Shown: in pieces, positions 1 through 64,000 of the stretch | Layout: every line of letters begins with the position of its first letter | Numbering within the stretch: the first letter of the stretch is position 1 | Source of the DNA: Celeribacter naphthalenivorans | GTDB lineage: Bacteria > Pseudomonadota > Alphaproteobacteria > Rhodobacterales > Rhodobacteraceae | Direction: 5' to 3' | DNA length: 64,000 nucleotides | Assembly (NCBI RefSeq): GCF_020524585.1 | Contig: NZ_JAIVLK010000007.1 | Coordinates: 248,001-312,000, forward strand | Notes under the pieces: model-generated | The model's database searches: none | What the model was told of the DNA's origin: nothing | Seen by the model: only the letters and a program-made list of their open reading frames with translations | Position numbers and translations under genes: made by a program

Positions 1-205
1 CCGCATTGTCGCAGACGTCGAGCGCAACGCCTTTGACTTTATCGGTCCCATAGGTGGCGTGCAGTTTTTCGATGGCCTCTTGCGAGAGATCGACCGCGAC
101 AACGGTCGCTCCTTCGGCGACCAGCCGATCAACACAGGCGGCACCGATGCCGCTGCCTGCGCCCGTCACGACAACATTCATTCCTTCAAAGCGTTTCATA
201 TCCAT
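1..205 (-). CDS. Short-chain dehydrogenase/reductase, N-terminal part only
   Basis: Reverse-strand gene cut by the left edge of the window; 68 codons are visible. The start ATG (203-205) is preceded by GGAGG at 210-214. The protein opens with a short beta strand and the Rossmann nucleotide-binding motif TGAGSGIG, followed by a second strand ending VAVDLS, the usual NAD(P)-binding start of classical SDRs. The catalytic Ser-Tyr-Lys region lies outside the window, so the substrate cannot be judged. Its 500-bp upstream region is shared with the divergent MFS gene. Confidence 0.9.
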   Translation of the reverse strand, partial: MDMKRFEGMNVVVTGAGSGIGAACVDRLVAEGATVVAVDLSQEAIEKLHATYGTDKVKGVALDVCDNA

Positions 206-706
206 GTTTCCTCCCATGGGTCTTGGTGGTCTTGGCCAGACATCTGGCCTGACTGTGTGATCTTTCCCCCGCCTGACATCACGCCGAGGCAGGTCGGATC
301 GGCGATCTCAAACCGGCATCCATTCAAAAGTCATGCCTCGGTTATGCCTTTTGACCCGAGCGCCTCTCCCTTTTGCAGAGCATGACAAATTCACACGTAA
401 ATTCATATAAGAAATTTGATTTTATATAAGAACTCTCAAAATGGCCTTGTAATTCAGTAAAAACAGCCACCCCAGCGCGATGCGCTGAGTGAGATGAGCA
501 GAGATTTCTTCTGACGCGAAATATGGATGAGGCGAATCAATGGAGAGAATCCGACAGTTTGAGACTCTTGAGACCGAACATCTGAAGCCGAACATGGAGC
601 CCTATCAGACACAGCCAAAAGCACCGCATCCCGGCAATGTTGACAGTTTCCTTCATTGTGAGATAAAAACAGATTTCAAATTCAGTATGATTTGTGGAGC
701 GCAAGA
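206..706. other. Divergent intergenic region, SDR / MFS exporter
   Basis: About 500 bp without a convincing gene. The stretch around 390-440 is very AT-rich, with two near copies of a TATATAAGAA-like string, and is a plausible promoter zone. A weak copy of the TCYCA-N5-TGRGA repeat lies at 649-663. Short open frames here have no ribosome site or recognisable protein features. Confidence 0.5.
649..663. promoter_or_regulatory. Weak candidate operator (TCYCA-N5-TGRGA)
   Basis: Reads TCCTTCATTGTGAGA. The right half TGAGA is exact and the left half matches three of five. It is centred about 51 bp upstream of the MFS start. It is the westernmost and one of the weaker members of the repeat family described in the findings. 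Confidence 0.3.
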
Positions 707-2335
707 GTGGCAGAGACATCGTCTTCCCTGCGCCTGTTCAAACACCGACCCTTTCTCGTCTATTGGCTCGCTGGGTTCTCGGCGAATTTCGGATGGCAAA
801 TTCAACTTGTCGGTGCGTCATGGCTCATGACCTCTCTGGGCGGCACGCCTGAACTGGTCGCCATGGTTCAAACCGTCGTGGCGCTGCCGGTCATGTTGTT
901 GTCGCTTCCGGGCGGGGCGCTCTCCGATCTCATTGGCCAGCGCACCCTGACGCTCTGGGCACAAAGCTTTCTGCTCGTGGTTTCCGCGCTCTTGGCGCTT
1001 GGGGCCTTTTTCGGCCTGCTCACCCCGACGCTTTTGCTGATCTGCACCTTTCTGATCGGCTCAGGCCGCGCGCTCTACTATCCCGGCTGGCAGGCGACCG
1101 TGTTCGAATTCGTGCCCAAAAGCGAAGTCACCGCCGCCGTCGCCCTCAACTCCAGCAATCTCAACATTGCCCGAAGCCTCGGCCCCGCGATCGGCGGCGT
1201 GATCGTGGCCGCCGCCGGGGCTTTCGTGGCCTTTGTCGTGAATGCCTTGAGCAATCTCAGCGTGATCTTTGTGGCGAGCCGCTGGCCCAAAGCCCGCCCC
1301 TCCCAGGACCTTCCCCCCGAACCCCTCGGGCGCGCCATCATGGCCGGGCTGCGCTATGTCACCCTCTCTCCGGTGCTGATCAAGCTCGGCCTGCGCTCCG
1401 TGGTGTTCAACATCTCCGCGATTGCCGTGCTCGCCATGCTGCCGCTGATTGCCCGTGATCAGCTTGACAGTGGCGCGGGGACATTCGGTGTTTTGCTCGC
1501 CGCTTTTGGTGTGGGTGCGGTGGCCGGATCACTTTATATCGACCGGCTGAGACGCCTTATTCCGCTTGAGAAATTCCTCGCTTTTGGCTTTTTGTGCTTT
1601 GCCTCGGGCACTGCGATTTTGGGGGTGAGCACCTGGACCGCATTGTCCATCTTTGGCGCCCTCATTGCTGGGGCCGCTTGGAGCTTTGTGCAGGTCACAC
1701 TCTACTCCATCGTCCAGATTTCTTCGCCCCGTTGGGTGCTCAGCCGCACCATCGCGATTTACCAAATCTTCGTGTTTGGTGGCAACGCCATCGGCAGCCT
1801 GATCTGGGGCGATCTCGCCGGCAACTCCGGGACGGAATTCACCATGCTGGTCGCGGCCGGCATCATGGCCGCGGGGGCCTTGCTCGGAACCGTGTTCCGG
1901 ATCAACGAAGTCGACGGCAGCCGCGTTGACATCTCCGGCTCTTGGGTCGCGCCGAAACCAGCGCTCGATATGGCGATGAAAAGCGGTCCGGTTCTGACCA
2001 CCATCACCTACCGCATTCGCGAAATCGATGCCCCCGTGTTCGTTGATGCCATGCGCGAAAAGCGCAGGAACCGCATTCGTGATGGCGCCATGCGCTGGAC
2101 CCTTTCCCGCGACATTCTCGACCCGGAACTTTGGTACGAACGCTTCAAAGTGGCGACCTGGGCCGATGCCCAGAGGCTACACGCGCGCCGCACAACCGAA
2201 AGCACAGAACTTATTGAATTTATTCGCGGTTTGCATCAGGGAGACCAGGCACCGGAGGTTCATTACGAGTTGGTGCGTGATCCTGGCGTTTCCTTGAACA
2301 TCCGCGATGCAACCGTGACCTCAAACGTGCCCTAG
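707..2335 (+). CDS. MFS transporter, EntS-like (MFS_3 type) with C-terminal soluble domain
   Basis: Predicted major-facilitator exporter of the MFS_3/enterobactin-exporter type, acting in the inner membrane. From the GTG start it is 542 aa. About the first 415 residues are strongly hydrophobic and can form roughly 12 helices, with an intracellular loop containing DLIGQR, a version of the MFS loop 2-3 motif. The last ~110 residues (from about TTITYRIREID) are soluble and resemble a small dimeric alpha/beta-barrel domain, an arrangement known in this family. GTG at 707 is chosen because GGAG sits 7 nt upstream; TTG at 692 in the same frame would add five residues. It converges on the LysR gene with only 20 bp between them. 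The substrate is unknown; export of a P450 substrate or product is possible from position but unproven. Confidence 0.85.
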   Translation: MAETSSSLRLFKHRPFLVYWLAGFSANFGWQIQLVGASWLMTSLGGTPELVAMVQTVVALPVMLLSLPGGALSDLIGQRTLTLWAQSFLLVVSALLALGAFFGLLTPTLLLICTFLIGSGRALYYPGWQATVFEFVPKSEVTAAVALNSSNLNIARSLGPAIGGVIVAAAGAFVAFVVNALSNLSVIFVASRWPKARPSQDLPPEPLGRAIMAGLRYVTLSPVLIKLGLRSVVFNISAIAVLAMLPLIARDQLDSGAGTFGVLLAAFGVGAVAGSLYIDRLRRLIPLEKFLAFGFLCFASGTAILGVSTWTALSIFGALIAGAAWSFVQVTLYSIVQISSPRWVLSRTIAIYQIFVFGGNAIGSLIWGDLAGNSGTEFTMLVAAGIMAAGALLGTVFRINEVDGSRVDISGSWVAPKPALDMAMKSGPVLTTITYRIREIDAPVFVDAMREKRRNRIRDGAMRWTLSRDILDPELWYERFKVATWADAQRLHARRTTESTELIEFIRGLHQGDQAPEVHYELVRDPGVSLNIRDATVTSNVP

Positions 2336-2355
2336 GGTTTAGCGTCAGAGGCCGC

Positions 2356-3312
2356 TCAAAAGATCAGCTTCAAATCGAAGCGGGCGTTCATCTCCTTGAG
2401 GATTTTAATCGCCTGCTCTTCGACAGCAAGGCTGGCCGCCGTCACCACGCGCCCCCTCTTGCGCACGATGTGGCATGATCTTTGAACCGGCTCCTCAAAG
2501 CGCACCGCGACGAGATCGCCAGTTAAAAGAGGTGTCAACGCGGCGGCTTTTGGCACGATCGTATAGGCACTGGCCCGTTTCACCATTTCCAGAATTTGCG
2601 AGTGGGACTCGATCTCACTCGAAATCTTTAGTGTAACACCGATCCTGCGCGCCCAGCTCTCGAGGAACTGTCGCGTCTTATGGCGCTTGCTCGATGTGAC
2701 CAAGGGCAGGTCCACCAGTTGCCGCGGCTCAATGACATAACCAGCCTCCGTTTCACGCACCCCGTCAGGCAGGAAATCGGGGGCGCAGAACAGAAAAAGC
2801 TCTTCTCGAAAGATCTGACGCGCCTCAAAACCATCGACACCTGAGACCTCATAGGCAAATCCCATATCAACGGATTCGCTACTCACCCAATCAAGGATGC
2901 TTCCAGACATCCCCTCTGGCAGGCGCAATCTCACCTCCGGCAATTCCGTTTGCACCGTTTCAGCAAGCGGAACGCTGATCAGGACATTGAGACTCGGCGG
3001 CAAGGCGAGCGACAGCGCCCCATGCGGTTGCGATGTCCGCCCCACTGCATCGGCCAGCGCTTCCGCCGCCTGTAAGAGATCATGAGCATGCTGCAGCAAC
3101 GCGTCCCCCGCCGCAGTCAACGTCACCCCGCGTACAGAGCGCAAGACAAGCGGCGTCCCAAGCCGTGCCTCAAGGTTCGCAAGCCCCTCTGACACCGTCG
3201 CAGGCGCCATCCCCAGCGCCGCAGCCCCCGCAGCGATTGAACCTTTTTCTGCTATAAAAACAAAATATTGAAGCTGCCTTAGATCAAGACGCGGCGCTGA
3301 TGTCTCGCGCAT
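2356..3312 (-). CDS. LysR-family transcriptional regulator
   Basis: 318 aa. The N-terminal winged helix-turn-helix starts at LDLRQLQYFVFIAEKGS and continues through ATVSEGLANLEARLGTPL, the classic LysR DNA-binding layout, followed by an inducer-binding domain of about 210 residues. An in-frame extension upstream exists, but ATG at 3310-3312 has a strong GGGAGG ribosome site just upstream and matches the usual LysR N-terminus. The gene is divergent from the P450 operon across 239 bp containing a perfect inverted repeat at 3399-3417, so it most likely controls the P450-ferredoxin-reductase genes. The Ala/Pro-rich start of helix 3 is unremarkable. The inducer is unknown. Confidence 0.95.
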   Translation of the reverse strand: MRETSAPRLDLRQLQYFVFIAEKGSIAAGAAALGMAPATVSEGLANLEARLGTPLVLRSVRGVTLTAAGDALLQHAHDLLQAAEALADAVGRTSQPHGALSLALPPSLNVLISVPLAETVQTELPEVRLRLPEGMSGSILDWVSSESVDMGFAYEVSGVDGFEARQIFREELFLFCAPDFLPDGVRETEAGYVIEPRQLVDLPLVTSSKRHKTRQFLESWARRIGVTLKISSEIESHSQILEMVKRASAYTIVPKAAALTPLLTGDLVAVRFEEPVQRSCHIVRKRGRVVTAASLAVEEQAIKILKEMNARFDLKLIF

Positions 3313-3398
3313 GGTGTTCCCCTCCCTTGGCTTTACATCCCGGCAAATATTCCGCACCTCCCAGTCGCGAAACACCGCGCAAAGCGATACCCGGAGAA

Positions 3399-3417
3399 CC
3401 CGTTTATATCCAACGGG
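3399..3417. promoter_or_regulatory. Inverted repeat CCCGTT-N7-AACGGG, candidate LysR operator
   Basis: A perfect 6-bp inverted repeat with a 7-bp AT-rich spacer (TATATCC) in the region between the LysR gene and the P450 gene, about 135 bp upstream of the P450 start. Size and location fit a LysR recognition site controlling both divergent genes. This is inferred from position only. Confidence 0.5.
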
Positions 3418-3551
3418 ATTTCCGATGGAAGATACAATGCGAATTGACCGCTTCGCTGTCAATCCGCAGTCTTCTCACGGCACATGAGACGCCACGCCCT
3501 CCTACGTTTTTCTTTTTGGAGGCCGCAACAGTCCACCGGAGGAGAGAGAAA

Positions 3552-4802
3552 ATGATTGCCGTAGAAGATCCGCAAGTTCCCGAATTCGTCAAAGACCTGC
3601 AAGCGATCGACACATATGCAGAATTGAGAGAGATTCTTACATCTCAGGATTTCGAGATGGCTGGCGCCGCGGAGCGGACGATTTTTCTCGAAGATACGCT
3701 GATCATGTCTGAGGGCCAGCGTCACAGCGAGCTGAAACAACTCAGCGCGCCGCTGTTTTCGCGTCAAGCACTCGCCTATTACGAATTGCACCTGTTTGAG
3801 CCGGTGATTCAACAGGTTCTCAAAGACGCGCAAGACAATGTGGATGCCAATGGCCGCGTGCGGCTCGATGCGGTCGCTTTGATCAAATCCGCTTTGACGC
3901 GCATCTCCGCCGGGGTGACGGGCGTCGATGGGGTCGACACACCCGAGGGCACCGAACGGTTTCGCAGCCTCGTGTTGCAACTCGGCGAGGCGACAACCGG
4001 CATTTTTTCCGCCATTCCCCACGCCGAGGTGATCGAGCTTGGCAAAGAGGCGCTGAACCAGTTGGTGGAGGAGTTCCTGCGCCCGTCGCTTGAACGCCGC
4101 AAGGCCTTGGCGGCGCGCGACACTCCGAAAGAAGACATGCCCCGCGATCTCTTGATGACGCTCTGTCTCGCGAATGATCTGTCGCACCCCGACGACGATG
4201 AGAAAATCCCCTATGTCTGGCGGCAATGCGCGCTGTTTCTGACCGGCTCGATCAAGACCACAAGCCACACCCTGCCCCATATCGTTTTTCACATCGACGA
4301 ATGGATCAAGGAGCACCCCGAGGATCGAGACAAGCTTTTGGACACCGCGTTCCTGCACCGCGCCGCCGCTGAGGCCTTTCGCCTGCACCAGACCTCGCCG
4401 GTCCGGTTCCGTCGCGCACTCCGGGATGTGACGCTCAACTCCGGGCGCAAGGTTTCAGAGGGCGAATTGGTGGCGATGCATCAACCGCGCGGCAACCTTG
4501 ATGTCGCCGTCTGGGGCGAGGACACCCGCTATTTCAATCCCTACCGGGATGTACCGAAAGGCATGCAACCCTGGGGCCTGACCTTTGGCGCAGGCGTGCA
4601 CACCTGCATCGGGCAGAACCTTGTGACCGGCATTCAAAACAAAGGCGACACCAAACACGGCACACACGGCACGGCGGTGCGGCTGCTCAAGGCGCTTTAC
4701 GAGCGCGGCGCAGAATTGGACCCCGATCACCCGCCGCAAAAGGCCACCGGCACGATGAATGATCGCTTTGCGACCATGCCGATGATCCTCAACGCCTCCT
4801 GA
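3552..4802 (+). CDS. Cytochrome P450 (class I, bacterial)
   Basis: Soluble haem monooxygenase of 416 aa, which hydroxylates an unidentified substrate using electrons from the next two genes. The haem-ligand loop is FGAGVHTCIG, with Cys352 as the axial thiolate; the K-helix ExxR is E274-AF-R277. The I-helix reads TGSIKTTSH (231-239). Aligned with P450cam it gives Ser233 for Gly249, Lys235 for the conserved Asp251, and Thr236 for Thr252, so the acid-alcohol pair is a Lys-Thr pair. After the Cys there is a longer than usual polar stretch, NKGDTKHGTHG. The start at 3552 is preceded by GGAGGAGAG; an 84-codon in-frame extension upstream has no such site. It begins an operon with ferredoxin (28 bp gap) and reductase. 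The CYP family cannot be assigned by eye. Confidence 0.97.
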   Translation: MIAVEDPQVPEFVKDLQAIDTYAELREILTSQDFEMAGAAERTIFLEDTLIMSEGQRHSELKQLSAPLFSRQALAYYELHLFEPVIQQVLKDAQDNVDANGRVRLDAVALIKSALTRISAGVTGVDGVDTPEGTERFRSLVLQLGEATTGIFSAIPHAEVIELGKEALNQLVEEFLRPSLERRKALAARDTPKEDMPRDLLMTLCLANDLSHPDDDEKIPYVWRQCALFLTGSIKTTSHTLPHIVFHIDEWIKEHPEDRDKLLDTAFLHRAAAEAFRLHQTSPVRFRRALRDVTLNSGRKVSEGELVAMHQPRGNLDVAVWGEDTRYFNPYRDVPKGMQPWGLTFGAGVHTCIGQNLVTGIQNKGDTKHGTHGTAVRLLKALYERGAELDPDHPPQKATGTMNDRFATMPMILNAS

Positions 4803-4830
4803 GGTCCAAAACCGCGAAAGGATATAAACC

Positions 4831-5154
4831 ATGCCGATGATCACCTACATCGAAGCCTCTGGGAAAACACATGAAATCGACGTGCCTGTCGGCCATACCG
4901 TGATGGAGGGCGGGCGCAATGCCGGGGTCGAGGGCATCGTCGCGGAATGCGGCGGAAGCTGTTCCTGCTCGACCTGCCACGTCTATGTCGCACCCGAATG
5001 GGTCGCGCAACTGCCGTCGCGCGACGAGATGGAGGAAGACATGCTCGACTTCGCGATTGAAGTCGATGCCGAGAGGTCTCGTCTCAGCTGTCAGCTCCGC
5101 GTTACGGAGGCCTTTGACGGGCTGGTCGTGACGGTGCCGAGCGAACAGGCGTGA
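4831..5154 (+). CDS. [2Fe-2S] ferredoxin, putidaredoxin/adrenodoxin type
   Basis: 107-aa electron carrier that should pass electrons from the adjacent reductase to the P450. The cluster-binding loop is ECGGSCSCSTCHVYV: the canonical C-x5-C-x2-C pattern is present with an extra Cys in place of the usual Ala, and the fourth ligand is in RLSCQLRV. The length is typical of putidaredoxin. The C-terminal TVPSEQA lacks the terminal Trp that putidaredoxin uses with P450cam. Its stop overlaps an in-frame GTG of the next gene, indicating tight coupling. Confidence 0.96.
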   Translation: MPMITYIEASGKTHEIDVPVGHTVMEGGRNAGVEGIVAECGGSCSCSTCHVYVAPEWVAQLPSRDEMEEDMLDFAIEVDAERSRLSCQLRVTEAFDGLVVTVPSEQA

Positions 5155-5168
5155 TCGGAGCCCGGCGC

Positions 5169-6383
5169 ATGGAAAAGATCGTCATCGTGGGCGCGGGGCA
5201 AGCCGGGCTGTCGCTTGCGGCCAAGCTGCGCAAACTCGGCTACGGCGGGGACCTGACTTTGATCGGCGCGGAGAGCCACCCGCCCTATGAGCGCCCGCCT
5301 CTGTCGAAGGCCTTTTTGCTCGGGAAGGTCGAACAAGACCGCATGCAGCTGCGCCCGCCATCGTTCTACGCGGAGCAGGACATCACGCTGTTGACGGGCA
5401 AGACGGTGACGCGGATCGCGCGGGACGACAAGACCGTGCATCTGAAAGACATGAGCCTGAGCTACGACGCGCTGGCGCTGACGACAGGGAGCCGCCCGAG
5501 ACGGCTGCCGACAGAACTCGGGGGCGCGTTGCGCGGGGTGCATGTGCTGCGCGGGATCGACGATGCGCGCGCTCTGGCCCGCGCCTGTCGCCCCGGGCGA
5601 CGCGCCTTGATCGTTGGCGGCGGCTATATCGGGCTTGAGGCGGCGGCGGTGCTGCGCGGACTTGGGATCGAGGTCTGTCTGATTGAGGCAAGCCCGAGGA
5701 TTTTGTCCCGGGTTGCAGCGCCTGAAACCTCTGACGCGATCCGCGCCCTGCATCGCACCAAGGGGGTCCTGATCAAGGAAGCTGTGGGCCTCAAACATCT
5801 TGTCGGTCAGGACCATGTGGAAGAGGCACGCCTGAGCGATGGGACCAATATTCCGGTCGATGTCGTGCTGGTCGGGATCGGTGCCCTGCCCCGTGACGAA
5901 CTGGCGCGGGACTGTGGTCTCGCAACGGAGGACGGCATTCTGGTCGATGCGCGGGGGCGCACGTCGGACCCCGCGATCTACGCCGCCGGGGACTGCGCGC
6001 GCTTCTCTTTCGCGGGGCACTCGACCCGTCTGGAGTCCGTTCAAAACGCCATTGATCAGGCGGAAACGGTTGCCGAGACCATGATGGGGCAAAGCCCGAT
6101 TTACGCGCCCGTGCCGTGGTTCTGGTCGGATCAATTCGATCTGAAACTTCAAATTGCCGGGCTGAGCCGGGGCTACGACACGGTTGTTGCCCGTGAAGGT
6201 CACAGACCGGGCGCCAAGTCGTTTTGGTATTTCGCCAAAGACAAGCTGATCGCGGTCGACTCGCTCAACGATCCGGCAAGTTTTATGTTGGCGCGTCGGC
6301 TTCTGGCCCGCGCATGCCCGGTGTCGATGGAGGACATTCGGGACGGCGCGAAGGACTTGAAATCCTTGATGAATGTGTCGTAA
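5169..6383 (+). CDS. FAD-dependent ferredoxin reductase (putidaredoxin reductase-like)
   Basis: 404 aa NAD(P)H:ferredoxin oxidoreductase completing the three-component P450 chain. The FAD dinucleotide fold is at the N-terminus (VGAGQAG), the NAD(P)H fold at IVGGGYIGLEAA, and the FAD-contact motif YAAGDCARF near residue 280, followed by a C-terminal reductase domain containing VPWFWSDQF, typical of PdR/rubredoxin reductase relatives. ATG at 5169 gives the standard start; a GTG at 5151 would overlap the ferredoxin stop and add six residues. The operon probably ends here because a new promoter and operator lie about 35 bp downstream, ahead of the TRAP genes. Confidence 0.95.
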   Translation: MEKIVIVGAGQAGLSLAAKLRKLGYGGDLTLIGAESHPPYERPPLSKAFLLGKVEQDRMQLRPPSFYAEQDITLLTGKTVTRIARDDKTVHLKDMSLSYDALALTTGSRPRRLPTELGGALRGVHVLRGIDDARALARACRPGRRALIVGGGYIGLEAAAVLRGLGIEVCLIEASPRILSRVAAPETSDAIRALHRTKGVLIKEAVGLKHLVGQDHVEEARLSDGTNIPVDVVLVGIGALPRDELARDCGLATEDGILVDARGRTSDPAIYAAGDCARFSFAGHSTRLESVQNAIDQAETVAETMMGQSPIYAPVPWFWSDQFDLKLQIAGLSRGYDTVVAREGHRPGAKSFWYFAKDKLIAVDSLNDPASFMLARRLLARACPVSMEDIRDGAKDLKSLMNVS

Positions 6384-6417
6384 ACGCGCAGATTTCACAC
6401 TGCAGTATTTTAACAAA

Positions 6418-6432
6418 TCCCATATAATGAAA
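6418..6432. promoter_or_regulatory. Operator TCYCA-N5-TGRGA upstream of TRAP operon
   Basis: Reads TCCCATATAATGAAA: the left half is exact and the right half is 4/5. Centred about 152 bp upstream of the dctP start in an AT-rich promoter-like stretch just after the reductase gene. Nearly identical to the copy at 36828-36842. Confidence 0.65.
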
Positions 6433-6576
6433 CTTTATGATGACACGTGGTGCATTCATTGTTACCGTACCCCGTGCATAGGAGGATGCCCGGTCCCTGA
6501 GCAGAAGTTCAGGGCCTCAAACGACACATGGCCAATCTCACAAAGGGAGAACGAGATGACCAAAAGGGAGGAAAAC

Positions 6577-7656
6577 ATGACCAAGACGACCCAATTCTGC
6601 CGCTCTGCGCTGGCGCTCTGCACAGGCGCTGCACTTCTGACGGCGACATCCGCGGCGGCTGAGCTGAACAAAGTGCAGCTCGAGGTGATCGTCGGCAATC
6701 ACACGGATACCTTCACGACAGAGTACACCATGCCGTTCTTCAACGAACAGCTTGCTGAGCGGTCGGACGGACGCGTGAGTGCAAACGCAAAACCCTATAC
6801 CGAGCTTGGCCTGAGCGGGTTTGAGATGATGGATCTGCTCAAACTTGGCACCAATGACATCAGCTGGGGCGTGCCGGGCTATATCTCCGGGGACAGCCCG
6901 ATTGCCGAAGGGCTCGATCTGCCGGGTCTCTCCGCCGATCTGGACGTGATCAAAGAGGCGCAGATCGCGTATCGCTCGATCCTCGATCATGAATACAACA
7001 GCAAATTCAACGCTCGGCTGATGATGATGTACACCCAGCCGAAGCTTCAGGCCTATTGCCGCCTCAGCGAAGACGAGATCGCGAATTTCTCACTCGACAG
7101 CCTCAAGGGCAAGAAAACCCGCGTGCATGCCACATCCTTCGCCGACTTTGCCGAAGCGGCGGGGATGATCCCGGTAACGATGGCCTTTGCGGATGTGGTT
7201 CCGGCGCTTGAACGCGGCGTGTTGGATTGTGCGATCTCCTCGCCGAATGCGGCCTATGGCTATAAATGGGGTCAGGTCACCAATGCGGTGGTCGATTTGC
7301 CCGCCGGTTTCGCGACCCAGGTCGTGGTCATGAACAGTGACACATGGAATGACCTGAACGAAGAAACCCAAGGCTTTCTCACCGAACAGTTTGCCGATCT
7401 CGAGGCACGCATGGCAGAGCACACGGTCGTAAGCACCACGCAAAGTGCGCAGTGTCTGCACGATGGCCCCTGCCCCTTGGGCGATCCTGCGGGTATGGCG
7501 CTTCTTCAGCTGAATGCGGAAGACGAAGCCAAGCTGAACACCGCAATCGAAGAGACCGTTCTGGCCCGTTGGGGCGAGCGGTGCGGGACGGACTGCTCCA
7601 AAACCTGGAACGAGACGATGACGCCCATCGTCGGCATGACCATTCCGGTCGAGTGA
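6577..7656 (+). CDS. dctP: TRAP transporter substrate-binding protein (DctP family)
   Basis: 359-aa periplasmic solute receptor of a TRAP uptake system; the symbol is used in the family sense. ATG at 6577 follows AAAGGGAGGAAAAC and starts a clear Sec signal peptide (polar Lys/Arg start, hydrophobic SALALCTGAALLTA, then SAAA just before the mature chain). The mature protein has typical DctP features, including SLKGKKTRVHA and the central GVLDCAISSPNAAYGYKWG region that contacts the ligand. The C-terminal third has clustered cysteines (CLHDGPC and CGTDC) that could form disulfides, unusual for DctP. An in-frame ATG at 6556 has a poorer site. Dicarboxylate or similar organic acid ligand is likely but not determinable. 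Confidence 0.95.
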   Translation: MTKTTQFCRSALALCTGAALLTATSAAAELNKVQLEVIVGNHTDTFTTEYTMPFFNEQLAERSDGRVSANAKPYTELGLSGFEMMDLLKLGTNDISWGVPGYISGDSPIAEGLDLPGLSADLDVIKEAQIAYRSILDHEYNSKFNARLMMMYTQPKLQAYCRLSEDEIANFSLDSLKGKKTRVHATSFADFAEAAGMIPVTMAFADVVPALERGVLDCAISSPNAAYGYKWGQVTNAVVDLPAGFATQVVVMNSDTWNDLNEETQGFLTEQFADLEARMAEHTVVSTTQSAQCLHDGPCPLGDPAGMALLQLNAEDEAKLNTAIEETVLARWGERCGTDCSKTWNETMTPIVGMTIPVE

Positions 7657-7666
7657 TTGGATGTTC

Positions 7667-7698
7667 GTTCTGCCCGCGACCTCGGACGCGGGCAGAAC
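7667..7698 (+). other. Perfect 12-bp mRNA hairpin between dctP and dctQ
   Basis: GTTCTGCCCGCG pairs exactly with CGCGGGCAGAAC across an 8-nt loop. There is no T-run, so it is probably not a terminator. Such hairpins after binding-protein genes commonly protect the upstream message and give excess receptor over membrane subunits. Confidence 0.75.
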
Positions 7699-7721
7699 GG
7701 CCTCTCTGAATAGGTTTTGTC

Positions 7722-8330
7722 ATGACACTGAAAACAACACACGCGCGACTGGAAACAGTTGCCCGGGTCGCCGCGACAGCCGGCGGCTTGGGTATCATCT
7801 TCATCTCGATCACCGTCACCCTCGACGTCTTGTTGCGAAAATTCTTTCACGTCACCTTTGGTGGCGCCAATGAAATGGCCGGGTTCATCTTTGCCGTCGC
7901 AACCGCGCTCTCTTACCCGATTGTCCTTTTGGATCGCGCCAATGTACGCATCGACGTGCTCTACACGTTTCTGCCGCTCAAGATCCGCGCCTTTCTCGAT
8001 TTCCTGGCCATGCTGTTGGTCCTGTATTTCGTCGCCTTCCTGACCAAGTCGGTCTTCGGTCTTTTGGTCAAATCCTGGACCCATGACTCGATGAGCATCG
8101 GCGTGTTCAGCATCCCCTTGTGGGTCCCGCAATCCATCTGGGTTCTGGGGTTTGCACTCTTCACCCTCACGGCCCTGTTCCTCTGTGTTTATGCAGCCGT
8201 GAGTCTGTTCAAACGTGATTGGTCCACGGTCACCGCCATTGCCGGTGTGCCAAGCCTCGATGAGACCATCGAAGAAGAAACATACATCGACGTCGAAGAG
8301 CCCCGCGACGACAGCGGGAAAGGAACATAA
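7722..8330 (+). CDS. dctQ: TRAP transporter small membrane subunit (DctQ family)
   Basis: 202 aa with four hydrophobic segments (about residues 15-35, 48-70, 90-110 and 135-158), matching DctQ topology, followed by an acidic tail (DETIEEETYIDVEE). Partners DctM to form the Na+-driven permease. The ribosome site is weak (AATAGG), consistent with lower expression than the receptor gene. Only two bases separate it from dctM. Confidence 0.93.
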   Translation: MTLKTTHARLETVARVAATAGGLGIIFISITVTLDVLLRKFFHVTFGGANEMAGFIFAVATALSYPIVLLDRANVRIDVLYTFLPLKIRAFLDFLAMLLVLYFVAFLTKSVFGLLVKSWTHDSMSIGVFSIPLWVPQSIWVLGFALFTLTALFLCVYAAVSLFKRDWSTVTAIAGVPSLDETIEEETYIDVEEPRDDSGKGT

Positions 8331-8332
8331 CC

Positions 8333-9634
8333 ATGGCTGCATTCTGGATTGTAATCGGCATCGTCGCGCTTTTGTCTGCCGCCATTCCGGTCGGCGCGGT
8401 GCTTGGGATTCTGGCCTTTGGCATCGACGATCTCTTTCTGAGCGGGCGTCTGACCCGAGCCATCGGCAATATCTACTGGGAGAAAAGCATCGATTTTTTG
8501 CTGCTCTCCGCGCCTATGTTCATCATGTTGGGCGAGATCATGCTCCGCGCGGGCATCGCCAAAAAGATGTACAACGCCGTGGCGCAATGGCTGACTTGGC
8601 TGCCGGGCGGGTTGATGCACGCCAATATCGGCACAAGCGCGCTGTTTGCCGCGACCTCCGGCTCGTCGGTGGCCACCACCGCAACCATCGGTGTTGCGGC
8701 CTACCCCGAGATCGAACGGCACAAATATAATGAAAGCCTGTTCATGGGCTCCATTGCCGCCGGGGGCACATTGGGCATCCTCATCCCGCCCTCTGTCGGT
8801 CTGATCCTCTTCGGCATCCTGACCGAAACCTCGATCCCTGAGCTGTATTTGGCGGGCTTCGTGCCGGGGATTTTGCTGGCCGTCATCTTCATGCTCGTCA
8901 TTCTGATCACCTGCCTCATCAAGCGGGACTGGGGTGGCAACAAGGTGGAGACCAGCTGGAAAGGTCGGATGGCCTGCCTGCCGGATCTTGCGGCGCCGAT
9001 CCTGTTGTTCGTGGCTGTCGTCGGCTCGATCTACGCCGGCATCGCGACCCCCACGGAAGCGGCGGCCATCGGCGTCTGCATGGCGATGATCCTCGCCGCC
9101 TTCAACAAGACCCTGTCGTGGAAAATGATCTGTGACGCGGCGCTTGGGACGATGAAGACCACGGCGATGATCATGTTCATCGTGCTTGCCGCCATGTTCC
9201 TCAACTTCATGCTCGCCTTCCTGGGCGTGACAAAAGCGGTTCTGGATTACATCGCGGAGCTTGGCCTGACGCCGATCGAGACGATGTTGATCATTGTGGT
9301 CTTCTACCTGATCCTCGGCATGTTCATGGAAACCCTGTCCATGATGCTGACGACTGTGCCTTTGGTGTTTCCCATCGTGGTGCAACTGGGGGCGACGGAG
9401 TTCACTGGCGTTTGGTTCGGCATCGTGCTGACCTTGTTGATGGAGGCAGGGCTGATCACGCCGCCCATCGGGATGAACCTCTATGTGGCGCATGGCATCC
9501 GAAAACCCGGCGGGCGGTTTGCCGATGTGGCCATCGGCGCCATCCCCTTCCTGATCCCGATGTTGATCATGGTCTTCCTGCTGATCGCCTTCCCGCAGAT
9601 CGCGACATGGTTGCCGGATCTGTTCTATCGGTAA
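8333..9634 (+). CDS. dctM: TRAP transporter large permease (DctM family)
   Basis: 433-aa integral membrane protein with about 12 hydrophobic segments, the transport subunit of the TRAP system. Family features include the GTLGILIPPSVGLILFG segment, the conserved TPTEAAAIGV motif and a C-terminal GLITPPIGMNLYV repeat of the same inverted structural motif. AGGAACATAACC upstream gives a ribosome site. Followed by a strong terminator. Confidence 0.96.
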   Translation: MAAFWIVIGIVALLSAAIPVGAVLGILAFGIDDLFLSGRLTRAIGNIYWEKSIDFLLLSAPMFIMLGEIMLRAGIAKKMYNAVAQWLTWLPGGLMHANIGTSALFAATSGSSVATTATIGVAAYPEIERHKYNESLFMGSIAAGGTLGILIPPSVGLILFGILTETSIPELYLAGFVPGILLAVIFMLVILITCLIKRDWGGNKVETSWKGRMACLPDLAAPILLFVAVVGSIYAGIATPTEAAAIGVCMAMILAAFNKTLSWKMICDAALGTMKTTAMIMFIVLAAMFLNFMLAFLGVTKAVLDYIAELGLTPIETMLIIVVFYLILGMFMETLSMMLTTVPLVFPIVVQLGATEFTGVWFGIVLTLLMEAGLITPPIGMNLYVAHGIRKPGGRFADVAIGAIPFLIPMLIMVFLLIAFPQIATWLPDLFYR

Positions 9635-9661
9635 GATTAGAGACACTTTGAAACTCAAAAA

Positions 9662-9693
9662 GGGCCGGAGCGCATCATCGCTCCGGCCCTTTT
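9662..9693 (+). terminator. Rho-independent terminator after dctM
   Basis: An 11-bp GC-rich stem, GGGCCGGAGCG with CGCTCCGGCCC, loop CATCAT, followed by TTTT. The left flank is A-rich, so it can also act on the opposite strand. Confidence 0.9.
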
Positions 9694-9710
9694 AAGTCTC
9701 ATACGTTCAT

Positions 9711-9744
9711 AAAAAAACTCACCCTCGCCAGAGGATGAGCTTTT
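9711..9744 (-). terminator. Terminator after the first MmgE/PrpD gene
   Basis: On the reverse strand CTCATCCTC pairs with GAGGGTGAG over a TGGC loop and is followed by seven T. It lies just downstream of the - strand gene ending at 9766. Confidence 0.85.
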
Positions 9745-9765
9745 CGCTTTTTATATTGGCGGCGC

Positions 9766-11163
9766 TCAGGTGAGCAAACGCGTGATCTCCGTGCCGTCGT
9801 CCAAGCTCTCCAGCGCCTGAGACAGGGCGATCACCCGCTCAATCGCCTCAGCCGCAACAGGTTTCGCGGCGAATTGCGCACAATCGCGGAACTTCTCGAT
9901 CAGCTCCGGCCAGCCCATCGGGTTGGCGCGCGTGCCCGGCGTTTGACCGGCGCTCGTGCCGACGACGGTTTTGCCGGATTTCAGATCGATCTCGATCTTT
10001 GCCTCCGGCATCTCGCCGGTCCAGTCAAAGGCGCTGTCATCGACGGGCAGAACGCGCTGCGCCATGTCGAGCGTCTTGGGATCGCGCAGCCCTTCTTCGG
10101 TGAAATGCTCCACCTTGACCGCACCATGGGCCGCCGCCACAGCCAAACAGAACGGCATGCTGAAGCGCGCGTCCATCGCCATCTGCGGCGCGCGACGTTC
10201 GTCCAGCGGCTTTGACATACGTTGTTGAAAATCACCCACAAAGGCACGCAGCTCGACAATATCTTCGGCCGCGATGTTGTGCTCGCGCAGGAGCTCCAGC
10301 GTGGCGTAAATATAGGTGTTGGCGATGCCGCAAACCGGATAGGGTTTGTACTGCATCTCGCCGCCTTTGAACTCTTTGCCAAGCCCGGCCAGCGCGCGCT
10401 CGCGGCTATAATCGCCGTTGAAATAGACGTTCATGATGCCCGCCTGCCCCTCGAAGACACGCTGCAACCCGGTCACGCCCTTTTGCGCCAGCGTCGCGGA
10501 AAGCACGGCATTTTTCGCCAGAAAGCCCGCGTAGAACTCGCCCAGATCGCTGCCTGTGCCAAAGCGAATTTCCAAAGTGCCACACGAGCTAAGCGCCGCG
10601 ATCCCCAAGGCATTGGCCGTCTGCTTGGCGTCCAAGCCCAAGACGTAGGACACGCCCGCCGTCGCCGAGAAAATGCCCAGCACCGTCGTCGTCAGCCAAT
10701 CGAGACGCTGCGCATTGAGCGACCGGCGCAAGCGCAGGAAAATGTCCTGTCCAATCGCGACAGCCGTGATGATGCGCTTGCCGCTGACACCGCCTTTGTG
10801 TTCGGCTGCGGCGAAGACGGCCGGGATCAGGGAGCTGCTGGCATGGTTGCCGTCCGGCGCCACATCGTCGAAATCGAGGCAATGCGCCATCGAGCCATTC
10901 GCGAACGCGGCCATCAGCGGCGGAAGCCGATCCCCGTAGCCCAGAACGCTACAAGTCGGCTCACCGCCGTTTTCGCGCGCCATCTCCATCACGCCGGAGA
11001 TCGCGGGCACCGTGCCGCCTGCGGCCAGAATACAGCCCAAGAGATCAAAGATGCTCTTCTTGGCCCGATCCACCGCGTCGGGCGTCAGATCGTCATAGGT
11101 ACAGGCCGCGATATAGGCTGCAAATTCATGTGAAAGGTCAGGCGAAAGATCGGGGGATGTCAT
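9766..11163 (-). CDS. MmgE/PrpD family protein (copy 1)
   Basis: 465 aa, usual length for MmgE/PrpD enzymes (2-methylcitrate dehydratase, cis-aconitate decarboxylase, iminodisuccinate epimerase and many uncharacterised relatives). The helical N-terminal domain contains AHCLDFDDVAPDGNHASS, the family's D-[FY]-D-D...H active-site segment, then IIPAV and an AIGQD helix. The C-terminal alpha/beta part ends with TRANPMGWPELIEKF, the usual family tail. Monocistronic, bounded by terminators on both sides. Unlike most units in the cluster, I see no copy of the 15-bp operator upstream, only a GGCGCGCC palindrome within a CATCT...AGATG repeat. The reaction is unknown; an epimerase, dehydratase or decarboxylase acting on a di- or tricarboxylate is the family expectation. 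Confidence 0.93.
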   Translation of the reverse strand: MTSPDLSPDLSHEFAAYIAACTYDDLTPDAVDRAKKSIFDLLGCILAAGGTVPAISGVMEMARENGGEPTCSVLGYGDRLPPLMAAFANGSMAHCLDFDDVAPDGNHASSSLIPAVFAAAEHKGGVSGKRIITAVAIGQDIFLRLRRSLNAQRLDWLTTTVLGIFSATAGVSYVLGLDAKQTANALGIAALSSCGTLEIRFGTGSDLGEFYAGFLAKNAVLSATLAQKGVTGLQRVFEGQAGIMNVYFNGDYSRERALAGLGKEFKGGEMQYKPYPVCGIANTYIYATLELLREHNIAAEDIVELRAFVGDFQQRMSKPLDERRAPQMAMDARFSMPFCLAVAAAHGAVKVEHFTEEGLRDPKTLDMAQRVLPVDDSAFDWTGEMPEAKIEIDLKSGKTVVGTSAGQTPGTRANPMGWPELIEKFRDCAQFAAKPVAAEAIERVIALSQALESLDDGTEITRLLT

Positions 11164-11228
11164 GTCTCAAGTCCAGTTTCTCTGTGCAGCGTTCATCTTA
11201 TATGGCGCGCCAGATGAGAGTTAGGGTC

Positions 11229-11257
11229 AAAAAAACGGGGGCCGTGAGGGGCCCCCG
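11229..11257 (-). terminator. Terminator of the ABC importer operon
   Basis: Reverse strand: CGGGGGCC and GGCCCCCG form an 8-bp stem with loop CCTCAC followed by seven T, 19 bp beyond the permease stop. Confidence 0.88.
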
Positions 11258-11275
11258 CTCGAAATTTTTCACAAA

Positions 11276-12514
11276 TCAGCTTTTGCGTCCGCTACGCCCG
11301 CCGACCGTGTAGATCGCTGCGGCGGCCACCACCACGACGCCTTCGATCAGGCCCTGATAGTTGGCGCCAAGGTTCAGGATGTTGAAGCCATTGGTCAAAG
11401 AGTAGAGCAACAGCGCCCCGCCCAAGGTCTTGATCACGCTGCCTGCGCCACCGAAGAGCGACGTGCCCCCGAGGATGGCTGCGGCAATCACGGTCAACTC
11501 ATAGCCCTGAAGGCCGGTCGGGTTCATCGAGCGCAGGCGCGAGGCAAAGAGGATGCCTGCAAACCCGGCGGTGGCGCTACAAAAGACAAAAGCGGCCAGT
11601 TTGTAGAAGGTCACATTGATGCCCGACAAACGTGCGGCTTCGGGGTTGCCACCCACCGCATAGATCCGGCGACCGACCGTGGTGAAGCGCAGCACGAACC
11701 AGACGAGCAGGGTAAACGCCGCGAGATAGATCACCGGCATTTTCAGCGGCACTTCGAAGCCTGCCGACCATGTGAAGGCCAAAAGAGCCGCCCCGCCCAG
11801 CATCATGCCGAGATTGACAGGCTCAAGACGTTTCGCACGGGTATAATGCACCGCACTGCAGATCAGCAAAGCCACAGCGATCACCGCAAGCACAATGCCA
11901 GCATCCACGCGCTGCGATTCAAACGCGCGCAGGGCAGCGCTCATCTCGGGCGACTGAATGGTCAGGGAGGCGCCATCGGTGTAGATCAACACGAGACCGC
12001 GAATGGCCGTCAACGTGCCGAGCGTCACGATAAACGCATTGATGCCCACGAATTGCACGATACTGCCATTGATCAGCCCGGCGACGATGGCGGCCCCCAT
12101 GGCCAGACAGCCGGCAGGAATGAGGCCCATCGAATTGGCCGACCCGACAAAGACGGCGGCCGAAAAGGCCGCAACGGAGGCGACGGACAGGTCGAAGTTT
12201 CCGGTGATCAAAACCACCGTCATGGCGATGGCCATAAAGGAGGTCAAAGAGGCCTGATACATCACGTTCGTGACGTTCAGGACGCTGAGGTAATTCGACC
12301 GCCCCATATAGGCGGTGGCGAAAGACAGCACGATCACCAGCAATAGAAGCGCATAGAACACGCCCATTTCACGCAGCCCAAAGGCCGCACGCCAGTCCGG
12401 CTTTCTTTCAAGTTTCTCGGCACTTACGCCCTGCCCAGATGCGTCAGACGTGCCGATCGACGGATCGGCGGCTGTGTTCGAAGTCGATGCCATCTTAATA
12501 TCTCGCTCGTTCAT
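11276..12514 (-). CDS. ABC sugar-type importer, permease (RbsC family)
   Basis: 412-aa inner membrane permease of the ribose/xylose/arabinose branch. A polar N-terminal tail of about 45 residues is followed by 8-10 hydrophobic segments. Characteristic segments are NFDLSVASVAAFSA (family: G.iDLSvGs), NAFIVTLGTLTAIRG and the C-terminal AAAILGGTSLFGGAGSV. ATG at 12514 has AAAGGACC upstream; an ATG seven codons downstream is possible. It lies 18 bp after the ATPase gene in one operon. The ligand is probably a monosaccharide or polyol. Confidence 0.95.
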   Translation of the reverse strand: MNERDIKMASTSNTAADPSIGTSDASGQGVSAEKLERKPDWRAAFGLREMGVFYALLLLVIVLSFATAYMGRSNYLSVLNVTNVMYQASLTSFMAIAMTVVLITGNFDLSVASVAAFSAAVFVGSANSMGLIPAGCLAMGAAIVAGLINGSIVQFVGINAFIVTLGTLTAIRGLVLIYTDGASLTIQSPEMSAALRAFESQRVDAGIVLAVIAVALLICSAVHYTRAKRLEPVNLGMMLGGAALLAFTWSAGFEVPLKMPVIYLAAFTLLVWFVLRFTTVGRRIYAVGGNPEAARLSGINVTFYKLAAFVFCSATAGFAGILFASRLRSMNPTGLQGYELTVIAAAILGGTSLFGGAGSVIKTLGGALLLYSLTNGFNILNLGANYQGLIEGVVVVAAAAIYTVGGRSGRKS

Positions 12515-12532
12515 GTTAATGGTCCTTTTCGG

Positions 12533-14062
12533 TCAGGCGGTCTCAGACATTTCGGTCTGTCCACCGGCCAAAAGAATGAGTTCATGTTCGGATGTGTCCG
12601 CGACGGGTTTTTCCGCGATGCACCGAGCATCTCGCATCACGAGAATCCGGTCGCTCACGGCGAGCAATTCCTCGAATTCGGAGGACACGATGATGACGCC
12701 CTTGCCGGTCGAGGCCAGTTTGCGCACGAGGATCAGGATGTCGGTCTTTGCCCCGATATCGATCCCCGCCGTCGGTTCATCCAGCAACAACACGTCGATG
12801 TGGCTGTAGAGCCATTTCGCGATGGTCACCTTTTGCGCGTTGCCGCCAGACAGCTCAGACACCAAAGCATCCGGTCCCGGCGCCTTGATCCCCAACCGCT
12901 GGATGGCATCGGCGCCACGTTCCCGCTCGCGTCGCATGACCGGCATGAACCCTCCGCGCGACACGCCTTCGAGTGCCGGAAGCGTCGTGTTGCGCCAAAT
13001 CTCGAAGTCGGGCACGAGGCCTTGTTGCATCCGATCCTCAGGCACCAGACCGACACCCGCCTTCACGGCGGCCATCGTGCTGCGTTTGAGAGGCTTGCCG
13101 TTCAGCAAAACCTCGCCCCGCGCATGTTGGTCGGCGCCAAAAATCGCATGCAGCAATTCGCTGCGCCCGGAGCCGAGAAGCCCCGCGATCCCGATCACTT
13201 CGCCTGCCCGCAGGTTCAGGGAAATCGGCGCGAGCTTGCCCGGAGAGGACAGCTCTTTCAGCTCCAAAATCACGGGAGCATCGTCGAAATCTGCGAGTTG
13301 GCGATCGCTGGCCGCATTCTCCATTGCGGCGATCTGACGCCCGACAATGGCCTCGGCGATCTTCGTTTCATCGAGGTCTTTGGTCTCCGCCCGCATCACC
13401 GCGCGCCCGTCGCGCAGCACGGTGACCTCGTCGGTGAGAGCGATGATTTCATCGAGAAAATGAGAGACGAAAAGAATCGCCTTGTTCTCATTTTTCGAAA
13501 GCAGCCGGATCGTGCGATAGACCAATTCACGCTCTTCAAGCGCCAGAGAGGCTGTGGGCTCATCCATGACGATCATGTCTGCGCCAGAGCCAAGTGCCTG
13601 AAAAATCGCAACCATTTGACGCGCGCCGATGGACAGATCGCCCACAAGCTTGTCGGGATCGAGCCAGTAGCCCACTCGGGTGCAGAGCGCATCGAATTGC
13701 GCACGCATCGCTTTGGTCGTGCGCCAGGTCTGTTGCGAACTGAGGAAGATATTTTCCAAGACAGACAGGCTCGGCACCAACGGAATATGTTGGTGGATGG
13801 TCGCGACGCCCATGTCATTGGCTTCTTTCGGGCTCGACCATGAAGCGGGTGCGCCTTTCCACTGGATCGTCCCGGCCGTGGCAGGAAATGCACCGGAGAG
13901 AATTTTGATCAATGTGGATTTGCCCGCCCCGTTGGCGCCGAGCAGGCCATGCACGCGGCCCCGATAAATTTCGAGATCAACGCTTTTGAGCGCAATGACG
14001 CTCCGGCCAAAGGTTTTTGCGATCCCGTCGAGCTTCATCAATGGCTGTTCTGCGGTCATCAT
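12533..14062 (-). CDS. ABC sugar-type importer, tandem ATPase (RbsA family)
   Basis: 509 aa with two ABC domains. Domain 1 has Walker A GANGAGKST, signature LSIGARQMV and Walker B MIVMDEPTA. Domain 2 has the degenerate Walker A GLLGSGRSE, signature LSGGNAQKV and Walker B VLLLDEPTAGID, exactly the asymmetric pattern of RbsA/XylG/MglA. The start is one of two consecutive ATG codons (14062 or 14059) that overlap the stop of a 37-codon upstream ORF with its own strong ribosome site, suggesting translational coupling. Confidence 0.96.
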   Translation of the reverse strand: MMTAEQPLMKLDGIAKTFGRSVIALKSVDLEIYRGRVHGLLGANGAGKSTLIKILSGAFPATAGTIQWKGAPASWSSPKEANDMGVATIHQHIPLVPSLSVLENIFLSSQQTWRTTKAMRAQFDALCTRVGYWLDPDKLVGDLSIGARQMVAIFQALGSGADMIVMDEPTASLALEERELVYRTIRLLSKNENKAILFVSHFLDEIIALTDEVTVLRDGRAVMRAETKDLDETKIAEAIVGRQIAAMENAASDRQLADFDDAPVILELKELSSPGKLAPISLNLRAGEVIGIAGLLGSGRSELLHAIFGADQHARGEVLLNGKPLKRSTMAAVKAGVGLVPEDRMQQGLVPDFEIWRNTTLPALEGVSRGGFMPVMRRERERGADAIQRLGIKAPGPDALVSELSGGNAQKVTIAKWLYSHIDVLLLDEPTAGIDIGAKTDILILVRKLASTGKGVIIVSSEFEELLAVSDRILVMRDARCIAEKPVADTSEHELILLAGGQTEMSETA

Positions 14063-14172
14063 GAGATCCTCCGCAGGCCGAAATGGCGTTGTCGCAGCTC
14101 AGGTGACAGGCGGACGACTCGTTCAGAAGCCGAGCCACAGCCGATCCTGCCGAAGAATTTGCCTTCGGTCAT
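14059..14172 (-). CDS. Small ORF (37 aa) translationally coupled to the ABC ATPase gene
   Basis: Not recognised. ATG at 14170-14172 follows an excellent GGGAGGAAATT ribosome site, and the frame ends in TGA that overlaps the ATG of the ATPase (ATGA). The product begins MTEGKFFGRIGCG and has seven Arg, one Cys and no membrane segment. It could be a leader peptide that couples translation to rbsA-like expression, or a degenerate N-terminus. The ribosome site and stop/start overlap are the evidence; there is no family support. Confidence 0.5.
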   Translation of the reverse strand: MTEGKFFGRIGCGSASERVVRLSPELRQRHFGLRRIS

Positions 14173-14276
14173 AATTTCCTCCCATGTCGTGGCGAATCCC
14201 GCAACCGAATGGTGCTGATTTCAGACATCAGCGGCCAACGGCCCCTCCGGAACTGCCTCTCCCTATTTTTGATTTA

Positions 14277-14291
14277 TCCCGAAATATGAGA
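14277..14291. promoter_or_regulatory. Operator TCYCA-N5-TGRGA, ABC importer
   Basis: Reads TCCCGAAATATGAGA: left half 4/5, right half exact. About 112 bp upstream of the small leader ORF of the ATPase-permease operon. Confidence 0.6.
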
Positions 14292-14417
14292 TTATGTCAA
14301 CACAAAGACAATCTCCCTGCCTTTTGTCAATAACGATCAAAGCGCGCCTGATGCCGTGATTGGCCGGAGACGGCGCGCCCGTTTGCTGAACCGTCTCGCG
14401 GAGCTTTGGCCCTGCTG

Positions 14418-14432
14418 TTTCCGAAAATGAGA
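14418..14432. promoter_or_regulatory. Weak candidate operator, ABC importer
   Basis: Reads TTTCCGAAAATGAGA: right half exact, left half TTTCC differs from TCYCA at two positions. May be a secondary site. Confidence 0.3.
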
Positions 14433-14458
14433 CCGGCACGGCACCCCAAAGAAAAACA

Positions 14459-14473
14459 TCTTTTTTATTGAGA
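14459..14473. promoter_or_regulatory. Weak candidate operator, binding-protein side
   Basis: Reads TCTTTTTTATTGAGA: right half exact, left half 3/5. It would be the partner site for the + strand binding-protein operon, although it is about 390 bp from the start codon. Confidence 0.3.
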
Positions 14474-14861
14474 AAAAGGGATAAAACCCAAACCAGAAGG
14501 CGAATAAGGGCTACAAACATGAGCGCAAATATTGCGCAGCCCCCCCAAAATGACCGGCGATCAAGATGCAGGCGCGCTGTCGGAGAACAGCGAACCAAGA
14601 CCTTCCGGCGATATGCTAGCCGTTGCGACCGCCGTCGGGCAATTCAAAAATTTATTGACACTATCCCGCATTGTAGGATTATCGTTACACCAGCGGAGGC
14701 ATCTGCCCTGCGCGTCACCCGTTTGCGGGTGTCATCTTCGTCAGGCGGCCCAGGGAGAGGCAAGCCGCCACCACGCGAAGTCCAAGGAGGATCCCCGGCA
14801 AGGCGGTAGCCGGCATGAAGCCGTCATAGCTCGAGACACCGAGCACTTAGGGAGGAAAGAC

Positions 14862-15830
14862 ATGAAAACCGTCAAAACCGTCAAGCATACGCTTGCGCTG
14901 TCGACCGCGCTTGCCTCAGTCGCAGGACTGGCGCACGCTGAGGACGTCACAATCGCGCTGATTGTGACCAACTTCCAGAACGTCGCCGAGGTCAGCATGG
15001 CCGAAGGCTTCAAGACCAAAGGCGAGGAACTCGGCGCCACGGTTCTCACGATGGATGCGAAAGGCAGCATCGAACGTCAGGCAAATGCCATTCAAGATGT
15101 GCTGTCGCAGGGTGTCGATGGTCTCGCCATTGAACCGCTCGACAGTGCCGTGGCACAAACCTGGGTGGATCAGGGTGTCGATATGGGCATTCCGATTGCC
15201 GCCATGGCCGTCCAGGTTGGTGATCCGAGCAATCCCTGGAACGAAGTCTATCCCGGCCTCTCGGCGCAAGTCGGGCGTGATGACTATGTGACCGCGATCG
15301 ATCTCGCGACCTATTCTGCGGGCATTGTCGACACGAGCAAAACGGTCAAAATCGGCCTCATCGAAGGTATGCCGGGCTACTCCACGGTGATCAACCTGAC
15401 CAATGGTTTCAAAAAAGGTCTGGAAGACGCAGGTGTCGACTATGAGATCGTGATGTCGCAGCCGACGGACTGGACCCAGACCAAAGGTCAGGAAGTCTGT
15501 CAAAACGCGCTGATCGCCAACCCTGACATCGACCTCTTTTTCACCCATGCTCAGACTATGGCAGTCGGCTGTGCTGACGCCGCTGAAGACTCCGGTTCGG
15601 ACGTCAAAATCGTCAGCGCCGCGGGCGCCCTCGCGGCAGGTCAAGACTATGTGCGCGATGGCCGCATTTCAGCCGCCGCTTGTGAACCGTGGCGCGAAAT
15701 TGGCGCCGCCACCGCCGAAGCACTTTATGAAGCTGCCACCAACCCCGACGCCGAGACCGGCAAGCTTGTGACCATGAGGCTTCCGATCTACACGGCCGAG
15801 AACGTCGATAGCTGCGTTCCGCAGTGGTAA
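14862..15830 (+). CDS. ABC sugar-type importer, periplasmic binding protein
   Basis: 322 aa. ATG at 14862 after AGGGAGGAAAGAC starts a Sec signal peptide (Lys-rich start, LALSTALASVAGLAHA, cleavage before EDVTIAL). The mature chain is a Peripla_BP_4 (ribose-binding type) fold, with VTNFQNVAEVSMAEGF at the first strand and the family DVLSQGVDGLAIEPLDS segment. It is transcribed divergently from its permease and ATPase, separated by an unusually long control region, and is followed by a strong hairpin and an SDR plus SMP-30 lactonase. These neighbours point to a sugar or polyol ligand that is oxidised to a lactone and hydrolysed. Confidence 0.94.
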   Translation: MKTVKTVKHTLALSTALASVAGLAHAEDVTIALIVTNFQNVAEVSMAEGFKTKGEELGATVLTMDAKGSIERQANAIQDVLSQGVDGLAIEPLDSAVAQTWVDQGVDMGIPIAAMAVQVGDPSNPWNEVYPGLSAQVGRDDYVTAIDLATYSAGIVDTSKTVKIGLIEGMPGYSTVINLTNGFKKGLEDAGVDYEIVMSQPTDWTQTKGQEVCQNALIANPDIDLFFTHAQTMAVGCADAAEDSGSDVKIVSAAGALAAGQDYVRDGRISAAACEPWREIGAATAEALYEAATNPDAETGKLVTMRLPIYTAENVDSCVPQW

Positions 15831-15843
15831 GCGACCTTTGAAC

Positions 15844-15867
15844 TGCTGCGGCCGCGGGGCCGCAGCA
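15844..15867 (+). other. GC-rich hairpin after the ABC binding-protein gene
   Basis: TGCTGCGGCC pairs with GGCCGCAGCA across a GCGG loop, 13 bp after the stop, followed by CCTTTCTTT rather than a clean T-run. Probably an mRNA-stabilising element or partial attenuator before the SDR gene. Confidence 0.65.
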
Positions 15868-15977
15868 CCTTTCTTTATCGCCGACCCGTCGCGATGAGCG
15901 GCACCGCCCTCGTTTCGGACCGGGGCGTCGGCTTCCTTTGAAAAACACATCTCACGATCAAGAAAGACAGTATTCTC

Positions 15978-16721
15978 ATGGCACTTCTTTCCGGCAAAAA
16001 AGCCCTTATCACCGGTGCGCTCGGCTCTCTTGGCCAGGGCATGGTCAAACGTTTCGTCGAAGAGGGCGCCACCGTTGTCGCGCTCGATCTTCCCAATGCA
16101 GAAAACGCCGAGGCCAAACTCGCCGAGCTCGGCAATGGCATCCGTTATTTTGGCTGCGACCTCAACGATCTGGAGGGCACCGAAAAAGCCGTCTCCGCAC
16201 TGGCAGACGAGGTCGGCGGTTTCGACATTTTGATCAACAACGCGGCGCATATCACCAATCAGCCCCACGAGGGCTATAGCGTTGAAGAATACGAGAAAGA
16301 GGTGCGCGTGAATTCCTCTGCGCCCTTCGTGCTCACCCGCGCGTGCAGCAAGCATATGAAAGAGAAGAAGGCCGGCAAGATCATCTGCATGACCTCCTTG
16401 ACGCTCAATGGGCGCTGGAGCGGATATGTCCCCTATGCGGCGTCGAAAGGTGCTATGTTCGGCCTGATGAAAACCTTTGCCCGCGAGCTTGGGGAATACG
16501 GCATCAACGTGAATGCCATTTCCCCCGGCGCGGTGATTTCCGACGCCGAATGGAGGTTCTTCGGCGACAAGCGTGAAGAGTATCACCAGTGGATTCTGGA
16601 AAATCAGTGCCTGAAGACCCGCATCATGCCGGAAGACATTGCCAATCTGGCCGTCTTCCTGGCTTCGCCGATGTCCGATCTGATTTCGGGCCAAAATATC
16701 GCTTGTGACGGTGGGTGGTAA
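15978..16721 (+). CDS. Short-chain dehydrogenase/reductase
   Basis: 247-aa classical SDR. NAD(P) motif TGALGSLGQG (Ala-Leu variation of TGxxxGxG), NNAA in place of NNAG, and catalytic Ser...Tyr-x3-Lys in TSLTLNGRWSGYVPYAASK. DLP at the end of strand 2 favours NAD. The C-terminus DGGW is typical. Its place between a sugar-binding protein and a gluconolactonase-like gene suggests a sugar or polyol dehydrogenase making a lactone, which is inferred from context. Confidence 0.93.
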   Translation: MALLSGKKALITGALGSLGQGMVKRFVEEGATVVALDLPNAENAEAKLAELGNGIRYFGCDLNDLEGTEKAVSALADEVGGFDILINNAAHITNQPHEGYSVEEYEKEVRVNSSAPFVLTRACSKHMKEKKAGKIICMTSLTLNGRWSGYVPYAASKGAMFGLMKTFARELGEYGINVNAISPGAVISDAEWRFFGDKREEYHQWILENQCLKTRIMPEDIANLAVFLASPMSDLISGQNIACDGGW

Positions 16722-16768
16722 ACCCGCCGCACGCACACTGAAAAACATGTGATCTCAGGGAGGAAAAC

Positions 16769-17617
16769 ATGCAAGAACACGCCCCACAACCTGTGGCCGA
16801 TGGCTTTCGGTTTCTCGAAGCGCCCAAGTGGCGCGACGGGAAACTCTGGGTCTCGGATGTCTTCGGAGAAACAATCTACGCCGTGACAGAGGACGGCGGC
16901 ATTGCCCACCGCCATAAGTTGGACGACCGCCCCGCAGGGCTTGGTTTTCTGGAAGACGGCTCGTTGATTGCGGTCTCCATGGTGGATCGCAAGCTTCTCC
17001 AGATCAAGGATGGCGACGTCTCGCATTATTCCGATCTGTCGAACCACGCGACCGGCCCACTGAATGACTTTGCCGTCGATGATCAGGACCGCATCTACCT
17101 CGGCAATTTCGGCTATGACGCCTGGGCCGGCGCAGAGGCCGTCCCCGCGCATCTGCACCGGATCGATCCCGACGGCACGATCGTCGAGATTGCCGATCAG
17201 ATGGAGTTTCCGAATGGATCTGTGATCATCAACGACGGCAAGACTTTGATCGTGAACGAGACCTGGGTCGGACGCATCACGGCATTTGATCTTTCTGCCG
17301 ATGGCACGTTGAGCAACCGCCGGGTGTTCGCGGACATGGGCGAGCGTCAGCCCGACGGGCTCTGTGCCGATGCGGAGGGCGCGATCTGGATCGCCTCCTA
17401 CAACACCGGCGAGGTGCTGCGCGTGCTGGACGGTGGCGAGATCACGGATCGGATCGCCTTCGACGGCGCGGCGATTTCCTGCACCCTCGGGGGCAAAGAC
17501 GGACGCACTCTGTTCATGACGACCTATCTGGGCACGGACGAGGAAATCGGCGAAGGCAAAGAAAAAAGCGCCATCTTTTCGGTGCGCGTGGCCGTCCCGG
17601 GTCTCGAGTACGCCTAA
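16769..17617 (+). CDS. SMP-30/gluconolactonase-like hydrolase
   Basis: 282 aa beta-propeller of the SMP-30/gluconolactonase/LRE family, which hydrolyses sugar lactones with a divalent metal. Recognisable elements are LEAPKWRDGKLWVSDVFG near the N-terminus (with the metal-binding Glu), NDFAVDDQDRIYLGNFG in the middle and the metal-binding Asp in QPDGLCADAEGAIWIASY. GGGAGGAAAAC precedes the ATG. Together with the preceding SDR it forms a plausible two-step oxidation of an imported sugar to its acid. Followed by a strong terminator. Confidence 0.92.
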   Translation: MQEHAPQPVADGFRFLEAPKWRDGKLWVSDVFGETIYAVTEDGGIAHRHKLDDRPAGLGFLEDGSLIAVSMVDRKLLQIKDGDVSHYSDLSNHATGPLNDFAVDDQDRIYLGNFGYDAWAGAEAVPAHLHRIDPDGTIVEIADQMEFPNGSVIINDGKTLIVNETWVGRITAFDLSADGTLSNRRVFADMGERQPDGLCADAEGAIWIASYNTGEVLRVLDGGEITDRIAFDGAAISCTLGGKDGRTLFMTTYLGTDEEIGEGKEKSAIFSVRVAVPGLEYA

Positions 17618-17642
17618 GCGCTCCCCCTATCCGCTCCAAAAG

Positions 17643-17676
17643 AAAAAGGCCGGATCGTTTTGATCCGGCCTTTTTT
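17643..17676. terminator. Bidirectional terminator
   Basis: AAAAAGGCCGGATC and GATCCGGCCTTTTT form a 14-bp stem over GTTTT. It serves the + strand lactonase operon and the - strand aldehyde dehydrogenase. Confidence 0.92.
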
Positions 17677-17694
17677 GTTGTGGCGCCAACTGGC

Positions 17695-19173
17695 TTAGAG
17701 CGTGCCCGTGTATTGCAGCACCGTTTTCTGAACCATGTAGGCGTCGAGCGAGGTCGGTCCACCTTCGCGCCCGATACCACTGTCTTTGACGCCGCCAAAA
17801 GGTGTGTCGGAATCCGGCGTGTCGAAATGGTTGATCGACAAGGCCCCGACATCGAGATTGCGTTTCAGATGCTCAGCTTCCGCGAGATCATTGGTAAAGG
17901 CATAGCCGACAAGACCGACATCGACGCTATTGGCGATCTTGAGCGCCGCATCGAGATCGGGCACGGAAACCGCCGCTGCGATCGGATTGAACGGCTCAAG
18001 GCGCATGGCATCGGCATCGAGCGGCAAATCCGACAAAAGCGTCGGCTCGAAGAAATAGCCCCGATTGCCGATCCGTTGACCGCCGCTGGCGATACGACCG
18101 CCGCGTTTGTCGGCATCCGCCACCATGGCGCGCGCCGCATCGAACCGCCGGTCATTGGCCACCGGTCCCATTTGCACGGCCGGATCGAACCCGTCGCCGA
18201 CCTTCACCGCATCAAGCGTCTTGGCGAATGCATCGACGAAGGGCGCGTAGACTTTCTCATCGACGATAAACCGCGACACGGAGGCACAGATTTGACCGGA
18301 GCCCCGCGTTTTAGCTTCGGCGGCGAGCACGCCCACACGTTCGGCATCGACGCTTTGCGTGACGATCACCGGCGCGTGCCCGCCAAGCTCCATCAACACC
18401 GGCTTCATTGCCCGCGCCGCCAGTTCCGTCAGATGTTTGCCCACCCCGGTCGACCCCGTGAGCGTCACAAGGCGCGAAATCGGAGAGGCGATCAACGTCG
18501 CTGAAATCTCCGCCGGATCGCCGAATACGAGGTTCAAAACCCCCGGCGGAAGCCCGGCCTCCTCGAAACATTTGGTCAGCTCGACCGCCGTTCCGGGGGT
18601 TTCCTCGGCCGCTTTCACAATGATCGAACAGCCTGCCGCGAGCGCCGCAGAGGTCTTGCGCGCATAGGAGCTCATCGGCACATTCCACGGCGTGAAGGCC
18701 ACGACCGGACCGATCGGGTGACGTTCGATCTGACGCTGGAAATCGGGGATCGCGGGCATGACCCAGCCATAGCTGCGCAACGCCTGCCCGGCCTCCCAAT
18801 CGTAGTAGCGGCAGCTGCGCAGGATCTCGCCCTCGGCAGAGGCCAGCGTTTTGCCGTGCTCAAGCGTGAGCACCTTGGCCATTTCAGGTGCACGTTCGCG
18901 CATCAGGGCGACGGCTTTCTGAATGATCGCCACACGGTCCAAGGGCGCCGTGTTGCGCCAGATGCGAAACCCTTCCTGCGACGATGTCAGCGCCTTTTGC
19001 AAATCTTCCTGCGTCGCTTTCGGCACAGGCGCGATCTCATTTTCAGTGCTGGGATTGCGAACATGGGACCAGGTCTCACGATCATAAATCCATTCCCCAT
19101 CGATATAGAGTCCGATCCGGGGGTAGTGCGTTTTTTCAAAGGCTTCCGACGGACGGGATGTGATCTCACGCAT
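17695..19173 (-). CDS. NAD(P)-dependent aldehyde dehydrogenase (copy 1)
   Basis: 492 aa of the ALDH superfamily. The cofactor-binding PWNVPM motif, TGSTGVGKHL, the general-base Glu in MELGGHAP and the catalytic Cys in GSGQICASVSRF are all present. ATG at 19173 has AAAGGAAAT upstream; a GTG five codons earlier lacks one. It follows the GMC oxidoreductase in the same direction with a 62-bp gap, so the pair can oxidise an alcohol to a carboxylate via an aldehyde. The exact substrate is unknown. Confidence 0.95.
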   Translation of the reverse strand: MREITSRPSEAFEKTHYPRIGLYIDGEWIYDRETWSHVRNPSTENEIAPVPKATQEDLQKALTSSQEGFRIWRNTAPLDRVAIIQKAVALMRERAPEMAKVLTLEHGKTLASAEGEILRSCRYYDWEAGQALRSYGWVMPAIPDFQRQIERHPIGPVVAFTPWNVPMSSYARKTSAALAAGCSIIVKAAEETPGTAVELTKCFEEAGLPPGVLNLVFGDPAEISATLIASPISRLVTLTGSTGVGKHLTELAARAMKPVLMELGGHAPVIVTQSVDAERVGVLAAEAKTRGSGQICASVSRFIVDEKVYAPFVDAFAKTLDAVKVGDGFDPAVQMGPVANDRRFDAARAMVADADKRGGRIASGGQRIGNRGYFFEPTLLSDLPLDADAMRLEPFNPIAAAVSVPDLDAALKIANSVDVGLVGYAFTNDLAEAEHLKRNLDVGALSINHFDTPDSDTPFGGVKDSGIGREGGPTSLDAYMVQKTVLQYTGTL

Positions 19174-19235
19174 GGTATTTCCTTTCACTTGCGGCCAACT
19201 TGCGACGCGGACCGCATCAATTTCTTAGGTCGGCT

Positions 19236-20858
19236 TCACGCCGAAACTGGACGACGGGGCAGCGCATCCTCTGCGATCATATCGCCGCCCTTCACCCCGA
19301 TCATGATCGAGGGCGCATTGGTGTTGCCGGAGGTCAGGTGCGGCATGACAGAGGCATCGACCACGCGCAGGCGCTCCAGCCCGCGCACCCTGAGACGCTC
19401 GTCCACCACGGCCATCTCATCGCGCCCCATCTTACAGGTGCCGCCCTGATGGTGGGCCGAGTTGCCGGTCTCTTCCATGAAGTTATAGATGTCGTCGTCG
19501 GTTTTGACATGCGGCCCGGGCAGCTCTTCGGAGACGACGCGCGACTTGATCGCCGGTGCGTTCATGATCTCGCGAATTTGCTTGATGCCGCTGATCATCG
19601 CGCCGATGTCATAGGGATCGGTCAGGAAATGCGGCGCGCAGACCGCCTTGTCCGACGCTTTGCCCGACCGCAAGGTCACCGTGCCGGTGGTCTGCGGGCG
19701 CAGCTGATAGACCGAGACGCCCATGCCCGGCTCCGGCTCAACGCGGGCTTCGCCATCAGGTTGGAAATCAAAGGTCATCGGGCGGAAACTGATCTGGAGA
19801 TCGGCATAGTCTTCGTCGGGGCTACTTTTGACGAAAGCCGCCACCTGCGACGAGCCAAGCGCCAGATAGCCCTTGCGCGTCATCAGATATTTGAAGCCTT
19901 CCCAATATTTCCGAAGCCCTGCGAGGCTTGCGTTATAGGAGCTGTCCGGCGTCGAGCGCCAGCTGGTGTGGATGTAGAAATGATCCTGAAGGTTCTGACC
20001 GACACCCGGCGCCTCATGCACCATGGCGATCCCGTGCGGCGTGATTTCGTCAGGTCGCCCCACCCCGGACAGCATCAAAAGTTGCGGCGTGTTAATCGCC
20101 CCGCCGGACAGGATCACCTCACGCGCGGCCATGACTTTCTCGGGCTTACCATCGCGCAAAATCTCGACGCCGACGGCGGTTTTGCCCTCGAACAAGACAC
20201 GCTGCACATGCGCGCCGGTGCGAATGGTCAGGTTCGCGCGGGAGCGGATCGGTTTGATGAAAGCCTTATAGGCCGAGAACCTCTGCCCGTTCTTGATCGT
20301 GTGCTGCATGAACCCGACACCATCATGCATCGCGCCGTTCATGTCTTCGGTCACCGGATGGCCAAGACTATGCGCCGCATCGATGAAATCGTAGCTCGAT
20401 TGCACTTTCACGACCGGATCGGAGACCCAGAGCGGACCGCCCTGCCCGCGCCACTCGTCGCTGCGGCGTTCGAAATGTTCCATCTTTTTGAAATAGGGCA
20501 GCACATCGTCAAAGCCCCATCCCGGATTGCCGAGATCGCGCCAGCTGTCAAAATCCTTTTGGTGACCGCGGATAAAGATCATGCCGTTGATCGAACTGGA
20601 CCCGCCCATGAGTTTGCCCCGCGGCCAATACATCCCGCGTCCGCGCAATTTCTCCATCGGCTCGGTTTTATAGTTCCAATTCAACAGATCGTTGAAATAG
20701 AGCTTTGCCATGCCGGCGGGCGTGTTGACCCAGAACCGGTCCGAATGCGGGCCGGCTTCGAGCAACAGCACCTTGGTGTCCGGAGCTTCAGACAAACGCC
20801 GCGCGACCGGACTTCCGCTCGATCCCGCGCCGACGATGATATAGTCATAGGTTTCCAT
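19236..20858 (-). CDS. GMC-family FAD oxidoreductase (choline/alcohol dehydrogenase-like)
   Basis: 540 aa. The FAD motif GAGSSGSPVA is at residues 11-20, the GMC signature PRGKLMGGSSSING near residue 80, and the second signature SGGAINTPQLLMLSG near 255. The catalytic region contains HHQGGTCKMG and SGNTNAPSIMIG, giving the His/Asn pair. This is the BetA/alcohol dehydrogenase branch, which oxidises primary or secondary alcohols. Its partner ALDH is encoded immediately downstream. An operator copy lies 218 bp upstream. Confidence 0.95.
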   Translation of the reverse strand: METYDYIIVGAGSSGSPVARRLSEAPDTKVLLLEAGPHSDRFWVNTPAGMAKLYFNDLLNWNYKTEPMEKLRGRGMYWPRGKLMGGSSSINGMIFIRGHQKDFDSWRDLGNPGWGFDDVLPYFKKMEHFERRSDEWRGQGGPLWVSDPVVKVQSSYDFIDAAHSLGHPVTEDMNGAMHDGVGFMQHTIKNGQRFSAYKAFIKPIRSRANLTIRTGAHVQRVLFEGKTAVGVEILRDGKPEKVMAAREVILSGGAINTPQLLMLSGVGRPDEITPHGIAMVHEAPGVGQNLQDHFYIHTSWRSTPDSSYNASLAGLRKYWEGFKYLMTRKGYLALGSSQVAAFVKSSPDEDYADLQISFRPMTFDFQPDGEARVEPEPGMGVSVYQLRPQTTGTVTLRSGKASDKAVCAPHFLTDPYDIGAMISGIKQIREIMNAPAIKSRVVSEELPGPHVKTDDDIYNFMEETGNSAHHQGGTCKMGRDEMAVVDERLRVRGLERLRVVDASVMPHLTSGNTNAPSIMIGVKGGDMIAEDALPRRPVSA

Positions 20859-21068
20859 AGTGTCGTGTCGCTTTCATTCACACCCGAATGGATCACCGCA
20901 CAGGTTCAATCCCTGCGGCGGCCACATTGGCCTCATGTCTTCGGAGGACCCTGCGCCTCGAACGCGTGTGCCCCCTCCCTGTGCGCCATGGTCTCTTCCG
21001 TGACGACCGAAACGGCCAATCCCTCCTCGAAAGACTCCTGTTGCACCTGAGCGTATATCATCAAATAA

Positions 21069-21083
21069 TCCCACAATATGCAA
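21069..21083. promoter_or_regulatory. Operator TCYCA-N5-TGRGA, GMC-ALDH side
   Basis: Reads TCCCACAATATGCAA: left half exact, right half TGCAA 3/5. Confidence 0.5.
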
Positions 21084-21169
21084 TATAACAAAATTTTTTT
21101 GCGCGAAATCCACGCGAAAGACTGATTTAAATCCTAAAATAGAAATGAAATATTTCATTCTTGAATCTT

Positions 21170-21184
21170 TCCCGAATAATGGGA
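21170..21184. promoter_or_regulatory. Operator TCYCA-N5-TGRGA, SDR operon side
   Basis: Reads TCCCGAATAATGGGA: right half exact (TGGGA), left half 4/5. Centred 126 bp upstream of the SDR start. Confidence 0.6.
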
Positions 21185-21302
21185 TAAAAGAAAATATCAG
21201 AGTCGCAAAGCGCGATGTCTCACCTTGAGGAGGGTGAGCCTCGTCCCCTGTGCAACCAGGGTCTGTCGACTTTTAGACATTCAGATTCCAGGGAGGAACG
21301 AC

Positions 21303-22082
21303 ATGAACACTGGCCAAAATTACGACTTCAGCGGCAAGACGGTCTTTATCACCGGCGGCGGCAGCGGCATCGGTCGCGCAACCACGCTCGAATTCGCAAA
21401 GGCTGGTGGCAAGATCGCCGTCGTTGACATCAACGAAGACGCCGCGAAAGAAACCGTCAAAATGGTGAAAGACGCAGGCGGTGAAGCGATTGCCATCAAA
21501 TGCAACGTCACCGACAGCGCCGACGTCAAAGCGGCAATCGACGCCACCGTCGCGGCCTTTGGTTCTCTCGATTGCGCGTTCAACAACGCCGGGATCGAAC
21601 AACCCGTTCAGCCGCTGACCGACGTGGCCGAAGATCTGTTCGACCGTCTGTTCGACATCAACGTCAAAGGCGTCTACCTCTGCATGAAACACCAGATTCC
21701 GGTGATGGAAAAGCAAGGCGGCGGCGTGATCGTCAACACCTCCTCCACCGCAGGCGTCCTGTCGATCCGCAACCAGGGCTCCTATTGCGCCTCGAAATAC
21801 GCGGTTGTGGCGCTGTCCAAATCGACCGCGCTCGAGGTGATCGAAAACAACGTCCGCATCAACGCGCTCTGCCCCGGCGTGACGGACACGCCGATGATCG
21901 AACGCGTCTCTGGCGGCACGGCCGAAGGCACCGCGCGCCTTGTGGCACAAGAGCCCGTCGGCCGCTACGCCCGCCCCGAGGAAATGGCACGCGCCTGCAT
22001 GTGGCTTTGCTCCGATGACAGCGCCTTTGTGGTGGGCGCGGCGATCAATTTCGACGGCGGCCAAAGCGCCGGCATCGGCTAA
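21303..22082 (+). CDS. Short-chain dehydrogenase/reductase (glucose/cyclic alcohol type)
   Basis: 259 aa. GGGAGGAACGAC precedes ATG 21303. NAD motif TGGGSGIGRA, DINE after strand 2 (favouring NAD), NNAG, and the catalytic Ser...Tyr-x3-Lys in TSSTAGVLSIRNQGSYCASK. Close to classical SDRs acting on secondary alcohols and 3-oxoacyl groups. First gene of a six-gene + strand unit (SDR, SDR, VOC, thioesterase, hydrolase, AraC). The next gene is 154 bp away, with a GGGCGAGGG/CCCTCGCCC inverted repeat (22098-22129) between them. Confidence 0.94.
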   Translation: MNTGQNYDFSGKTVFITGGGSGIGRATTLEFAKAGGKIAVVDINEDAAKETVKMVKDAGGEAIAIKCNVTDSADVKAAIDATVAAFGSLDCAFNNAGIEQPVQPLTDVAEDLFDRLFDINVKGVYLCMKHQIPVMEKQGGGVIVNTSSTAGVLSIRNQGSYCASKYAVVALSKSTALEVIENNVRINALCPGVTDTPMIERVSGGTAEGTARLVAQEPVGRYARPEEMARACMWLCSDDSAFVVGAAINFDGGQSAGIG

Positions 22083-22236
22083 CAGTCTCCTCCCCGAGGG
22101 CGAGGGGTGGCCGCGGTCATCCCTCGCCCCGATAAGGCTTGCATGACCCACGTGGAGATGCATCCTTGACCGATCCATACCCCTCTCGGGCAAACTTGCT
22201 CCGACGGGCGCATTCAAATGTCGGGATTTCCACTCT

Positions 22237-23010
22237 ATGTCCGCTTTCGATTTCTCTTCCGCTCTGGTCCCCGTCACCGGGGGCGCCTCCGGCATCGGTT
22301 TTGCCATCTGCAAACACCTGCGCGCCGCCGGGGCGACGCCGCTTTTGCTCGACTATAACGCGCCGCAACTTGAGGCCGCGCTCGCCGAGCTTTACCCGGC
22401 GGAGAGTGCCGCGAAATATGGCTATCTTCTGGATGTCAGCAGTGCAGAGACCGTGAGCGGGATTTTCGATGCGATCCGGGACACCCACGGGCCGGTCACC
22501 CATGCGGTCGCCAATGCGGGCATCGTCTGGCGCGGGAATGTCATGGATATGACCGACGAAGAATGGCGGCGTGTCATCGATGTGAACGTCAACGGCGCCT
22601 TCTATACCTGCCGTGCCGCCGCGCGTCATATGAAAGAGAACGGGGGCGGCTCGATCCTGACCATGGCCTCGATCGGCGGATTGCAGACCAAAGCCGAACG
22701 CGCCGCCTATACCAGTTCAAAGGCGGCTCTGGTCCAGATGACACGGGCTTTTGCGGTCGATCTCGCGGAGGACAACATCCGTGTGAACTGTATCGCGCCG
22801 GGATTGATCAACACACCGATCCAAGAGGCGCAAGCCGCCAAGATGGGCCCCGAATTCATCGCCAAACTCACCCAGCGCGTCGCGATGAAACGCTATGGCA
22901 GCACCGATGAGATCGCCAATGTCGCGCTGTTCCTGCTGTCCGATCTCGCGAGCTACATGACCGGCGAGACCGTTGTCGTCGATGGCGGCATGTCCATTCA
23001 CTACGGCTGA
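22237..23010 (+). CDS. Short-chain dehydrogenase/reductase
   Basis: 257 aa. Cofactor motif TGGASGIGFA, VANAG in place of NNAG, catalytic Ser and Tyr-x3-Lys in MASIGGLQTKAERAAYTSSK, and a DGGMS C-terminus. It has only moderate similarity to the preceding SDR, so the two probably act on different intermediates. Twelve bases before the VOC gene, in the same operon. Confidence 0.93.
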   Translation: MSAFDFSSALVPVTGGASGIGFAICKHLRAAGATPLLLDYNAPQLEAALAELYPAESAAKYGYLLDVSSAETVSGIFDAIRDTHGPVTHAVANAGIVWRGNVMDMTDEEWRRVIDVNVNGAFYTCRAAARHMKENGGGSILTMASIGGLQTKAERAAYTSSKAALVQMTRAFAVDLAEDNIRVNCIAPGLINTPIQEAQAAKMGPEFIAKLTQRVAMKRYGSTDEIANVALFLLSDLASYMTGETVVVDGGMSIHYG

Positions 23011-23021
23011 CGGAGATCTTC

Positions 23022-23615
23022 ATGACACCGACCGCGCCCGCCGCCCTCACCGACATCTTGGGACCAGCGATGCAGCTGTCCTATGTGGTCGCCGATCTCG
23101 ACGCGGCGCTGCGGTTCTGGACAGAACAGCTTGGCGTCGGGCCTTTCGTGGTCATCGAACGTGCCACGGATGATCGGATCATTTCCTATGCCGGAGGCAA
23201 ATCGCGGGTCGAGATGTCTCTGGCCTTCGCCTATGTGGGCGAGGTGCAGATCGAGCTGATCGCCGCCACATCGAACGACCCGACACCCTGGACAGATTTC
23301 CTCGATGCCGGGCGGGAGGGGCTGCATCATCTGGGCTTCTGGCCGGACGACTATGAGGCCTCCTGCGCGAAACTCGCCACCATGGGGTTTGACCGTGCCT
23401 GTCAGATCGAAACCACCGACGGCGAGATCAGTTCGACCTATTTCGAGGGGCCGTCACATTTCGGCGCGATGGTCGAACTGGCCCCGAACTCCCCCGGGCG
23501 CGTCGCCTATTTCGCCGGAATCAAATCGCTCAGTGAAAATTGGGACGGCATGCGCCCGATCCGCCGCTTTGCGACCCGCGCCGAGTATCTGGCCTCTGAC
23601 GACTGTCCCGCGTGA
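23022..23615 (+). CDS. VOC-family protein, methylmalonyl-CoA epimerase-like (copy 1)
   Basis: 197 aa with two beta-alpha-beta-beta-beta modules of the vicinal oxygen chelate/Glyoxalase_4 type. Metal-ligand positions read Gln18 (MQLSYVVADLD, usually His), Glu in VQIELIA, His in GLHHLGFWP and Glu in MVELAP. These are the positions used by methylmalonyl-CoA epimerase and glyoxalase I, with Gln instead of the first His as in human glyoxalase I. The C-terminal 30 residues (RPIRRFATRAEYLAS) extend past the VOC fold and are shared with the paralogue at 45092. It could be an epimerase or a lactone/isomer converting enzyme. Confidence 0.88.
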   Translation: MTPTAPAALTDILGPAMQLSYVVADLDAALRFWTEQLGVGPFVVIERATDDRIISYAGGKSRVEMSLAFAYVGEVQIELIAATSNDPTPWTDFLDAGREGLHHLGFWPDDYEASCAKLATMGFDRACQIETTDGEISSTYFEGPSHFGAMVELAPNSPGRVAYFAGIKSLSENWDGMRPIRRFATRAEYLASDDCPA

Positions 23616-23666
23616 GGGCCGGCGAGAGGTCCAAGACCGCAATTTATGAGAAAGCCAAGGACCAAG

Positions 23667-24050
23667 ATGCCTAAGCAACCGCAACACAAACCCGTCATTC
23701 GCACCATCGCCATGCCCGCAGACACCAACCCCGCCGGAGACATCTTTGGCGGCTGGCTGATGGGGCAAATGGATTTGGCGGCGGGGAATACCGCCGCGCG
23801 GGTGGCGCGAGGGCGAGCGGCGACCATTGCGGTCGATGGCATGAGTTTTCTGAAGCCCGTGAAAGTCGGCGACGAGGTGTCGATCTATGCGACGCTGCAA
23901 TCGACGGGCCGCACCTCGATGAAGATTTTTGTCGAGGCCTGGCGCCGGGATCGCTACGAATTCGAGACGGAACAGGTCACCCATGCGACCTTCACTTTCG
24001 TGGCCATCGATGAGCACAGACGCCCACGCCCGCTGGACCTCGCGAGCTAA
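23667..24050 (+). CDS. Acyl-CoA thioesterase, YciA-type hotdog
   Basis: 127 aa hotdog thioesterase. The signature MPADTNPAGDIFGGWLMGQMD carries the conserved Asn-Pro, Asp-Ile-Phe-Gly-Gly and catalytic Asp of YciA/acyl-CoA thioesterase 7 relatives, followed by a second strand region SFLKPVKVGD. ATG 23667 has AAGGA 7 nt upstream; an earlier in-frame ATG at 23646 has none. It presumably releases CoA from an intermediate or relieves CoA sequestration in the pathway. Confidence 0.9.
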   Translation: MPKQPQHKPVIRTIAMPADTNPAGDIFGGWLMGQMDLAAGNTAARVARGRAATIAVDGMSFLKPVKVGDEVSIYATLQSTGRTSMKIFVEAWRRDRYEFETEQVTHATFTFVAIDEHRRPRPLDLAS

Positions 24051-24225
24051 AACAGCCGCCGTTGCAAGCAGCCAACTTGGCGCAAACTTATCAAAAAACG
24101 CTCCCCTCCGGAGAATCAGGCAAGGATTACGAGAGATCGTTCTACCGATTGCGGGCAAAAGCGCCCTATCTCATGATCAACGCCGACGCGACTGTCGGCC
24201 TTTGTACTGATTGGAAGGATACAAG

Positions 24226-25179
24226 ATGGAACTGACGCAAGACTGGGACAAGACGTTTCCGAAAAGCGACAAGGTGGACCACAAGAAGGTCACCTTCACC
24301 AACCGCTACGGCATCACGCTGGCCGCTGACGTTTACACGCCCAAAGGCGATGGCCCGTTTGCCGCGATTGCTGTGAGCGGCCCGTTTGGCGCCGTGAAAG
24401 AACAGTCCTCCGGCCTCTACGCCCAGACCATGGCCGAGCGTGGCTTTCTGACTCTGGCCTTTGACGCCTCTTACACCGGTGAAAGCGGTGGCGAGCCGCG
24501 CAATGTCGCCTCCCCCGACATCAACACCGAAGACTTCAGCGCCGCTGTCGATTTTCTCGGTATCCAAGACAATGTGGATCGTGAAAAGATCGGCGTCCTC
24601 GGCATCTGCGGCTTTGGCGGCATGGCGCTGAACGCGGCAGCGGTCGACAAGCGCATCAAGGCGGTCGTCGCCAGCACGATGTACGACATGAGCCACGTCA
24701 TGTCCAAAGGCTACTTCGACAGCACCACGCCCGAGCAACGCGCCGAAGCACTGGAGCAGCTGAGCCTGCAGCGTTGGGAAGATGCCAAGAACGGCACCCC
24801 GGCCTATGGCCCGATCTCGCTTGAGCTTCAGGGCGGCGAACCGGATTTCGTGGTGCAATATGCGGCCTATTACAAAGACACGAACCGCGGTTTCCACCCC
24901 CGTGCGATCAACTCGAATGCATCTTGGACGGTGACCAACCCGCTGTCCTTCATGAACATGCCGCTGCTGACCTACATCGACGAAATCTCGCCGCGCCCGA
25001 TGCTTTTGGTGCATGGTGAAAACGCGCACTCGCGCTATTTCAGCGAAAACGCCTATAAGGCAGCGGCAGAGCCGAAAGAGCTCGTGATCGTGCCGGATGC
25101 AACCCATACCGATCTCTACGATCAGATGGACAAGATCCCGTTCGACAAAATCATCGGCTTCTTCTCCGAAAATCTCTGA
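24226..25179 (+). CDS. Alpha/beta hydrolase with Cys at the nucleophile elbow
   Basis: 317 aa alpha/beta hydrolase related to the YcjY/dienelactone-hydrolase branch. The elbow reads LGICGFGGMAL, with Cys at the nucleophile position. The acid is likely in VHGENAHSRYFSE and the catalytic His in VPDATHTDLYD. The start at 24226 has GGAAGG upstream. Length fits the family. It could hydrolyse a lactone, ester or C-C bond in a ring-fission product; this is inferred from the neighbours. Followed by a terminator-like hairpin before the AraC gene. Confidence 0.88.
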   Translation: MELTQDWDKTFPKSDKVDHKKVTFTNRYGITLAADVYTPKGDGPFAAIAVSGPFGAVKEQSSGLYAQTMAERGFLTLAFDASYTGESGGEPRNVASPDINTEDFSAAVDFLGIQDNVDREKIGVLGICGFGGMALNAAAVDKRIKAVVASTMYDMSHVMSKGYFDSTTPEQRAEALEQLSLQRWEDAKNGTPAYGPISLELQGGEPDFVVQYAAYYKDTNRGFHPRAINSNASWTVTNPLSFMNMPLLTYIDEISPRPMLLVHGENAHSRYFSENAYKAAAEPKELVIVPDATHTDLYDQMDKIPFDKIIGFFSENL

Positions 25180-25189
25180 TAAGATCATC

Positions 25190-25213
25190 GAAGCCACCCC
25201 TGCGGGTGGCTTC
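25190..25213 (+). terminator. Terminator or attenuator before araC-type gene
   Basis: GAAGCCACCC and GGGTGGCTTC form a perfect 10-bp stem over CTGC, followed by the weak T-tract GTCTTTG. Probably lowers read-through into the regulator gene. Confidence 0.65.
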
Positions 25214-25236
25214 GTCTTTGCCCTGGAGGATCGCCC

Positions 25237-26184
25237 ATGTCTGACTCCAAGATGTCTGATTCCACGATGCCTGAACGCACAACCGAGACCACTGTGGCCC
25301 CGCTTGGCGACATCGCGCACCGGATCGATCGCTGGACGACCGGGGCAGAGGATGTCGCCTCCGCCATCCCCGATCTCGGATTTTTCCGACGCACGCGCCC
25401 GACCCAGCCCGACACCTGTCTGGTGGAGCCCGCGCTTCTTGTGGTCGCGCAGGGCGCAAAACAGATGTTCGTGGGCGGTGCACCGCATCGCTATGATCCG
25501 TCGCGCTTTCTGATCACCTCACTGGACATTCCCGGCCAGACCCAGATTCTGGAAGCCAGCCCAGAGGCGCCCTGTCTGGGCCTCATGCTCAAACTCGACC
25601 TGCGACTTTTGGGCGAATTGGTGGCGCAAAATATGATCTCTCCGCCACACGACTGGAAAGACCGCAGCAGCATTGCAACGGGGACATTGACGCCGGAGCT
25701 GTTGCAGCCGCTTGACCGGCTCGTGGCGCTTTTGGATGAGCCAGCCGCCATCCCGGTGCTCTCGCCGCTGATCCTCAAGGAAATTCACTACCGCCTGTTG
25801 ATGAGCGATCAAGGCGCCCGGCTTTGGTCTTTCGTGGCCTCAGGAAGCCCCAACCACCGCATTCTGGCGCTGCTCAACTGGATGAAACAGAATTACGCCG
25901 AACCGTTGCGGGTGAACGATCTGGCGGAACGTGCCCAAATGAGCGGTTCGAGTTTTCACCAACATTTTCGCGATCTGACCACAATGAGCCCGTTGCAATA
26001 TCAGAAATGGCTCCGGCTCAACGAGGCGCGGCAAATGATGTTGAACGACCGCCTCGATGCGGCGAGCGTGTCCTATCAGGTCGGCTATGAAAGCCCGTCG
26101 CAGTTCAGCCGCGAATATGCACGCCTCTTTGGCAACCCGCCAAAGCGCGACATCGACCAGCTCCGCGCGCATGTTGCGCAGTGA
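25237..26184 (+). CDS. AraC-family transcriptional regulator
   Basis: 315 aa. An N-terminal AraC_N (YqhC/cupin-like) domain covers about residues 30-185, and a C-terminal pair of helix-turn-helix motifs runs from ILALLNWMKQNYAEPL to the end, with SPLQYQKWLRLNEARQMM and VGYESPSQFSREYARLFG as the standard AraC/XylS landmarks. It lies 57 bp after the hydrolase, so it may sense an intermediate made by this operon. It is not a good candidate for the 15-bp palindromes, since AraC proteins usually bind direct repeats. Confidence 0.94.
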   Translation: MSDSKMSDSTMPERTTETTVAPLGDIAHRIDRWTTGAEDVASAIPDLGFFRRTRPTQPDTCLVEPALLVVAQGAKQMFVGGAPHRYDPSRFLITSLDIPGQTQILEASPEAPCLGLMLKLDLRLLGELVAQNMISPPHDWKDRSSIATGTLTPELLQPLDRLVALLDEPAAIPVLSPLILKEIHYRLLMSDQGARLWSFVASGSPNHRILALLNWMKQNYAEPLRVNDLAERAQMSGSSFHQHFRDLTTMSPLQYQKWLRLNEARQMMLNDRLDAASVSYQVGYESPSQFSREYARLFGNPPKRDIDQLRAHVAQ

Positions 26185-26217
26185 CAACCGCGCATTTGGT
26201 GCGCCATGTGACATGAG

Positions 26218-26248
26218 AAAAGGCGCCCGGATCCCCGGACGCCTTTTT
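26218..26248. terminator. Bidirectional terminator between convergent operons
   Basis: AAAAGGCG-C-CCGG pairs with CCGG-A-CGCCTTTT over an ATCC loop, with one mismatch and T-runs on both strands. Confidence 0.85.
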
Positions 26249-26271
26249 CGCATCTAAACCGCGTTTGAGCC

Positions 26272-27129
26272 TTACGACACACGCACCAGACCATTGTCCA
26301 ACACGACAAGATCGCGCTCGACACAGATCGCCCGGAAGGCGCCATTCTGCCACATCTCGACCCGCACGGTTTCGCCCGGGTAGATCGGCGCGGAAAACCG
26401 CATTTCAATGGACTGCATGCGCGAGGGATCGTCACCGGCCAGCGTTTTCATCAACGCCTGGGTTACGATCCCCGCGACACACATGCCGTGGAGGATCGGT
26501 CGGGGAAACCCCGATTTGCGCGCCATCTCCGGATCGGCGTGGAGAGCGAACAAGTCGCCATTGAGCCGGTAATAGAGCGCCTGATCCGCCGTTGTCGGCA
26601 CATCCAGAACCATGTCGGGTGCGGTCTCGGGCACAGCTTGCGGCTTGTCCAATGGCCCCGGATCGCCACCAAAACCGCCCTGCCCGCGCAGCACATGCAC
26701 CTGGGTCAGCGTGGCATAGAGATCGCCGGTCTCGGCATCGACGATGCGGCGTTCCGAGACGGCCATGCCGTGTTTGCCTTCGCCGCGATCCACCAGACGC
26801 ACCATGCGCGTCTTGCCGATGACCTCGCCTTCGGGCGGCAAGGGTTTGTGCCATTCAACGGCTTGCGTGCCATGCAAAATCCGCGTCGGGTCCACCGTCG
26901 TGTCCGGGCGCACCATCCAGAAACCGGGATAGCCCAGCACCAGAGCCATCGCGGGCAAAACCTTTTGCTCCGCGCCCTTGTTCGGGTCGACAAAGGCCAG
27001 ACGGGTCGTGTCGAGCGGGTCTTGCCCCATGCCCACGGACAGCGCGTAAAACGCACTGTCCTTCGCGGTGTAGCTTTGCCGGACGTCCTCGACCTCATAG
27101 GCCATCAGGTGATCGCGATCGATGCCCAT
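26272..27129 (-). CDS. MaoC-like 2-enoyl-CoA hydratase (hydratase 2 type)
   Basis: 285 aa double-hotdog protein of the peroxisomal MFE-2 hydratase type, adding water to trans-2-enoyl-CoA to give (R)-3-hydroxyacyl-CoA. The active-site motif is YYRLNGDLFALHADPEMA. The catalytic Asp192 and His197 keep the required spacing, but the usual Asn-Pro between them is Phe-Ala. Its ATG overlaps the thiolase stop (TGATG), so the genes are coupled. Last gene of the ligase-SDR-thiolase-hydratase operon. Confidence 0.9.
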   Translation of the reverse strand: MGIDRDHLMAYEVEDVRQSYTAKDSAFYALSVGMGQDPLDTTRLAFVDPNKGAEQKVLPAMALVLGYPGFWMVRPDTTVDPTRILHGTQAVEWHKPLPPEGEVIGKTRMVRLVDRGEGKHGMAVSERRIVDAETGDLYATLTQVHVLRGQGGFGGDPGPLDKPQAVPETAPDMVLDVPTTADQALYYRLNGDLFALHADPEMARKSGFPRPILHGMCVAGIVTQALMKTLAGDDPSRMQSIEMRFSAPIYPGETVRVEMWQNGAFRAICVERDLVVLDNGLVRVS

Positions 27130-28379
27130 CAGCCCTTCTCCGGCGCCTCGAAGAGCGAGACCACACAGGCCGCCTCTTCATAGCCGTAAAACCCGCCACC
27201 GTTCTCGGTCAAACCGATACGCGCGCCTTCGACCTGACGTTCGCCGGCCTCACCGCGCAGCTGCTGCACGATTTCGTTGACCTGAATCGCGCCGGTCGCG
27301 CCGATCGGGTGACCTTTTGACAACAGCCCGCCGGAGACGTTGATCGGACGTTTGCCGCCAAGCTTGCTGTCGCCGCTTTCGGCCAGTTTGCCGCCTTCGC
27401 CGTAGGGCGCGAAACCACAATGTTCGGCCTGCATGATCTCGGCGAACGCGGTGGCGTCATGCATCTCGGCGATGTTCACGTCATCCGGTCCAAGCCCCGC
27501 CATCTCATAGGCGCGTTCCGCAGCCGTGCGGGTCAGGTGTTTCTCGAATTCCTCGGGCTTGCGCGACGAGCCGCTCGACACGGAGACCGCACGGATTTTC
27601 ACCGCGCGTTTGCGGTCGAATTTCGCCAACACCTTGTCCGACACGATCACCAAAGCCGCCGCCCCGTCGCTCATCGGCGCGCACATGGCGCGCGTCATCG
27701 GATAGGACACAAGCCGGTCGGCGAGCACCTCTTCGACGGTCAGCGGGAAACGATATTGCGCCTTCGGGTTGAATTGCGAATGCCAGTGGTTTTTGGACGC
27801 CACGGCCGCGATCTGTTCCTCCGTGGTGCCAAAGGTCTTCATGTGGAACCGCGCCATGGCGGAATAGATGTCCATGAAAACAGAGCGTTGGCCCGTGTCC
27901 GCCAAGGCTTTTTCCGGCAGTTCAAGCCCATCCCCAAGCGCCAGAAGACTGTCCAACTGGCTGTCAAAGGTCTCAAGATCGGTCGAGCCGCGGAAGGCCT
28001 CGAACATCTGTGCGGCCTTGTCCTTGAAGTTCATCTTTTCCGCGCCAACCACCAGCGCCACGTCATAGACGCCGGATTTCACCGCCATCCAGGCCTGGGC
28101 CAGGCCAGAGCTGGACGAGGCGCAGGCATTGTCGGTGTTGAAAATCGGAATGTCTTCAAAGCCGTAGGGCCGCAGAACGGTTTGGCCGCGAATGTTGTGC
28201 TGACCTTCCAGCACCCCCAAACGCGTGTTGCAGAACCACGCGGCCTCGATGGCGTCTTTCTCGACACCCGCGTCGGCAAGCGCCTCGGTGATCGCCGCGG
28301 CGGACAGGTCGCGCACGCTTTGGTCCCAGTGTTTGCCCAGAGGCGTCATGCCGATCCCGGCGATATATGCGTCTGTCAT
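27129..28379 (-). CDS. Thiolase-family acyltransferase (SCP2/acetyl-CoA acetyltransferase type)
   Basis: 416 aa. The nucleophilic Cys86 is in NTDNACASSSSG; further landmarks are EMHDATAFAE (His position of SCP2-type thiolases), SGGLLSKGHPIGATG and LTENGGGF, where the classical C-terminal Cys-Gly motif is absent, as in SCP2-type enzymes. Thiolytic cleavage of 3-oxoacyl-CoA is expected. ATG 28379 follows GAGGAGG; a TTG two codons upstream is not supported. In operon with the CoA ligase, SDR and MaoC hydratase. Confidence 0.93.
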   Translation of the reverse strand: MTDAYIAGIGMTPLGKHWDQSVRDLSAAAITEALADAGVEKDAIEAAWFCNTRLGVLEGQHNIRGQTVLRPYGFEDIPIFNTDNACASSSSGLAQAWMAVKSGVYDVALVVGAEKMNFKDKAAQMFEAFRGSTDLETFDSQLDSLLALGDGLELPEKALADTGQRSVFMDIYSAMARFHMKTFGTTEEQIAAVASKNHWHSQFNPKAQYRFPLTVEEVLADRLVSYPMTRAMCAPMSDGAAALVIVSDKVLAKFDRKRAVKIRAVSVSSGSSRKPEEFEKHLTRTAAERAYEMAGLGPDDVNIAEMHDATAFAEIMQAEHCGFAPYGEGGKLAESGDSKLGGKRPINVSGGLLSKGHPIGATGAIQVNEIVQQLRGEAGERQVEGARIGLTENGGGFYGYEEAACVVSLFEAPEKG

Positions 28380-28391
28380 GATCAATCCTCC

Positions 28392-29138
28392 TCAGTAGCG
28401 GCCGCCGGTGACATGCAAGACGTCGCCGCTGATGTAGCCTGCGCGCTCGGACGCCAGGAAAACGATGGCATCCGCCACGTCCTCGGCATCGCCCACGCGC
28501 GGGATCGGTGTGGTTTTCTCGGCGTTTTCGCGGATCGACTCCCAATGCGGCAGGGATTTCACCATCTCCGTGCCGATGATCCCCGGCGCCACCGCGTTGA
28601 CAGTGATGAAATTCCGCCCTGCTTCCAAAGACATGGCGCGGGTAAAGCCGATGATCCCGGCTTTTGCGGCGGAGTAATTCGCCTGTCCCCGATTGCCCAA
28701 ATGCGCCCGCGACGAGATGTTGATCACCCGGCCCCATTTGTTGTCGGTCATGTGCGGGATCACCGCACGGGTGCAGTTGAACGCGCCTTTCAGGATCACA
28801 TCGAGCACGATGTCCCAATCCGCTTCGGTCATTTTGGTGATCCGCATGTCGCGGGTCAGACCGGCGTTGTTGACAAGAATGTCGACGGTGCCAAAGGTCG
28901 CGACGGCCTTTTCCACCATCGCATTGACCTCATCCTCATTGACGACATTGGCAGTGACGGCAATCGCATTGCCGCCCGCATCGCGCAGCGCCTGAGCCTG
29001 GGCCTCGGCGGCCTCGCCATTGATGTCCGAGACCACCACATTGGCGCCCTCTTTGACAAAACGTGCCACCGTCGCGGCCCCGATGCCGTTGCCGGCGCCC
29101 GTCACGATTGCCGTTTTTCCGGCCAGATCAAGTTCCAT
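28392..29138 (-). CDS. Short-chain dehydrogenase, FabG-like
   Basis: 248 aa. Cofactor motif TGAGNGIGAA, DINGE after strand 2 (NAD preference), NNAG, catalytic Ser and Tyr-x3-Lys in SSRAHLGNRGQANYSAAK, and C-terminus VTGGRY. Strongly FabG/3-hydroxyacyl-CoA dehydrogenase-like. In this operon it would oxidise the 3-hydroxyacyl-CoA made by the MaoC hydratase before thiolysis. GAGGAG precedes the start. Confidence 0.94.
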   Translation of the reverse strand: MELDLAGKTAIVTGAGNGIGAATVARFVKEGANVVVSDINGEAAEAQAQALRDAGGNAIAVTANVVNEDEVNAMVEKAVATFGTVDILVNNAGLTRDMRITKMTEADWDIVLDVILKGAFNCTRAVIPHMTDNKWGRVINISSRAHLGNRGQANYSAAKAGIIGFTRAMSLEAGRNFITVNAVAPGIIGTEMVKSLPHWESIRENAEKTTPIPRVGDAEDVADAIVFLASERAGYISGDVLHVTGGRY

Positions 29139-29175
29139 ATCGCGTCTCCTCTTTCGCGACAGCTCTCCCGAGCCG

Positions 29176-31266
29176 TTAGTCCTGGTTCAAAAGCACGAGA
29201 CCATCGACGGCGATGACCCCTTGGCCTTCGGGTTTCACGAAAAGCGGATTGATCTCCGCATCCGCGATCCCGTCGATGGCGGCAAGTTGGGACATCGACA
29301 CGACGGCCTGCGCCAGCGCTTCGGTGTCCCCTTTCGGCAAGCCGCGATAGCCACGGATCACCGCGAGGCCCTTGACCTCTTCGACCATGGCGCGCGCCTC
29401 TTCGAGCGAGGTCGGCGCAAGGCGGATGGCCGCGTCCTTATAGACCTCGGCCAGAATGCCGCCGACGCCCAGAACCACAATGGGCCCGACCTCCGCGTCA
29501 TGCCGGAAGCCAAGGATCACCTCGGCCAGGCTGCCTTTTTCCATCTGCTGCACGAGAATGCCGTCGATGGCAGCTTCCGGGTGTTTCGCCGTCACACTGT
29601 CGAGAATCTTCGACGCCGCCTGCGACAGCTCGAGACCGTCCTTGACGCCAAGCACCACACCGCCCGCGTCGGTTTTATGAGGCACATCGGCGGAGAGGAT
29701 TTTCGCCACCACAGGGAAGTCCAGATCGACCCCTTCAGAGGCGGATTGGATCACGGTCGCAGGTGCGGTTTTGATGCCGATCCCTGCAAAAATAGAGGCG
29801 GCTTCCAGCTCGTTCGGCTTGCGTCCGTTCAGCCCGGAGATCGTCGCCTCAACAGCTGCGACCGCGTCCGTCGCAGGCTTCGGCGCCTCGACCGGAAGCT
29901 TCCACTTGGCCCAGGCATTGACCGCATCGGCACAGGTTTCCGGCGTGCGGAACCCGGCGATTTTTGCATCGGCCAGTTGTTTGAGGCCCTCTTCGGCATG
30001 GGGGGCGATGAAGACCGCAAGCGGCTTGCCGTGTTTCTCCGCCTTGACCAGAGAGCCGACGGTGATCTCGGGCTGAAACTGCGCCGAGCTGCCCGCGATG
30101 GCCACCAACATATCGCAGTGGTCCGACGCCAAAAGCGCGCTGGCCACGGCACTATAGACTTCGGCTTTCGTCCCCGCGAGCGTCAGGTCGGTGAGCTTTC
30201 CGTGCGGAATATCGATGCCCTGTTGAGCAAGCGTCTCGATCACCTCTTGGCTCGGAGCAACCACGTTGACGCCAAGGCCGCCGAGACGGTCAACGACAGT
30301 CGCCGCCCCGCCGCCCGTGGTGGTCATCACCGCAACACGATGCTGTTCGGGCGGGCGTTGGTTGGCCAGCATGGTCGGCAATTCGAAGAGAGTTTCGAGG
30401 CAATCGACCCGCAGGATGCCGTGATCGCGGAAGAAAGCATTCGCCACCTCATCGCCCCCGGCCATCGCGCCGGTGTGCGACGCCGCAAGGTCGCGGCCCA
30501 GATCGGAGCGCCCGAGTTTATAGGCGATGATCGGCTTGCCGACCTCAATCGCGCGCCGCGCCGCACGGGCAAGACGGTCGGACATGCGGAAGGTTTCAAG
30601 GAACAACAGGATCGCACCGGTGTCCGGGTCATCCACCAGCCATTCGGCGATTTCACCGACCGAGAGATCACTTTCGTTGCCGATGGACACGATCTTGGAA
30701 AAGCCCACACCACGGCCCAGACCGCGCGACATCAGACCGCCGGTCATACTGCCGGATTGCGAGATGATCGCGAGCGGACCGGGCTTGATGTCGAGCTTTT
30801 CGACGGCTGCGTTGATCGACAAGGCACAGGACGGTGTCGAGGTGTAAATGCCGCTACAGTTCGGTCCCAAAAGACGCACGCCGCCTTTGCGGGCCTCTTC
30901 CAACATCTCCTCCTGGATGCGGCGCCCCTCCTCACCGGTTTCGGCAAAGCCATCGGTAAAGATCGTCGCCACGGGCACTTTCTTTTCGGCGCATTGGCGG
31001 ATGGCCTCCGGCACGGCATCGCGCGGCACCATGATAAAGGCGTGATCGACCTCGCCCGGCACCTCGGTGATGGCCGGATAGGCCTTGTCGCCGCCGACTT
31101 CGTCGCGGTTCGGGTTGATCGGCACAATGCGGCCTTCATACCCGTGTTTGCGCAGCGTCCGCTGCGGTCGCGACGTGTGTTTCTTTTGGTCGCCGGATGC
31201 ACCGATCAGGGCGATGGTTTTCGGGGAAAACAACGCCTCGAACTGGCGCTTACTCTCATTGTCCAA
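29176..31266 (-). CDS. ADP-forming acyl-CoA synthetase (single-chain NDP-forming type)
   Basis: 696 aa. Domains in order are a CoA-binding Rossmann domain (from FSPKTIALIGASGD), succinyl-CoA ligase-like domains with GPNCSGIY and SQSGSMTGGL and the phosphohistidine loop in LAASHTGAMAGG, then a C-terminal ATP-grasp domain (VVAKILSADVPHKTDAGGV, ending ADAEINPLFV). It activates a carboxylic acid to its CoA thioester with release of ADP and Pi. It heads the operon that also encodes SDR, thiolase and hydratase, and is divergent from a carboxymuconolactone-decarboxylase-like gene, with an operator for each side. Confidence 0.95.
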   Translation of the reverse strand: MDNESKRQFEALFSPKTIALIGASGDQKKHTSRPQRTLRKHGYEGRIVPINPNRDEVGGDKAYPAITEVPGEVDHAFIMVPRDAVPEAIRQCAEKKVPVATIFTDGFAETGEEGRRIQEEMLEEARKGGVRLLGPNCSGIYTSTPSCALSINAAVEKLDIKPGPLAIISQSGSMTGGLMSRGLGRGVGFSKIVSIGNESDLSVGEIAEWLVDDPDTGAILLFLETFRMSDRLARAARRAIEVGKPIIAYKLGRSDLGRDLAASHTGAMAGGDEVANAFFRDHGILRVDCLETLFELPTMLANQRPPEQHRVAVMTTTGGGAATVVDRLGGLGVNVVAPSQEVIETLAQQGIDIPHGKLTDLTLAGTKAEVYSAVASALLASDHCDMLVAIAGSSAQFQPEITVGSLVKAEKHGKPLAVFIAPHAEEGLKQLADAKIAGFRTPETCADAVNAWAKWKLPVEAPKPATDAVAAVEATISGLNGRKPNELEAASIFAGIGIKTAPATVIQSASEGVDLDFPVVAKILSADVPHKTDAGGVVLGVKDGLELSQAASKILDSVTAKHPEAAIDGILVQQMEKGSLAEVILGFRHDAEVGPIVVLGVGGILAEVYKDAAIRLAPTSLEEARAMVEEVKGLAVIRGYRGLPKGDTEALAQAVVSMSQLAAIDGIADAEINPLFVKPEGQGVIAVDGLVLLNQD

Positions 31267-31341
31267 GATGACCTCCTCTTCAGTCCGGACACTTTCGACT
31301 CGCTGGCCGACGGCATCTCAAATCCTGTTGTTTTTGGTATA

Positions 31342-31356
31342 TGTCATAGTTTGAGA
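31342..31356. promoter_or_regulatory. Operator TCYCA-N5-TGRGA, CoA-ligase operon side
   Basis: Reads TGTCATAGTTTGAGA: right half exact, left half 4/5. About 83 bp upstream of the ligase start. Confidence 0.55.
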
Positions 31357-31458
31357 TTTTATACAATAATTTGAGAAAAGTTTTTATGCGAGATTTTCTT
31401 TTGTAATTCGAAAAATAATGATGATCTCACACGTGATGATGAACTATAAAATCAAGAG

Positions 31459-31473
31459 TCCCACTTTGTGGCA
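31459..31473. promoter_or_regulatory. Operator TCYCA-N5-TGRGA, CMD side
   Basis: Reads TCCCACTTTGTGGCA: left half exact, right half 4/5. Centred only 27 bp upstream of the start codon, so a bound protein would block transcription or sit at the promoter's downstream edge, which argues for repression. Confidence 0.6.
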
Positions 31474-31492
31474 TTACATAAGGATTTGAGAA

Positions 31493-31885
31493 ATGACCTC
31501 GCCAAACCCCGAACGCACGAAAGAAGTTCTGGAGCGCGTAGAGCGTGAACGCGGCATGGCGCGCGGCTGGACCCGCATGCTTGCGGAACGCGATCCCGAC
31601 ATGCTCGAACGCCTTCACGACACCGTCATGCATCCGTTATTCAAACGCGACAGCCTGCCGTTGAAATTCAAATTCACGCTGATGATCTGCCTCAACGCCT
31701 ATCAATTCCACGAGTTCGGCGTGCGCGCCCAGACCCGTGCGGCGCTCAAACATGGCGCGACAGAAGAAGAAATTCTCGAAGCGTTGGAAATCGTCGCGCT
31801 GTCGAACCTGCACGGTATGTCGACCGCGCTGCCTGCCGTCATCGAAGAATTTGAGGCCTTTAAAGCCGCCCAAGCTGAGAGTTAA
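31493..31885 (+). CDS. Carboxymuconolactone decarboxylase/AhpD-like protein
   Basis: 130 aa all-helical protein of the CMD family. The core reads KFTLMICLNAYQFHEFGVRAQTRAALKHGATEEE, which matches CMD helices but keeps only one Cys, so the AhpD CxxC redox pair is absent. This argues for a decarboxylase-, hydrolase- or isomerase-like role over peroxidase reduction. Monocistronic; an operator lies just upstream and the ALDH terminator hairpin directly follows the stop. Confidence 0.88.
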   Translation: MTSPNPERTKEVLERVERERGMARGWTRMLAERDPDMLERLHDTVMHPLFKRDSLPLKFKFTLMICLNAYQFHEFGVRAQTRAALKHGATEEEILEALEIVALSNLHGMSTALPAVIEEFEAFKAAQAES

Positions 31886-31921
31886 AAAATGCGCCCGCGC
31901 CGAGCCCCCGGCGCGAGCGCA
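31884..31921 (-). terminator. Terminator of the ThDP enzyme-ALDH operon
   Basis: On the reverse strand a 13-bp stem (TGCGCTCGCGCCG with CGGCGCGGGCGCA, one mismatch) is followed by six T, 22 bp past the aldehyde dehydrogenase stop. It overlaps the end of the CMD gene. Confidence 0.88.
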
Positions 31922-31943
31922 CATAGCCTGCGTCGCGAAGAGT

Positions 31944-33404
31944 TTAGACGCCAGCCATGCAGATGTATTTCACTTCCATGTAGTCTTCGATCCCGTAGAA
32001 CGAGCCTTCGCGACCGATCCCGGATTCCTTGATCCCGCCAAACGGCACGGCCTCATTGGCCATGAGGCCGATATTGACCCCGACCATGCCGGTCTCAAGC
32101 GCCTCAGCGACACGCCAGACCCGACCGATGTCGCGGCTGTAGAAATACGAGGCCAGACCGAATTCGGTGTCATTGGCCGCAGCGATCAGATCGTCCTCAT
32201 CCTTGAAGCGGAAAATCGAGGCAAGCGGACCAAAGGTTTCTTCGCGCGCGACTTTCATCGTGGCATTGGCCTCGCCAATCACTGTCGGCTCAAAGAAGCT
32301 GCGTCCCAGAGCGTGACGCTGACCACCGGCCAGAAGTTTCGCACCTTTTTCAATCGCGTCGGCGATATGTTCTTCGGTCTTCTGAACGCCACCCATATCG
32401 TGCACAGGCCCGAAGGTCGTGCCCGGCTCGAGGCCGTTGCCGACTTTGAGATCAGCCACTTTCGCGAGGAACTTCTCGACGAATTCATCATAGATGCTGT
32501 CGTGAAGGTAAAAGCGATTGGTGCCAACACAGGCCTGACCCGAGTTGCGGAATTTCGACCCCATGGCGCCCGCCACAGCGGCATCGACATCGGCGTCATC
32601 AAACACGATGAAGGGCGCGTTTCCACCCAGTTCCAGCGCAAGCTTTTTGACCGTCCCGGCGCATTGCTGCATCAGGATTTGCCCCACGCGGGTCGAGCCG
32701 GTGAAGGAGATTTTGCGCACGATGGGGTTGGAGGTGAACTCCGCCCCGATCTCACGCGAGCCGCCGGTCACGACGCTGAACAGACCTTTCGGAATGCCCG
32801 CACGATCCGCCAACTCCGCCAGAGCGAAGGCGGTGAAGGGCGTCGTGCTGGCCGGACGCACCACCATGGCGCAGCCCGCCGCCAAAGCGGCCGCGACCTT
32901 GCGGGTGATGATCGTGTTCGGGAAGTTCCACGGCGTGATTGCGGCACAGACCCCGATCGGCTGTTTGATCGTCACGATGCGACGGTCCTGCGCCGGTGTC
33001 GGGATGGTCTCGCCATAGGTGCGCCGAGCCTCCTCGGCGAACCATTCGATGAATTGCGCACCCGCCACAACTTCGCTCTTGGCCTCAGCCAAAGGCTTGC
33101 CCTGCTCCGAAGTCAGGATCAACGCCAGATCGTCGGCATTCTCGATGATCAGATCGAACCAGCGGCGGAGCAGACGCCCGCGATCCTTCGCGAGCGTCTT
33201 TTTCCATTGTGCCTGAGCCACCTCTGCCGCCTCGATCGCGCGCCGCGCCTCGGCTGCGCCCATCTGCGGGACGGTGCCCACGGTTTCCCCGGTTGCGGGG
33301 TTGATCACGGTCAGGGTCGCGCCAGTATCGGCGTCCACCCAGTCCCCGTTCACATAGGCCTGCATCCGCAGCAGGTTCGCGTCTTTCAGCGGCAAAGTGG
33401 TCAT
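31944..33404 (-). CDS. Aldehyde dehydrogenase, succinate-semialdehyde dehydrogenase-like (copy 2)
   Basis: 486 aa of the GabD-like branch. Motifs are PWNFPN, FTGSTRVGQIL, LELGGNAPFIVFDDAD with the general-base Glu, and the catalytic Cys in NSGQACVGTNRF. The C-terminus contains PFGGIKESGIGREG. It lies 12 bp downstream of the ThDP-enzyme gene, so it probably oxidises the aldehyde or semialdehyde produced there. It differs clearly from the ALDH at 17695. Confidence 0.95.
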   Translation of the reverse strand: MTTLPLKDANLLRMQAYVNGDWVDADTGATLTVINPATGETVGTVPQMGAAEARRAIEAAEVAQAQWKKTLAKDRGRLLRRWFDLIIENADDLALILTSEQGKPLAEAKSEVVAGAQFIEWFAEEARRTYGETIPTPAQDRRIVTIKQPIGVCAAITPWNFPNTIITRKVAAALAAGCAMVVRPASTTPFTAFALAELADRAGIPKGLFSVVTGGSREIGAEFTSNPIVRKISFTGSTRVGQILMQQCAGTVKKLALELGGNAPFIVFDDADVDAAVAGAMGSKFRNSGQACVGTNRFYLHDSIYDEFVEKFLAKVADLKVGNGLEPGTTFGPVHDMGGVQKTEEHIADAIEKGAKLLAGGQRHALGRSFFEPTVIGEANATMKVAREETFGPLASIFRFKDEDDLIAAANDTEFGLASYFYSRDIGRVWRVAEALETGMVGVNIGLMANEAVPFGGIKESGIGREGSFYGIEDYMEVKYICMAGV

Positions 33405-33416
33405 GACGTCACCCTT

Positions 33417-35246
33417 TTACTTCGTGTCGTCGGCTTGGAAATCGGGCATTTCAAACCCATGGTGATCCCCAGCACCCGCAATCGGACCGGCGGTCCAGGT
33501 CTCATTGAAGTCCTTCGGATAGGGATACCAGGCCGAGCGGTATTGCGGCGTTTCGATCTCGGTCGCGATGGAGAAGACGGTCGGCAGACCGCTTTCGATG
33601 GCTTTCTCAAAGGCCGGTTTGAAGTCTTCGGCTTTCTCGATGCGAATGCCGACACAGCCCATGCCCTCGGCCATCATCGCGAAATCCGGCCCCCAAAGTT
33701 CGTCCTCGCCTTTGCGGCGGGTGTCACAGAGGGATTCACGACCGTAGATCTTGAGCATCGCTTCGCGTTCGATCTGAAGCGAGCGGTTGTCGAAGACCAC
33801 GGCAATGACCGGAAGCTTTTGTTCGACAGCGGTCAGCATCACGGTCGAGCGCATGATGAAGGCACCGTCGCCCAAAAGGGCAATCGCCGGGCGACCTTTG
33901 GACGCCATGGAGCCGCCGATGGCCGCGGACGCAGACCAACCCATGCGGTGCATAAAGCTCGAGTGGAACACATTGCGCGAGGAGGCACGCACAAACGGCG
34001 GGCCGTAGCTCAGCATGTGGCCGGTGTCGAAGGTGATGGTCGCATCGGGGCATTTCTCGGCCACGACCGCGCTCACATCTTCACAGACACGGGCATAGTG
34101 CAGCGGCGAAATATTCGAGGTGCGCAGCGGCTCGACGGCCTCATCAAAGGCTTTACGTTCTTTTTCGAGTACCGCGATCCAGTCGGCGCGCTCGGACACA
34201 CCCGCCGCTTTCGACGCTTTGGTCAGCGCCTCAAGCGCCAGGCGCGCATCGGAATTGAGCGCCACTTCGGTCGGGTAAGCACGGCCAAGCTCGTTTTCGT
34301 CGATGTCGACATGGATCAGCTTGGTGTTGTTCGGAATGTCGAACAGGGTCCAGCCACCGGAGTCGATGTCGGTGAAGTGCGTGCCAATACCGATCACCAA
34401 ATCGGAATTGCGCGCCATGTGGTTGCCGTGCAGCGTACCTGCGCGACCCACCACGCCTGCGGACAGACGGTGGTTTTCAGGGAAAGCAGCCTTACCGGCG
34501 GAGGTGGCGACCACCGGGGTGCCGGTGGCTTCGGCAAATTCCACGAGAGCGTCATGCGCGCCGGAGTTGGCGATCCCGGAGCCAAAGACCACGAGCGGAC
34601 GCTCGGCCTTTTTCAAAAGCTCGACGGCGCGGTCGATACCGGCCGGATCGGCCGCCGGACGATGCACCGCCATGTAGGGGCGCGGATCGGGCAGGCTGTC
34701 CTCGGGGATCAGCGCGTGCTGAATGTCGAACGGAATGGCCATGACGACCGGACCCGGGCGGCCTGTCAGTGCGGTTTTATAAGCGCGCAGGAACATCTCG
34801 ATGCAGGTGTCCGGACGCGTTGCCATGACCGCCTTTTTACAGATGCCGCGCATCACACCGGCGTAATCCTCGGGACCGGCGCGGTAGGCCTCTTCGATGC
34901 CGCCACGGTCGAACCAATGGGTCGCACCGACACCGGCCAGCACGAGCATACCGATGGATTCATAGAAGGCAGTGGCAACCGCCGGCATCACGTTGGCGTT
35001 GCCCGGCCCCACCGAAGTGGTCACGATCGGCAGAGGCGCACCGCGCTTGTGGCGCCAGTAACCATCGGCCAGCTCGACCGCCTGGTCTTCCATCTTGGCG
35101 CCGATGCATTCGATGTTGGTTTCATACACCAAAGCATCGAGCAGGCCCCAGTTGCCGTGACCGTTCACGCCAAAGGCAAATTCCGTGCCCATCTGGTCCA
35201 GCAGGCGCGCAATGCCCTGCGACACGGTGATCATTTTCTTTTCCAT
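33417..35246 (-). CDS. Thiamine-diphosphate-dependent enzyme, acetolactate synthase-like
   Basis: 609 aa with the three TPP-enzyme domains. The N-terminal PYR domain carries the catalytic Glu in AKMEDQAVELADGYWR, the central domain is at VFGSGIANSGAHDAL, and the C-terminal PP domain has the ThDP/Mg motif GDGAF...VVFDNRS near residue 450. Relatives include acetolactate synthase, 2-hydroxyacyl-CoA lyase, decarboxylases, and C-C hydrolases such as cyclohexane-1,2-dione hydrolase and IolD. Its position between an MmgE/PrpD gene and an aldehyde dehydrogenase suggests cleavage or decarboxylation giving an aldehyde. AAAGGACG precedes the ATG. The specific reaction is not determinable. Confidence 0.93.
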   Translation of the reverse strand: MEKKMITVSQGIARLLDQMGTEFAFGVNGHGNWGLLDALVYETNIECIGAKMEDQAVELADGYWRHKRGAPLPIVTTSVGPGNANVMPAVATAFYESIGMLVLAGVGATHWFDRGGIEEAYRAGPEDYAGVMRGICKKAVMATRPDTCIEMFLRAYKTALTGRPGPVVMAIPFDIQHALIPEDSLPDPRPYMAVHRPAADPAGIDRAVELLKKAERPLVVFGSGIANSGAHDALVEFAEATGTPVVATSAGKAAFPENHRLSAGVVGRAGTLHGNHMARNSDLVIGIGTHFTDIDSGGWTLFDIPNNTKLIHVDIDENELGRAYPTEVALNSDARLALEALTKASKAAGVSERADWIAVLEKERKAFDEAVEPLRTSNISPLHYARVCEDVSAVVAEKCPDATITFDTGHMLSYGPPFVRASSRNVFHSSFMHRMGWSASAAIGGSMASKGRPAIALLGDGAFIMRSTVMLTAVEQKLPVIAVVFDNRSLQIEREAMLKIYGRESLCDTRRKGEDELWGPDFAMMAEGMGCVGIRIEKAEDFKPAFEKAIESGLPTVFSIATEIETPQYRSAWYPYPKDFNETWTAGPIAGAGDHHGFEMPDFQADDTK

Positions 35247-35308
35247 GATGTCGTCCTTTTGATTTCCCTACGTGTGTGGCCGCGCCTCCCGCGCGCACCG
35301 CTCACGTC

Positions 35309-36676
35309 TCAGTCATTGAAAATTGTGGTGCAGGTCGGCAGAGCGTCCGCCGAGGGCAGCGTCTCGATGCGTTGCAACAGATCGAACAGATCCCGCGCCT
35401 CATCTTCGCCATGCGTGAACTGGGTACAGTCGCGGAATTTGCCCCAAAGCTCCTCTGTCGTCAGAGGTTCGGCGGCATAGCCCGGAATGGTCGCAATCGG
35501 CCCGCTGTCGAGCACTTCGCCGCTCTTGAGCGTCATCACGACGCGCTCGGTGGGCGAGAACACGGGATCGCGCGGATCTTCTTCGTCGATCGGAATGAGC
35601 GTCACTTTCGGATAAAAGGCCTGCATATCGTCGCGCAGAACCACCTCATCCTTGATCTCCGGGGGCCCGAATTTTTTGAGGATCACGGCGGCGGCGATGC
35701 CAAAGGGCCCGCTGAACTGCGCCTGATACATGTTTTTCGGCTGATGATGCACGAGGACGGTGGTCTGGCCACGGCCCATATGCACCTCGACCTTTTCGAC
35801 ATCTTCGGGATCGATGTCGCGGCCTTCGAGCATTTTCAAAGTGCCCTCGAAAGAGCGATGCGAGAAGAAGCAGCTCGGGTGCATTTTAAACTGAAGCTTC
35901 TGACGCGGCAGATACCAGTCCTTGCCGAGTTGACAGGGGCTTTCGCGATCCGGCGTACCGCCGGAGGAAAACGCCGTCAGATAGCCCTGCGCATTTTCAA
36001 GCGCGTCCGGCCCACCGGTCATGCCCGCATCCGCAAGACGTGCCGCGATCAGACCGTCCCGCGCAGCTTTGCCGGAGTGGTAGCCCTTGGTCATCGAGCC
36101 GAAGTTGGAGAACAACCCGCCCGCGTGGCTGGCCGAAATGGCAATCGCCATCTGGGCTTTTTCCGCCGAAAGCTTGCGCAACACAGAACAGGCGGCGGCG
36201 GTCGCGACCGGACCCAAAAGCGCCGTCGGGTGCCAGCCTGCCTTGTGGTAATATTTGTTGCGGCGCCACACCTCGCACCAGACTTCATAGCCTGCGACAA
36301 ACGCCGTCACCATATCCTCGCCGGTCGAGCCCAGCAGCTCAGCCTCCGCGAGAATGGCCGGAATGATCACACCGCCCGGGTGGCCCGATGCGGTTTGACA
36401 ACCGTAATCCAGCGCATGCGCGATGGCCCCGGCCAAAAGTGCGGCAGAGGGTCCATCGACCTTTTGCGCGGACAGGCAGGCGCGGGCTTCTTGGACACCC
36501 GAAAGGTCAACAAGAGTCTCGCGCAACACGTCGGACAGAGGCAAATCGACCCCCGCCATGATCACACCGACAGTATCGGTAAAAGCGTCGCGCACTGTGG
36601 GCAACAACTCGGACGGCAAGTCTTCATACCGAAGATCGGCAAGAAAACGGCCAATATCAGCGGTCAATGCAACCAT
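35309..36676 (-). CDS. MmgE/PrpD family protein (copy 2), altered active-site segment
   Basis: 455 aa. The family segment normally reading D-[FY]-D-D is DYGCQTASGHPGGVIIPA here, so the second and third acidic positions are Gly-Cys, while the His-Pro remains. The rest, including GYEVWCEV, a WHPTALLGPVATAAA helix and the KFRDCTQF tail, is typical. The start at 36676 (MVALTAD) follows GGGAGAG; an in-frame extension of 24 residues upstream lacks a ribosome site. First gene of the operon with the ThDP enzyme and ALDH. Confidence 0.92.
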   Translation of the reverse strand: MVALTADIGRFLADLRYEDLPSELLPTVRDAFTDTVGVIMAGVDLPLSDVLRETLVDLSGVQEARACLSAQKVDGPSAALLAGAIAHALDYGCQTASGHPGGVIIPAILAEAELLGSTGEDMVTAFVAGYEVWCEVWRRNKYYHKAGWHPTALLGPVATAAACSVLRKLSAEKAQMAIAISASHAGGLFSNFGSMTKGYHSGKAARDGLIAARLADAGMTGGPDALENAQGYLTAFSSGGTPDRESPCQLGKDWYLPRQKLQFKMHPSCFFSHRSFEGTLKMLEGRDIDPEDVEKVEVHMGRGQTTVLVHHQPKNMYQAQFSGPFGIAAAVILKKFGPPEIKDEVVLRDDMQAFYPKVTLIPIDEEDPRDPVFSPTERVVMTLKSGEVLDSGPIATIPGYAAEPLTTEELWGKFRDCTQFTHGEDEARDLFDLLQRIETLPSADALPTCTTIFND

Positions 36677-36827
36677 TTTGGCTTCTCTCCCTCGTACGTT
36701 TTTAGCGTGTGGACATTGCTGTCCGGCACGAAGGGACCGACCACTCAAACACCGACCCGGTCGCGTCAGTCACGCGTCCCGTTTGGCCCGGCGCCAAAAT
36801 GCTTATCTCCTCCTGCTTTAAATCTAA

Positions 36828-36842
36828 TCCCATATAATGACA
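36828..36842. promoter_or_regulatory. Operator TCYCA-N5-TGRGA, MmgE copy 2 operon
   Basis: Reads TCCCATATAATGACA: left half exact, right half 4/5. It shares its first 13 bases with the dctP operator at 6418. About 159 bp upstream of the start. Confidence 0.65.
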
Positions 36843-37043
36843 TTAATTGTCAACGCTCGAATTCAATATTCCAGAGAGGCCCGTCGCCTTTCGCCGCCGG
36901 AGCGCCGAAAGACACCCCTGCAGAAAACCACCAAATATTCATTTTTATCAACAAATATGAGCCTCTGCATGACCCCGAAAGGACCTCGGAAACAACTTCG
37001 AGAAAAAGAAAAAAACAGCACCCCGCATGTTTGCTTTTAATTT

Positions 37044-37058
37044 TCCCAATAAGTGAGA
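37044..37058. promoter_or_regulatory. Operator TCYCA-N5-TGRGA, NIPSNAP side
   Basis: Reads TCCCAATAAGTGAGA: both halves exact. Centred 57 bp upstream of the NIPSNAP start. Confidence 0.75.
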
Positions 37059-37107
37059 TAGAGTTATAGATCAGAAATCGAACCCAAAGAGCGGGAGGAG
37101 CTTGGGG

Positions 37108-37773
37108 ATGTGGAACAAGCCAATTGTCGAAATCCGGACGGAAGAATTCACGCGCGGGTGCCTGCCGGACTATCTGGACCGGCATAAACGCCTCGCCCTT
37201 CCGACCCTCACGGCAGAGATGGGACGGCCTATGGCCTATTTCATCACGCTGGTCGGGCGCATCAACTGCGTCACTCAGCTTTGGGGATTCGACAGCCTCG
37301 ATGAGCGCCATGAAGCGCAGATGCGGATCGAATCCACCTCCGACTGGAAAGACTACCTCAAAACCTCCGAGGGCATTTTGCGCTTTACAACGAGTCGCCT
37401 CACCCGCCGCGTGGTGTTGGGCGATGCCGATCAAGGTGCGGAGGACGCACGCGCCAAGCCGGTCGTGGATTTTCGCACCTACAAGATCGACCACGGCAAG
37501 ATGGGCACGTTTCTTCAGACCAGTGAAGACCACGCCCTGCCCGTGATGCGCCGCCATATTGGGCCGCCGCTTGGCTACTATCTGAACATCTCCGGCGACA
37601 CGAATGAGATCACCCACCTGTGGGGCTATGACGGCATGGGCGACATGGAAGCCCGCCGGGAATCGCGCAACGCTGATCCGACCTGGCGCAACTACCTCGA
37701 GGCCTCTCACGGCATCTACGAGCGTCAGGACACGCAGATCCTGAAACGCCTGCCCCTGTTCGATGACGCCTAA
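37108..37773 (+). CDS. NIPSNAP-family protein, two tandem domains
   Basis: 221 aa made of two dimeric alpha/beta-barrel (NIPSNAP) repeats. Repeat 1 has VEIRTEEF...LTQLWGFDSLDERHEAQMR-like architecture (about 4-105) and repeat 2 has VDFRTYKI...THLWGYDGMGDMEARRE (about 115-215). Proteins of this fold often sit in catabolic operons as isomerases, dehydrochlorinase-like or substrate-binding proteins, with no proven general function. ATG 37108 is preceded by GGGAGG. Followed by the FAD dehydrogenase gene after 24 bp. Confidence 0.85.
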   Translation: MWNKPIVEIRTEEFTRGCLPDYLDRHKRLALPTLTAEMGRPMAYFITLVGRINCVTQLWGFDSLDERHEAQMRIESTSDWKDYLKTSEGILRFTTSRLTRRVVLGDADQGAEDARAKPVVDFRTYKIDHGKMGTFLQTSEDHALPVMRRHIGPPLGYYLNISGDTNEITHLWGYDGMGDMEARRESRNADPTWRNYLEASHGIYERQDTQILKRLPLFDDA

Positions 37774-37797
37774 GCCTCAAAGCAAAGGACCACAGCG

Positions 37798-39231
37798 ATG
37801 AAACACTATGATGTTGTCGTCATCGGCGGAGGCCCCGGAGGCCTTGCCGCCGCCGCCCGCGCCGCAGAGACCGGGGCTTCGGTCGCTCTGCTGGAAACCC
37901 TCGACTGGCTGGGTGGCAATGCCAGCCTGTCGACGGGCTATCTGGCCTGCGTCGGCACGCAATTGCAAAAAGACTTGGGCATTGCGGACAGCGTCACCGA
38001 TTTTATGGCGGATTGCGCGGCGCAATATGAGCGCGAAAAGCACAATGGCCCGCTGATCTGGGACCCTGTCCTGACCGAAGCTTACGCGAAAGAGAGCGCC
38101 AAGGCCCTCGATACGCTCCTCGAGCTGGGGGTCGACATCCAACGCGTGCTCCCGAAACCTTCGCAGCACCGCCACGATCGGATGCACGCGATCGACGACC
38201 CCGCCGAGATTGGCCGGGCCTATACCAAGCGACTGGATGCCCTGGGCGTCGACGTGCATTTCGAGACCAAAGCCCTGCGCCTGATCACTCAGGACGGGCG
38301 CGTCACCGGCGTCACGGCGGAGCATGCCGACGGCAGCCCCCGTAGTTTCGGAGCGACCAAAGGCGTTATCCTCACCACCGGCGGCTATCAGGGCAATTAC
38401 GAATTGCGCAGACGGCATCAACGCGAGGATGAGATCAACGGCTATCTCAGCGGCGTTGCGACCTGTGGTGGCATGGGCCACGTGGCGGGCGCGGCGCTTG
38501 GGGCCGATCTGATCAATATGGATTACATCCAACCCATGGTGGTGATCCCCTCCCTTCTGGCCGAGGATGCCATCGCCGTGAACCGTGCCGGTGAGCGATT
38601 CCACGACGAAACCGGCAAATATTCCGGCCGCGTCGCCGCGCTTGCGGCGCAGGACGAGGGGTTTGGCTATTACATCATTGATGCCGAGACGCGCGCCCTG
38701 AAAGCGGATTTGGTCGAGAAGATGCCGGAACCCGCCGTGACCTGTGATACGCTGGACGCACTTGCGCATCGGATTGGCGTGGACGCAGGTAACCTCACGG
38801 ACACCGTGGCCTCATGGAACGCCTTTCTGAAGAGCGACTTGGAGAAAGACCCGCTCTTCGGGCGCATGATCCTGCCGAAAGAGCGCCGCGCGCTTGGGAC
38901 GCCGCCCTACTCAGCGCTGCGCATGGTGCGCAGCACGACGTTCACCTGGGGTGGCATGGCGGTCACAACAGATATGCAGGTGGTCAACGTGCTGGGCGAG
39001 CCGATCCCCGGCCTTTTCGCCGCAGGCGACGCCATCGGTGGAATCAATGTCGTGTCGGGCATGGGGGGCGTGCATATCGCGGCCGCCTTGGCGCTTGGCG
39101 GTGTGGCGGGCGAAAAAGCCGTGACCGGACCGCAAGCCGCGCCCCATTTGACCGCGCCCGCCCAAGCACGGGATTTCGTGACAACACAAACCCCGCGCAT
39201 GGCGCTTTTCGATCTTGAGGATCGCGGCTGA
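37798..39231 (+). CDS. FAD-dependent dehydrogenase, fumarate reductase/3-ketosteroid dehydrogenase-like
   Basis: 477 aa flavoprotein of the FAD_binding_2 family. The FAD Rossmann motif GGGPGGLAAA is at residues 11-20, LTTGGYQGN marks the second FAD contact, and the C-terminal flavin-binding segment reads LFAAGDAIGGINVVSGMGG. This branch performs alpha,beta-desaturation or reduction of cyclic ketones and carboxylates (KstD, tricarballylate dehydrogenase, fumarate reductase). No haem or signal peptide is seen, so it is cytoplasmic. Pairing with NIPSNAP suggests introduction of a double bond into a ring or acid before hydration. The substrate is unknown. Confidence 0.92.
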   Translation: MKHYDVVVIGGGPGGLAAAARAAETGASVALLETLDWLGGNASLSTGYLACVGTQLQKDLGIADSVTDFMADCAAQYEREKHNGPLIWDPVLTEAYAKESAKALDTLLELGVDIQRVLPKPSQHRHDRMHAIDDPAEIGRAYTKRLDALGVDVHFETKALRLITQDGRVTGVTAEHADGSPRSFGATKGVILTTGGYQGNYELRRRHQREDEINGYLSGVATCGGMGHVAGAALGADLINMDYIQPMVVIPSLLAEDAIAVNRAGERFHDETGKYSGRVAALAAQDEGFGYYIIDAETRALKADLVEKMPEPAVTCDTLDALAHRIGVDAGNLTDTVASWNAFLKSDLEKDPLFGRMILPKERRALGTPPYSALRMVRSTTFTWGGMAVTTDMQVVNVLGEPIPGLFAAGDAIGGINVVSGMGGVHIAAALALGGVAGEKAVTGPQAAPHLTAPAQARDFVTTQTPRMALFDLEDRG

Positions 39232-39238
39232 GACTGAC

Positions 39239-39272
39239 GCGACCTGCGGACTAAAACCCGTCCGCAGGTCGC
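39239..39272. terminator. Long hairpin between convergent genes
   Basis: GCGACCTGCGGAC and GTCCGCAGGTCGC pair perfectly over an 8-nt loop (TAAAACCC). There is no T-run on either side, but its place between two convergent stops fits a transcript-end structure. Confidence 0.65.
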
Positions 39273-39278
39273 CATGGC

Positions 39279-40064
39279 TCACTTACCGGTAAAACTGGGC
39301 TTTCGCTTTTCGAGAAAGGCGGTCATGCCTTCGGTCTGATCGTCGGAATCGAACAGGATCTGAAATGCTTTGCGCTCCAACAGCATCGCAGTTTCAAGAG
39401 AGGCATCGCCCCCCGTCTGAATGACTTCCTTGATCGCCTTGATCGCCAGCGGCGGCATTTTGGTGATGCTCGTGGCCAGCTCCAAAGAACGCTCCAAAGC
39501 CGCACCATCGTCGGTCAGCTCGGAAATGAAGCCCATGCCATAGCCATCCTCAGCCGGAATGAGATCGCCGGTCATGGCAAAGCGCATCGTCAGATATTTG
39601 CCGATGGTGCGCAACAGACGCTGGGTGCCGCCGGCGCCGGGCATGACGCCAACGCGCACCTCCGGCAGACCAAATTTCGCCGTTCGCCCCGCAACGATCA
39701 TGTCGCAGGACAGCGCCAACTCGCAGCCGCCCCCCAGCGCATAAGCTTCGACAGAGGCAATCACCGGTTTGGTCATCCGGCGCAGCACGGTAAACAGGCG
39801 ATCCGTCACCAGAACCGTGTGCTCGGTAGGCGTGATATGTGCCATCTCGCCGACATCCGTACCCGCAACGAAACAGCCCTCCGCCCCGGTCAAAACAATG
39901 ACCCGCGCCTCAGCTTTCGCCTCAAGCGCCAAAAGCGCATCCGTCAGCTTGTCTTTCACCTCGAGATTGAGCGCGTTTTTCCGATCCGGCCGATTCACCG
40001 TCACCACGAAGACGCCCGCCGCGGCCTCCTCCACCAACACGACGTCTGCTACGGTCGCATTCAT
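39279..40064 (-). CDS. Enoyl-CoA hydratase/isomerase family protein
   Basis: 261 aa crotonase-fold enzyme. The oxyanion-hole segments are AGTDVGEMAH and ALGGGCELALSCD. Catalytic Glu positions fall in GLPEVRVGVMPGAGGTQRL, matching hydratases. ATG 40064 (MNATVADVV) follows CCTGGGAGGGACTGAG; an in-frame extension upstream covers the operator and is not coding. Monocistronic; divergent from MmgE copy 3. It would hydrate an enoyl-CoA, possibly the product of the acyl-CoA dehydrogenase at 43860. Confidence 0.94.
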   Translation of the reverse strand: MNATVADVVLVEEAAAGVFVVTVNRPDRKNALNLEVKDKLTDALLALEAKAEARVIVLTGAEGCFVAGTDVGEMAHITPTEHTVLVTDRLFTVLRRMTKPVIASVEAYALGGGCELALSCDMIVAGRTAKFGLPEVRVGVMPGAGGTQRLLRTIGKYLTMRFAMTGDLIPAEDGYGMGFISELTDDGAALERSLELATSITKMPPLAIKAIKEVIQTGGDASLETAMLLERKAFQILFDSDDQTEGMTAFLEKRKPSFTGK

Positions 40065-40097
40065 CTCAGTCCCTCCCAGGAGTATATAAACATTAAA

Positions 40098-40112
40098 TCT
40101 CATTATATGAGA
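40098..40112. promoter_or_regulatory. Operator TCYCA-N5-TGRGA, enoyl-CoA hydratase side (best copy)
   Basis: Reads TCTCATTATATGAGA, a 6+6 perfect inverted repeat around TAT. Centred 41 bp upstream of the hydratase start, within an AT-rich promoter-like stretch. Confidence 0.8.
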
Positions 40113-40192
40113 CTATATAAATTCTACAAGTCGCCTTCTTTCACTGAAAACAGAAAACTCTCATGTAGACATTTGGTAAAAAGTTTGTTCTT

Positions 40193-40207
40193 TCTCACAT
40201 TGGGAGA
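40193..40207. promoter_or_regulatory. Operator TCYCA-N5-TGRGA, MmgE copy 3 side
   Basis: Reads TCTCACATTGGGAGA: left half exact, right half 4/5. Centred 58 bp upstream of the MmgE start. Confidence 0.65.
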
Positions 40208-40257
40208 TATTTTTACAACTCGCGCCTCTTTCGCGCTGAATTGAAAGGGAGGTTCAC

Positions 40258-41667
40258 ATGACATCATCACCGCAAGAGGCAGGCTTTGCCCTCGAAGAGG
40301 CTGTCGCCGAGTTTGTCGTCAACTTTCAATATAAGGACATCGACACGGGCTCCATGCCCGCCGTCAAGGCCATCCTGAAAGACCAACTCGCGCTTCAGGT
40401 CGGCGCCGTCGATCTGCCCTGGTCCATCGAGGCCCGCAATTTCCTCGACGCCCCGCGCCCCGGCAAGGCCTCTGTCGTGACCGAACACACCACTATTGCG
40501 CCCGCCGACGCGGCCTATATCAACGCGACCTACGGCCACGGGTTCGAATATGACGATGTCGCCAGCAACGGCCATCCGGGGTGCTGCGTCGTCCCCACCG
40601 CTTTGGCGGTCGGCGAAGAGGTCGGTGCGACGATCGGCGAGACGATCGAGGCGATGGTCGCGGGCTATGAGGTCTTTGTGCGGGTCGGACGACTGGCCGC
40701 GCCCGATCTTGTGAACAACGGCTGGCACGCCCATGCCGTGCTCGCCAATTTCGGCGCCGCTGCCGTCGCCGCCAAGCTGTACAAGCTACCGAAAGACAAG
40801 GTCGTCCATGCGCTGGCCATCGCTTTGAGCCACGCGTCTGGCACCACTGAATACACGAAAAGCGGCGGCTCGATCAAACGCGTGCACGCCGGGATCGCGG
40901 TGCGCAACGGCATCGAATCCGTCAAACTCGCCATGGCTGGGATCACCGGTCCGAAGAAATTCCTGACCGGGCCGAAAGGCTTTTTCCGGAATTTCATCAA
41001 ACGGGACGCCGTCGAGGCCGATGCCAAACTGGCCTTTGCCGCAGGTGAGCCGCTGCGCGTCTCCGGCACTTGGCTGAAACCCTATTGCTGCTGTGGCGCG
41101 CACCATCCCTATATCGATGCCATGGCTGCGCGTTCCGGTCGTGTGGCGGAGATCGAGGCCGTCACCGCACGGGTTCAGGCCATGACGCGCACGCTGGCAG
41201 ACAATCCGCAGGCGCAACAAAACGGCACGACCAACATCGAGGAATTGCAATTCAGCCTTGCCCTCGAAATGGGCCTCGCCGCCCTTGGGAAAGGCAACGG
41301 ATATGCCACCCACCGTGCATTTCTCGATGGGAATCTCGACATTGGGCCCACCTCCGACGTGGTCGATTTTGCGCGCCGCATCACGGTGGAACATGCGCCC
41401 GATCTGGACGCGGCCTATCCGTTCAACTTCGTGGGCGATTTGCGGATCACCTATGGCGACGGCACGGTTGAAGAGGTTTTCATGGATGGCGCCAAAGGCA
41501 TGCCCAACCATCCGTTCACCGATGCAGAACATCGTGAAAAGCTCAATGAGCTGACCTTTGGTGTTCTCGGCGAAGCTCAGGCCACCGCCCTCTTCGACCT
41601 GATCGAAGCCTTCGACCCGAGTGCCCCCGTGACCGCTCTCACCGATCTGGTGAAACCCTCGGCCTAA
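40258..41667 (+). CDS. MmgE/PrpD family protein (copy 3)
   Basis: 469 aa. The active-site segment is GHGFEYDDVASNGHPGCCVVPTALA, keeping the Asp-Asp and His-Pro; GYEVFVRVGRLA and WHAHAVLANFGAAAVAAKL follow as in the family. A KPYCCCGAHH stretch near residue 275, with three consecutive Cys where copy 1 has KPYPVCGIANT, is unusual. AAGGGAGGTTCAC precedes the start. Monocistronic, followed by the iclR-type gene with its own operator. The enzyme class is as for the other copies; the three share only moderate similarity and are not recent duplicates. Confidence 0.92.
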   Translation: MTSSPQEAGFALEEAVAEFVVNFQYKDIDTGSMPAVKAILKDQLALQVGAVDLPWSIEARNFLDAPRPGKASVVTEHTTIAPADAAYINATYGHGFEYDDVASNGHPGCCVVPTALAVGEEVGATIGETIEAMVAGYEVFVRVGRLAAPDLVNNGWHAHAVLANFGAAAVAAKLYKLPKDKVVHALAIALSHASGTTEYTKSGGSIKRVHAGIAVRNGIESVKLAMAGITGPKKFLTGPKGFFRNFIKRDAVEADAKLAFAAGEPLRVSGTWLKPYCCCGAHHPYIDAMAARSGRVAEIEAVTARVQAMTRTLADNPQAQQNGTTNIEELQFSLALEMGLAALGKGNGYATHRAFLDGNLDIGPTSDVVDFARRITVEHAPDLDAAYPFNFVGDLRITYGDGTVEEVFMDGAKGMPNHPFTDAEHREKLNELTFGVLGEAQATALFDLIEAFDPSAPVTALTDLVKPSA

Positions 41668-41742
41668 TGGCCGGGGGCGCCGCCTCGTACTTTCGTACGT
41701 GCCAAGCTCAAAACTGAGACTGCTAGACATAATGGACCATTA

Positions 41743-41757
41743 TCCAATATAATGATA
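41743..41757. promoter_or_regulatory. Operator TCYCA-N5-TGRGA upstream of iclR-type gene
   Basis: Reads TCCAATATAATGATA: 4/5 in each half. Centred 82 bp upstream of the regulator start; it would allow autoregulation. Confidence 0.5.
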
Positions 41758-41831
41758 TTTAATCACGTTATTCATGGCCCGAGACGCGTCTTCACGGCAC
41801 GCGCCGCACCTCTTAAAAAATGTAGTATCAT

Positions 41832-42689
41832 ATGACCAAGACACCTGAGAGCACCGCCACCGTCCCCACCAAAGAGGCTGAGGAAAAAACGCGCGGCGGC
41901 GCGATGGGGGCAAACAGTCTGGTACGCATGCTGAGCCTGCTCGACATGTTCACGCCGTCCTCGCCCTCTTGGTCCAGCGACGCGCTGATCAGCGCCTTGG
42001 GCACATCGCGGTCTACGGGCTATCGCTACATCAAGGCCCTCGCCGACATCGGTCTTTTGACGCCGGTGGCCGAAGGCAATTACATGCTCGGGCCGCGCAT
42101 CATTGAGCTCGACCTTCAAATCCGCAACTGCGATCCGCTTTATAACGCCGCCGGTCCCCTGTTGAAAAAACTTGTGGAACAAACACAGTTTTCGAGCATC
42201 GCCTGCGCGCTCTATAGTGGCTCCGTGCTTTGTGTCCGCGAAGAGCTGTCGCCCACCAGCCCGTCGCGCATGCTGTCCCGTGGCCAGAAACGCCCGCTGT
42301 TTCGCGGCGCGGCGTCGAAAATCATTCTGGCGCATCTCGGCCCGCACCAGCTGCGCAGCATTTTCAACAAGCACAAAGACACCATCGCCACCTCCGGCCT
42401 CGGCGCCGATTGGGCCAGCTTTCGCTCGAACCTGAGCGACATTCGTCGCGCCGGTCATACGGTCACTGTAGGCGAGTTCAATTCAGGCGTCATCGGCGTG
42501 GCCGCCCCCGTGCTCAACCACGCGGGTCAAATTCTCGGCAGCGTCGGCATTGCCGGACCGGAAGAGAAATTCGACCGCGCGGAGCTCGATCGGATTGTAG
42601 AACTGGTGATGGATGCCGGGCAGAAAGTCACGGAACGTGTGGGGCTTGTCGCCTCCGGGACGGATCGCCCGGCCCGCTCCGTCGGATAA
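41832..42689 (+). CDS. IclR-family transcriptional regulator (proposed cluster regulator)
   Basis: 285 aa. A 30-residue polar N-terminus precedes the winged helix-turn-helix (SLVRMLSLLDMFT...STGYRYIKALADIGLL, about residues 28-85) and the IclR effector-binding GAF-like domain (from about 100, with MLSRGQKRPLFRGAASKIILA and GVIGVAAPVLNHAGQILGSVGIAG). IclR proteins bind palindromic operators, and this is the only regulator in the window whose family fits the 15-bp inverted repeats, including one upstream of itself. The ATG at 41832 has no visible Shine-Dalgarno sequence, and neither does an in-frame ATG about 24 codons later, suggesting weak or leaderless translation. Confidence 0.94.
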   Translation: MTKTPESTATVPTKEAEEKTRGGAMGANSLVRMLSLLDMFTPSSPSWSSDALISALGTSRSTGYRYIKALADIGLLTPVAEGNYMLGPRIIELDLQIRNCDPLYNAAGPLLKKLVEQTQFSSIACALYSGSVLCVREELSPTSPSRMLSRGQKRPLFRGAASKIILAHLGPHQLRSIFNKHKDTIATSGLGADWASFRSNLSDIRRAGHTVTVGEFNSGVIGVAAPVLNHAGQILGSVGIAGPEEKFDRAELDRIVELVMDAGQKVTERVGLVASGTDRPARSVG

Positions 42690-42731
42690 ATCGCGCCCGA
42701 CTCCGCCAGGCATGGCCGGGCGCGCGATGTC

Positions 42732-43493
42732 TCAAATCAAAGCTTTGGTATAGCCGCCATCGACCTGAAGGTTTTCGCCGGTGATGAACCCTGCAAGATC
42801 CGAGGCGAAAAAGGCCACGGTCGCGCCCAGTTCCTCAAGCGTACCGGGACGTTTCAGAGGGATGCGGCTGATCCGCTCATCGACGCCCTTGTGGAAATTG
42901 CGGTAGGTCTCGGAGACGACAACCGCGGGGGCCACCGAGTTCACTGTGACATTATACTGCGCCAATTCCATCGCGAGATGCTTCAACGCCGCCTGCACGC
43001 CAGCGCGGAACACGGTCGAGAGCGCATGGTTCGGCAGCGGCTCCTTGATCGACGCCGAGGTGATCGCAACGATCCGCCCCCAGCCATGGTCAATCAAAAG
43101 CGGCGCAAGTTTGCGCAGCACCAACAGCGCGCCTTTCAGCTGCAACTGATAGGCATCTTCCCATCGCTGATCGTCGGTTTCCTGGATGAAATCCACCATC
43201 GGACGTGGCGGCGGCGGGGTGTTCAACACGAGAATCTGCATGCCGCCGGTCTCTTCGACATAGGATTTGAGCTTTTCGACATCCTCCGCCTTGGAAATAT
43301 CGCCCGTCACGAACTCCACTTTCGCACCCGGAATTTCCAACAAGCTCTCCCGCGCTGCCGTCAGCTTTTCGGCACTGCGCGCAAAGAGCACAAGCTCGAC
43401 ACCCTCCTGAGCCAAACTTTTGGCGGCGGCGAAACCAAGTCCCTGACTGGCTCCGATCACGACCGCGCGTTTGCCGGAAATCCCTAAATCCAT
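42732..43493 (-). CDS. Atypical SDR lacking the Tyr-x3-Lys motif
   Basis: 253 aa Rossmann SDR with an intact cofactor motif (IGASQGLGFA). NNAG is replaced by LNTPPPPRP, and the catalytic region reads TSASIKEPLPNHALSTVFRAGV. The Tyr and Lys positions are Ser159 and Arg163, so only the Ser region remains. This matches a known divergent SDR subgroup resembling beta-ketoacyl reductases without the normal tetrad. It may bind ligand or use a different mechanism. Monocistronic, divergent from the acyl-CoA dehydrogenase, with an operator on its side. Confidence 0.9.
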   Translation of the reverse strand: MDLGISGKRAVVIGASQGLGFAAAKSLAQEGVELVLFARSAEKLTAARESLLEIPGAKVEFVTGDISKAEDVEKLKSYVEETGGMQILVLNTPPPPRPMVDFIQETDDQRWEDAYQLQLKGALLVLRKLAPLLIDHGWGRIVAITSASIKEPLPNHALSTVFRAGVQAALKHLAMELAQYNVTVNSVAPAVVVSETYRNFHKGVDERISRIPLKRPGTLEELGATVAFFASDLAGFITGENLQVDGGYTKALI

Positions 43494-43570
43494 ATCGTCC
43501 TCCCATTGATTCCATGGACAAGCCTACGTGATCCTAGCCTCAACAGAGAAGCGCCACGTTCATTTTTCAA

Positions 43571-43585
43571 TCTTATTATATAGGA
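43571..43585. promoter_or_regulatory. Candidate operator, atypical SDR side
   Basis: Reads TCTTATTATATAGGA: 4/5 in the left half and 3/5 in the right. It shares the central TTATATA with the best copy at 40098. About 85 bp upstream of the SDR start. Confidence 0.45.
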
Positions 43586-43751
43586 TTATCTTTTACAACA
43601 CATCTGACAGGCCGTTTTTGCGGAGGCAAACGGACCCACAAAAGCAAATTATTCTCAACAATATCAAAAAACTAACACAGTATATCCCATGAATTTTAGC
43701 GCACCAAGAGCGCGTGACGGGAACGAAATATGCTCCACCTGCATTATTTTA

Positions 43752-43766
43752 TCCTACTAATTGAGA
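43752..43766. promoter_or_regulatory. Operator TCYCA-N5-TGRGA, acyl-CoA dehydrogenase side
   Basis: Reads TCCTACTAATTGAGA: right half exact, left half 4/5. About 101 bp upstream of the start. Confidence 0.55.
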
Positions 43767-43859
43767 TTACATACATGTATAAACCTCGTGAGTTCGCTCG
43801 ATGAGCCTGTGCGGTACGCCGCCACAGGATCGTTGTTGAAATACTAGGAGGAGGAATGA

Positions 43860-45020
43860 ATGGACTTTTCATTCACAGAAGAACAACAGCTGTTTGCTGA
43901 CAGCGTCCGTCGCTTTGCCGAGGACAAACTCAAAGACGGCGCTCTGAAACGTGCGCATTCCAAGGAATACCCTTGGGAAGTCGCCAAGATGCTCTCGGAG
44001 CAAGGCCTGCTCGGCATCACCCTCAAGGAAGAGGACGGCGGCATTGGTGGCACGTTGATGGATGCCGTCATCGCCATTGAACAAATGTCCCTCGTCTGCC
44101 CGAAAAGCGCGGACATCATTCAGGCGGGCAACTTTGGCGCGATCCGCACCTTTGCCGAATACGCCAATGATGAGCAAAAAGAGAAATGGCTGCCGGGGCT
44201 TTTGTCCGGCGAGATTGTCATTTCTCTGGGCATGTCAGAACCCGACGCGGGCTCTGCGGCGACGGACCTTAAAACCACCGCGAAAGAAGACGGCGACCAT
44301 TATGTGATCAAAGGCCAGAAAGTGTTCGGCACGCACAGCCGTGACGCCTCGCTCTTTCTGATCTACTGCCGCTTTGGCCCCGGCCTCGACGGCATCGGCT
44401 CGCTGATCATCGAGCGCGGCACCGAAGGGTTTACCGTCGGCGAACCCGCCGAATTCATGAGCGGCGAAGAATGGTGCCCGCTCTATTTCGACAATGTGCG
44501 CGTGCCGAAAGAAAACCTTTTGCTCGGGCCGGGCGGCTTCAAACGTCAGATCGCCGCGTTCAATGCCGAGCGCATCGGCAACACCGCCCGCTCCCTTGCG
44601 ATCGGTCGTCACGCCTATAATCTGGCCCGCGACTACGTGATGGAACGCTCGCAATTCGGTCGTCCGCTTTGTGAATTCCAGGGTCTGCAATGGAAATTCG
44701 CCGATATGGCGATGAAACTCGAATCCGCGCAGCTTCTGCTCTACAAAGCCGCAGTCGGCGCCGACAAAGGCCTGCCTTCGGCCTATGACACGACGCTGGC
44801 GAAAATGGCCTGTAACCAGATCGGTTTCGAAGTGGCCTGCGAGGCGGTGCAATGCATGGGCGGCACGGGCTATACCCGCGAAACGCTTGCTGAATATTGC
44901 ATGCTGCGCACCAAAGGCTGGATGATCGCGGGCGGTTCCGTCGAGATGATGAAAAACCGCATGGCGGAATTCATCTTTGACCGCCGCTTTAGCCAGCGCC
45001 CGCCGAAACCGGCGAATTAA
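43860..45020 (+). CDS. Acyl-CoA dehydrogenase
   Basis: 386 aa flavoenzyme introducing an alpha,beta double bond into an acyl-CoA. The N-terminal helical domain starts MDFSFTEEQQLFADSVRRFA; the central FAD-contact region has SLGMSEPDAGSAATDL; the C-terminal helical domain has RSQFGRPLCEFQGLQWKFADM and QCMGGTGYTRE. The residue at the usual catalytic Glu site is hard to place by eye. AGGAGGAGGA precedes the start. Followed by a VOC paralogue 71 bp downstream in the same operon. Confidence 0.95.
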   Translation: MDFSFTEEQQLFADSVRRFAEDKLKDGALKRAHSKEYPWEVAKMLSEQGLLGITLKEEDGGIGGTLMDAVIAIEQMSLVCPKSADIIQAGNFGAIRTFAEYANDEQKEKWLPGLLSGEIVISLGMSEPDAGSAATDLKTTAKEDGDHYVIKGQKVFGTHSRDASLFLIYCRFGPGLDGIGSLIIERGTEGFTVGEPAEFMSGEEWCPLYFDNVRVPKENLLLGPGGFKRQIAAFNAERIGNTARSLAIGRHAYNLARDYVMERSQFGRPLCEFQGLQWKFADMAMKLESAQLLLYKAAVGADKGLPSAYDTTLAKMACNQIGFEVACEAVQCMGGTGYTRETLAEYCMLRTKGWMIAGGSVEMMKNRMAEFIFDRRFSQRPPKPAN

Positions 45021-45091
45021 GACGTGAAATCGATTGTCCCCTCTGGCACGGTCCTGAGGGGGCAATCTAAATGGGTTTGGAGGAGCTCACC

Positions 45092-45679
45092 ATGACGATC
45101 ACAGCTATGCCCCCGCGTTTTCTGGGAGACCGCGTTCAGCTTGCCTATGTCGTGCGCGACCTAGATGCGGCGCTGTCCTATTGGACGGATGTCATGAAGG
45201 TCGGGCCTTTTGTGGTCATCGAAAGCGCGAAAGGCAATCGCAAGATCATGCATCGTGGCGAGGAGACCGCGCTCGATTTCACCCTCGCCTTCGCCTATAT
45301 GGGCGAGACGCAGATCGAGGTCATCACCCCGAAAAATGATGCCCCCTCCTCCTATAAAGAGTTCCTCGACAGTGGCCGCGAGGGCCTCCACCATGTCGCC
45401 TATTGGCCGGAAGACATGCCAGGTGCCTGTTCGCATTTGGAGCGCCACGGATTCAAACCTGTCACCGCCGTCCTCGCCCCGGATGGGGATCGCTCGGTCG
45501 TCTATTACGACGCGCCCTCTGCGGTCGGCGCGATGGTCGAATTGTTGCCGATGAACGCTGAGCGTATGGCCTACTACAGTCGCATCCAAAAGCTGAGCGC
45601 CACATGGGATGGGGTGACGCGGCCTGTACGCCGCTTTGCGGATCGCGCGGAATTTCTGGCATCTGACGAGGGGCTGTAA
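45092..45679 (+). CDS. VOC-family protein, methylmalonyl-CoA epimerase-like (copy 2)
   Basis: 195 aa, clearly paralogous to the VOC gene at 23022: both share LDAAL.(F/Y)W, VGPFVVIE, the metal positions and the C-terminal PVRRFADRAEFLASD tail. The predicted metal ligands are Gln16, Glu76, His100 or His101, and Glu150. ATG 45092 follows GGAGGAGCTCACC; an ATG seven codons upstream lacks such spacing. It probably epimerises or isomerises an acyl-CoA acted on by the dehydrogenase encoded before it. Confidence 0.88.
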   Translation: MTITAMPPRFLGDRVQLAYVVRDLDAALSYWTDVMKVGPFVVIESAKGNRKIMHRGEETALDFTLAFAYMGETQIEVITPKNDAPSSYKEFLDSGREGLHHVAYWPEDMPGACSHLERHGFKPVTAVLAPDGDRSVVYYDAPSAVGAMVELLPMNAERMAYYSRIQKLSATWDGVTRPVRRFADRAEFLASDEGL

Positions 45680-45834
45680 GCCCTTCGGCCTGCCGCAAGC
45701 GCCACCCCTCTCACAGCAGAACGCCAAACGAACTGTCGTGTAGCACGCACAGTTTGAACGCGCGCGACCGATCCAGATCACGCTCCAACCTGCCCATCCG
45801 ATCACGAGAGCCCCCATCATTAATATTTTACAAA

Positions 45835-45849
45835 TCCCATATTGTGAGA
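45835..45849. promoter_or_regulatory. Operator TCYCA-N5-TGRGA upstream of tctCBA
   Basis: Reads TCCCATATTGTGAGA: both halves exact. Centred 62 bp upstream of the tctC start in an AT-rich stretch. Confidence 0.75.
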
Positions 45850-45903
45850 TATAAGATTGATTGGGTTGCGCAGGGAGAGCGCGCCCGACAAAGGGAGGAA
45901 ATA

Positions 45904-46881
45904 ATGACAAATCGTAAAGTTGTGACTGCATCCATTGCAGCGGCCATCACCATAGCCGGAGCGGTGCAAGCTCAGGATTACCCAACACAATCCATCGATG
46001 TGATCGTACCTACATCTGCAGGGGGATTGACGGATTTGCTTGTCCGCACCGCCGCACAGCATATGTCGGAAGAGCTCGGACAGCCGCTTGTGATCGAGAA
46101 TCGCCCTGGCGCTGGCACTGTCGTCGGCATCACCGCTGCGATGAAGGCCGATCCGAATGGCTACACGCTCGTGACCCCGCCCGCATCAGGATTTTCCATT
46201 AATCCCAATTTGCGGGATTTGGAATACGATCCCGTTGCGGACTTTGAAGGCATCTGCCTGATGGGCGGCGCGCCCAGCATTCTGGTGGTAAACCCCGAGC
46301 TTGGGATCACAAATTTCGAAGAGTTTTTGGCCAAGGCCACCGCAGACGAGCTGCTCTTCGCCTCCGCAGGCCCCGGCACACCGTCGCATCTCGTGCAGGA
46401 GCTTCTGAAGATCGAGCTCGACAAAGGCGGCGTCGAGACTGATTTCGTCCACGTGCCCTATAAAGGCACGGCCCAAGCCGTCACGGATGCAATCGGTGGC
46501 CACGCGCAGGTTCTGTTTGAATCGCCCGGTCCGCTGATCGGCGGCATCAAGGCCGGTCAACTCGTGCCGCTTGGCGTCTCGAGCCCCAAACGTCTGGCCG
46601 CCCTGCCCGATGTGCCGACATTCGCGGAGCTTGGCTATCCGGGTGTCGAGTTGATCGGTTGGGTCGGCATGGCCGCCCCCAAAGGCACGCCGAAAGAGAT
46701 CATCGACACGCTCGGCGCGGCCTGTCTCAACGCCACGAGCACGCCGGAATATGCCAAGATGGCCGAGGACAACGGGCTTCAGGTCTTTACCGCCGGACCG
46801 GCCGAATTTGACACTTGGATCGCCGATCAGATCCAGCACTACGGTGCTCTGGTCGAGGCCGCCGGTCTCGAAAAAGAGTAA
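45904..46881 (+). CDS. tctC: Tripartite tricarboxylate transporter binding protein (TctC/Bug family)
   Basis: 325 aa periplasmic receptor; the symbol is used in the family sense. The signal peptide is MTNRKVVTASIAAAITIAGAVQA, cleaved before QDYPTQ. The Bug-family signature is PTQSIDVIVPTSAGGLTDLLVR with VIENRPGAGTVVG, and the C-terminal part contains HVPYKGTAQAVTDAIGG and LPDVPTFAELGYPGVE. AAAGGGAGGAAATA precedes the start. The ligand is probably a di- or tricarboxylate or a related acid. Confidence 0.96.
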   Translation: MTNRKVVTASIAAAITIAGAVQAQDYPTQSIDVIVPTSAGGLTDLLVRTAAQHMSEELGQPLVIENRPGAGTVVGITAAMKADPNGYTLVTPPASGFSINPNLRDLEYDPVADFEGICLMGGAPSILVVNPELGITNFEEFLAKATADELLFASAGPGTPSHLVQELLKIELDKGGVETDFVHVPYKGTAQAVTDAIGGHAQVLFESPGPLIGGIKAGQLVPLGVSSPKRLAALPDVPTFAELGYPGVELIGWVGMAAPKGTPKEIIDTLGAACLNATSTPEYAKMAEDNGLQVFTAGPAEFDTWIADQIQHYGALVEAAGLEKE

Positions 46882-46893
46882 GTCGTCGCGCGC

Positions 46894-46916
46894 GGGCGCC
46901 CTAAAACCGGGCGCCC
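46894..46916 (+). other. GC hairpin between tctC and tctB
   Basis: GGGCGCCC repeats as a perfect 8-bp stem over TAAAACC, 12 bp after the tctC stop, without a T-run. Likely stabilises the receptor message, as at the other two binding-protein genes. Confidence 0.7.
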
Positions 46917-46972
46917 CGTCACCGCCGTTTCAAAGGATCACCTCCCTTTGAAAACACGACAGGATTCGACCT

Positions 46973-47434
46973 ATGAAATCACCAGACATGAGAGACATCG
47001 CCAGCGGTGTGACACTGATTGCCATCGGCCTTTTCGCGGCGATCTACGCCTATGCCAACTACCGCATGGGCACCGTGACACGGATGGGGCCCGGCTTTGT
47101 GCCGTTCTGGCTCGGCTGCATCGTTGCGGGCCTTGGCACTTTGATCGCGGTCTTGCCCTTTCTGAGCGCCCGCCGCGATACGATCGAGCCCCCACCCTTT
47201 CACCCCCGCCCGTTGATCGCGATTCTCGTGGCCGTTCTGTTGTTCGCAGGCCTCGTCACACGGATCGGTTTGGTGCCCACGACCCTCATCGTCACCTTTG
47301 TCTCGGCGCTCGCTGAACGCGGTTTCGATCTCAAACGCACCGCAATGCTCGCCGTGACCTTGGCCGCGTTGATCTGGGTGATCTTTCTTCTTTTGCTCGA
47401 CATGCGCCTGCCGGCCATCGTCCTACCGGGGTAA
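46973..47434 (+). CDS. tctB: Tripartite tricarboxylate transporter small subunit (TctB family)
   Basis: 153 aa with four hydrophobic segments (about 8-28, 38-58, 78-98, 115-150), standard TctB topology, including the MGPGFVPFWLG segment. The start ATG has only a weak ribosome site. Three bases separate its stop from tctA. Confidence 0.92.
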   Translation: MKSPDMRDIASGVTLIAIGLFAAIYAYANYRMGTVTRMGPGFVPFWLGCIVAGLGTLIAVLPFLSARRDTIEPPPFHPRPLIAILVAVLLFAGLVTRIGLVPTTLIVTFVSALAERGFDLKRTAMLAVTLAALIWVIFLLLLDMRLPAIVLPG

Positions 47435-47437
47435 GTC

Positions 47438-48949
47438 ATGGACATTTTCACGACACTCTACGGCAATCTCGCGCTCGGCTTCGGCGAAGCGCTGACGCTG
47501 TCCAACATGTGGTACTGCCTTCTGGGCGTGTTCCTTGGGTGTATGGTCGGGGTTCTGCCCGGCCTCGGTTCGCTCATCGCGATCTCGCTTTTGCTGCCGA
47601 TCACCTTTCACATCCCTACGAGCGGCGCTTTGATGATGCTGGCGGGCGTGTATTTCGGCTCGGATTACGGTGGGGGGACCTCTTCCATTCTGTTGGGGGT
47701 TCCCGGCCATGCGGCGGCCGCCGTCGACGTGCTCGACGGCTACCCGATGACCCAACAAGGCCGCGGCGGCATCGCGCTCTTCATGAAATGCGTCGCCTCC
47801 TTTTTCGGCGCCACTGTCGGCATCCTGCTCCTCGCGCTTTTGGCGCCTGCGCTGGCCAGTGTGGCATTGAAATTCGGCCCCGGCGAATATGCCGCCCTCT
47901 TGCTTTTGGGGTTGATCGCCTCGGCCACGGTCGGCCAGGGGTCACCGCTCAAAGGCATCGCCGTCATGTTGGTGGGCATTCTGATCGGCACCATCGGTCT
48001 CGATATTTCCTCGGGCCTGCCGCGCTTTACCTTCGGCATTTCCGAACTTGAGGATGGGGTCAATCTGGCCGTGCTCGCGCTTGGGCTTTTTGCCATCACG
48101 GAGCTTGTCAAATCCTGCGGGCAGGGCCGCAAGAAAGTCGCTGAGCAAAAATTCGGCCTGCGCGATCAGCTTCCGACACGCGAAGATTGGCGACGGTCTG
48201 TCGGCCCGATGCTGCGCGGGTCGGGCTTGGGCGCGACCTTTGGTGCGCTTCCCGGCACCTCCGGCGGGCTCGCCACCTTCCTCGCCTATTCCATCGAAAA
48301 ACGGATTTCGCGCAACCCCGAACGCTTCGGCAAAGGCGCCATCGAAGGGATCGCCGCCCCCGAGGCGTGTAACAACGCGGGCATCGGCGGGGCGTTCATC
48401 CCGACCCTGACGCTGGGCATTCCGGGCGATCCGATCATGGCGCTTTTGCTGGGCGCGATGATGATGCAAGGCATCGTTCCGGGGCCGCAGGTGGTGACCG
48501 AATACCCCGATCTGTTCTGGGGTCTGATTGCGAGTTTCTGGATCGGCAACGTTCTTTTGGTGATCCTCAACATCCCGCTTATCGGCCTGTGGGTGCGCAT
48601 TCTCGCGATCCCCTACAGCCTGTTGTTCCCGGCGATTGTGATGTTCACCTGTATCGGCGCCTATAGCGTTCACAACAACGTCTTCGACGTTTTGGTGCTC
48701 AGCATCTGCGGCCTCATCGGCTACCTGATGCTCCAGCTCCGCTTCGAAGCCATCCCGCTTTTGCTCGGCTTCATTCTCGGACCGAGCCTTGAGGAGAACT
48801 TCACCCGGTCAATGACCATCTACCGGGGCGATTTCACCACCTATTTCGAACGCCCCATCACCGCCAGCATCCTGCTTGTCACACTTGCGCTGGTGGTTTG
48901 GACCTTCTGGATGGCCAGTCGAAAGCCGTCCCGACCACAGGAGGCATAA
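47438..48949 (+). CDS. tctA: Tripartite tricarboxylate transporter large permease (TctA family)
   Basis: 503 aa integral membrane protein with 11-12 hydrophobic segments. Family motifs are GVLPGLGSLIAISLLLP near the N-terminus, YGGGTSSILLGVPG, the second inverted copy FGALPGTSGGLATFLAY, and PEACNNAGIGGAFIPTLTLGIPGD. Forms the proton/sodium-coupled channel with TctB. Confidence 0.96.
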   Translation: MDIFTTLYGNLALGFGEALTLSNMWYCLLGVFLGCMVGVLPGLGSLIAISLLLPITFHIPTSGALMMLAGVYFGSDYGGGTSSILLGVPGHAAAAVDVLDGYPMTQQGRGGIALFMKCVASFFGATVGILLLALLAPALASVALKFGPGEYAALLLLGLIASATVGQGSPLKGIAVMLVGILIGTIGLDISSGLPRFTFGISELEDGVNLAVLALGLFAITELVKSCGQGRKKVAEQKFGLRDQLPTREDWRRSVGPMLRGSGLGATFGALPGTSGGLATFLAYSIEKRISRNPERFGKGAIEGIAAPEACNNAGIGGAFIPTLTLGIPGDPIMALLLGAMMMQGIVPGPQVVTEYPDLFWGLIASFWIGNVLLVILNIPLIGLWVRILAIPYSLLFPAIVMFTCIGAYSVHNNVFDVLVLSICGLIGYLMLQLRFEAIPLLLGFILGPSLEENFTRSMTIYRGDFTTYFERPITASILLVTLALVVWTFWMASRKPSRPQEA

Positions 48950-48971
48950 GCCTCCCTTAAGCACCGAGGAT

Positions 48972-48994
48972 GCGCCAAAGACCCTCTCTGGCGC
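48972..48994 (+). terminator. Weak terminator candidate after tctA
   Basis: GCGCCA and TGGCGC pair over an 11-nt loop, followed by GCCCTTTCCC. The stem is short and the T-tract poor. Confidence 0.4.
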
Positions 48995-49072
48995 GCCCTT
49001 TCCCACACCGCCGCGGGGCATCACGAAATTTGTTTTTCGCGTTGACAGCCCCGCGTCACAACGAGACTATGA

Positions 49073-52018
<2,946 letters not shown>

Positions 52019-52029
<11 letters not shown>

Positions 52030-52216
52030 ATTGAACGGACAGTCTGTCGAAACCACAGTCCCCACGCTGGCCGCGCTGATCACGGAGCAAAACTATGAGG
52101 CGCGCTCTGTCGCCTCTGCCGTCGACGGGCAATTCGTGCCGCGCGACGCGCGCGAAGGGATCAACCTGACGGCGGGCATGAAGATCGAGCTTCTTTCACC
52201 GATGCAAGGGGGCTGA
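52019..52216 (+). CDS. thiS: Sulfur carrier protein ThiS
   Basis: 65 aa ubiquitin-fold sulfur carrier ending in Gly-Gly (LSPMQGG), the residue pair adenylated and thiocarboxylated by ThiF. The FVPRDAREG segment is typical of ThiS. Starts inside the end of thiO and stops one base before thiG. Confidence 0.96.
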
Positions 52217-52217
52217 C

Positions 52218-52979
52218 ATGTTCTACGGCACCGAGTTGAAAAACCGCCTGCTGCTCGGCACGGCGCAATACCCCTCCCCCGACATCTTGCGCGCGGCCAT
52301 CGCGGCCTCTGGCACGGAGGTGATCACCGTCTCGCTTCGTCGCGAGGGCGCAGACGGCGCGGGGTTTCGTGACATTCTCAAAGACAGCGGCTGTCGCATC
52401 CTGCCCAACACGGCGGGCTGTCACAGCGCCCGCGAAGCGGTCACCACGGCGCAGATGGCGCGCGAAGTCTTTGGCACCAATTGGATCAAACTCGAAGTGA
52501 TCGGCCATGCCGACACGCTGCAACCCGATCCCTTCGCCTTGGTCGAAGCCGCGCGCATCCTCTGCGCCGACGGCTTTGAGGTCTTTCCCTACACCACCGA
52601 AGATCTGATCCTCGGCGAGAAACTGATCGAGGCCGGGTGCCGCGTCTTGATGCCGTGGGGCGCGCCGATTGGCTCCGGCCAAGGGCTGCGCAACATCGAA
52701 GGCTTGCGGACCATGCGCGCGCATTTTCGCGATGTGCCTCTGGTGATCGACGCCGGGATCGGCGCGCCGTCACAAGCCGCACAAGCGATGGAAATGGGCT
52801 TCGATGCGGTGCTTTTGAACACCGCCGTGGCCAAGGCCGTCGATCCCGTGGCCATGGCAGAGGCGTTTTCCCGGGCTGTCGACGCCGGAAAACAGGCCTA
52901 TGACGCGGGCCTCATGCCGCGGCGCGATATGGCTGAGGCCTCCACCCCGGTGTTCGGCATGGCGGAGCTTTTGGCATGA
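52218..52979 (+). CDS. thiG: Thiazole synthase ThiG
   Basis: 253 aa TIM barrel forming the thiazole ring from DXP, ThiS-thiocarboxylate and dehydroglycine. Landmarks are [10 protein letters not shown] at the start, [22 protein letters not shown], the Schiff-base Lys in [26 protein letters not shown] and [10 protein letters not shown]. Overlaps thiE by four bases. Confidence 0.97.
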
Positions 52980-53584
52980 CGCTTGATCCGTTTTATCTCA
53001 TCGTCAGCCATGTCAGTCAGTTGGAACTGCTCGTGCCGCAGGGCGTGCGCCTCGTACAACTTCGGATCAAGGATCAGCCCGACGACGAAGTCCGCCGTCA
53101 AATCCGCCGCGCCCGCGATTTTTGCGCGGTGCATCGCGCGCAATTGGTAGTAAACGACTATTGGCAGGCCGCACTCGACCTGAAATGTCGCTTTGTGCAC
53201 CTCGGACAAGAGGACATGGAGACCGCCGATTTTGCCGCGCTCAGGCGTGCCGGGGTCCATTTCGGACTTTCCACCCATGACGAGACAGAATTGGAGCGCG
53301 CGCTGTCGCATGACCCCGCCTATGTCGCCTTGGGGCCGGTCTATCCGACGCTTTTGAAAAAAATGAAATGGGGGCCGCAAGGGCTGGATCGGGTGCGGCG
53401 CTGGAAGGCCATGGCCGGAGACACACCGCTCGTTGGCATCGGAGGCTTGACGCCAGAGCGCCTGCCCGACCTGTTCGAAGCGGGCGCAGACAGTGCCGCC
53501 GTGGTGACCGATATCGCCACGGCCACCAACCCCGAGGCCCGCTGCGCAGAATGGATCAAAGCCACACGGGAGTATGTCAAATGA
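52976..53584 (+). CDS. thiE: Thiamine phosphate synthase ThiE
   Basis: 202 aa TIM barrel joining HMP-PP and thiazole phosphate. It has VQLRIKDQ for the pyrophosphate-contact segment, [22 protein letters not shown] for the phosphate loop and GIGGLTPE near the end. It is short but complete; some relatives are regulatory TenI, but operon position favours ThiE. Overlaps thiF (ATGA). Confidence 0.93.
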
Positions 53585-54495
53585 GCCGCTACGCCAGACA
53601 GATATGCCTCGCCGGTGTTGGCCCCGAAGGTCAGGCCCGCCTCGGAGCGGCGCGGGTTCTGGTCGTGGGGGCCGGCGGGTTGGGGGCAACGCTTTTGCCG
53701 CAACTCGTGGGCGCGGGCGTCGGCTTTATCCGCCTGCTCGACCCCGATCTGGTCGAGGAAAGCAACCTGCAACGTCAGACGCTTTTCCGGATGAGCGATC
53801 TCGGCCAGCCCAAAGCCCAGATCGCCGCAGATGCGCTGACCGGTCTGAACCCCGATGTCACACTGGAGGCGCATGTCGCCCGGTTGACGCCTGCCAACCT
53901 GCCGCACTGGTCGCGGGATGTCGATCTGATCGTGGATGCCGCCGACAGTTTCGCCACGAGCTATGCGCTCTCGGATCATTGCCACCAAAGCGGACAGCCG
54001 CTGATCAGCGCCTCCGTGACCGGCAGGCAAGGCTATGTCGGCGGCTTTTGCGGCGGGGCCCCCAGCCTGCGCGCGGTGTTTCCCGACCTGCCGGACGTCA
54101 TGGGGTCCTGTTCAGAGACGGGCGTCATGGGGCCGGTGGTCGCCAATATTTCGGCGCTGCAAGCCCAGATGGTGCTTGCCGTTTTGCTGGGCCAAGACCC
54201 CACGCCGCTGGGACAGTTTCTATCGTTGGATCTGATGGGCTGGCGCGTCAACGGATTTCGGTTCGACAGCGCGCCGGAGCCACCTCGGGCCAGCCCCGCC
54301 GTTTTGGCGCTGGAACAGATCACGCCAGACGATCTGGTGATCGACCTGCGTGACACGCCCGACGTGGTCCCGACCCCCGACCCCGGCCAAAGGGTCGTCT
54401 TTGTCTGCGCATCGGGCCTTCGGGCTTGGCGCGCCGCGCGCGGCTTTGCCGAGACGTCTGAGGCCCATGTCGCCATCGTCGGAGTCGGCACATAG
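53581..54495 (+). CDS. thiF: ThiF/MoeB-type adenylyltransferase with C-terminal rhodanese-like domain
   Basis: 304 aa. The E1-like domain adenylates the ThiS C-terminus; it has GAGGLGATLLPQL for ATP binding, NLQRQTLF and DAADSFATSY. The MoeB Zn-Cys pairs are reduced (CGGA, GSCSETGV). From about residue 255 a compact rhodanese-like segment follows, with the loop VCASGLRAWRAA carrying the candidate sulfur-accepting Cys. No thiD follows in the operon. Next is 348 bp containing the cobalamin riboswitch. Confidence 0.93.
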   Translation: MSRYARQICLAGVGPEGQARLGAARVLVVGAGGLGATLLPQLVGAGVGFIRLLDPDLVEESNLQRQTLFRMSDLGQPKAQIAADALTGLNPDVTLEAHVARLTPANLPHWSRDVDLIVDAADSFATSYALSDHCHQSGQPLISASVTGRQGYVGGFCGGAPSLRAVFPDLPDVMGSCSETGVMGPVVANISALQAQMVLAVLLGQDPTPLGQFLSLDLMGWRVNGFRFDSAPEPPRASPAVLALEQITPDDLVIDLRDTPDVVPTPDPGQRVVFVCASGLRAWRAARGFAETSEAHVAIVGVGT

Positions 54496-54597
54496 GACCT
54501 TAGCGTCGGTCACCTTATGGGAAAATTTCGAATATCTATGGCCCGGAAACGCGATCTTCACTTGACCTCATTCCCCGTCCCGCGTTTATCTGAACCC

Positions 54598-54802
54598 CTG
54601 TTTGGTGCCTGATGATGCGCGATGCTGAGGGCTCAATCGGGAACGGGGAAGGATGTCGCGACACGCAGCACCCAAAGCCCCGGCCGCCCCCGCGACTGTA
54701 TGCGGTGAGCGCGCTCCCACACACCACTGGAGAGCCCCGTCGGGATCTCTGGGAAGGGGGAGTGGCGCTTTGACCCGCGAGCCAGGAAACCGGCCAGCAG
54801 CC
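54598..54802 (+). ncRNA. Cobalamin riboswitch
   Basis: Conserved elements are in order: TTTGGTGCCTGATGATGC at the 5' stem, a GGGAACGGGGAA core, GCCCCCGCGACTGTATGCGG as the classic B12-box segment, and the terminal GAGCCAGGAAACCGGCC (consensus GCCAGGAGACC). Adenosylcobalamin binding should reduce expression of the cbiM-type gene downstream. Confidence 0.95.
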
Positions 54803-54811
54803 ACATCAACC

Positions 54812-54829
54812 GCCGTCGGGTGTGACGGC
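54812..54829 (+). promoter_or_regulatory. Hairpin next to the cbiM ribosome site, likely riboswitch platform
   Basis: GCCGTC and GACGGC form a 6-bp stem over GGGTGT immediately before AAGGAG, the ribosome site of the ATG at 54844. The geometry suits translational control by the riboswitch. Confidence 0.55.
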
Positions 54830-54843
54830 AAGGAGTACGCGAT

Positions 54844-55509
54844 ATGCATATTGAACCGGGCATCGTCACAGGTGCCAAAATCGTCCTGAGCTATGCCACT
54901 GCGGCAGGTGCGGGTCTCTATACCCTCAAATCCGCCATCGACACGATCCGCGAGCAAGGGCTTGGCTCTCTGATCGGGCGGGCCGTCATTGCCACCGCCG
55001 CCGTCTTCACATTCTTTCAGGTGCTGCCGCATTATCCGGTTGGCGTGTCCGAGGTGCATTTGATCCTCGGCTCGACGCTGTTTCTGATCCTGGGTGCCGC
55101 GCCCGCGGCCATCGGTCTGGCGCTTGGGTTGCTAGCGCAGGGGCTGTTCTTCGCGCCCTTCGATCTGCCGCAATACGGGATGAATGTGACGACGCTTTTG
55201 GTGCCGCTCTTCGGGCTTCAGATGCTGGCCAAACGCGTGATCGCGCCGGGCACGGCCTATGTCGATCTGCAATACCGTCAGGCTCTGGCGCTCTCGACCG
55301 CCTATCAGGGCGGGATCGTGCTTTGGGTGGCTTTCTGGGCCATCTACGGTCAGGGCGTGGCCAATGTGAGCCAGGTGATGAGCTTTGGCGCCGCTTATAT
55401 GACGGTGATCCTGATCGAACCGCTTCTCGATCTGGCCGTTCTGGCGCTGGCGAAACGGGCAAAATCCCTGCAGGGCAGCGGGTTTGTCACGCCGCGCCTT
55501 TATGCCTGA
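54844..55509 (+). CDS. cbiM: Energy-coupling-factor type cobalt permease, CbiM family
   Basis: 221 aa membrane protein with six to seven hydrophobic segments. It starts MHIEPG, the N-terminal His-containing motif that binds cobalt/nickel in CbiM/NikM, and has SEVHLILGSTLFLILGAAPAAIGLALG, the conserved CbiM core. No CbiN, CbiQ or CbiO gene is beside it, so either partners lie elsewhere or it acts alone. Under a cobalamin riboswitch, which supports cobalt uptake for the cob cluster. Confidence 0.9.
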   Translation: MHIEPGIVTGAKIVLSYATAAGAGLYTLKSAIDTIREQGLGSLIGRAVIATAAVFTFFQVLPHYPVGVSEVHLILGSTLFLILGAAPAAIGLALGLLAQGLFFAPFDLPQYGMNVTTLLVPLFGLQMLAKRVIAPGTAYVDLQYRQALALSTAYQGGIVLWVAFWAIYGQGVANVSQVMSFGAAYMTVILIEPLLDLAVLALAKRAKSLQGSGFVTPRLYA

Positions 55510-55535
55510 GCTGAACCGTAAAAAGACAGCATACG

Positions 55536-55560
55536 AGGGGGGCTTCGGCTCCCCTTTTTT
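55536..55560 (+). terminator. Terminator between cbiM and cobF
   Basis: AGGGGGGC and GCTCCCCT pair over a TTCG tetraloop, with one G-T pair, followed by six T. It sits only 12 bases before cobF, so cobF expression depends on read-through or a promoter within this short gap. Confidence 0.85.
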
Positions 55561-55572
55561 GAGAGGTCTACC

Positions 55573-56334
55573 ATGATCGACTTGAGCCTGATCGGCATCG
55601 GCACCGGCAATCCTGATCACATCACCCGTGAGGCCATCACGGCGATGAATGACGCCGATCTGATCCTGATCCCTTTGAAGGGCCCGGAAAAGACCGAGCT
55701 GGCCGAGCTGCGCCGCGCGCTTTTGGCACAGCATCTGACCAATCCCGCCACGCGTCTGGTCGAATTCGATCTGCCGCACCGCGATGCCGAGGGCGCGCCC
55801 TACGCGCGGCGCGTGTCAGACTGGCACGACGCGATTGCCGAGGCCTGGGAGTGTGCGATCACCGAGGCTCTGGGACCAGACCCTGAGGCGAAAGTGGCGC
55901 TTTTGATCTGGGGCGATCCGATGCTTTATGACAGCAGCCTGCGCATCGCCGACCGGCTCAAAACGCGACTGCAGATCACACCGCGCGTCATCCCCGGTAT
56001 CAGCGCGATTCAGGCGCTCTGCGCCGCCCATGCCATACCGTTGAACAGCGTCGGCGACCCCGTCACCCTCACCACCGGGCGGAAAATCCGAGATCACGGC
56101 TGGCCCGAAGGCGCGCAAACTGTGGTTGTCATGCTCGACGGCGATTGCGCCTTTCGGACCCTCGACCCCGAAGGGATCGAGATCTGGTGGGGCGGCTGCG
56201 TGGCCATGCCTCAGGAACGTCTCGTCGCCGGGCCGCTGAGCGAAGTGGCCGAGAAAATCCTCACCACCCGCGCCGCCCTGCGCGCAGACCTAGGCTGGGT
56301 CATGGACATTTACCTCATGCGTCGGAGCGGGTGA
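55573..56334 (+). CDS. cobF: Precorrin-6A synthase (deacetylating) CobF
   Basis: 253 aa SAM-dependent methyltransferase that methylates C-1 with loss of acetate in the aerobic pathway. It has the tetrapyrrole methylase glycine-rich start SLIGIGTGNPDHIT, the CobF-typical DADLILIPLKGPEK, LIWGDPMLYDSSLRI and GISAIQALCAAH. Converges on cobB with 15 bp between stops. Confidence 0.96.
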   Translation: MIDLSLIGIGTGNPDHITREAITAMNDADLILIPLKGPEKTELAELRRALLAQHLTNPATRLVEFDLPHRDAEGAPYARRVSDWHDAIAEAWECAITEALGPDPEAKVALLIWGDPMLYDSSLRIADRLKTRLQITPRVIPGISAIQALCAAHAIPLNSVGDPVTLTTGRKIRDHGWPEGAQTVVVMLDGDCAFRTLDPEGIEIWWGGCVAMPQERLVAGPLSEVAEKILTTRAALRADLGWVMDIYLMRRSG

Positions 56335-56349
56335 TCCCGCAGCTTCGCC

Positions 56350-57681
56350 TCAACAGGTCGCCTCGGCGATCAGATGGAAAAACGTGCCGGTGACCCGCCC
56401 GCCCTCCGGCATCACGCGCACGGAGCCAGTCTCAGGAACCTCCGCACCATTCGGATCAACAACGCGCGCCAATGGGGCGTCGGGTTGCGAGAGAATATTC
56501 GCATAGTGGAACTCATGCCCGCGCAGCGCGTGGCCTGTGGCGAACCCCGGCATCGGCGACATCAAATCGGCACGGCGATACCCCAGATGCATCTTGCGCT
56601 TGGCAAAGCTGGTCTCCAGACCGAAAAGCCCCAACATTTCGTGGCGCTGCCCCTCGGCATCGACGATACCGGCGCCAAGCGCCATATAGCCCCCGCATTC
56701 GCCATGCACCGGGCGGGTTTGGGCAAAATTCCGCACCCCCTCGATAAAGCTGCGATTGCCGGAAAGCCGCCCGGCATGCAGCTCAGGATAGCCGCCGGGC
56801 AACCAGCAGACATCGGCGCTTGGATCAGGCGCCTCATCGGCCAGCGGCGAGAAGGGCAAAATGCTGGCCCCGGCGGCACGCCAAGCCTCCATCAAATGCG
56901 GATAGACAAAGGAAAACGCCGCATCCCGCGCCAAAGCGATGCGCTGGCCGGGCGGAGGCGCGGGCCTATAGGGGGCAAACGACCCCTCTTGCGCCGTGGC
57001 GCAGGCCATGATCGCGTCGAGATCGCAATGCTCGGCCACGATCTCGCCCGCATGAGACAGCAATCGCTCCAGTTCTCCGGTTTCCTCCGCCTGCACGAGG
57101 CCCAGATGCCGAGACGGCAACTCAATCCCGGCAGCGCGCGGCAGAACGCCCAACACAGGCAGTCCAATGCTCTCGAACCCACGCCGCACCAAGGCCTCAT
57201 GCCGGGGCGAGGCGATTTTGTTCAACACAACCCCCGCCACCGTCACGTCCGCGCGAAACTGCGCGAGGCCCAAGGCCACCGCCGCCGCCGTCTGCGCCTG
57301 TCCCGAGGCGTCGATCACCAAGATCACCGGCCAGCCCATCAGCGCGGCAATGTCAGCGCTGGCGCCTGTCCCGGTTTCTCCCGGCACGGCCACGCCATCG
57401 AAAAGCCCCATCGAACCCTCGGTCACGATAAGATCTGCGGGGAAATCGGTGGTTCGCGCGGCGAGCGCGGCGATCTGCGCCGGTGTCATCGCCCAGGCAT
57501 CGAGGTTGACCGAACTGCGCCCCGCCGCCGCCGCGTGAAACGCCGGATCGATGTAATCCGGCCCACATTTCAACGGTTGCACCGCGATGCCCCGCGCCCG
57601 CAGTGCCGCCAATAGACCCAGCATCAGCGTGGTCTTTCCCGTGCCCGAAGAGGCCGCCGCGATCACCAAACCGGGCGTCAT
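56350..57681 (-). CDS. cobB: Cobyrinate a,c-diamide synthase CobB
   Basis: 443 aa. The N-terminal ATP-binding domain has [10 protein letters not shown] and the CGPDYIDP segment; the C-terminal glutaminase domain has the catalytic Cys in [11 protein letters not shown], and the late His in GHEFHY. It amidates cobyrinic (or hydrogenobyrinic) acid. Last gene of the - strand cob operon; its start overlaps the cobM stop (ATGA). Confidence 0.97.
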
Positions 57682-58475
57682 GCGTCACCGCCTTTTGCGG
57701 TTTCAGGAAAGCGCGGATCGGTGCCCACGGGACGATAGCGCCGGTCGTAATCCCCCGCATAAAGCCGACTTTCGGCAAACTCTTCGGCCCCGATGGCACG
57801 GCCCACCAGAATGAGCGCCGTGCGCTCCATCTCCGCGCCGATGGCGGTTTTCAGGGTGCCAAGCGTCGCGCGCACCACGCGCTCGTCGGGCCAGCTCGCA
57901 CGCCAGACCACCGCGACCGGACAGTCCGCGCCGTAATGCGGCACCAGCTCCGTGATCACCTTGTCGAGCACATGCACCGACAGGTGAATCGCCAGCACCG
58001 CGCCGGTCTTGGCAAAATTCTCAAGCGTCTCACCCGGCGGCATCGCCGTCGCCCGCCCCGAGGTCCGGGTCAGCACCACGGATTGCACGACACCGGGGAG
58101 GGTCAGCTCAGAACAAAGCGTGGCGGCGGCGGCGGCAAAACTCGGCACGCCGGGGGTGACGTCATAGGGGATGTCCAGCGCCCGCAGACGCCGCAATTGC
58201 TCCCCCATCGCCGACCACACAGACAAATCACCGGAGTGCAGCCGGGCCACGTCCTGCCCCGCCCTATGGGCCGTGGCGATTTCATCGATGATTTCATCAA
58301 GGCTCAGAGGCGCGGTGTTGACGATCCGCGCGCCCTCCGGGCAATGGGACAACAGGGCCTCAGGCACGAGGCTCCCGGCATAAAGACACACCGGGCAGGC
58401 GGCGATCAGGTCCCGCCCGCGCAGCGTGATCAAATCCGCCGCACCGGGTCCTGCGCCGATAAAATGAACCGTCAT
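57678..58475 (-). CDS. cobM: Precorrin-4 C11-methyltransferase CobM
   Basis: 265 aa tetrapyrrole methylase starting [18 protein letters not shown], with [26 protein letters not shown] and [17 protein letters not shown], all diagnostic of CobM/CbiF. The start overlaps cobE stop, and the stop overlaps cobB. Confidence 0.97.
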
Positions 58476-58801
58476 CTTCCGTCTCCTTCTGCGACAGCGA
58501 TGGTCACGCCGCCGATGATTTTGCGTGTGTTCAAAAGTCGCGCGTTCCGCCCCGCCACCGCGAGTGCGGCGGCTTCGGCCACCGAGCCGGTACCATGGGC
58601 GTCAAGGGAGGCCTGCGACATTGTGGTCGTGGAGATGCCCGCGACCTCGGCGCTCTCGACATCGCATCCCAAAGCCTGCGCCAGCGCAGCCGCTTTCGGG
58701 GCGGCTGTGGCCACCCGGTCGACCGCCTCGACTGAGGCAAGTGCTGCGCGCAAGGCCTGAGTCGTCGCGGTGCTTTGAAAGCCCATTCCGGCGACCCTCA
58801 T
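58472..58801 (-). CDS. cobE: CobE (CbiG C-terminal-like) cobalamin biosynthesis protein
   Basis: 109 aa of the CbiG_C/CobE type. It starts [20 protein letters not shown] and ends with [12 protein letters not shown]...[16 protein letters not shown], the C-terminal part typical of CobE. Its ATG (58801) overlaps the cobL stop; an in-frame ATG five codons upstream lies inside cobL and is unlikely. The biochemical role of CobE is not well defined. Confidence 0.9.
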
Positions 58802-59988
58802 CGCGTCACACTCCATTGCACCACGGGGCGAGCCGCCGACCAGCCGCGCAATTTTCCCAAACCTTCGGCGCGTGACAGTTCGATACGCATAAGCGATCCG
58901 CCATGACGGGCGTGCAGCCCCGCCAAAAGCGCCTCGGTCTCAAGCGTCACCCCATTGGCCACGATCCGTGTTCCTTCGGGCAGATGCGCCCAAAGCCAAT
59001 CGTAAAGCGCCGCCGTGCCGCCGCCGCCAATGAAAACGGCCTCGGGCAAAGGCAAATCGCACAGGACGTCGGGCGCGCGCCCTTCGAGGACGCGGATGTG
59101 CCGCGTCAGGCCAAAACCCTCGATATTCCTTTGAATATTGGCGATCCGGTCAGGACGCGGCTCGATCGTGATCGCCCGCCCTCCGGCCAGCCCCCATTCG
59201 ACAGAGACCGAACCGGACCCGCCGCCGATGTCCCACAAAAGCTCTCCCGGTCGCGGCGCGAGTGCGGCCAGCGTCAAGGCCCGGATCGGGGATTTGGTGA
59301 TCTGCCCGTCGTGGGCAAAGCGATCTTCGGGAAGACCCGGCACATGCGGCAGACCTACGTCACGAGGTAAATCCGCACCATCGAGCGCGACCGCCACGGG
59401 GGCCTCAATGCCGGGCAGATCGAAACGCTCCGCCTGCGTGACCCGCACCCGCTGATGCGGTCCGCCCATGCGTTCTAGCACATGCATATGAACCGCACCG
59501 AAGCCCTCTTGCACCAACCAGTCGGCCAGCGCGCGCGGCGTGTCCCCATCTCTGAGAGTCGCGACGACTTTTGCGCCGGGATGCAGCGCGCGGCGCAGCG
59601 CAGCGAACCCCGCCGCGTGAAGCCCCAGCGCCGTCACCTCTTCGATCCGCCATCCGAGATGGGCGCAGGCGAGTGACACGACCCCAGCCACAGGAAAGGC
59701 GCGCCATTCGCCGGGCGAAAGCTGCGCGGCAAGCGACCCACCGGCGCCAAACCAGAACGGATCGCCAGAAGCCAGAACCACCACCTTTTGCCCGCGACAG
59801 GCCAGCACCGGCGCGATGTCGAAGGGCACAGGCCAAGCCTGTCCTCGCCCCCCTGCCCCAGCCAGCTCGAGATGGCGCGGCCCGCCGAAAATGACCTCTG
59901 CCTCGGCCAAGGCGGCGCGGCTTGCATTCGACAACCCGTTCAGGCCATCTTCGCCCAGACCGACGATGCTCAACCACGGATCAGCCAT
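58798..59988 (-). CDS. cobL: Precorrin-6B C5,15-methyltransferase (decarboxylating) CobL
   Basis: 396 aa fusion of CbiE-like (about 1-200; SIVGLGEDG and VVVLASGDPFWFGAGG) and CbiT-like (about 215-396; SAM site LLWDIGGGSGSVSVEW, IGGGGTAALYDWL) domains. ATG 59986-59988 has AAGGAG seven bases upstream, and that ribosome site lies inside the divergent cobK coding region. The start codons of cobL and cobK overlap by two bases. Confidence 0.96.
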   Translation of the reverse strand: MADPWLSIVGLGEDGLNGLSNASRAALAEAEVIFGGPRHLELAGAGGRGQAWPVPFDIAPVLACRGQKVVVLASGDPFWFGAGGSLAAQLSPGEWRAFPVAGVVSLACAHLGWRIEEVTALGLHAAGFAALRRALHPGAKVVATLRDGDTPRALADWLVQEGFGAVHMHVLERMGGPHQRVRVTQAERFDLPGIEAPVAVALDGADLPRDVGLPHVPGLPEDRFAHDGQITKSPIRALTLAALAPRPGELLWDIGGGSGSVSVEWGLAGGRAITIEPRPDRIANIQRNIEGFGLTRHIRVLEGRAPDVLCDLPLPEAVFIGGGGTAALYDWLWAHLPEGTRIVANGVTLETEALLAGLHARHGGSLMRIELSRAEGLGKLRGWSAARPVVQWSVTR

Positions 59989-60769
59989 GACACGTCTCCT
60001 TCTGCTGGGCGGCACCACCGAGGCCAGCCGACTGGCGCAACACCTCGCGGAGTGCGGGGTGGATGCGGTGTTTTCCTATGCCGGGCGCACGGCCCATCCG
60101 GTGGCGCAGCCCTTGCCGACGCGGATCGGTGGCTTTGGCGGCGTGGAGGGTCTTGTCGATTATCTCACCTTTGAGCGCATCAGCCATGTGATCGACGCCA
60201 CCCATCCCTTTGCTGCGGACATGAGCCGCAATGCGATCCGCGCCGGAGCGCAGGCCGGGGTGCCTGTGTTGGGCTATGAACGTGCGCCGTGGCGGGCAAA
60301 AGAGGGCGATCACTGGACCCATGTCGCCGATATGGACGCCGCCTGTCAGGCCCTGCCAGACCGTGGCGCACGGGTGTTTCTGGCGATTGGCAAACAACAG
60401 TTGGCGGGGTTTGCGACGAAGCCTGAGAACCAATACCTGTTGCGCCTTGTGGATGCGCCGGAGGGCGCCCTGCCCCTGCCCGACGCCGAGGTCATTCTCG
60501 CGCGCGGCCCCTTTGACGCGGAGGGCGATCTGGAGCTTTTGCGTCGGCATCGGATCACCCATGTTGTGGCGAAAAACGCGGGCGGGGCGGGCGCGGAGGC
60601 CAAATTGATCGCCGCGCGCAGGCTTGGGTTGCCGGTGATCATGGTCGAACGTCCGGCGCTGCCCGCGCGCGACGTTCGTGACACACTCAAAGGCGTGATG
60701 GGCTGGCTCAAAATGCATCACGCAGTTCCTGCCGACACAGTGGTCGACACGGTGCCGCGCGGCGTGTAG
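59987..60769 (+). CDS. cobK: Precorrin-6A reductase CobK
   Basis: 260 aa NADPH-dependent reductase. The N-terminus TRLLLLGGTTEASRLAQHL, the DATHPFAADMSRNA motif and FLAIGKQQLAGF are diagnostic, and the first fixes the start close to 59987. The gene is opposite to the rest of the cob operon: its ATG overlaps that of cobL (CATG), and its 3' end overlaps the cobJ 3' end by 52 bp. No good ribosome site precedes the ATG, and any promoter must lie within cobL. Confidence 0.95.
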   Translation: MTRLLLLGGTTEASRLAQHLAECGVDAVFSYAGRTAHPVAQPLPTRIGGFGGVEGLVDYLTFERISHVIDATHPFAADMSRNAIRAGAQAGVPVLGYERAPWRAKEGDHWTHVADMDAACQALPDRGARVFLAIGKQQLAGFATKPENQYLLRLVDAPEGALPLPDAEVILARGPFDAEGDLELLRRHRITHVVAKNAGGAGAEAKLIAARRLGLPVIMVERPALPARDVRDTLKGVMGWLKMHHAVPADTVVDTVPRGV

Positions 60770-61479
60770 ACCCAGCGGCCGACCCGACGCGTGCTGGCAT
60801 TGCCGACCAGAACCACCGTGCGCATATCGGCCATCTCCGGGCGCGCCTCGGACAAAGGCACCACGGTGATCTTTTCCTCAGGCGTTGACACGGCACGGGC
60901 AAAAAGGATCACCCGCCCGGCCTCGCATTCCTCGCGCAGAATCTCGAGCACGCGGGCGAATTGATGCGGGCGCGATTTGGAGCGCGGATTGTAGAAGGCC
61001 ATCGCGAAATCGCCCCGTGCGGCGTGGCGCAAACGGCGTTCGATGAGCTCGAAAGGCTTGAGATTGTCGCTCAGATTGATCGCACAAAAATCATGGCCAA
61101 GCGGCGCGCCCGCGCGGGCGGCGGCGGCAAGCATGGCGGTGATGCCGGGCAGGATGCGAATGTCCGTCTCGGCAAACTCCGGCGCGGTCTCCAGCCGCTC
61201 AAAGAGCGCAGAGGCCATAGCAAAGACCCCCGGATCGCCCGAGGAGACAATCACCACACGCCGCCCTTCGGAGGCCATTTCCAACGCCTGCAACGCCCGA
61301 TCAAGTTCGACGCGATTGTCGCTGGCGTGAAGCGTCAGCCCCTCGCGCGGGGGGACGCGGGCGACGTAGGGGATATAGCCCACGATGTCGGTGGCCTCGG
61401 CAAGCGCGGCCTGCACCTCCGGCGTGATCAAATCTTCCGCGCCGGGCCCCAGCCCCGCAACCGTCACCCAACCGCTCAT
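60718..61479 (-). CDS. cobJ: Precorrin-3B C17-methyltransferase CobJ
   Basis: 253 aa tetrapyrrole methylase starting VTVAGLGPGAEDLITPEV, with VVIVSSGDPGVFAMASALFE, LGHDFCAINLSDNLKPFE and FAMAFYNPRSKSRPHQ, all typical of CobJ. ATG 61479 overlaps the cobI stop (ATGA). The 3' end runs 52 bp into cobK on the other strand. The C-terminus WVYTPRG matches the family, so the overlap is not an artefact of a missed stop. Confidence 0.96.
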   Translation of the reverse strand: MSGWVTVAGLGPGAEDLITPEVQAALAEATDIVGYIPYVARVPPREGLTLHASDNRVELDRALQALEMASEGRRVVIVSSGDPGVFAMASALFERLETAPEFAETDIRILPGITAMLAAAARAGAPLGHDFCAINLSDNLKPFELIERRLRHAARGDFAMAFYNPRSKSRPHQFARVLEILREECEAGRVILFARAVSTPEEKITVVPLSEARPEMADMRTVVLVGNASTRRVGRWVYTPRGTVSTTVSAGTA

Positions 61480-62222
61480 TGCGCGGCCTCCATGCGCACG
61501 GCCTCGGGTCGCCGTCCGTGACCATGCACCAGAACGATGGCGAAATAAGGACAATCCGTTGCCTCCGTCTCGGCCAGACGCACGATGCGTTCGCCCGCCA
61601 TGGTGCCGCGTTCCACGAGCCAAGCCGCGTCAAGCCGCCCGGCGCGGGCCAAGGCGCGTTTGACCTTCGGCAGGTTGCGCCCGGTTTTCATCACCACAAT
61701 CGCGTCCGTGGCCGCCATGCGCGCGACCATATCCTCCTCATCCATCGTGCCCATCAACACCGTCAACACGTCATCGCCCCAGGTGATTGGCGTGCCGGTC
61801 GCGGTCCAGCATCCGGTCATGCCGGTGATGCCGGGAATGACCTCGATCTCCACCCGGTCGCGCAGCCGCGTATAAAGATGCATGAAAGAGCCGTAGAAAA
61901 ACGGATCGCCCTCGCAGAGCACGACAATATCCGTGCTCTGCGCCAGCGCCTCAAGACGCGCCGCCCAGTCGTCGTAAAACGCGGACAAAAGCGCGTTGTA
62001 ATCTGGGCTGTTGAACGGCACCTCGGTGGTGACCGGATATTCCATCGCCAGCTCAATGGCACTCTCAGCGAGCAGCCCCTCGACGATCTGACGTGCCTGA
62101 CCCTTGCGGCCTTTCTTGCGGAAATAGGCGACATGACCCGCGGTCCGCACCGCGCGTTCGGCACGGCGTGACATCAGATCGGGGTCGCCGGGGCCTAGCC
62201 CTGCACAGATGATCCGTCCCAT
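61476..62222 (-). CDS. cobI: Precorrin-2 C20-methyltransferase CobI
   Basis: 248 aa. It starts IICAGLGPGDPDLMSRRA and has VAYFRKKGRKGQARQI, VLCEGDPFFYGSFMHLYTRL and GITGMTGCWTATG, diagnostic for CobI/CbiL. Three bases separate it from cobH, in the same operon. Confidence 0.97.
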   Translation of the reverse strand: MGRIICAGLGPGDPDLMSRRAERAVRTAGHVAYFRKKGRKGQARQIVEGLLAESAIELAMEYPVTTEVPFNSPDYNALLSAFYDDWAARLEALAQSTDIVVLCEGDPFFYGSFMHLYTRLRDRVEIEVIPGITGMTGCWTATGTPITWGDDVLTVLMGTMDEEDMVARMAATDAIVVMKTGRNLPKVKRALARAGRLDAAWLVERGTMAGERIVRLAETEATDCPYFAIVLVHGHGRRPEAVRMEAAQ

Positions 62223-62225
62223 GGG

Positions 62226-62855
62226 TTACTCCTTTCGCGAGGCGAGCGCGTTGATCGCCGCCACGGTGATGGCCGAACCGCCCAGACGGCCCTCGACGAT
62301 GAGCGCGGGCACGGGGGCGGCTTCGATAAGTGCGTCTTTCGATTCCGCAGCCCCGATGAAGCCGACCGGACAGCCGATGATCGCTGCCGGGCGCGGACAG
62401 GCGGGGTCTTCGAGCATGTTCAAAAGGTGAAACAGCGCGGTGGGCGCATTGCCGATCGCCACCACCGCGCCCTCGAGATGCGGTCGCCAAAGCTCCAGCG
62501 CCGCCGCCGAGCGGGTGTTGCCCATCTCTTTCGCCAACCCCGGCACAGCGGGGTCGTGCAGGGTGCAGATCACCTCATTTTCCGCCGGCAAGCGCGCCCG
62601 CGTGATGCCTTCGGACACCATCCGCGCGTCGCAGAGGATCGGCGCGCCGCCTTCCAACGCGGCCCGCGCCGCAACGGCCATGCCGGGGGTAAAGCGAATG
62701 TCCCGCTCCAGCCCCACCAAGCCGCAGGCATGGATCATCCGCACGGCGACAATCTCTTCTTCCGGGGTAAACCGGGCCAGATCGGCCTCCCGGCGGATGG
62801 TGGCGAAGGACTGTTCGTAAATCTTCGCGCCATCCATTTCATAGGTGTAGGGCAT
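62226..62855 (-). CDS. cobH: Precorrin-8X methylmutase CobH
   Basis: 209 aa CobH/CbiC isomerase moving the C-11 methyl to C-12. EIVAVRMIHACGLVGLE contains the catalytic His, and GNAPTALFHLL and GCPVGFIGAAESK are conserved segments. The ATG overlaps the cobG stop (TAATG). Confidence 0.97.
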   Translation of the reverse strand: MPYTYEMDGAKIYEQSFATIRREADLARFTPEEEIVAVRMIHACGLVGLERDIRFTPGMAVAARAALEGGAPILCDARMVSEGITRARLPAENEVICTLHDPAVPGLAKEMGNTRSAAALELWRPHLEGAVVAIGNAPTALFHLLNMLEDPACPRPAAIIGCPVGFIGAAESKDALIEAAPVPALIVEGRLGGSAITVAAINALASRKE

Positions 62856-63991
62856 TAGAAAAACTCCGAAATATGTCTTGGTTCAGAGGGGGAAATCACG
62901 GCTGTCTCAGGCGTGTCCGAGGCTCGCCCGTCCCGGATCACCGACAGTCCCGCAGGCGTTGCCACAAGCGTCAGATCGGCAGGCAAAGGCCAGGCACAGC
63001 CCTTAGAACAGCCCGAAACATGCAGCGTTTTGCCCTCTGGGAGGTGGGACGCGAGACTGCGGGCCAGATCGCGGGTCGGGCCATGCGCCTGAAGACACGC
63101 GGGCGCACCGGTGCAAGCATGGGCACGCAAAAGCGGATCGGTCGGATCGGAGATCAGCCCCGGCAGATTGGGCATCCACGTCAGGCCTTCGGTCAAGATC
63201 ATGCGCCATGGGGTCACCCGCAGGGGCCCGAGCGCAGCAAGCGCCCCCAATGTGTCCGCGTCGATCTGGCCAAAGGCGAAGGCGACCAAAGCCCCCTGCT
63301 TCACGATCCCCGGCAGAGGCTGAGACTGGGCGGGGGCGGGTGCAATCGCGGGGGCAAGCTGACCTTCGGGGCGGGCACTCGTTGCGATCAGCTGCGCCAT
63401 GCGGCCACGCCCTTCGGTGACTCCGCCCGCCTCAAGGAACCACTGCGCCAGAGCCAGTGCGGCCTCCGCCGCCGCCGCCTCAGTCACGGGCGCGCCCAGA
63501 TCACAGCCTGCCGCACGCAAAAGCAGCGTGCCATCCGCCGCCCGCTCAAACCGGATGTCGGCCTGCACATCCGTCATCACCGGCGCAGCCCCGCAATCGA
63601 GGATGAACCCGAATTTTCCGGGCAGCTCAGGCGCGTCCCCCAAGGCGCGCTGCAAGGCCTCCGCCAAACGATATGTTCTGGCATCGGCAAAGGGCGTGAC
63701 GATGATGTTGCGCCGGGTTTCCGCGGCGACATCAGCGTCGATCAGATCGTGCTTTCGGAGCGTTGAAATCAGAGGCGCATGGGTCTCTGGCGTCACGCCC
63801 CGGATCTGCACATTCGCCCGCCCCGACAGCTCAATCACCCCATTGCCATAGCGTTGTGCCACCTCCGCAATGCCGCTCGCCTGCCTCTCTGTCAGACGCC
63901 CGGACGGCGGGCGCACCCGCACCACCAAGCCGTCGCCAGACGCCATCGGACGCAATGCGCCGGGGCACCAGCCCTGCACCTTGAAACTCAT
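62855..63991 (-). CDS. cobG: Precorrin-3B synthase CobG
   Basis: 378 aa monooxygenase related to nitrite/sulfite reductases, making the gamma-lactone precorrin-3B with O2. Two ferredoxin-like half domains are visible, and the Fe-S ligand cysteines appear as ACTGAPACLQAHG and VSGCSKGCA. The presence of CobG places this in the oxygen-dependent pathway. GGAGGACAG at the extreme right edge provides its ribosome site. First gene of the - strand cob operon as far as the window shows. Confidence 0.95.
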   Translation of the reverse strand: MSFKVQGWCPGALRPMASGDGLVVRVRPPSGRLTERQASGIAEVAQRYGNGVIELSGRANVQIRGVTPETHAPLISTLRKHDLIDADVAAETRRNIIVTPFADARTYRLAEALQRALGDAPELPGKFGFILDCGAAPVMTDVQADIRFERAADGTLLLRAAGCDLGAPVTEAAAAEAALALAQWFLEAGGVTEGRGRMAQLIATSARPEGQLAPAIAPAPAQSQPLPGIVKQGALVAFAFGQIDADTLGALAALGPLRVTPWRMILTEGLTWMPNLPGLISDPTDPLLRAHACTGAPACLQAHGPTRDLARSLASHLPEGKTLHVSGCSKGCAWPLPADLTLVATPAGLSVIRDGRASDTPETAVISPSEPRHISEFF

Positions 63992-64000
63992 CTGTCCTCC

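What the first reader, a model, noticed from the sequence alone, without database searches (positions are those of the whole stretch)
649..45849. One 15-bp inverted repeat (TCYCA-N5-TGRGA) marks nearly every promoter across about 45 kb
Seen directly: copies at 6418 (TCCCATATAATGAAA), 14277, 21069, 21170, 31342, 31459, 36828, 37044 (TCCCAATAAGTGAGA), 40098 (TCTCATTATATGAGA), 40193, 41743, 43571, 43752 and 45835 (TCCCATATTGTGAGA), with weaker ones at 649, 14418 and 14459. I found all of them in intergenic DNA, 27-220 bp upstream of start codons apart from the weak 14418 and 14459 sites, and none upstream of the P450, thi or cob genes. They connect three transporters, many dehydrogenases, CoA enzymes and an IclR gene that has a copy of its own. 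IclR proteins use palindromic operators. Inference: a single IclR-controlled catabolic regulon.
Basis: partly seen in the sequence, partly recalled or inferred. Interest (0 to 1): 0.88.

Follow-up and report, generated by a model that had tools for sequence, protein, structure and literature searches.

The report
One operator switches a catabolic island
A 45-kb stretch of genes for taking up and breaking down an unknown compound carries the same short DNA docking site at most of its promoters, and that site travels with one IclR-type regulator in distant bacteria, which points to a single switch for the whole island.

Summary
The repeat is real and very probably is the operator of the IclR protein encoded at 41832-42689. 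In intergenic DNA of 1-49129 there are 13 matches with at most one mismatch; 0.55 are expected. I infer 19 transcription units; 16 carry a site, the LysR, P450 and hydrolase/AraC units do not. A profile search of the whole genome gave 15 places at E 10 or less, all on the window's contig. Orthologous promoters in Paracoccus, Sphingobium and Rhizobium keep the site. With equal flanks, the motif occurs at 23 of 47 loci of this IclR clade but at 1 of 21 loci of a second, neighbouring IclR's homologues. The likely mechanism is repression relieved by a pathway compound; promoter geometry only partly supports it, and binding, effector and substrate are untested. The operator fits the published group-1 IclR core but has C, not T, next to it. 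The regulon is unusually large for this family.

The parts
41832..42689 (+). IclR-family regulator (IclR-A), the proposed repressor
   Evidence: Pfam IclR_C 78.3 bits and HTH_IclR 25.8 bits, both above cut-off; motif tracks its orthologues
41743..41757 (+). operator in the iclR promoter, overlapping a TAGACA-18-TATAAT promoter
   Evidence: matrix 14.1; promoter fit
649..663 (+). operator, MFS transporter (start about 707)
   Evidence: matrix 14.0; between TTGACA and TAAAAA
6418..6432 (+). operator, TRAP transporter operon 6556-9634
   Evidence: matrix 16.5
14277..14291 (-). operator, ABC transporter ATPase-permease(-MmgE/PrpD) operon 14062-9766
   Evidence: matrix 22.3; TTGACA at offset 16
   Evidence: matrix 20.9; TTGACA at offset 16; start
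21069..21083 (-). operator, GMC oxidoreductase-aldehyde dehydrogenase unit 20858-17695
   Evidence: matrix 17.3
21170..21184 (+). operator, SDR-SDR-glyoxalase-thioesterase unit 21303-24050
   Evidence: matrix 17.1; offset 16
31342..31356 (-). operator, CoA ligase-SDR-thiolase-MaoC operon 31266-26272
   Evidence: matrix 14.6
31362..31376 (-). second, tandem operator 20 bp from 31342
   Evidence: matrix 12.2
31459..31473 (+). operator, carboxymuconolactone decarboxylase-like gene 31493
   Evidence: matrix 18.0
36828..36842 (-). operator, MmgE/PrpD-TPP enzyme-aldehyde dehydrogenase operon 36748-31944
   Evidence: matrix 18.6; kept in L039, L040, L043, L042
37044..37058 (+). operator, NIPSNAP-FAD dehydrogenase unit 37106-39231
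   Evidence: matrix 15.4; offset 15
40098..40112 (-). operator, enoyl-CoA hydratase (start 40064)
   Evidence: matrix 19.4; start
40193..40207 (+). operator, MmgE/PrpD 40258-41667
   Evidence: matrix 11.8; offset 15
43571..43585 (-). operator, SDR 43493-42732
   Evidence: matrix 14.7; kept in L039, L043
43752..43766 (+). operator, acyl-CoA dehydrogenase-glyoxalase unit 43860-45679
   Evidence: matrix 18.6; kept in L039, L040
45835..45849 (+). operator, tripartite tricarboxylate transporter operon 45904-48949
   Evidence: matrix 24.7; TTTACA-17-TATAAG around it
46203..46217 (+). operator-like site inside tctC, role unknown
   Evidence: matrix 23.2; also in the genome-wide list
31944..36748 (-). 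core operon: MmgE/PrpD, TPP enzyme, aldehyde dehydrogenase
   Evidence: Pfam; 75.9-84.4% identical in L039, L040, L043 for these three genes

Best explanation
The inverted repeat is the operator of the IclR protein at 41832-42689. A dimer (or tetramer, at the tandem pair 31342/31362) binds the 15-21 bp palindrome ATCYCR-N5-YGRGAT at 16 promoters of the island, among them its own, and at further transporter promoters elsewhere on the same contig. At several promoters the operator lies just downstream of the -35 box, so bound protein would block RNA polymerase; a substrate or intermediate of the pathway, sensed by the IclR_C domain, would release it and switch on uptake (MFS, TRAP, ABC, tripartite tricarboxylate) and breakdown (dehydrogenases, MmgE/PrpD, TPP enzyme, CoA ligase, beta-oxidation enzymes) together. 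Shown by computation: the motif, its placement, its conservation and its association with this IclR clade. Inferred: binding, repression, effector, substrate.
For: Enrichment 13 against 0.55. A palindrome search without the motif as input, over the intergenic DNA of 52 iclR-relative loci from other organisms, ranks TATCC-N9, ATCCC-N7 and TCCCG/TCCCA-N5 among its top six (29 vs 2.3, 45 vs 5.9, 46 vs 10.9, 27 vs 4.3). Matrix from those loci finds the window sites and a matrix from 16 window sites finds 98 intergenic sites in 48 loci, column-permuted matrices 2.6 on average, largest of 200: 27. Own-genome background: 0 intergenic sites at score 12 in 62,235 bases of C1/C2; whole genome 15 places at E 10 or less, all on C7. 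Promoters of orthologous genes keep the site, those of LysR/P450/FdR lack it in both organisms. Matched controls: 23 of 47 IclR-A-clade loci against 1 of 21 IclR-B loci. Published group-1 IclR core YCRY-W3-RYGR coincides with the centre of this motif, and tandem spacing of 18-22 nt is described (PMC8222616). In 7 of 16 sites the best promoter in gene direction has its -35 box 15-16 bp before the site centre, 1 of 16 in the opposite direction.
Against: No binding, expression or effector data. The site centre falls in the spacer of the best-scoring promoter as often in the opposite direction (9 of 16) as in gene direction (8 of 16), and in other Proteobacteria the -35 signal at offset 16 is weak and not direction-specific, so repression by this geometry is only suggestive; IclR proteins can also activate. 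18 of 52 loci lack a site of score 6 or more next to iclR. Loci of IclR relatives only 34-41% identical also carry the motif (8 of 10 at score 10), so the motif is not private to close orthologues. A second IclR lies next to the island.
Confidence: 0.72

Rival explanations
1. The sites are bound by the second IclR gene (IclR-B, C7:243575-244381), or shared between both IclR proteins.
For: IclR-B sits between a TRAP operon and a MmgE/PrpD-aldehyde dehydrogenase-SDR block, with a site (C7:243370, 18.1) in the divergent promoter.
Against: Only 20% identical to IclR-A with a different recognition-helix sequence; 1 of 21 loci of IclR-B homologues has a site of score 10, 0 of 21 at 12, against 23 of 47 (score 10) for the IclR-A clade with equal flanks.
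Confidence: 0.08
2. IclR-A binds the sites but acts as an activator or in a dual way, not as a simple repressor.
For: The family includes activators and dual regulators (PMC8222616 section 4); the promoter geometry is not decisive.
Against: Seven sites lie right behind a -35 box in gene direction and the iclR site overlaps a good -10 box; both are usual places for repression (established knowledge).
Confidence: 0.17
3. The repeat is not an operator but a by-product of AT-rich promoter DNA or of a -10-like TATAAT string.
For: Several sites contain TATAAT; the unguided palindrome search of the window alone ranks AAAAA-N2 first and this motif only second and third.
Against: The conserved letters are C and G in fixed mirror positions, absent from 62 kb of intergenic DNA of other contigs at score 12, and the same palindrome appears in GC-rich Actinobacteria next to iclR.
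Confidence: 0.03

Closest known systems
IclR-family regulators with group-1 palindromes (Suvorova and Gelfand 2021, PMC8222616)
   Same: Same domain pair; same centre of the operator, YCRY-W3-RYGR; autoregulation; tandem sites about 20 bp apart; control of transport plus CoA and dehydrogenase enzymes.
   Different: The base next to the core is C (83% in the aligned sites) where the four main published variants (TGT, GTT, WTT, NGT) all have T; my outer triplet is ATC. Regulon of 16 units against 'one or two adjacent operons' stated as general there. The supplementary tables of that paper were not seen.
PcaR/PcaU/PobR group of IclR regulators (TIGR02431)
   Same: Best NCBIfam match of IclR-A (87.9 bits).
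   Different: Far below the curated cut-off of 284.75 bits; the PcaU and PobR motifs in Table 1 of PMC8222616 have GTYCGAT half-sites, not ATCYCR.
PheR of Sphingobium sp. SHPJ-2 (PMC13273656)
   Same: IclR-family repressor of a catabolic operon released by the substrate (passages seen).
   Different: Reported essential motif GCAACG, one operon described in the passages seen.

Membership tests
IclR family (regulator) | N-terminal HTH_IclR and C-terminal IclR_C domains | tested here: met
   25.8 bits (cut-off 22) and 78.3 bits (cut-off 24)
IclR group-1 operator | mirror core YCRY-W3-RYGR | tested here: met
   matrix columns
IclR group-1 operator, the four main published variants | T directly outside the core (TGT-, GTT-, WTT-, NGT-) | tested here: not met
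   C in 83%, T in 4% (training pattern favoured C); unguided search agrees
IclR-family regulon | own gene plus one or two adjacent operons (general statement in PMC8222616) | tested here: not met
   sites at 16 of 19 inferred units
IclR-family regulon | site in the regulator's own promoter | tested here: met
   41743; 34 of 52 other loci at score 6
IclR-family regulon | protein binds the operator and responds to an effector | not testable with these tools
   needs protein and DNA in vitro
PcaR/PcaU/PobR (TIGR02431) | score above the curated cut-off | tested here: not met
   87.9 against 284.75 bits

The most novel reading that the evidence does not exclude
A portable switch: one IclR clade with an ATC-11-GAT operator has been carried between Proteobacteria and Actinobacteria, and in this genome the operator has been planted at 16 promoters of an acquired island and at distant TRAP transporters on the same contig, so that seven transporter systems and a whole pathway obey one regulator.
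Probability: 0.4. Interest if true: 0.6.

Novelty: new variant of a known kind. Interest (0 to 1): 0.45.

Why it matters
It gives a testable operator code for a clade of IclR proteins for which the searches named here showed no described motif, and with it a way to find the genes that belong to the same unknown catabolic pathway in any genome that carries the regulator. The size of the regulon is a counter-example to the usual picture of IclR proteins as local switches.

Tried and rejected
Whole-window counts with two mismatches show no enrichment. An unsupervised EM motif fit on all intergenic DNA drifted to plain AT-richness and was discarded. A scan of genome contigs with the single protein found no relative; the five-sequence alignment did. 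The TPP enzyme as bait in 148 related genomes gave, apart from the own copy, nothing above 34% identity among the listed matches, so the island's core is not a family trait; IclR-A at E 1e-45 occurs in 4 of 295 family genomes, own included, the other three at 38-40%. I meant the ten plasmid loci with IclR proteins of 34-41% identity as negative controls; they carry the motif (8 of 10 at score 10) and were reclassified as members of a wider clade. The HTH print-out in that script found nothing and is not used. The direction test of promoter geometry is mixed. Substrate: the TPP enzyme matches BbmA, glyoxylate carboligase, acetolactate synthase and, lower, cyclohexane-1,2-dione hydrolase, which does not settle the reaction; a literature search for BbmA gave nothing usable. 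Rows left out: L009 and L001 (own copies) from control sets; L090; L074 from the matched-flank count (47 of 48 loci); site 31362 from the window-trained matrix. All thresholds are mine, and the gene masks are heuristic; they mark 14664 and 45835 as coding because of false early starts (corrected).

Full report
What was checked. Pfam hits give, from left to right: MFS transporter, LysR, P450-ferredoxin-reductase, TRAP transporter, MmgE/PrpD and an ABC transporter with sugar-type binding protein, SDRs, aldehyde dehydrogenase and GMC oxidoreductase, glyoxalase, thioesterase, hydrolase, AraC, a CoA ligase-SDR-thiolase-MaoC operon, a carboxymuconolactone decarboxylase-like gene, an MmgE/PrpD-TPP enzyme-aldehyde dehydrogenase operon, NIPSNAP and FAD dehydrogenase, enoyl-CoA hydratase, MmgE/PrpD, IclR, SDR, acyl-CoA dehydrogenase, a tripartite tricarboxylate transporter, then thi and corrinoid genes.

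Counted blindly with two mismatches the pattern is at chance (72 against 70.1). In intergenic DNA of 1-49129, with at most one mismatch, there are 13 against a shuffle mean of 0.55 (largest of 500: 4), and 2 in 44,006 coding bases.

Independent recovery. Relatives of IclR-A were found on plasmids (Paracoccus versutus 64% identical, Sinorhizobium meliloti 50%, Caballeronia 49%, Sphingobium 43%) and, with the alignment of five, at 48 loci of public genomes in Proteobacteria and Actinobacteria. In the intergenic DNA of these 52 loci a search over all 5-base palindromic half-sites and spacings 0-12 ranks first TATCC-N9 (29 observed, 2.25 expected) and second ATCCC-N7 (45, 5.85), with TCCCG-N5 (46, 10.85) and TCCCA-N5 (27, 4.3) also in the top six; together they spell TATCCCR-N5-YGGGATA. 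In the window alone, with far less sequence, this search puts an A-run palindrome first and ATCTC-N7 and TCTCA-N5 next. At score 9 its intergenic density is 15 in 6,717 bases in 1-49129, 6 in 37,630 in the other fetched C7 stretches, 2 in 62,235 in C1/C2 and 2 in 23,252 in control loci. In reverse, a matrix from 16 window sites finds at score 12, in intergenic DNA, 59 sites in 104,397 bases of proteobacterial loci (19 of 35 loci), 18 in 35,216 of actinobacterial loci (11 of 13), 0 in 62,235 of C1/C2 and 1 in 23,252 of control loci; at score 10 it finds 98 sites in the 48 loci, column-permuted matrices 2.6 on average, largest of 200: 27.

Genome-wide. A sequence profile from the 16 sites gives 15 places at E 10 or less (150 of 235 first-look candidates were scored), 13 distinct sites, all on C7: 12 in the window, including 46203 which was not in the profile, and C7:153913. 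Five of the 16 training sites fall below that limit. The simple pattern with one mismatch gives 74 places genome-wide against 23 for the reversed control (list cut by the tool). On C7 outside the window, intergenic sites of score 12 or more are at 153639, 153913, 159280, 159469, 240166 and 243370, next to three TRAP systems, an aldehyde dehydrogenase, a GMC oxidoreductase and a second IclR.

Orthologous promoters. P. versutus pBEN carries most of the island (TPP enzyme 84%, CoA ligase 79%, acyl-CoA dehydrogenase 92%, P450 82% identical), Sphingobium pEP1 a rearranged core (TPP 77%), Rhizobium sp. Root708 the TPP-MmgE-iclR block. At score 7 the window matrix finds sites at 9 of 14 promoters or gene starts tested in P. 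versutus, 6 of 9 in Sphingobium, 5 of 5 in Rhizobium and 4 of 5 in S. meliloti; the misses are LysR, P450, FdR, dctM and the ABC permease (the last two not first genes of their operons), thiC, one SDR and a VOC gene, and paoA. LysR and P450 lack a site in the window as well. The iclR site itself is weaker: TCCAATA-type in the window, Rhizobium and S. meliloti, TTCAATA in P. versutus, which may mean mild autoregulation (inference).

Which regulator. Sites of score 6 or more lie within -450..+60 of the iclR match in 34 of 52 loci. A second IclR (IclR-B), 20% identical, lies left of the window; among 21 loci of its homologues 1 has a site of score 10 and none of score 12, while 23 of 47 IclR-A-clade loci trimmed to similar flanks have one. 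Three further family genomes with IclR proteins 38-40% identical to IclR-A all have one (3 of 3), and one of 7 loci of distant paralogues of the own genome does. Ten plasmid loci with 34-41% identity, chosen as controls, have it in 8 of 10: the code belongs to a wider clade than close orthologues.

Mechanism. In gene direction the best sigma-70-like promoter overlapping the site has its -35 box 15-16 bp before the site centre in 7 of 16 cases (649, 14277, 14664, 21170, 37044, 40193, 45835), in the opposite direction in 1 of 16; mean scores 7.2 against 5.2 (Wilcoxon p 0.018). The looser measure, centre within the spacer, does not differ (8 against 9 of 16). Averaged over sites, -35 likeness at offset 16 is third of 48 offsets in the window (the two higher ones lie inside the motif); it is the highest in the Actinobacteria, but there in both directions, and weak in the other Proteobacteria. 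Steric repression is therefore the likely but not proven mode. The tandem pair 31342/31362 has the 20-bp spacing described for IclR tetramers (PMC8222616, sections read).

Compared with what is known. Suvorova and Gelfand (PMC8222616; abstract, sections 4 and 12 and found passages seen, supplements not) describe group-1 motifs GKTYCRYW3-4RYGRAMC with four main variants, each with T next to the YCRY core. Counted from the centre, this motif has W at 0 and 1, Y at 2, R at 3, C at 4, Y at 5, as in group 1, then C at 6 (83%), T at 7 (99%) and A at 8 (64%). They state that IclR proteins generally regulate their own gene and one or two adjacent operons. I therefore call this a variant operator and an unusually large regulon of a known kind. 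Searches for the motif strings with IclR listed 5 and 2 papers, none of whose titles concerns this motif; I did not open them.

What remains open. Substrate, effector and sign of regulation. The gene set (GMC and SDR dehydrogenases, TPP enzyme with an aldehyde dehydrogenase, CoA ligase, beta-oxidation enzymes) would suit opening of an alicyclic ketone followed by beta-oxidation, but this is inference.

Noticed in passing
54585-54812 (+): Cobalamin riboswitch (97.5 bits) upstream of a CbiM-like gene.
   Followed up: no
49130-51100 (+) and L040:1412-3259: thiC lies beside the TPP-enzyme island both here and on the Sphingobium plasmid (70% identical); not found in the fetched P. versutus stretch. 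Upstream of thiC a CTGAGAGG string looks like a thiamine box by eye, but no Rfam match reached its threshold.
   Followed up: partly
46203-46217: A very high-scoring operator-like site inside the tctC reading frame, about 300 bp after its start.
   Followed up: partly
G000:C7:243575-244381 (L103:3575-4381): A second, distant IclR gene beside a TRAP operon and an MmgE/PrpD-aldehyde dehydrogenase-SDR block, just left of the window.
   Followed up: partly
G000:C7:349145 and 349165: Two operator-like sites 20 bp apart about 1.5-2.2 kb from another IclR paralogue (C7:346971-347696).
   Followed up: no
41743; L043:9930; L042:22687; L039 before 31560: The iclR promoters of four species share a weakened site with CCAATA or TCAATA in place of the full arm.
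   Followed up: no
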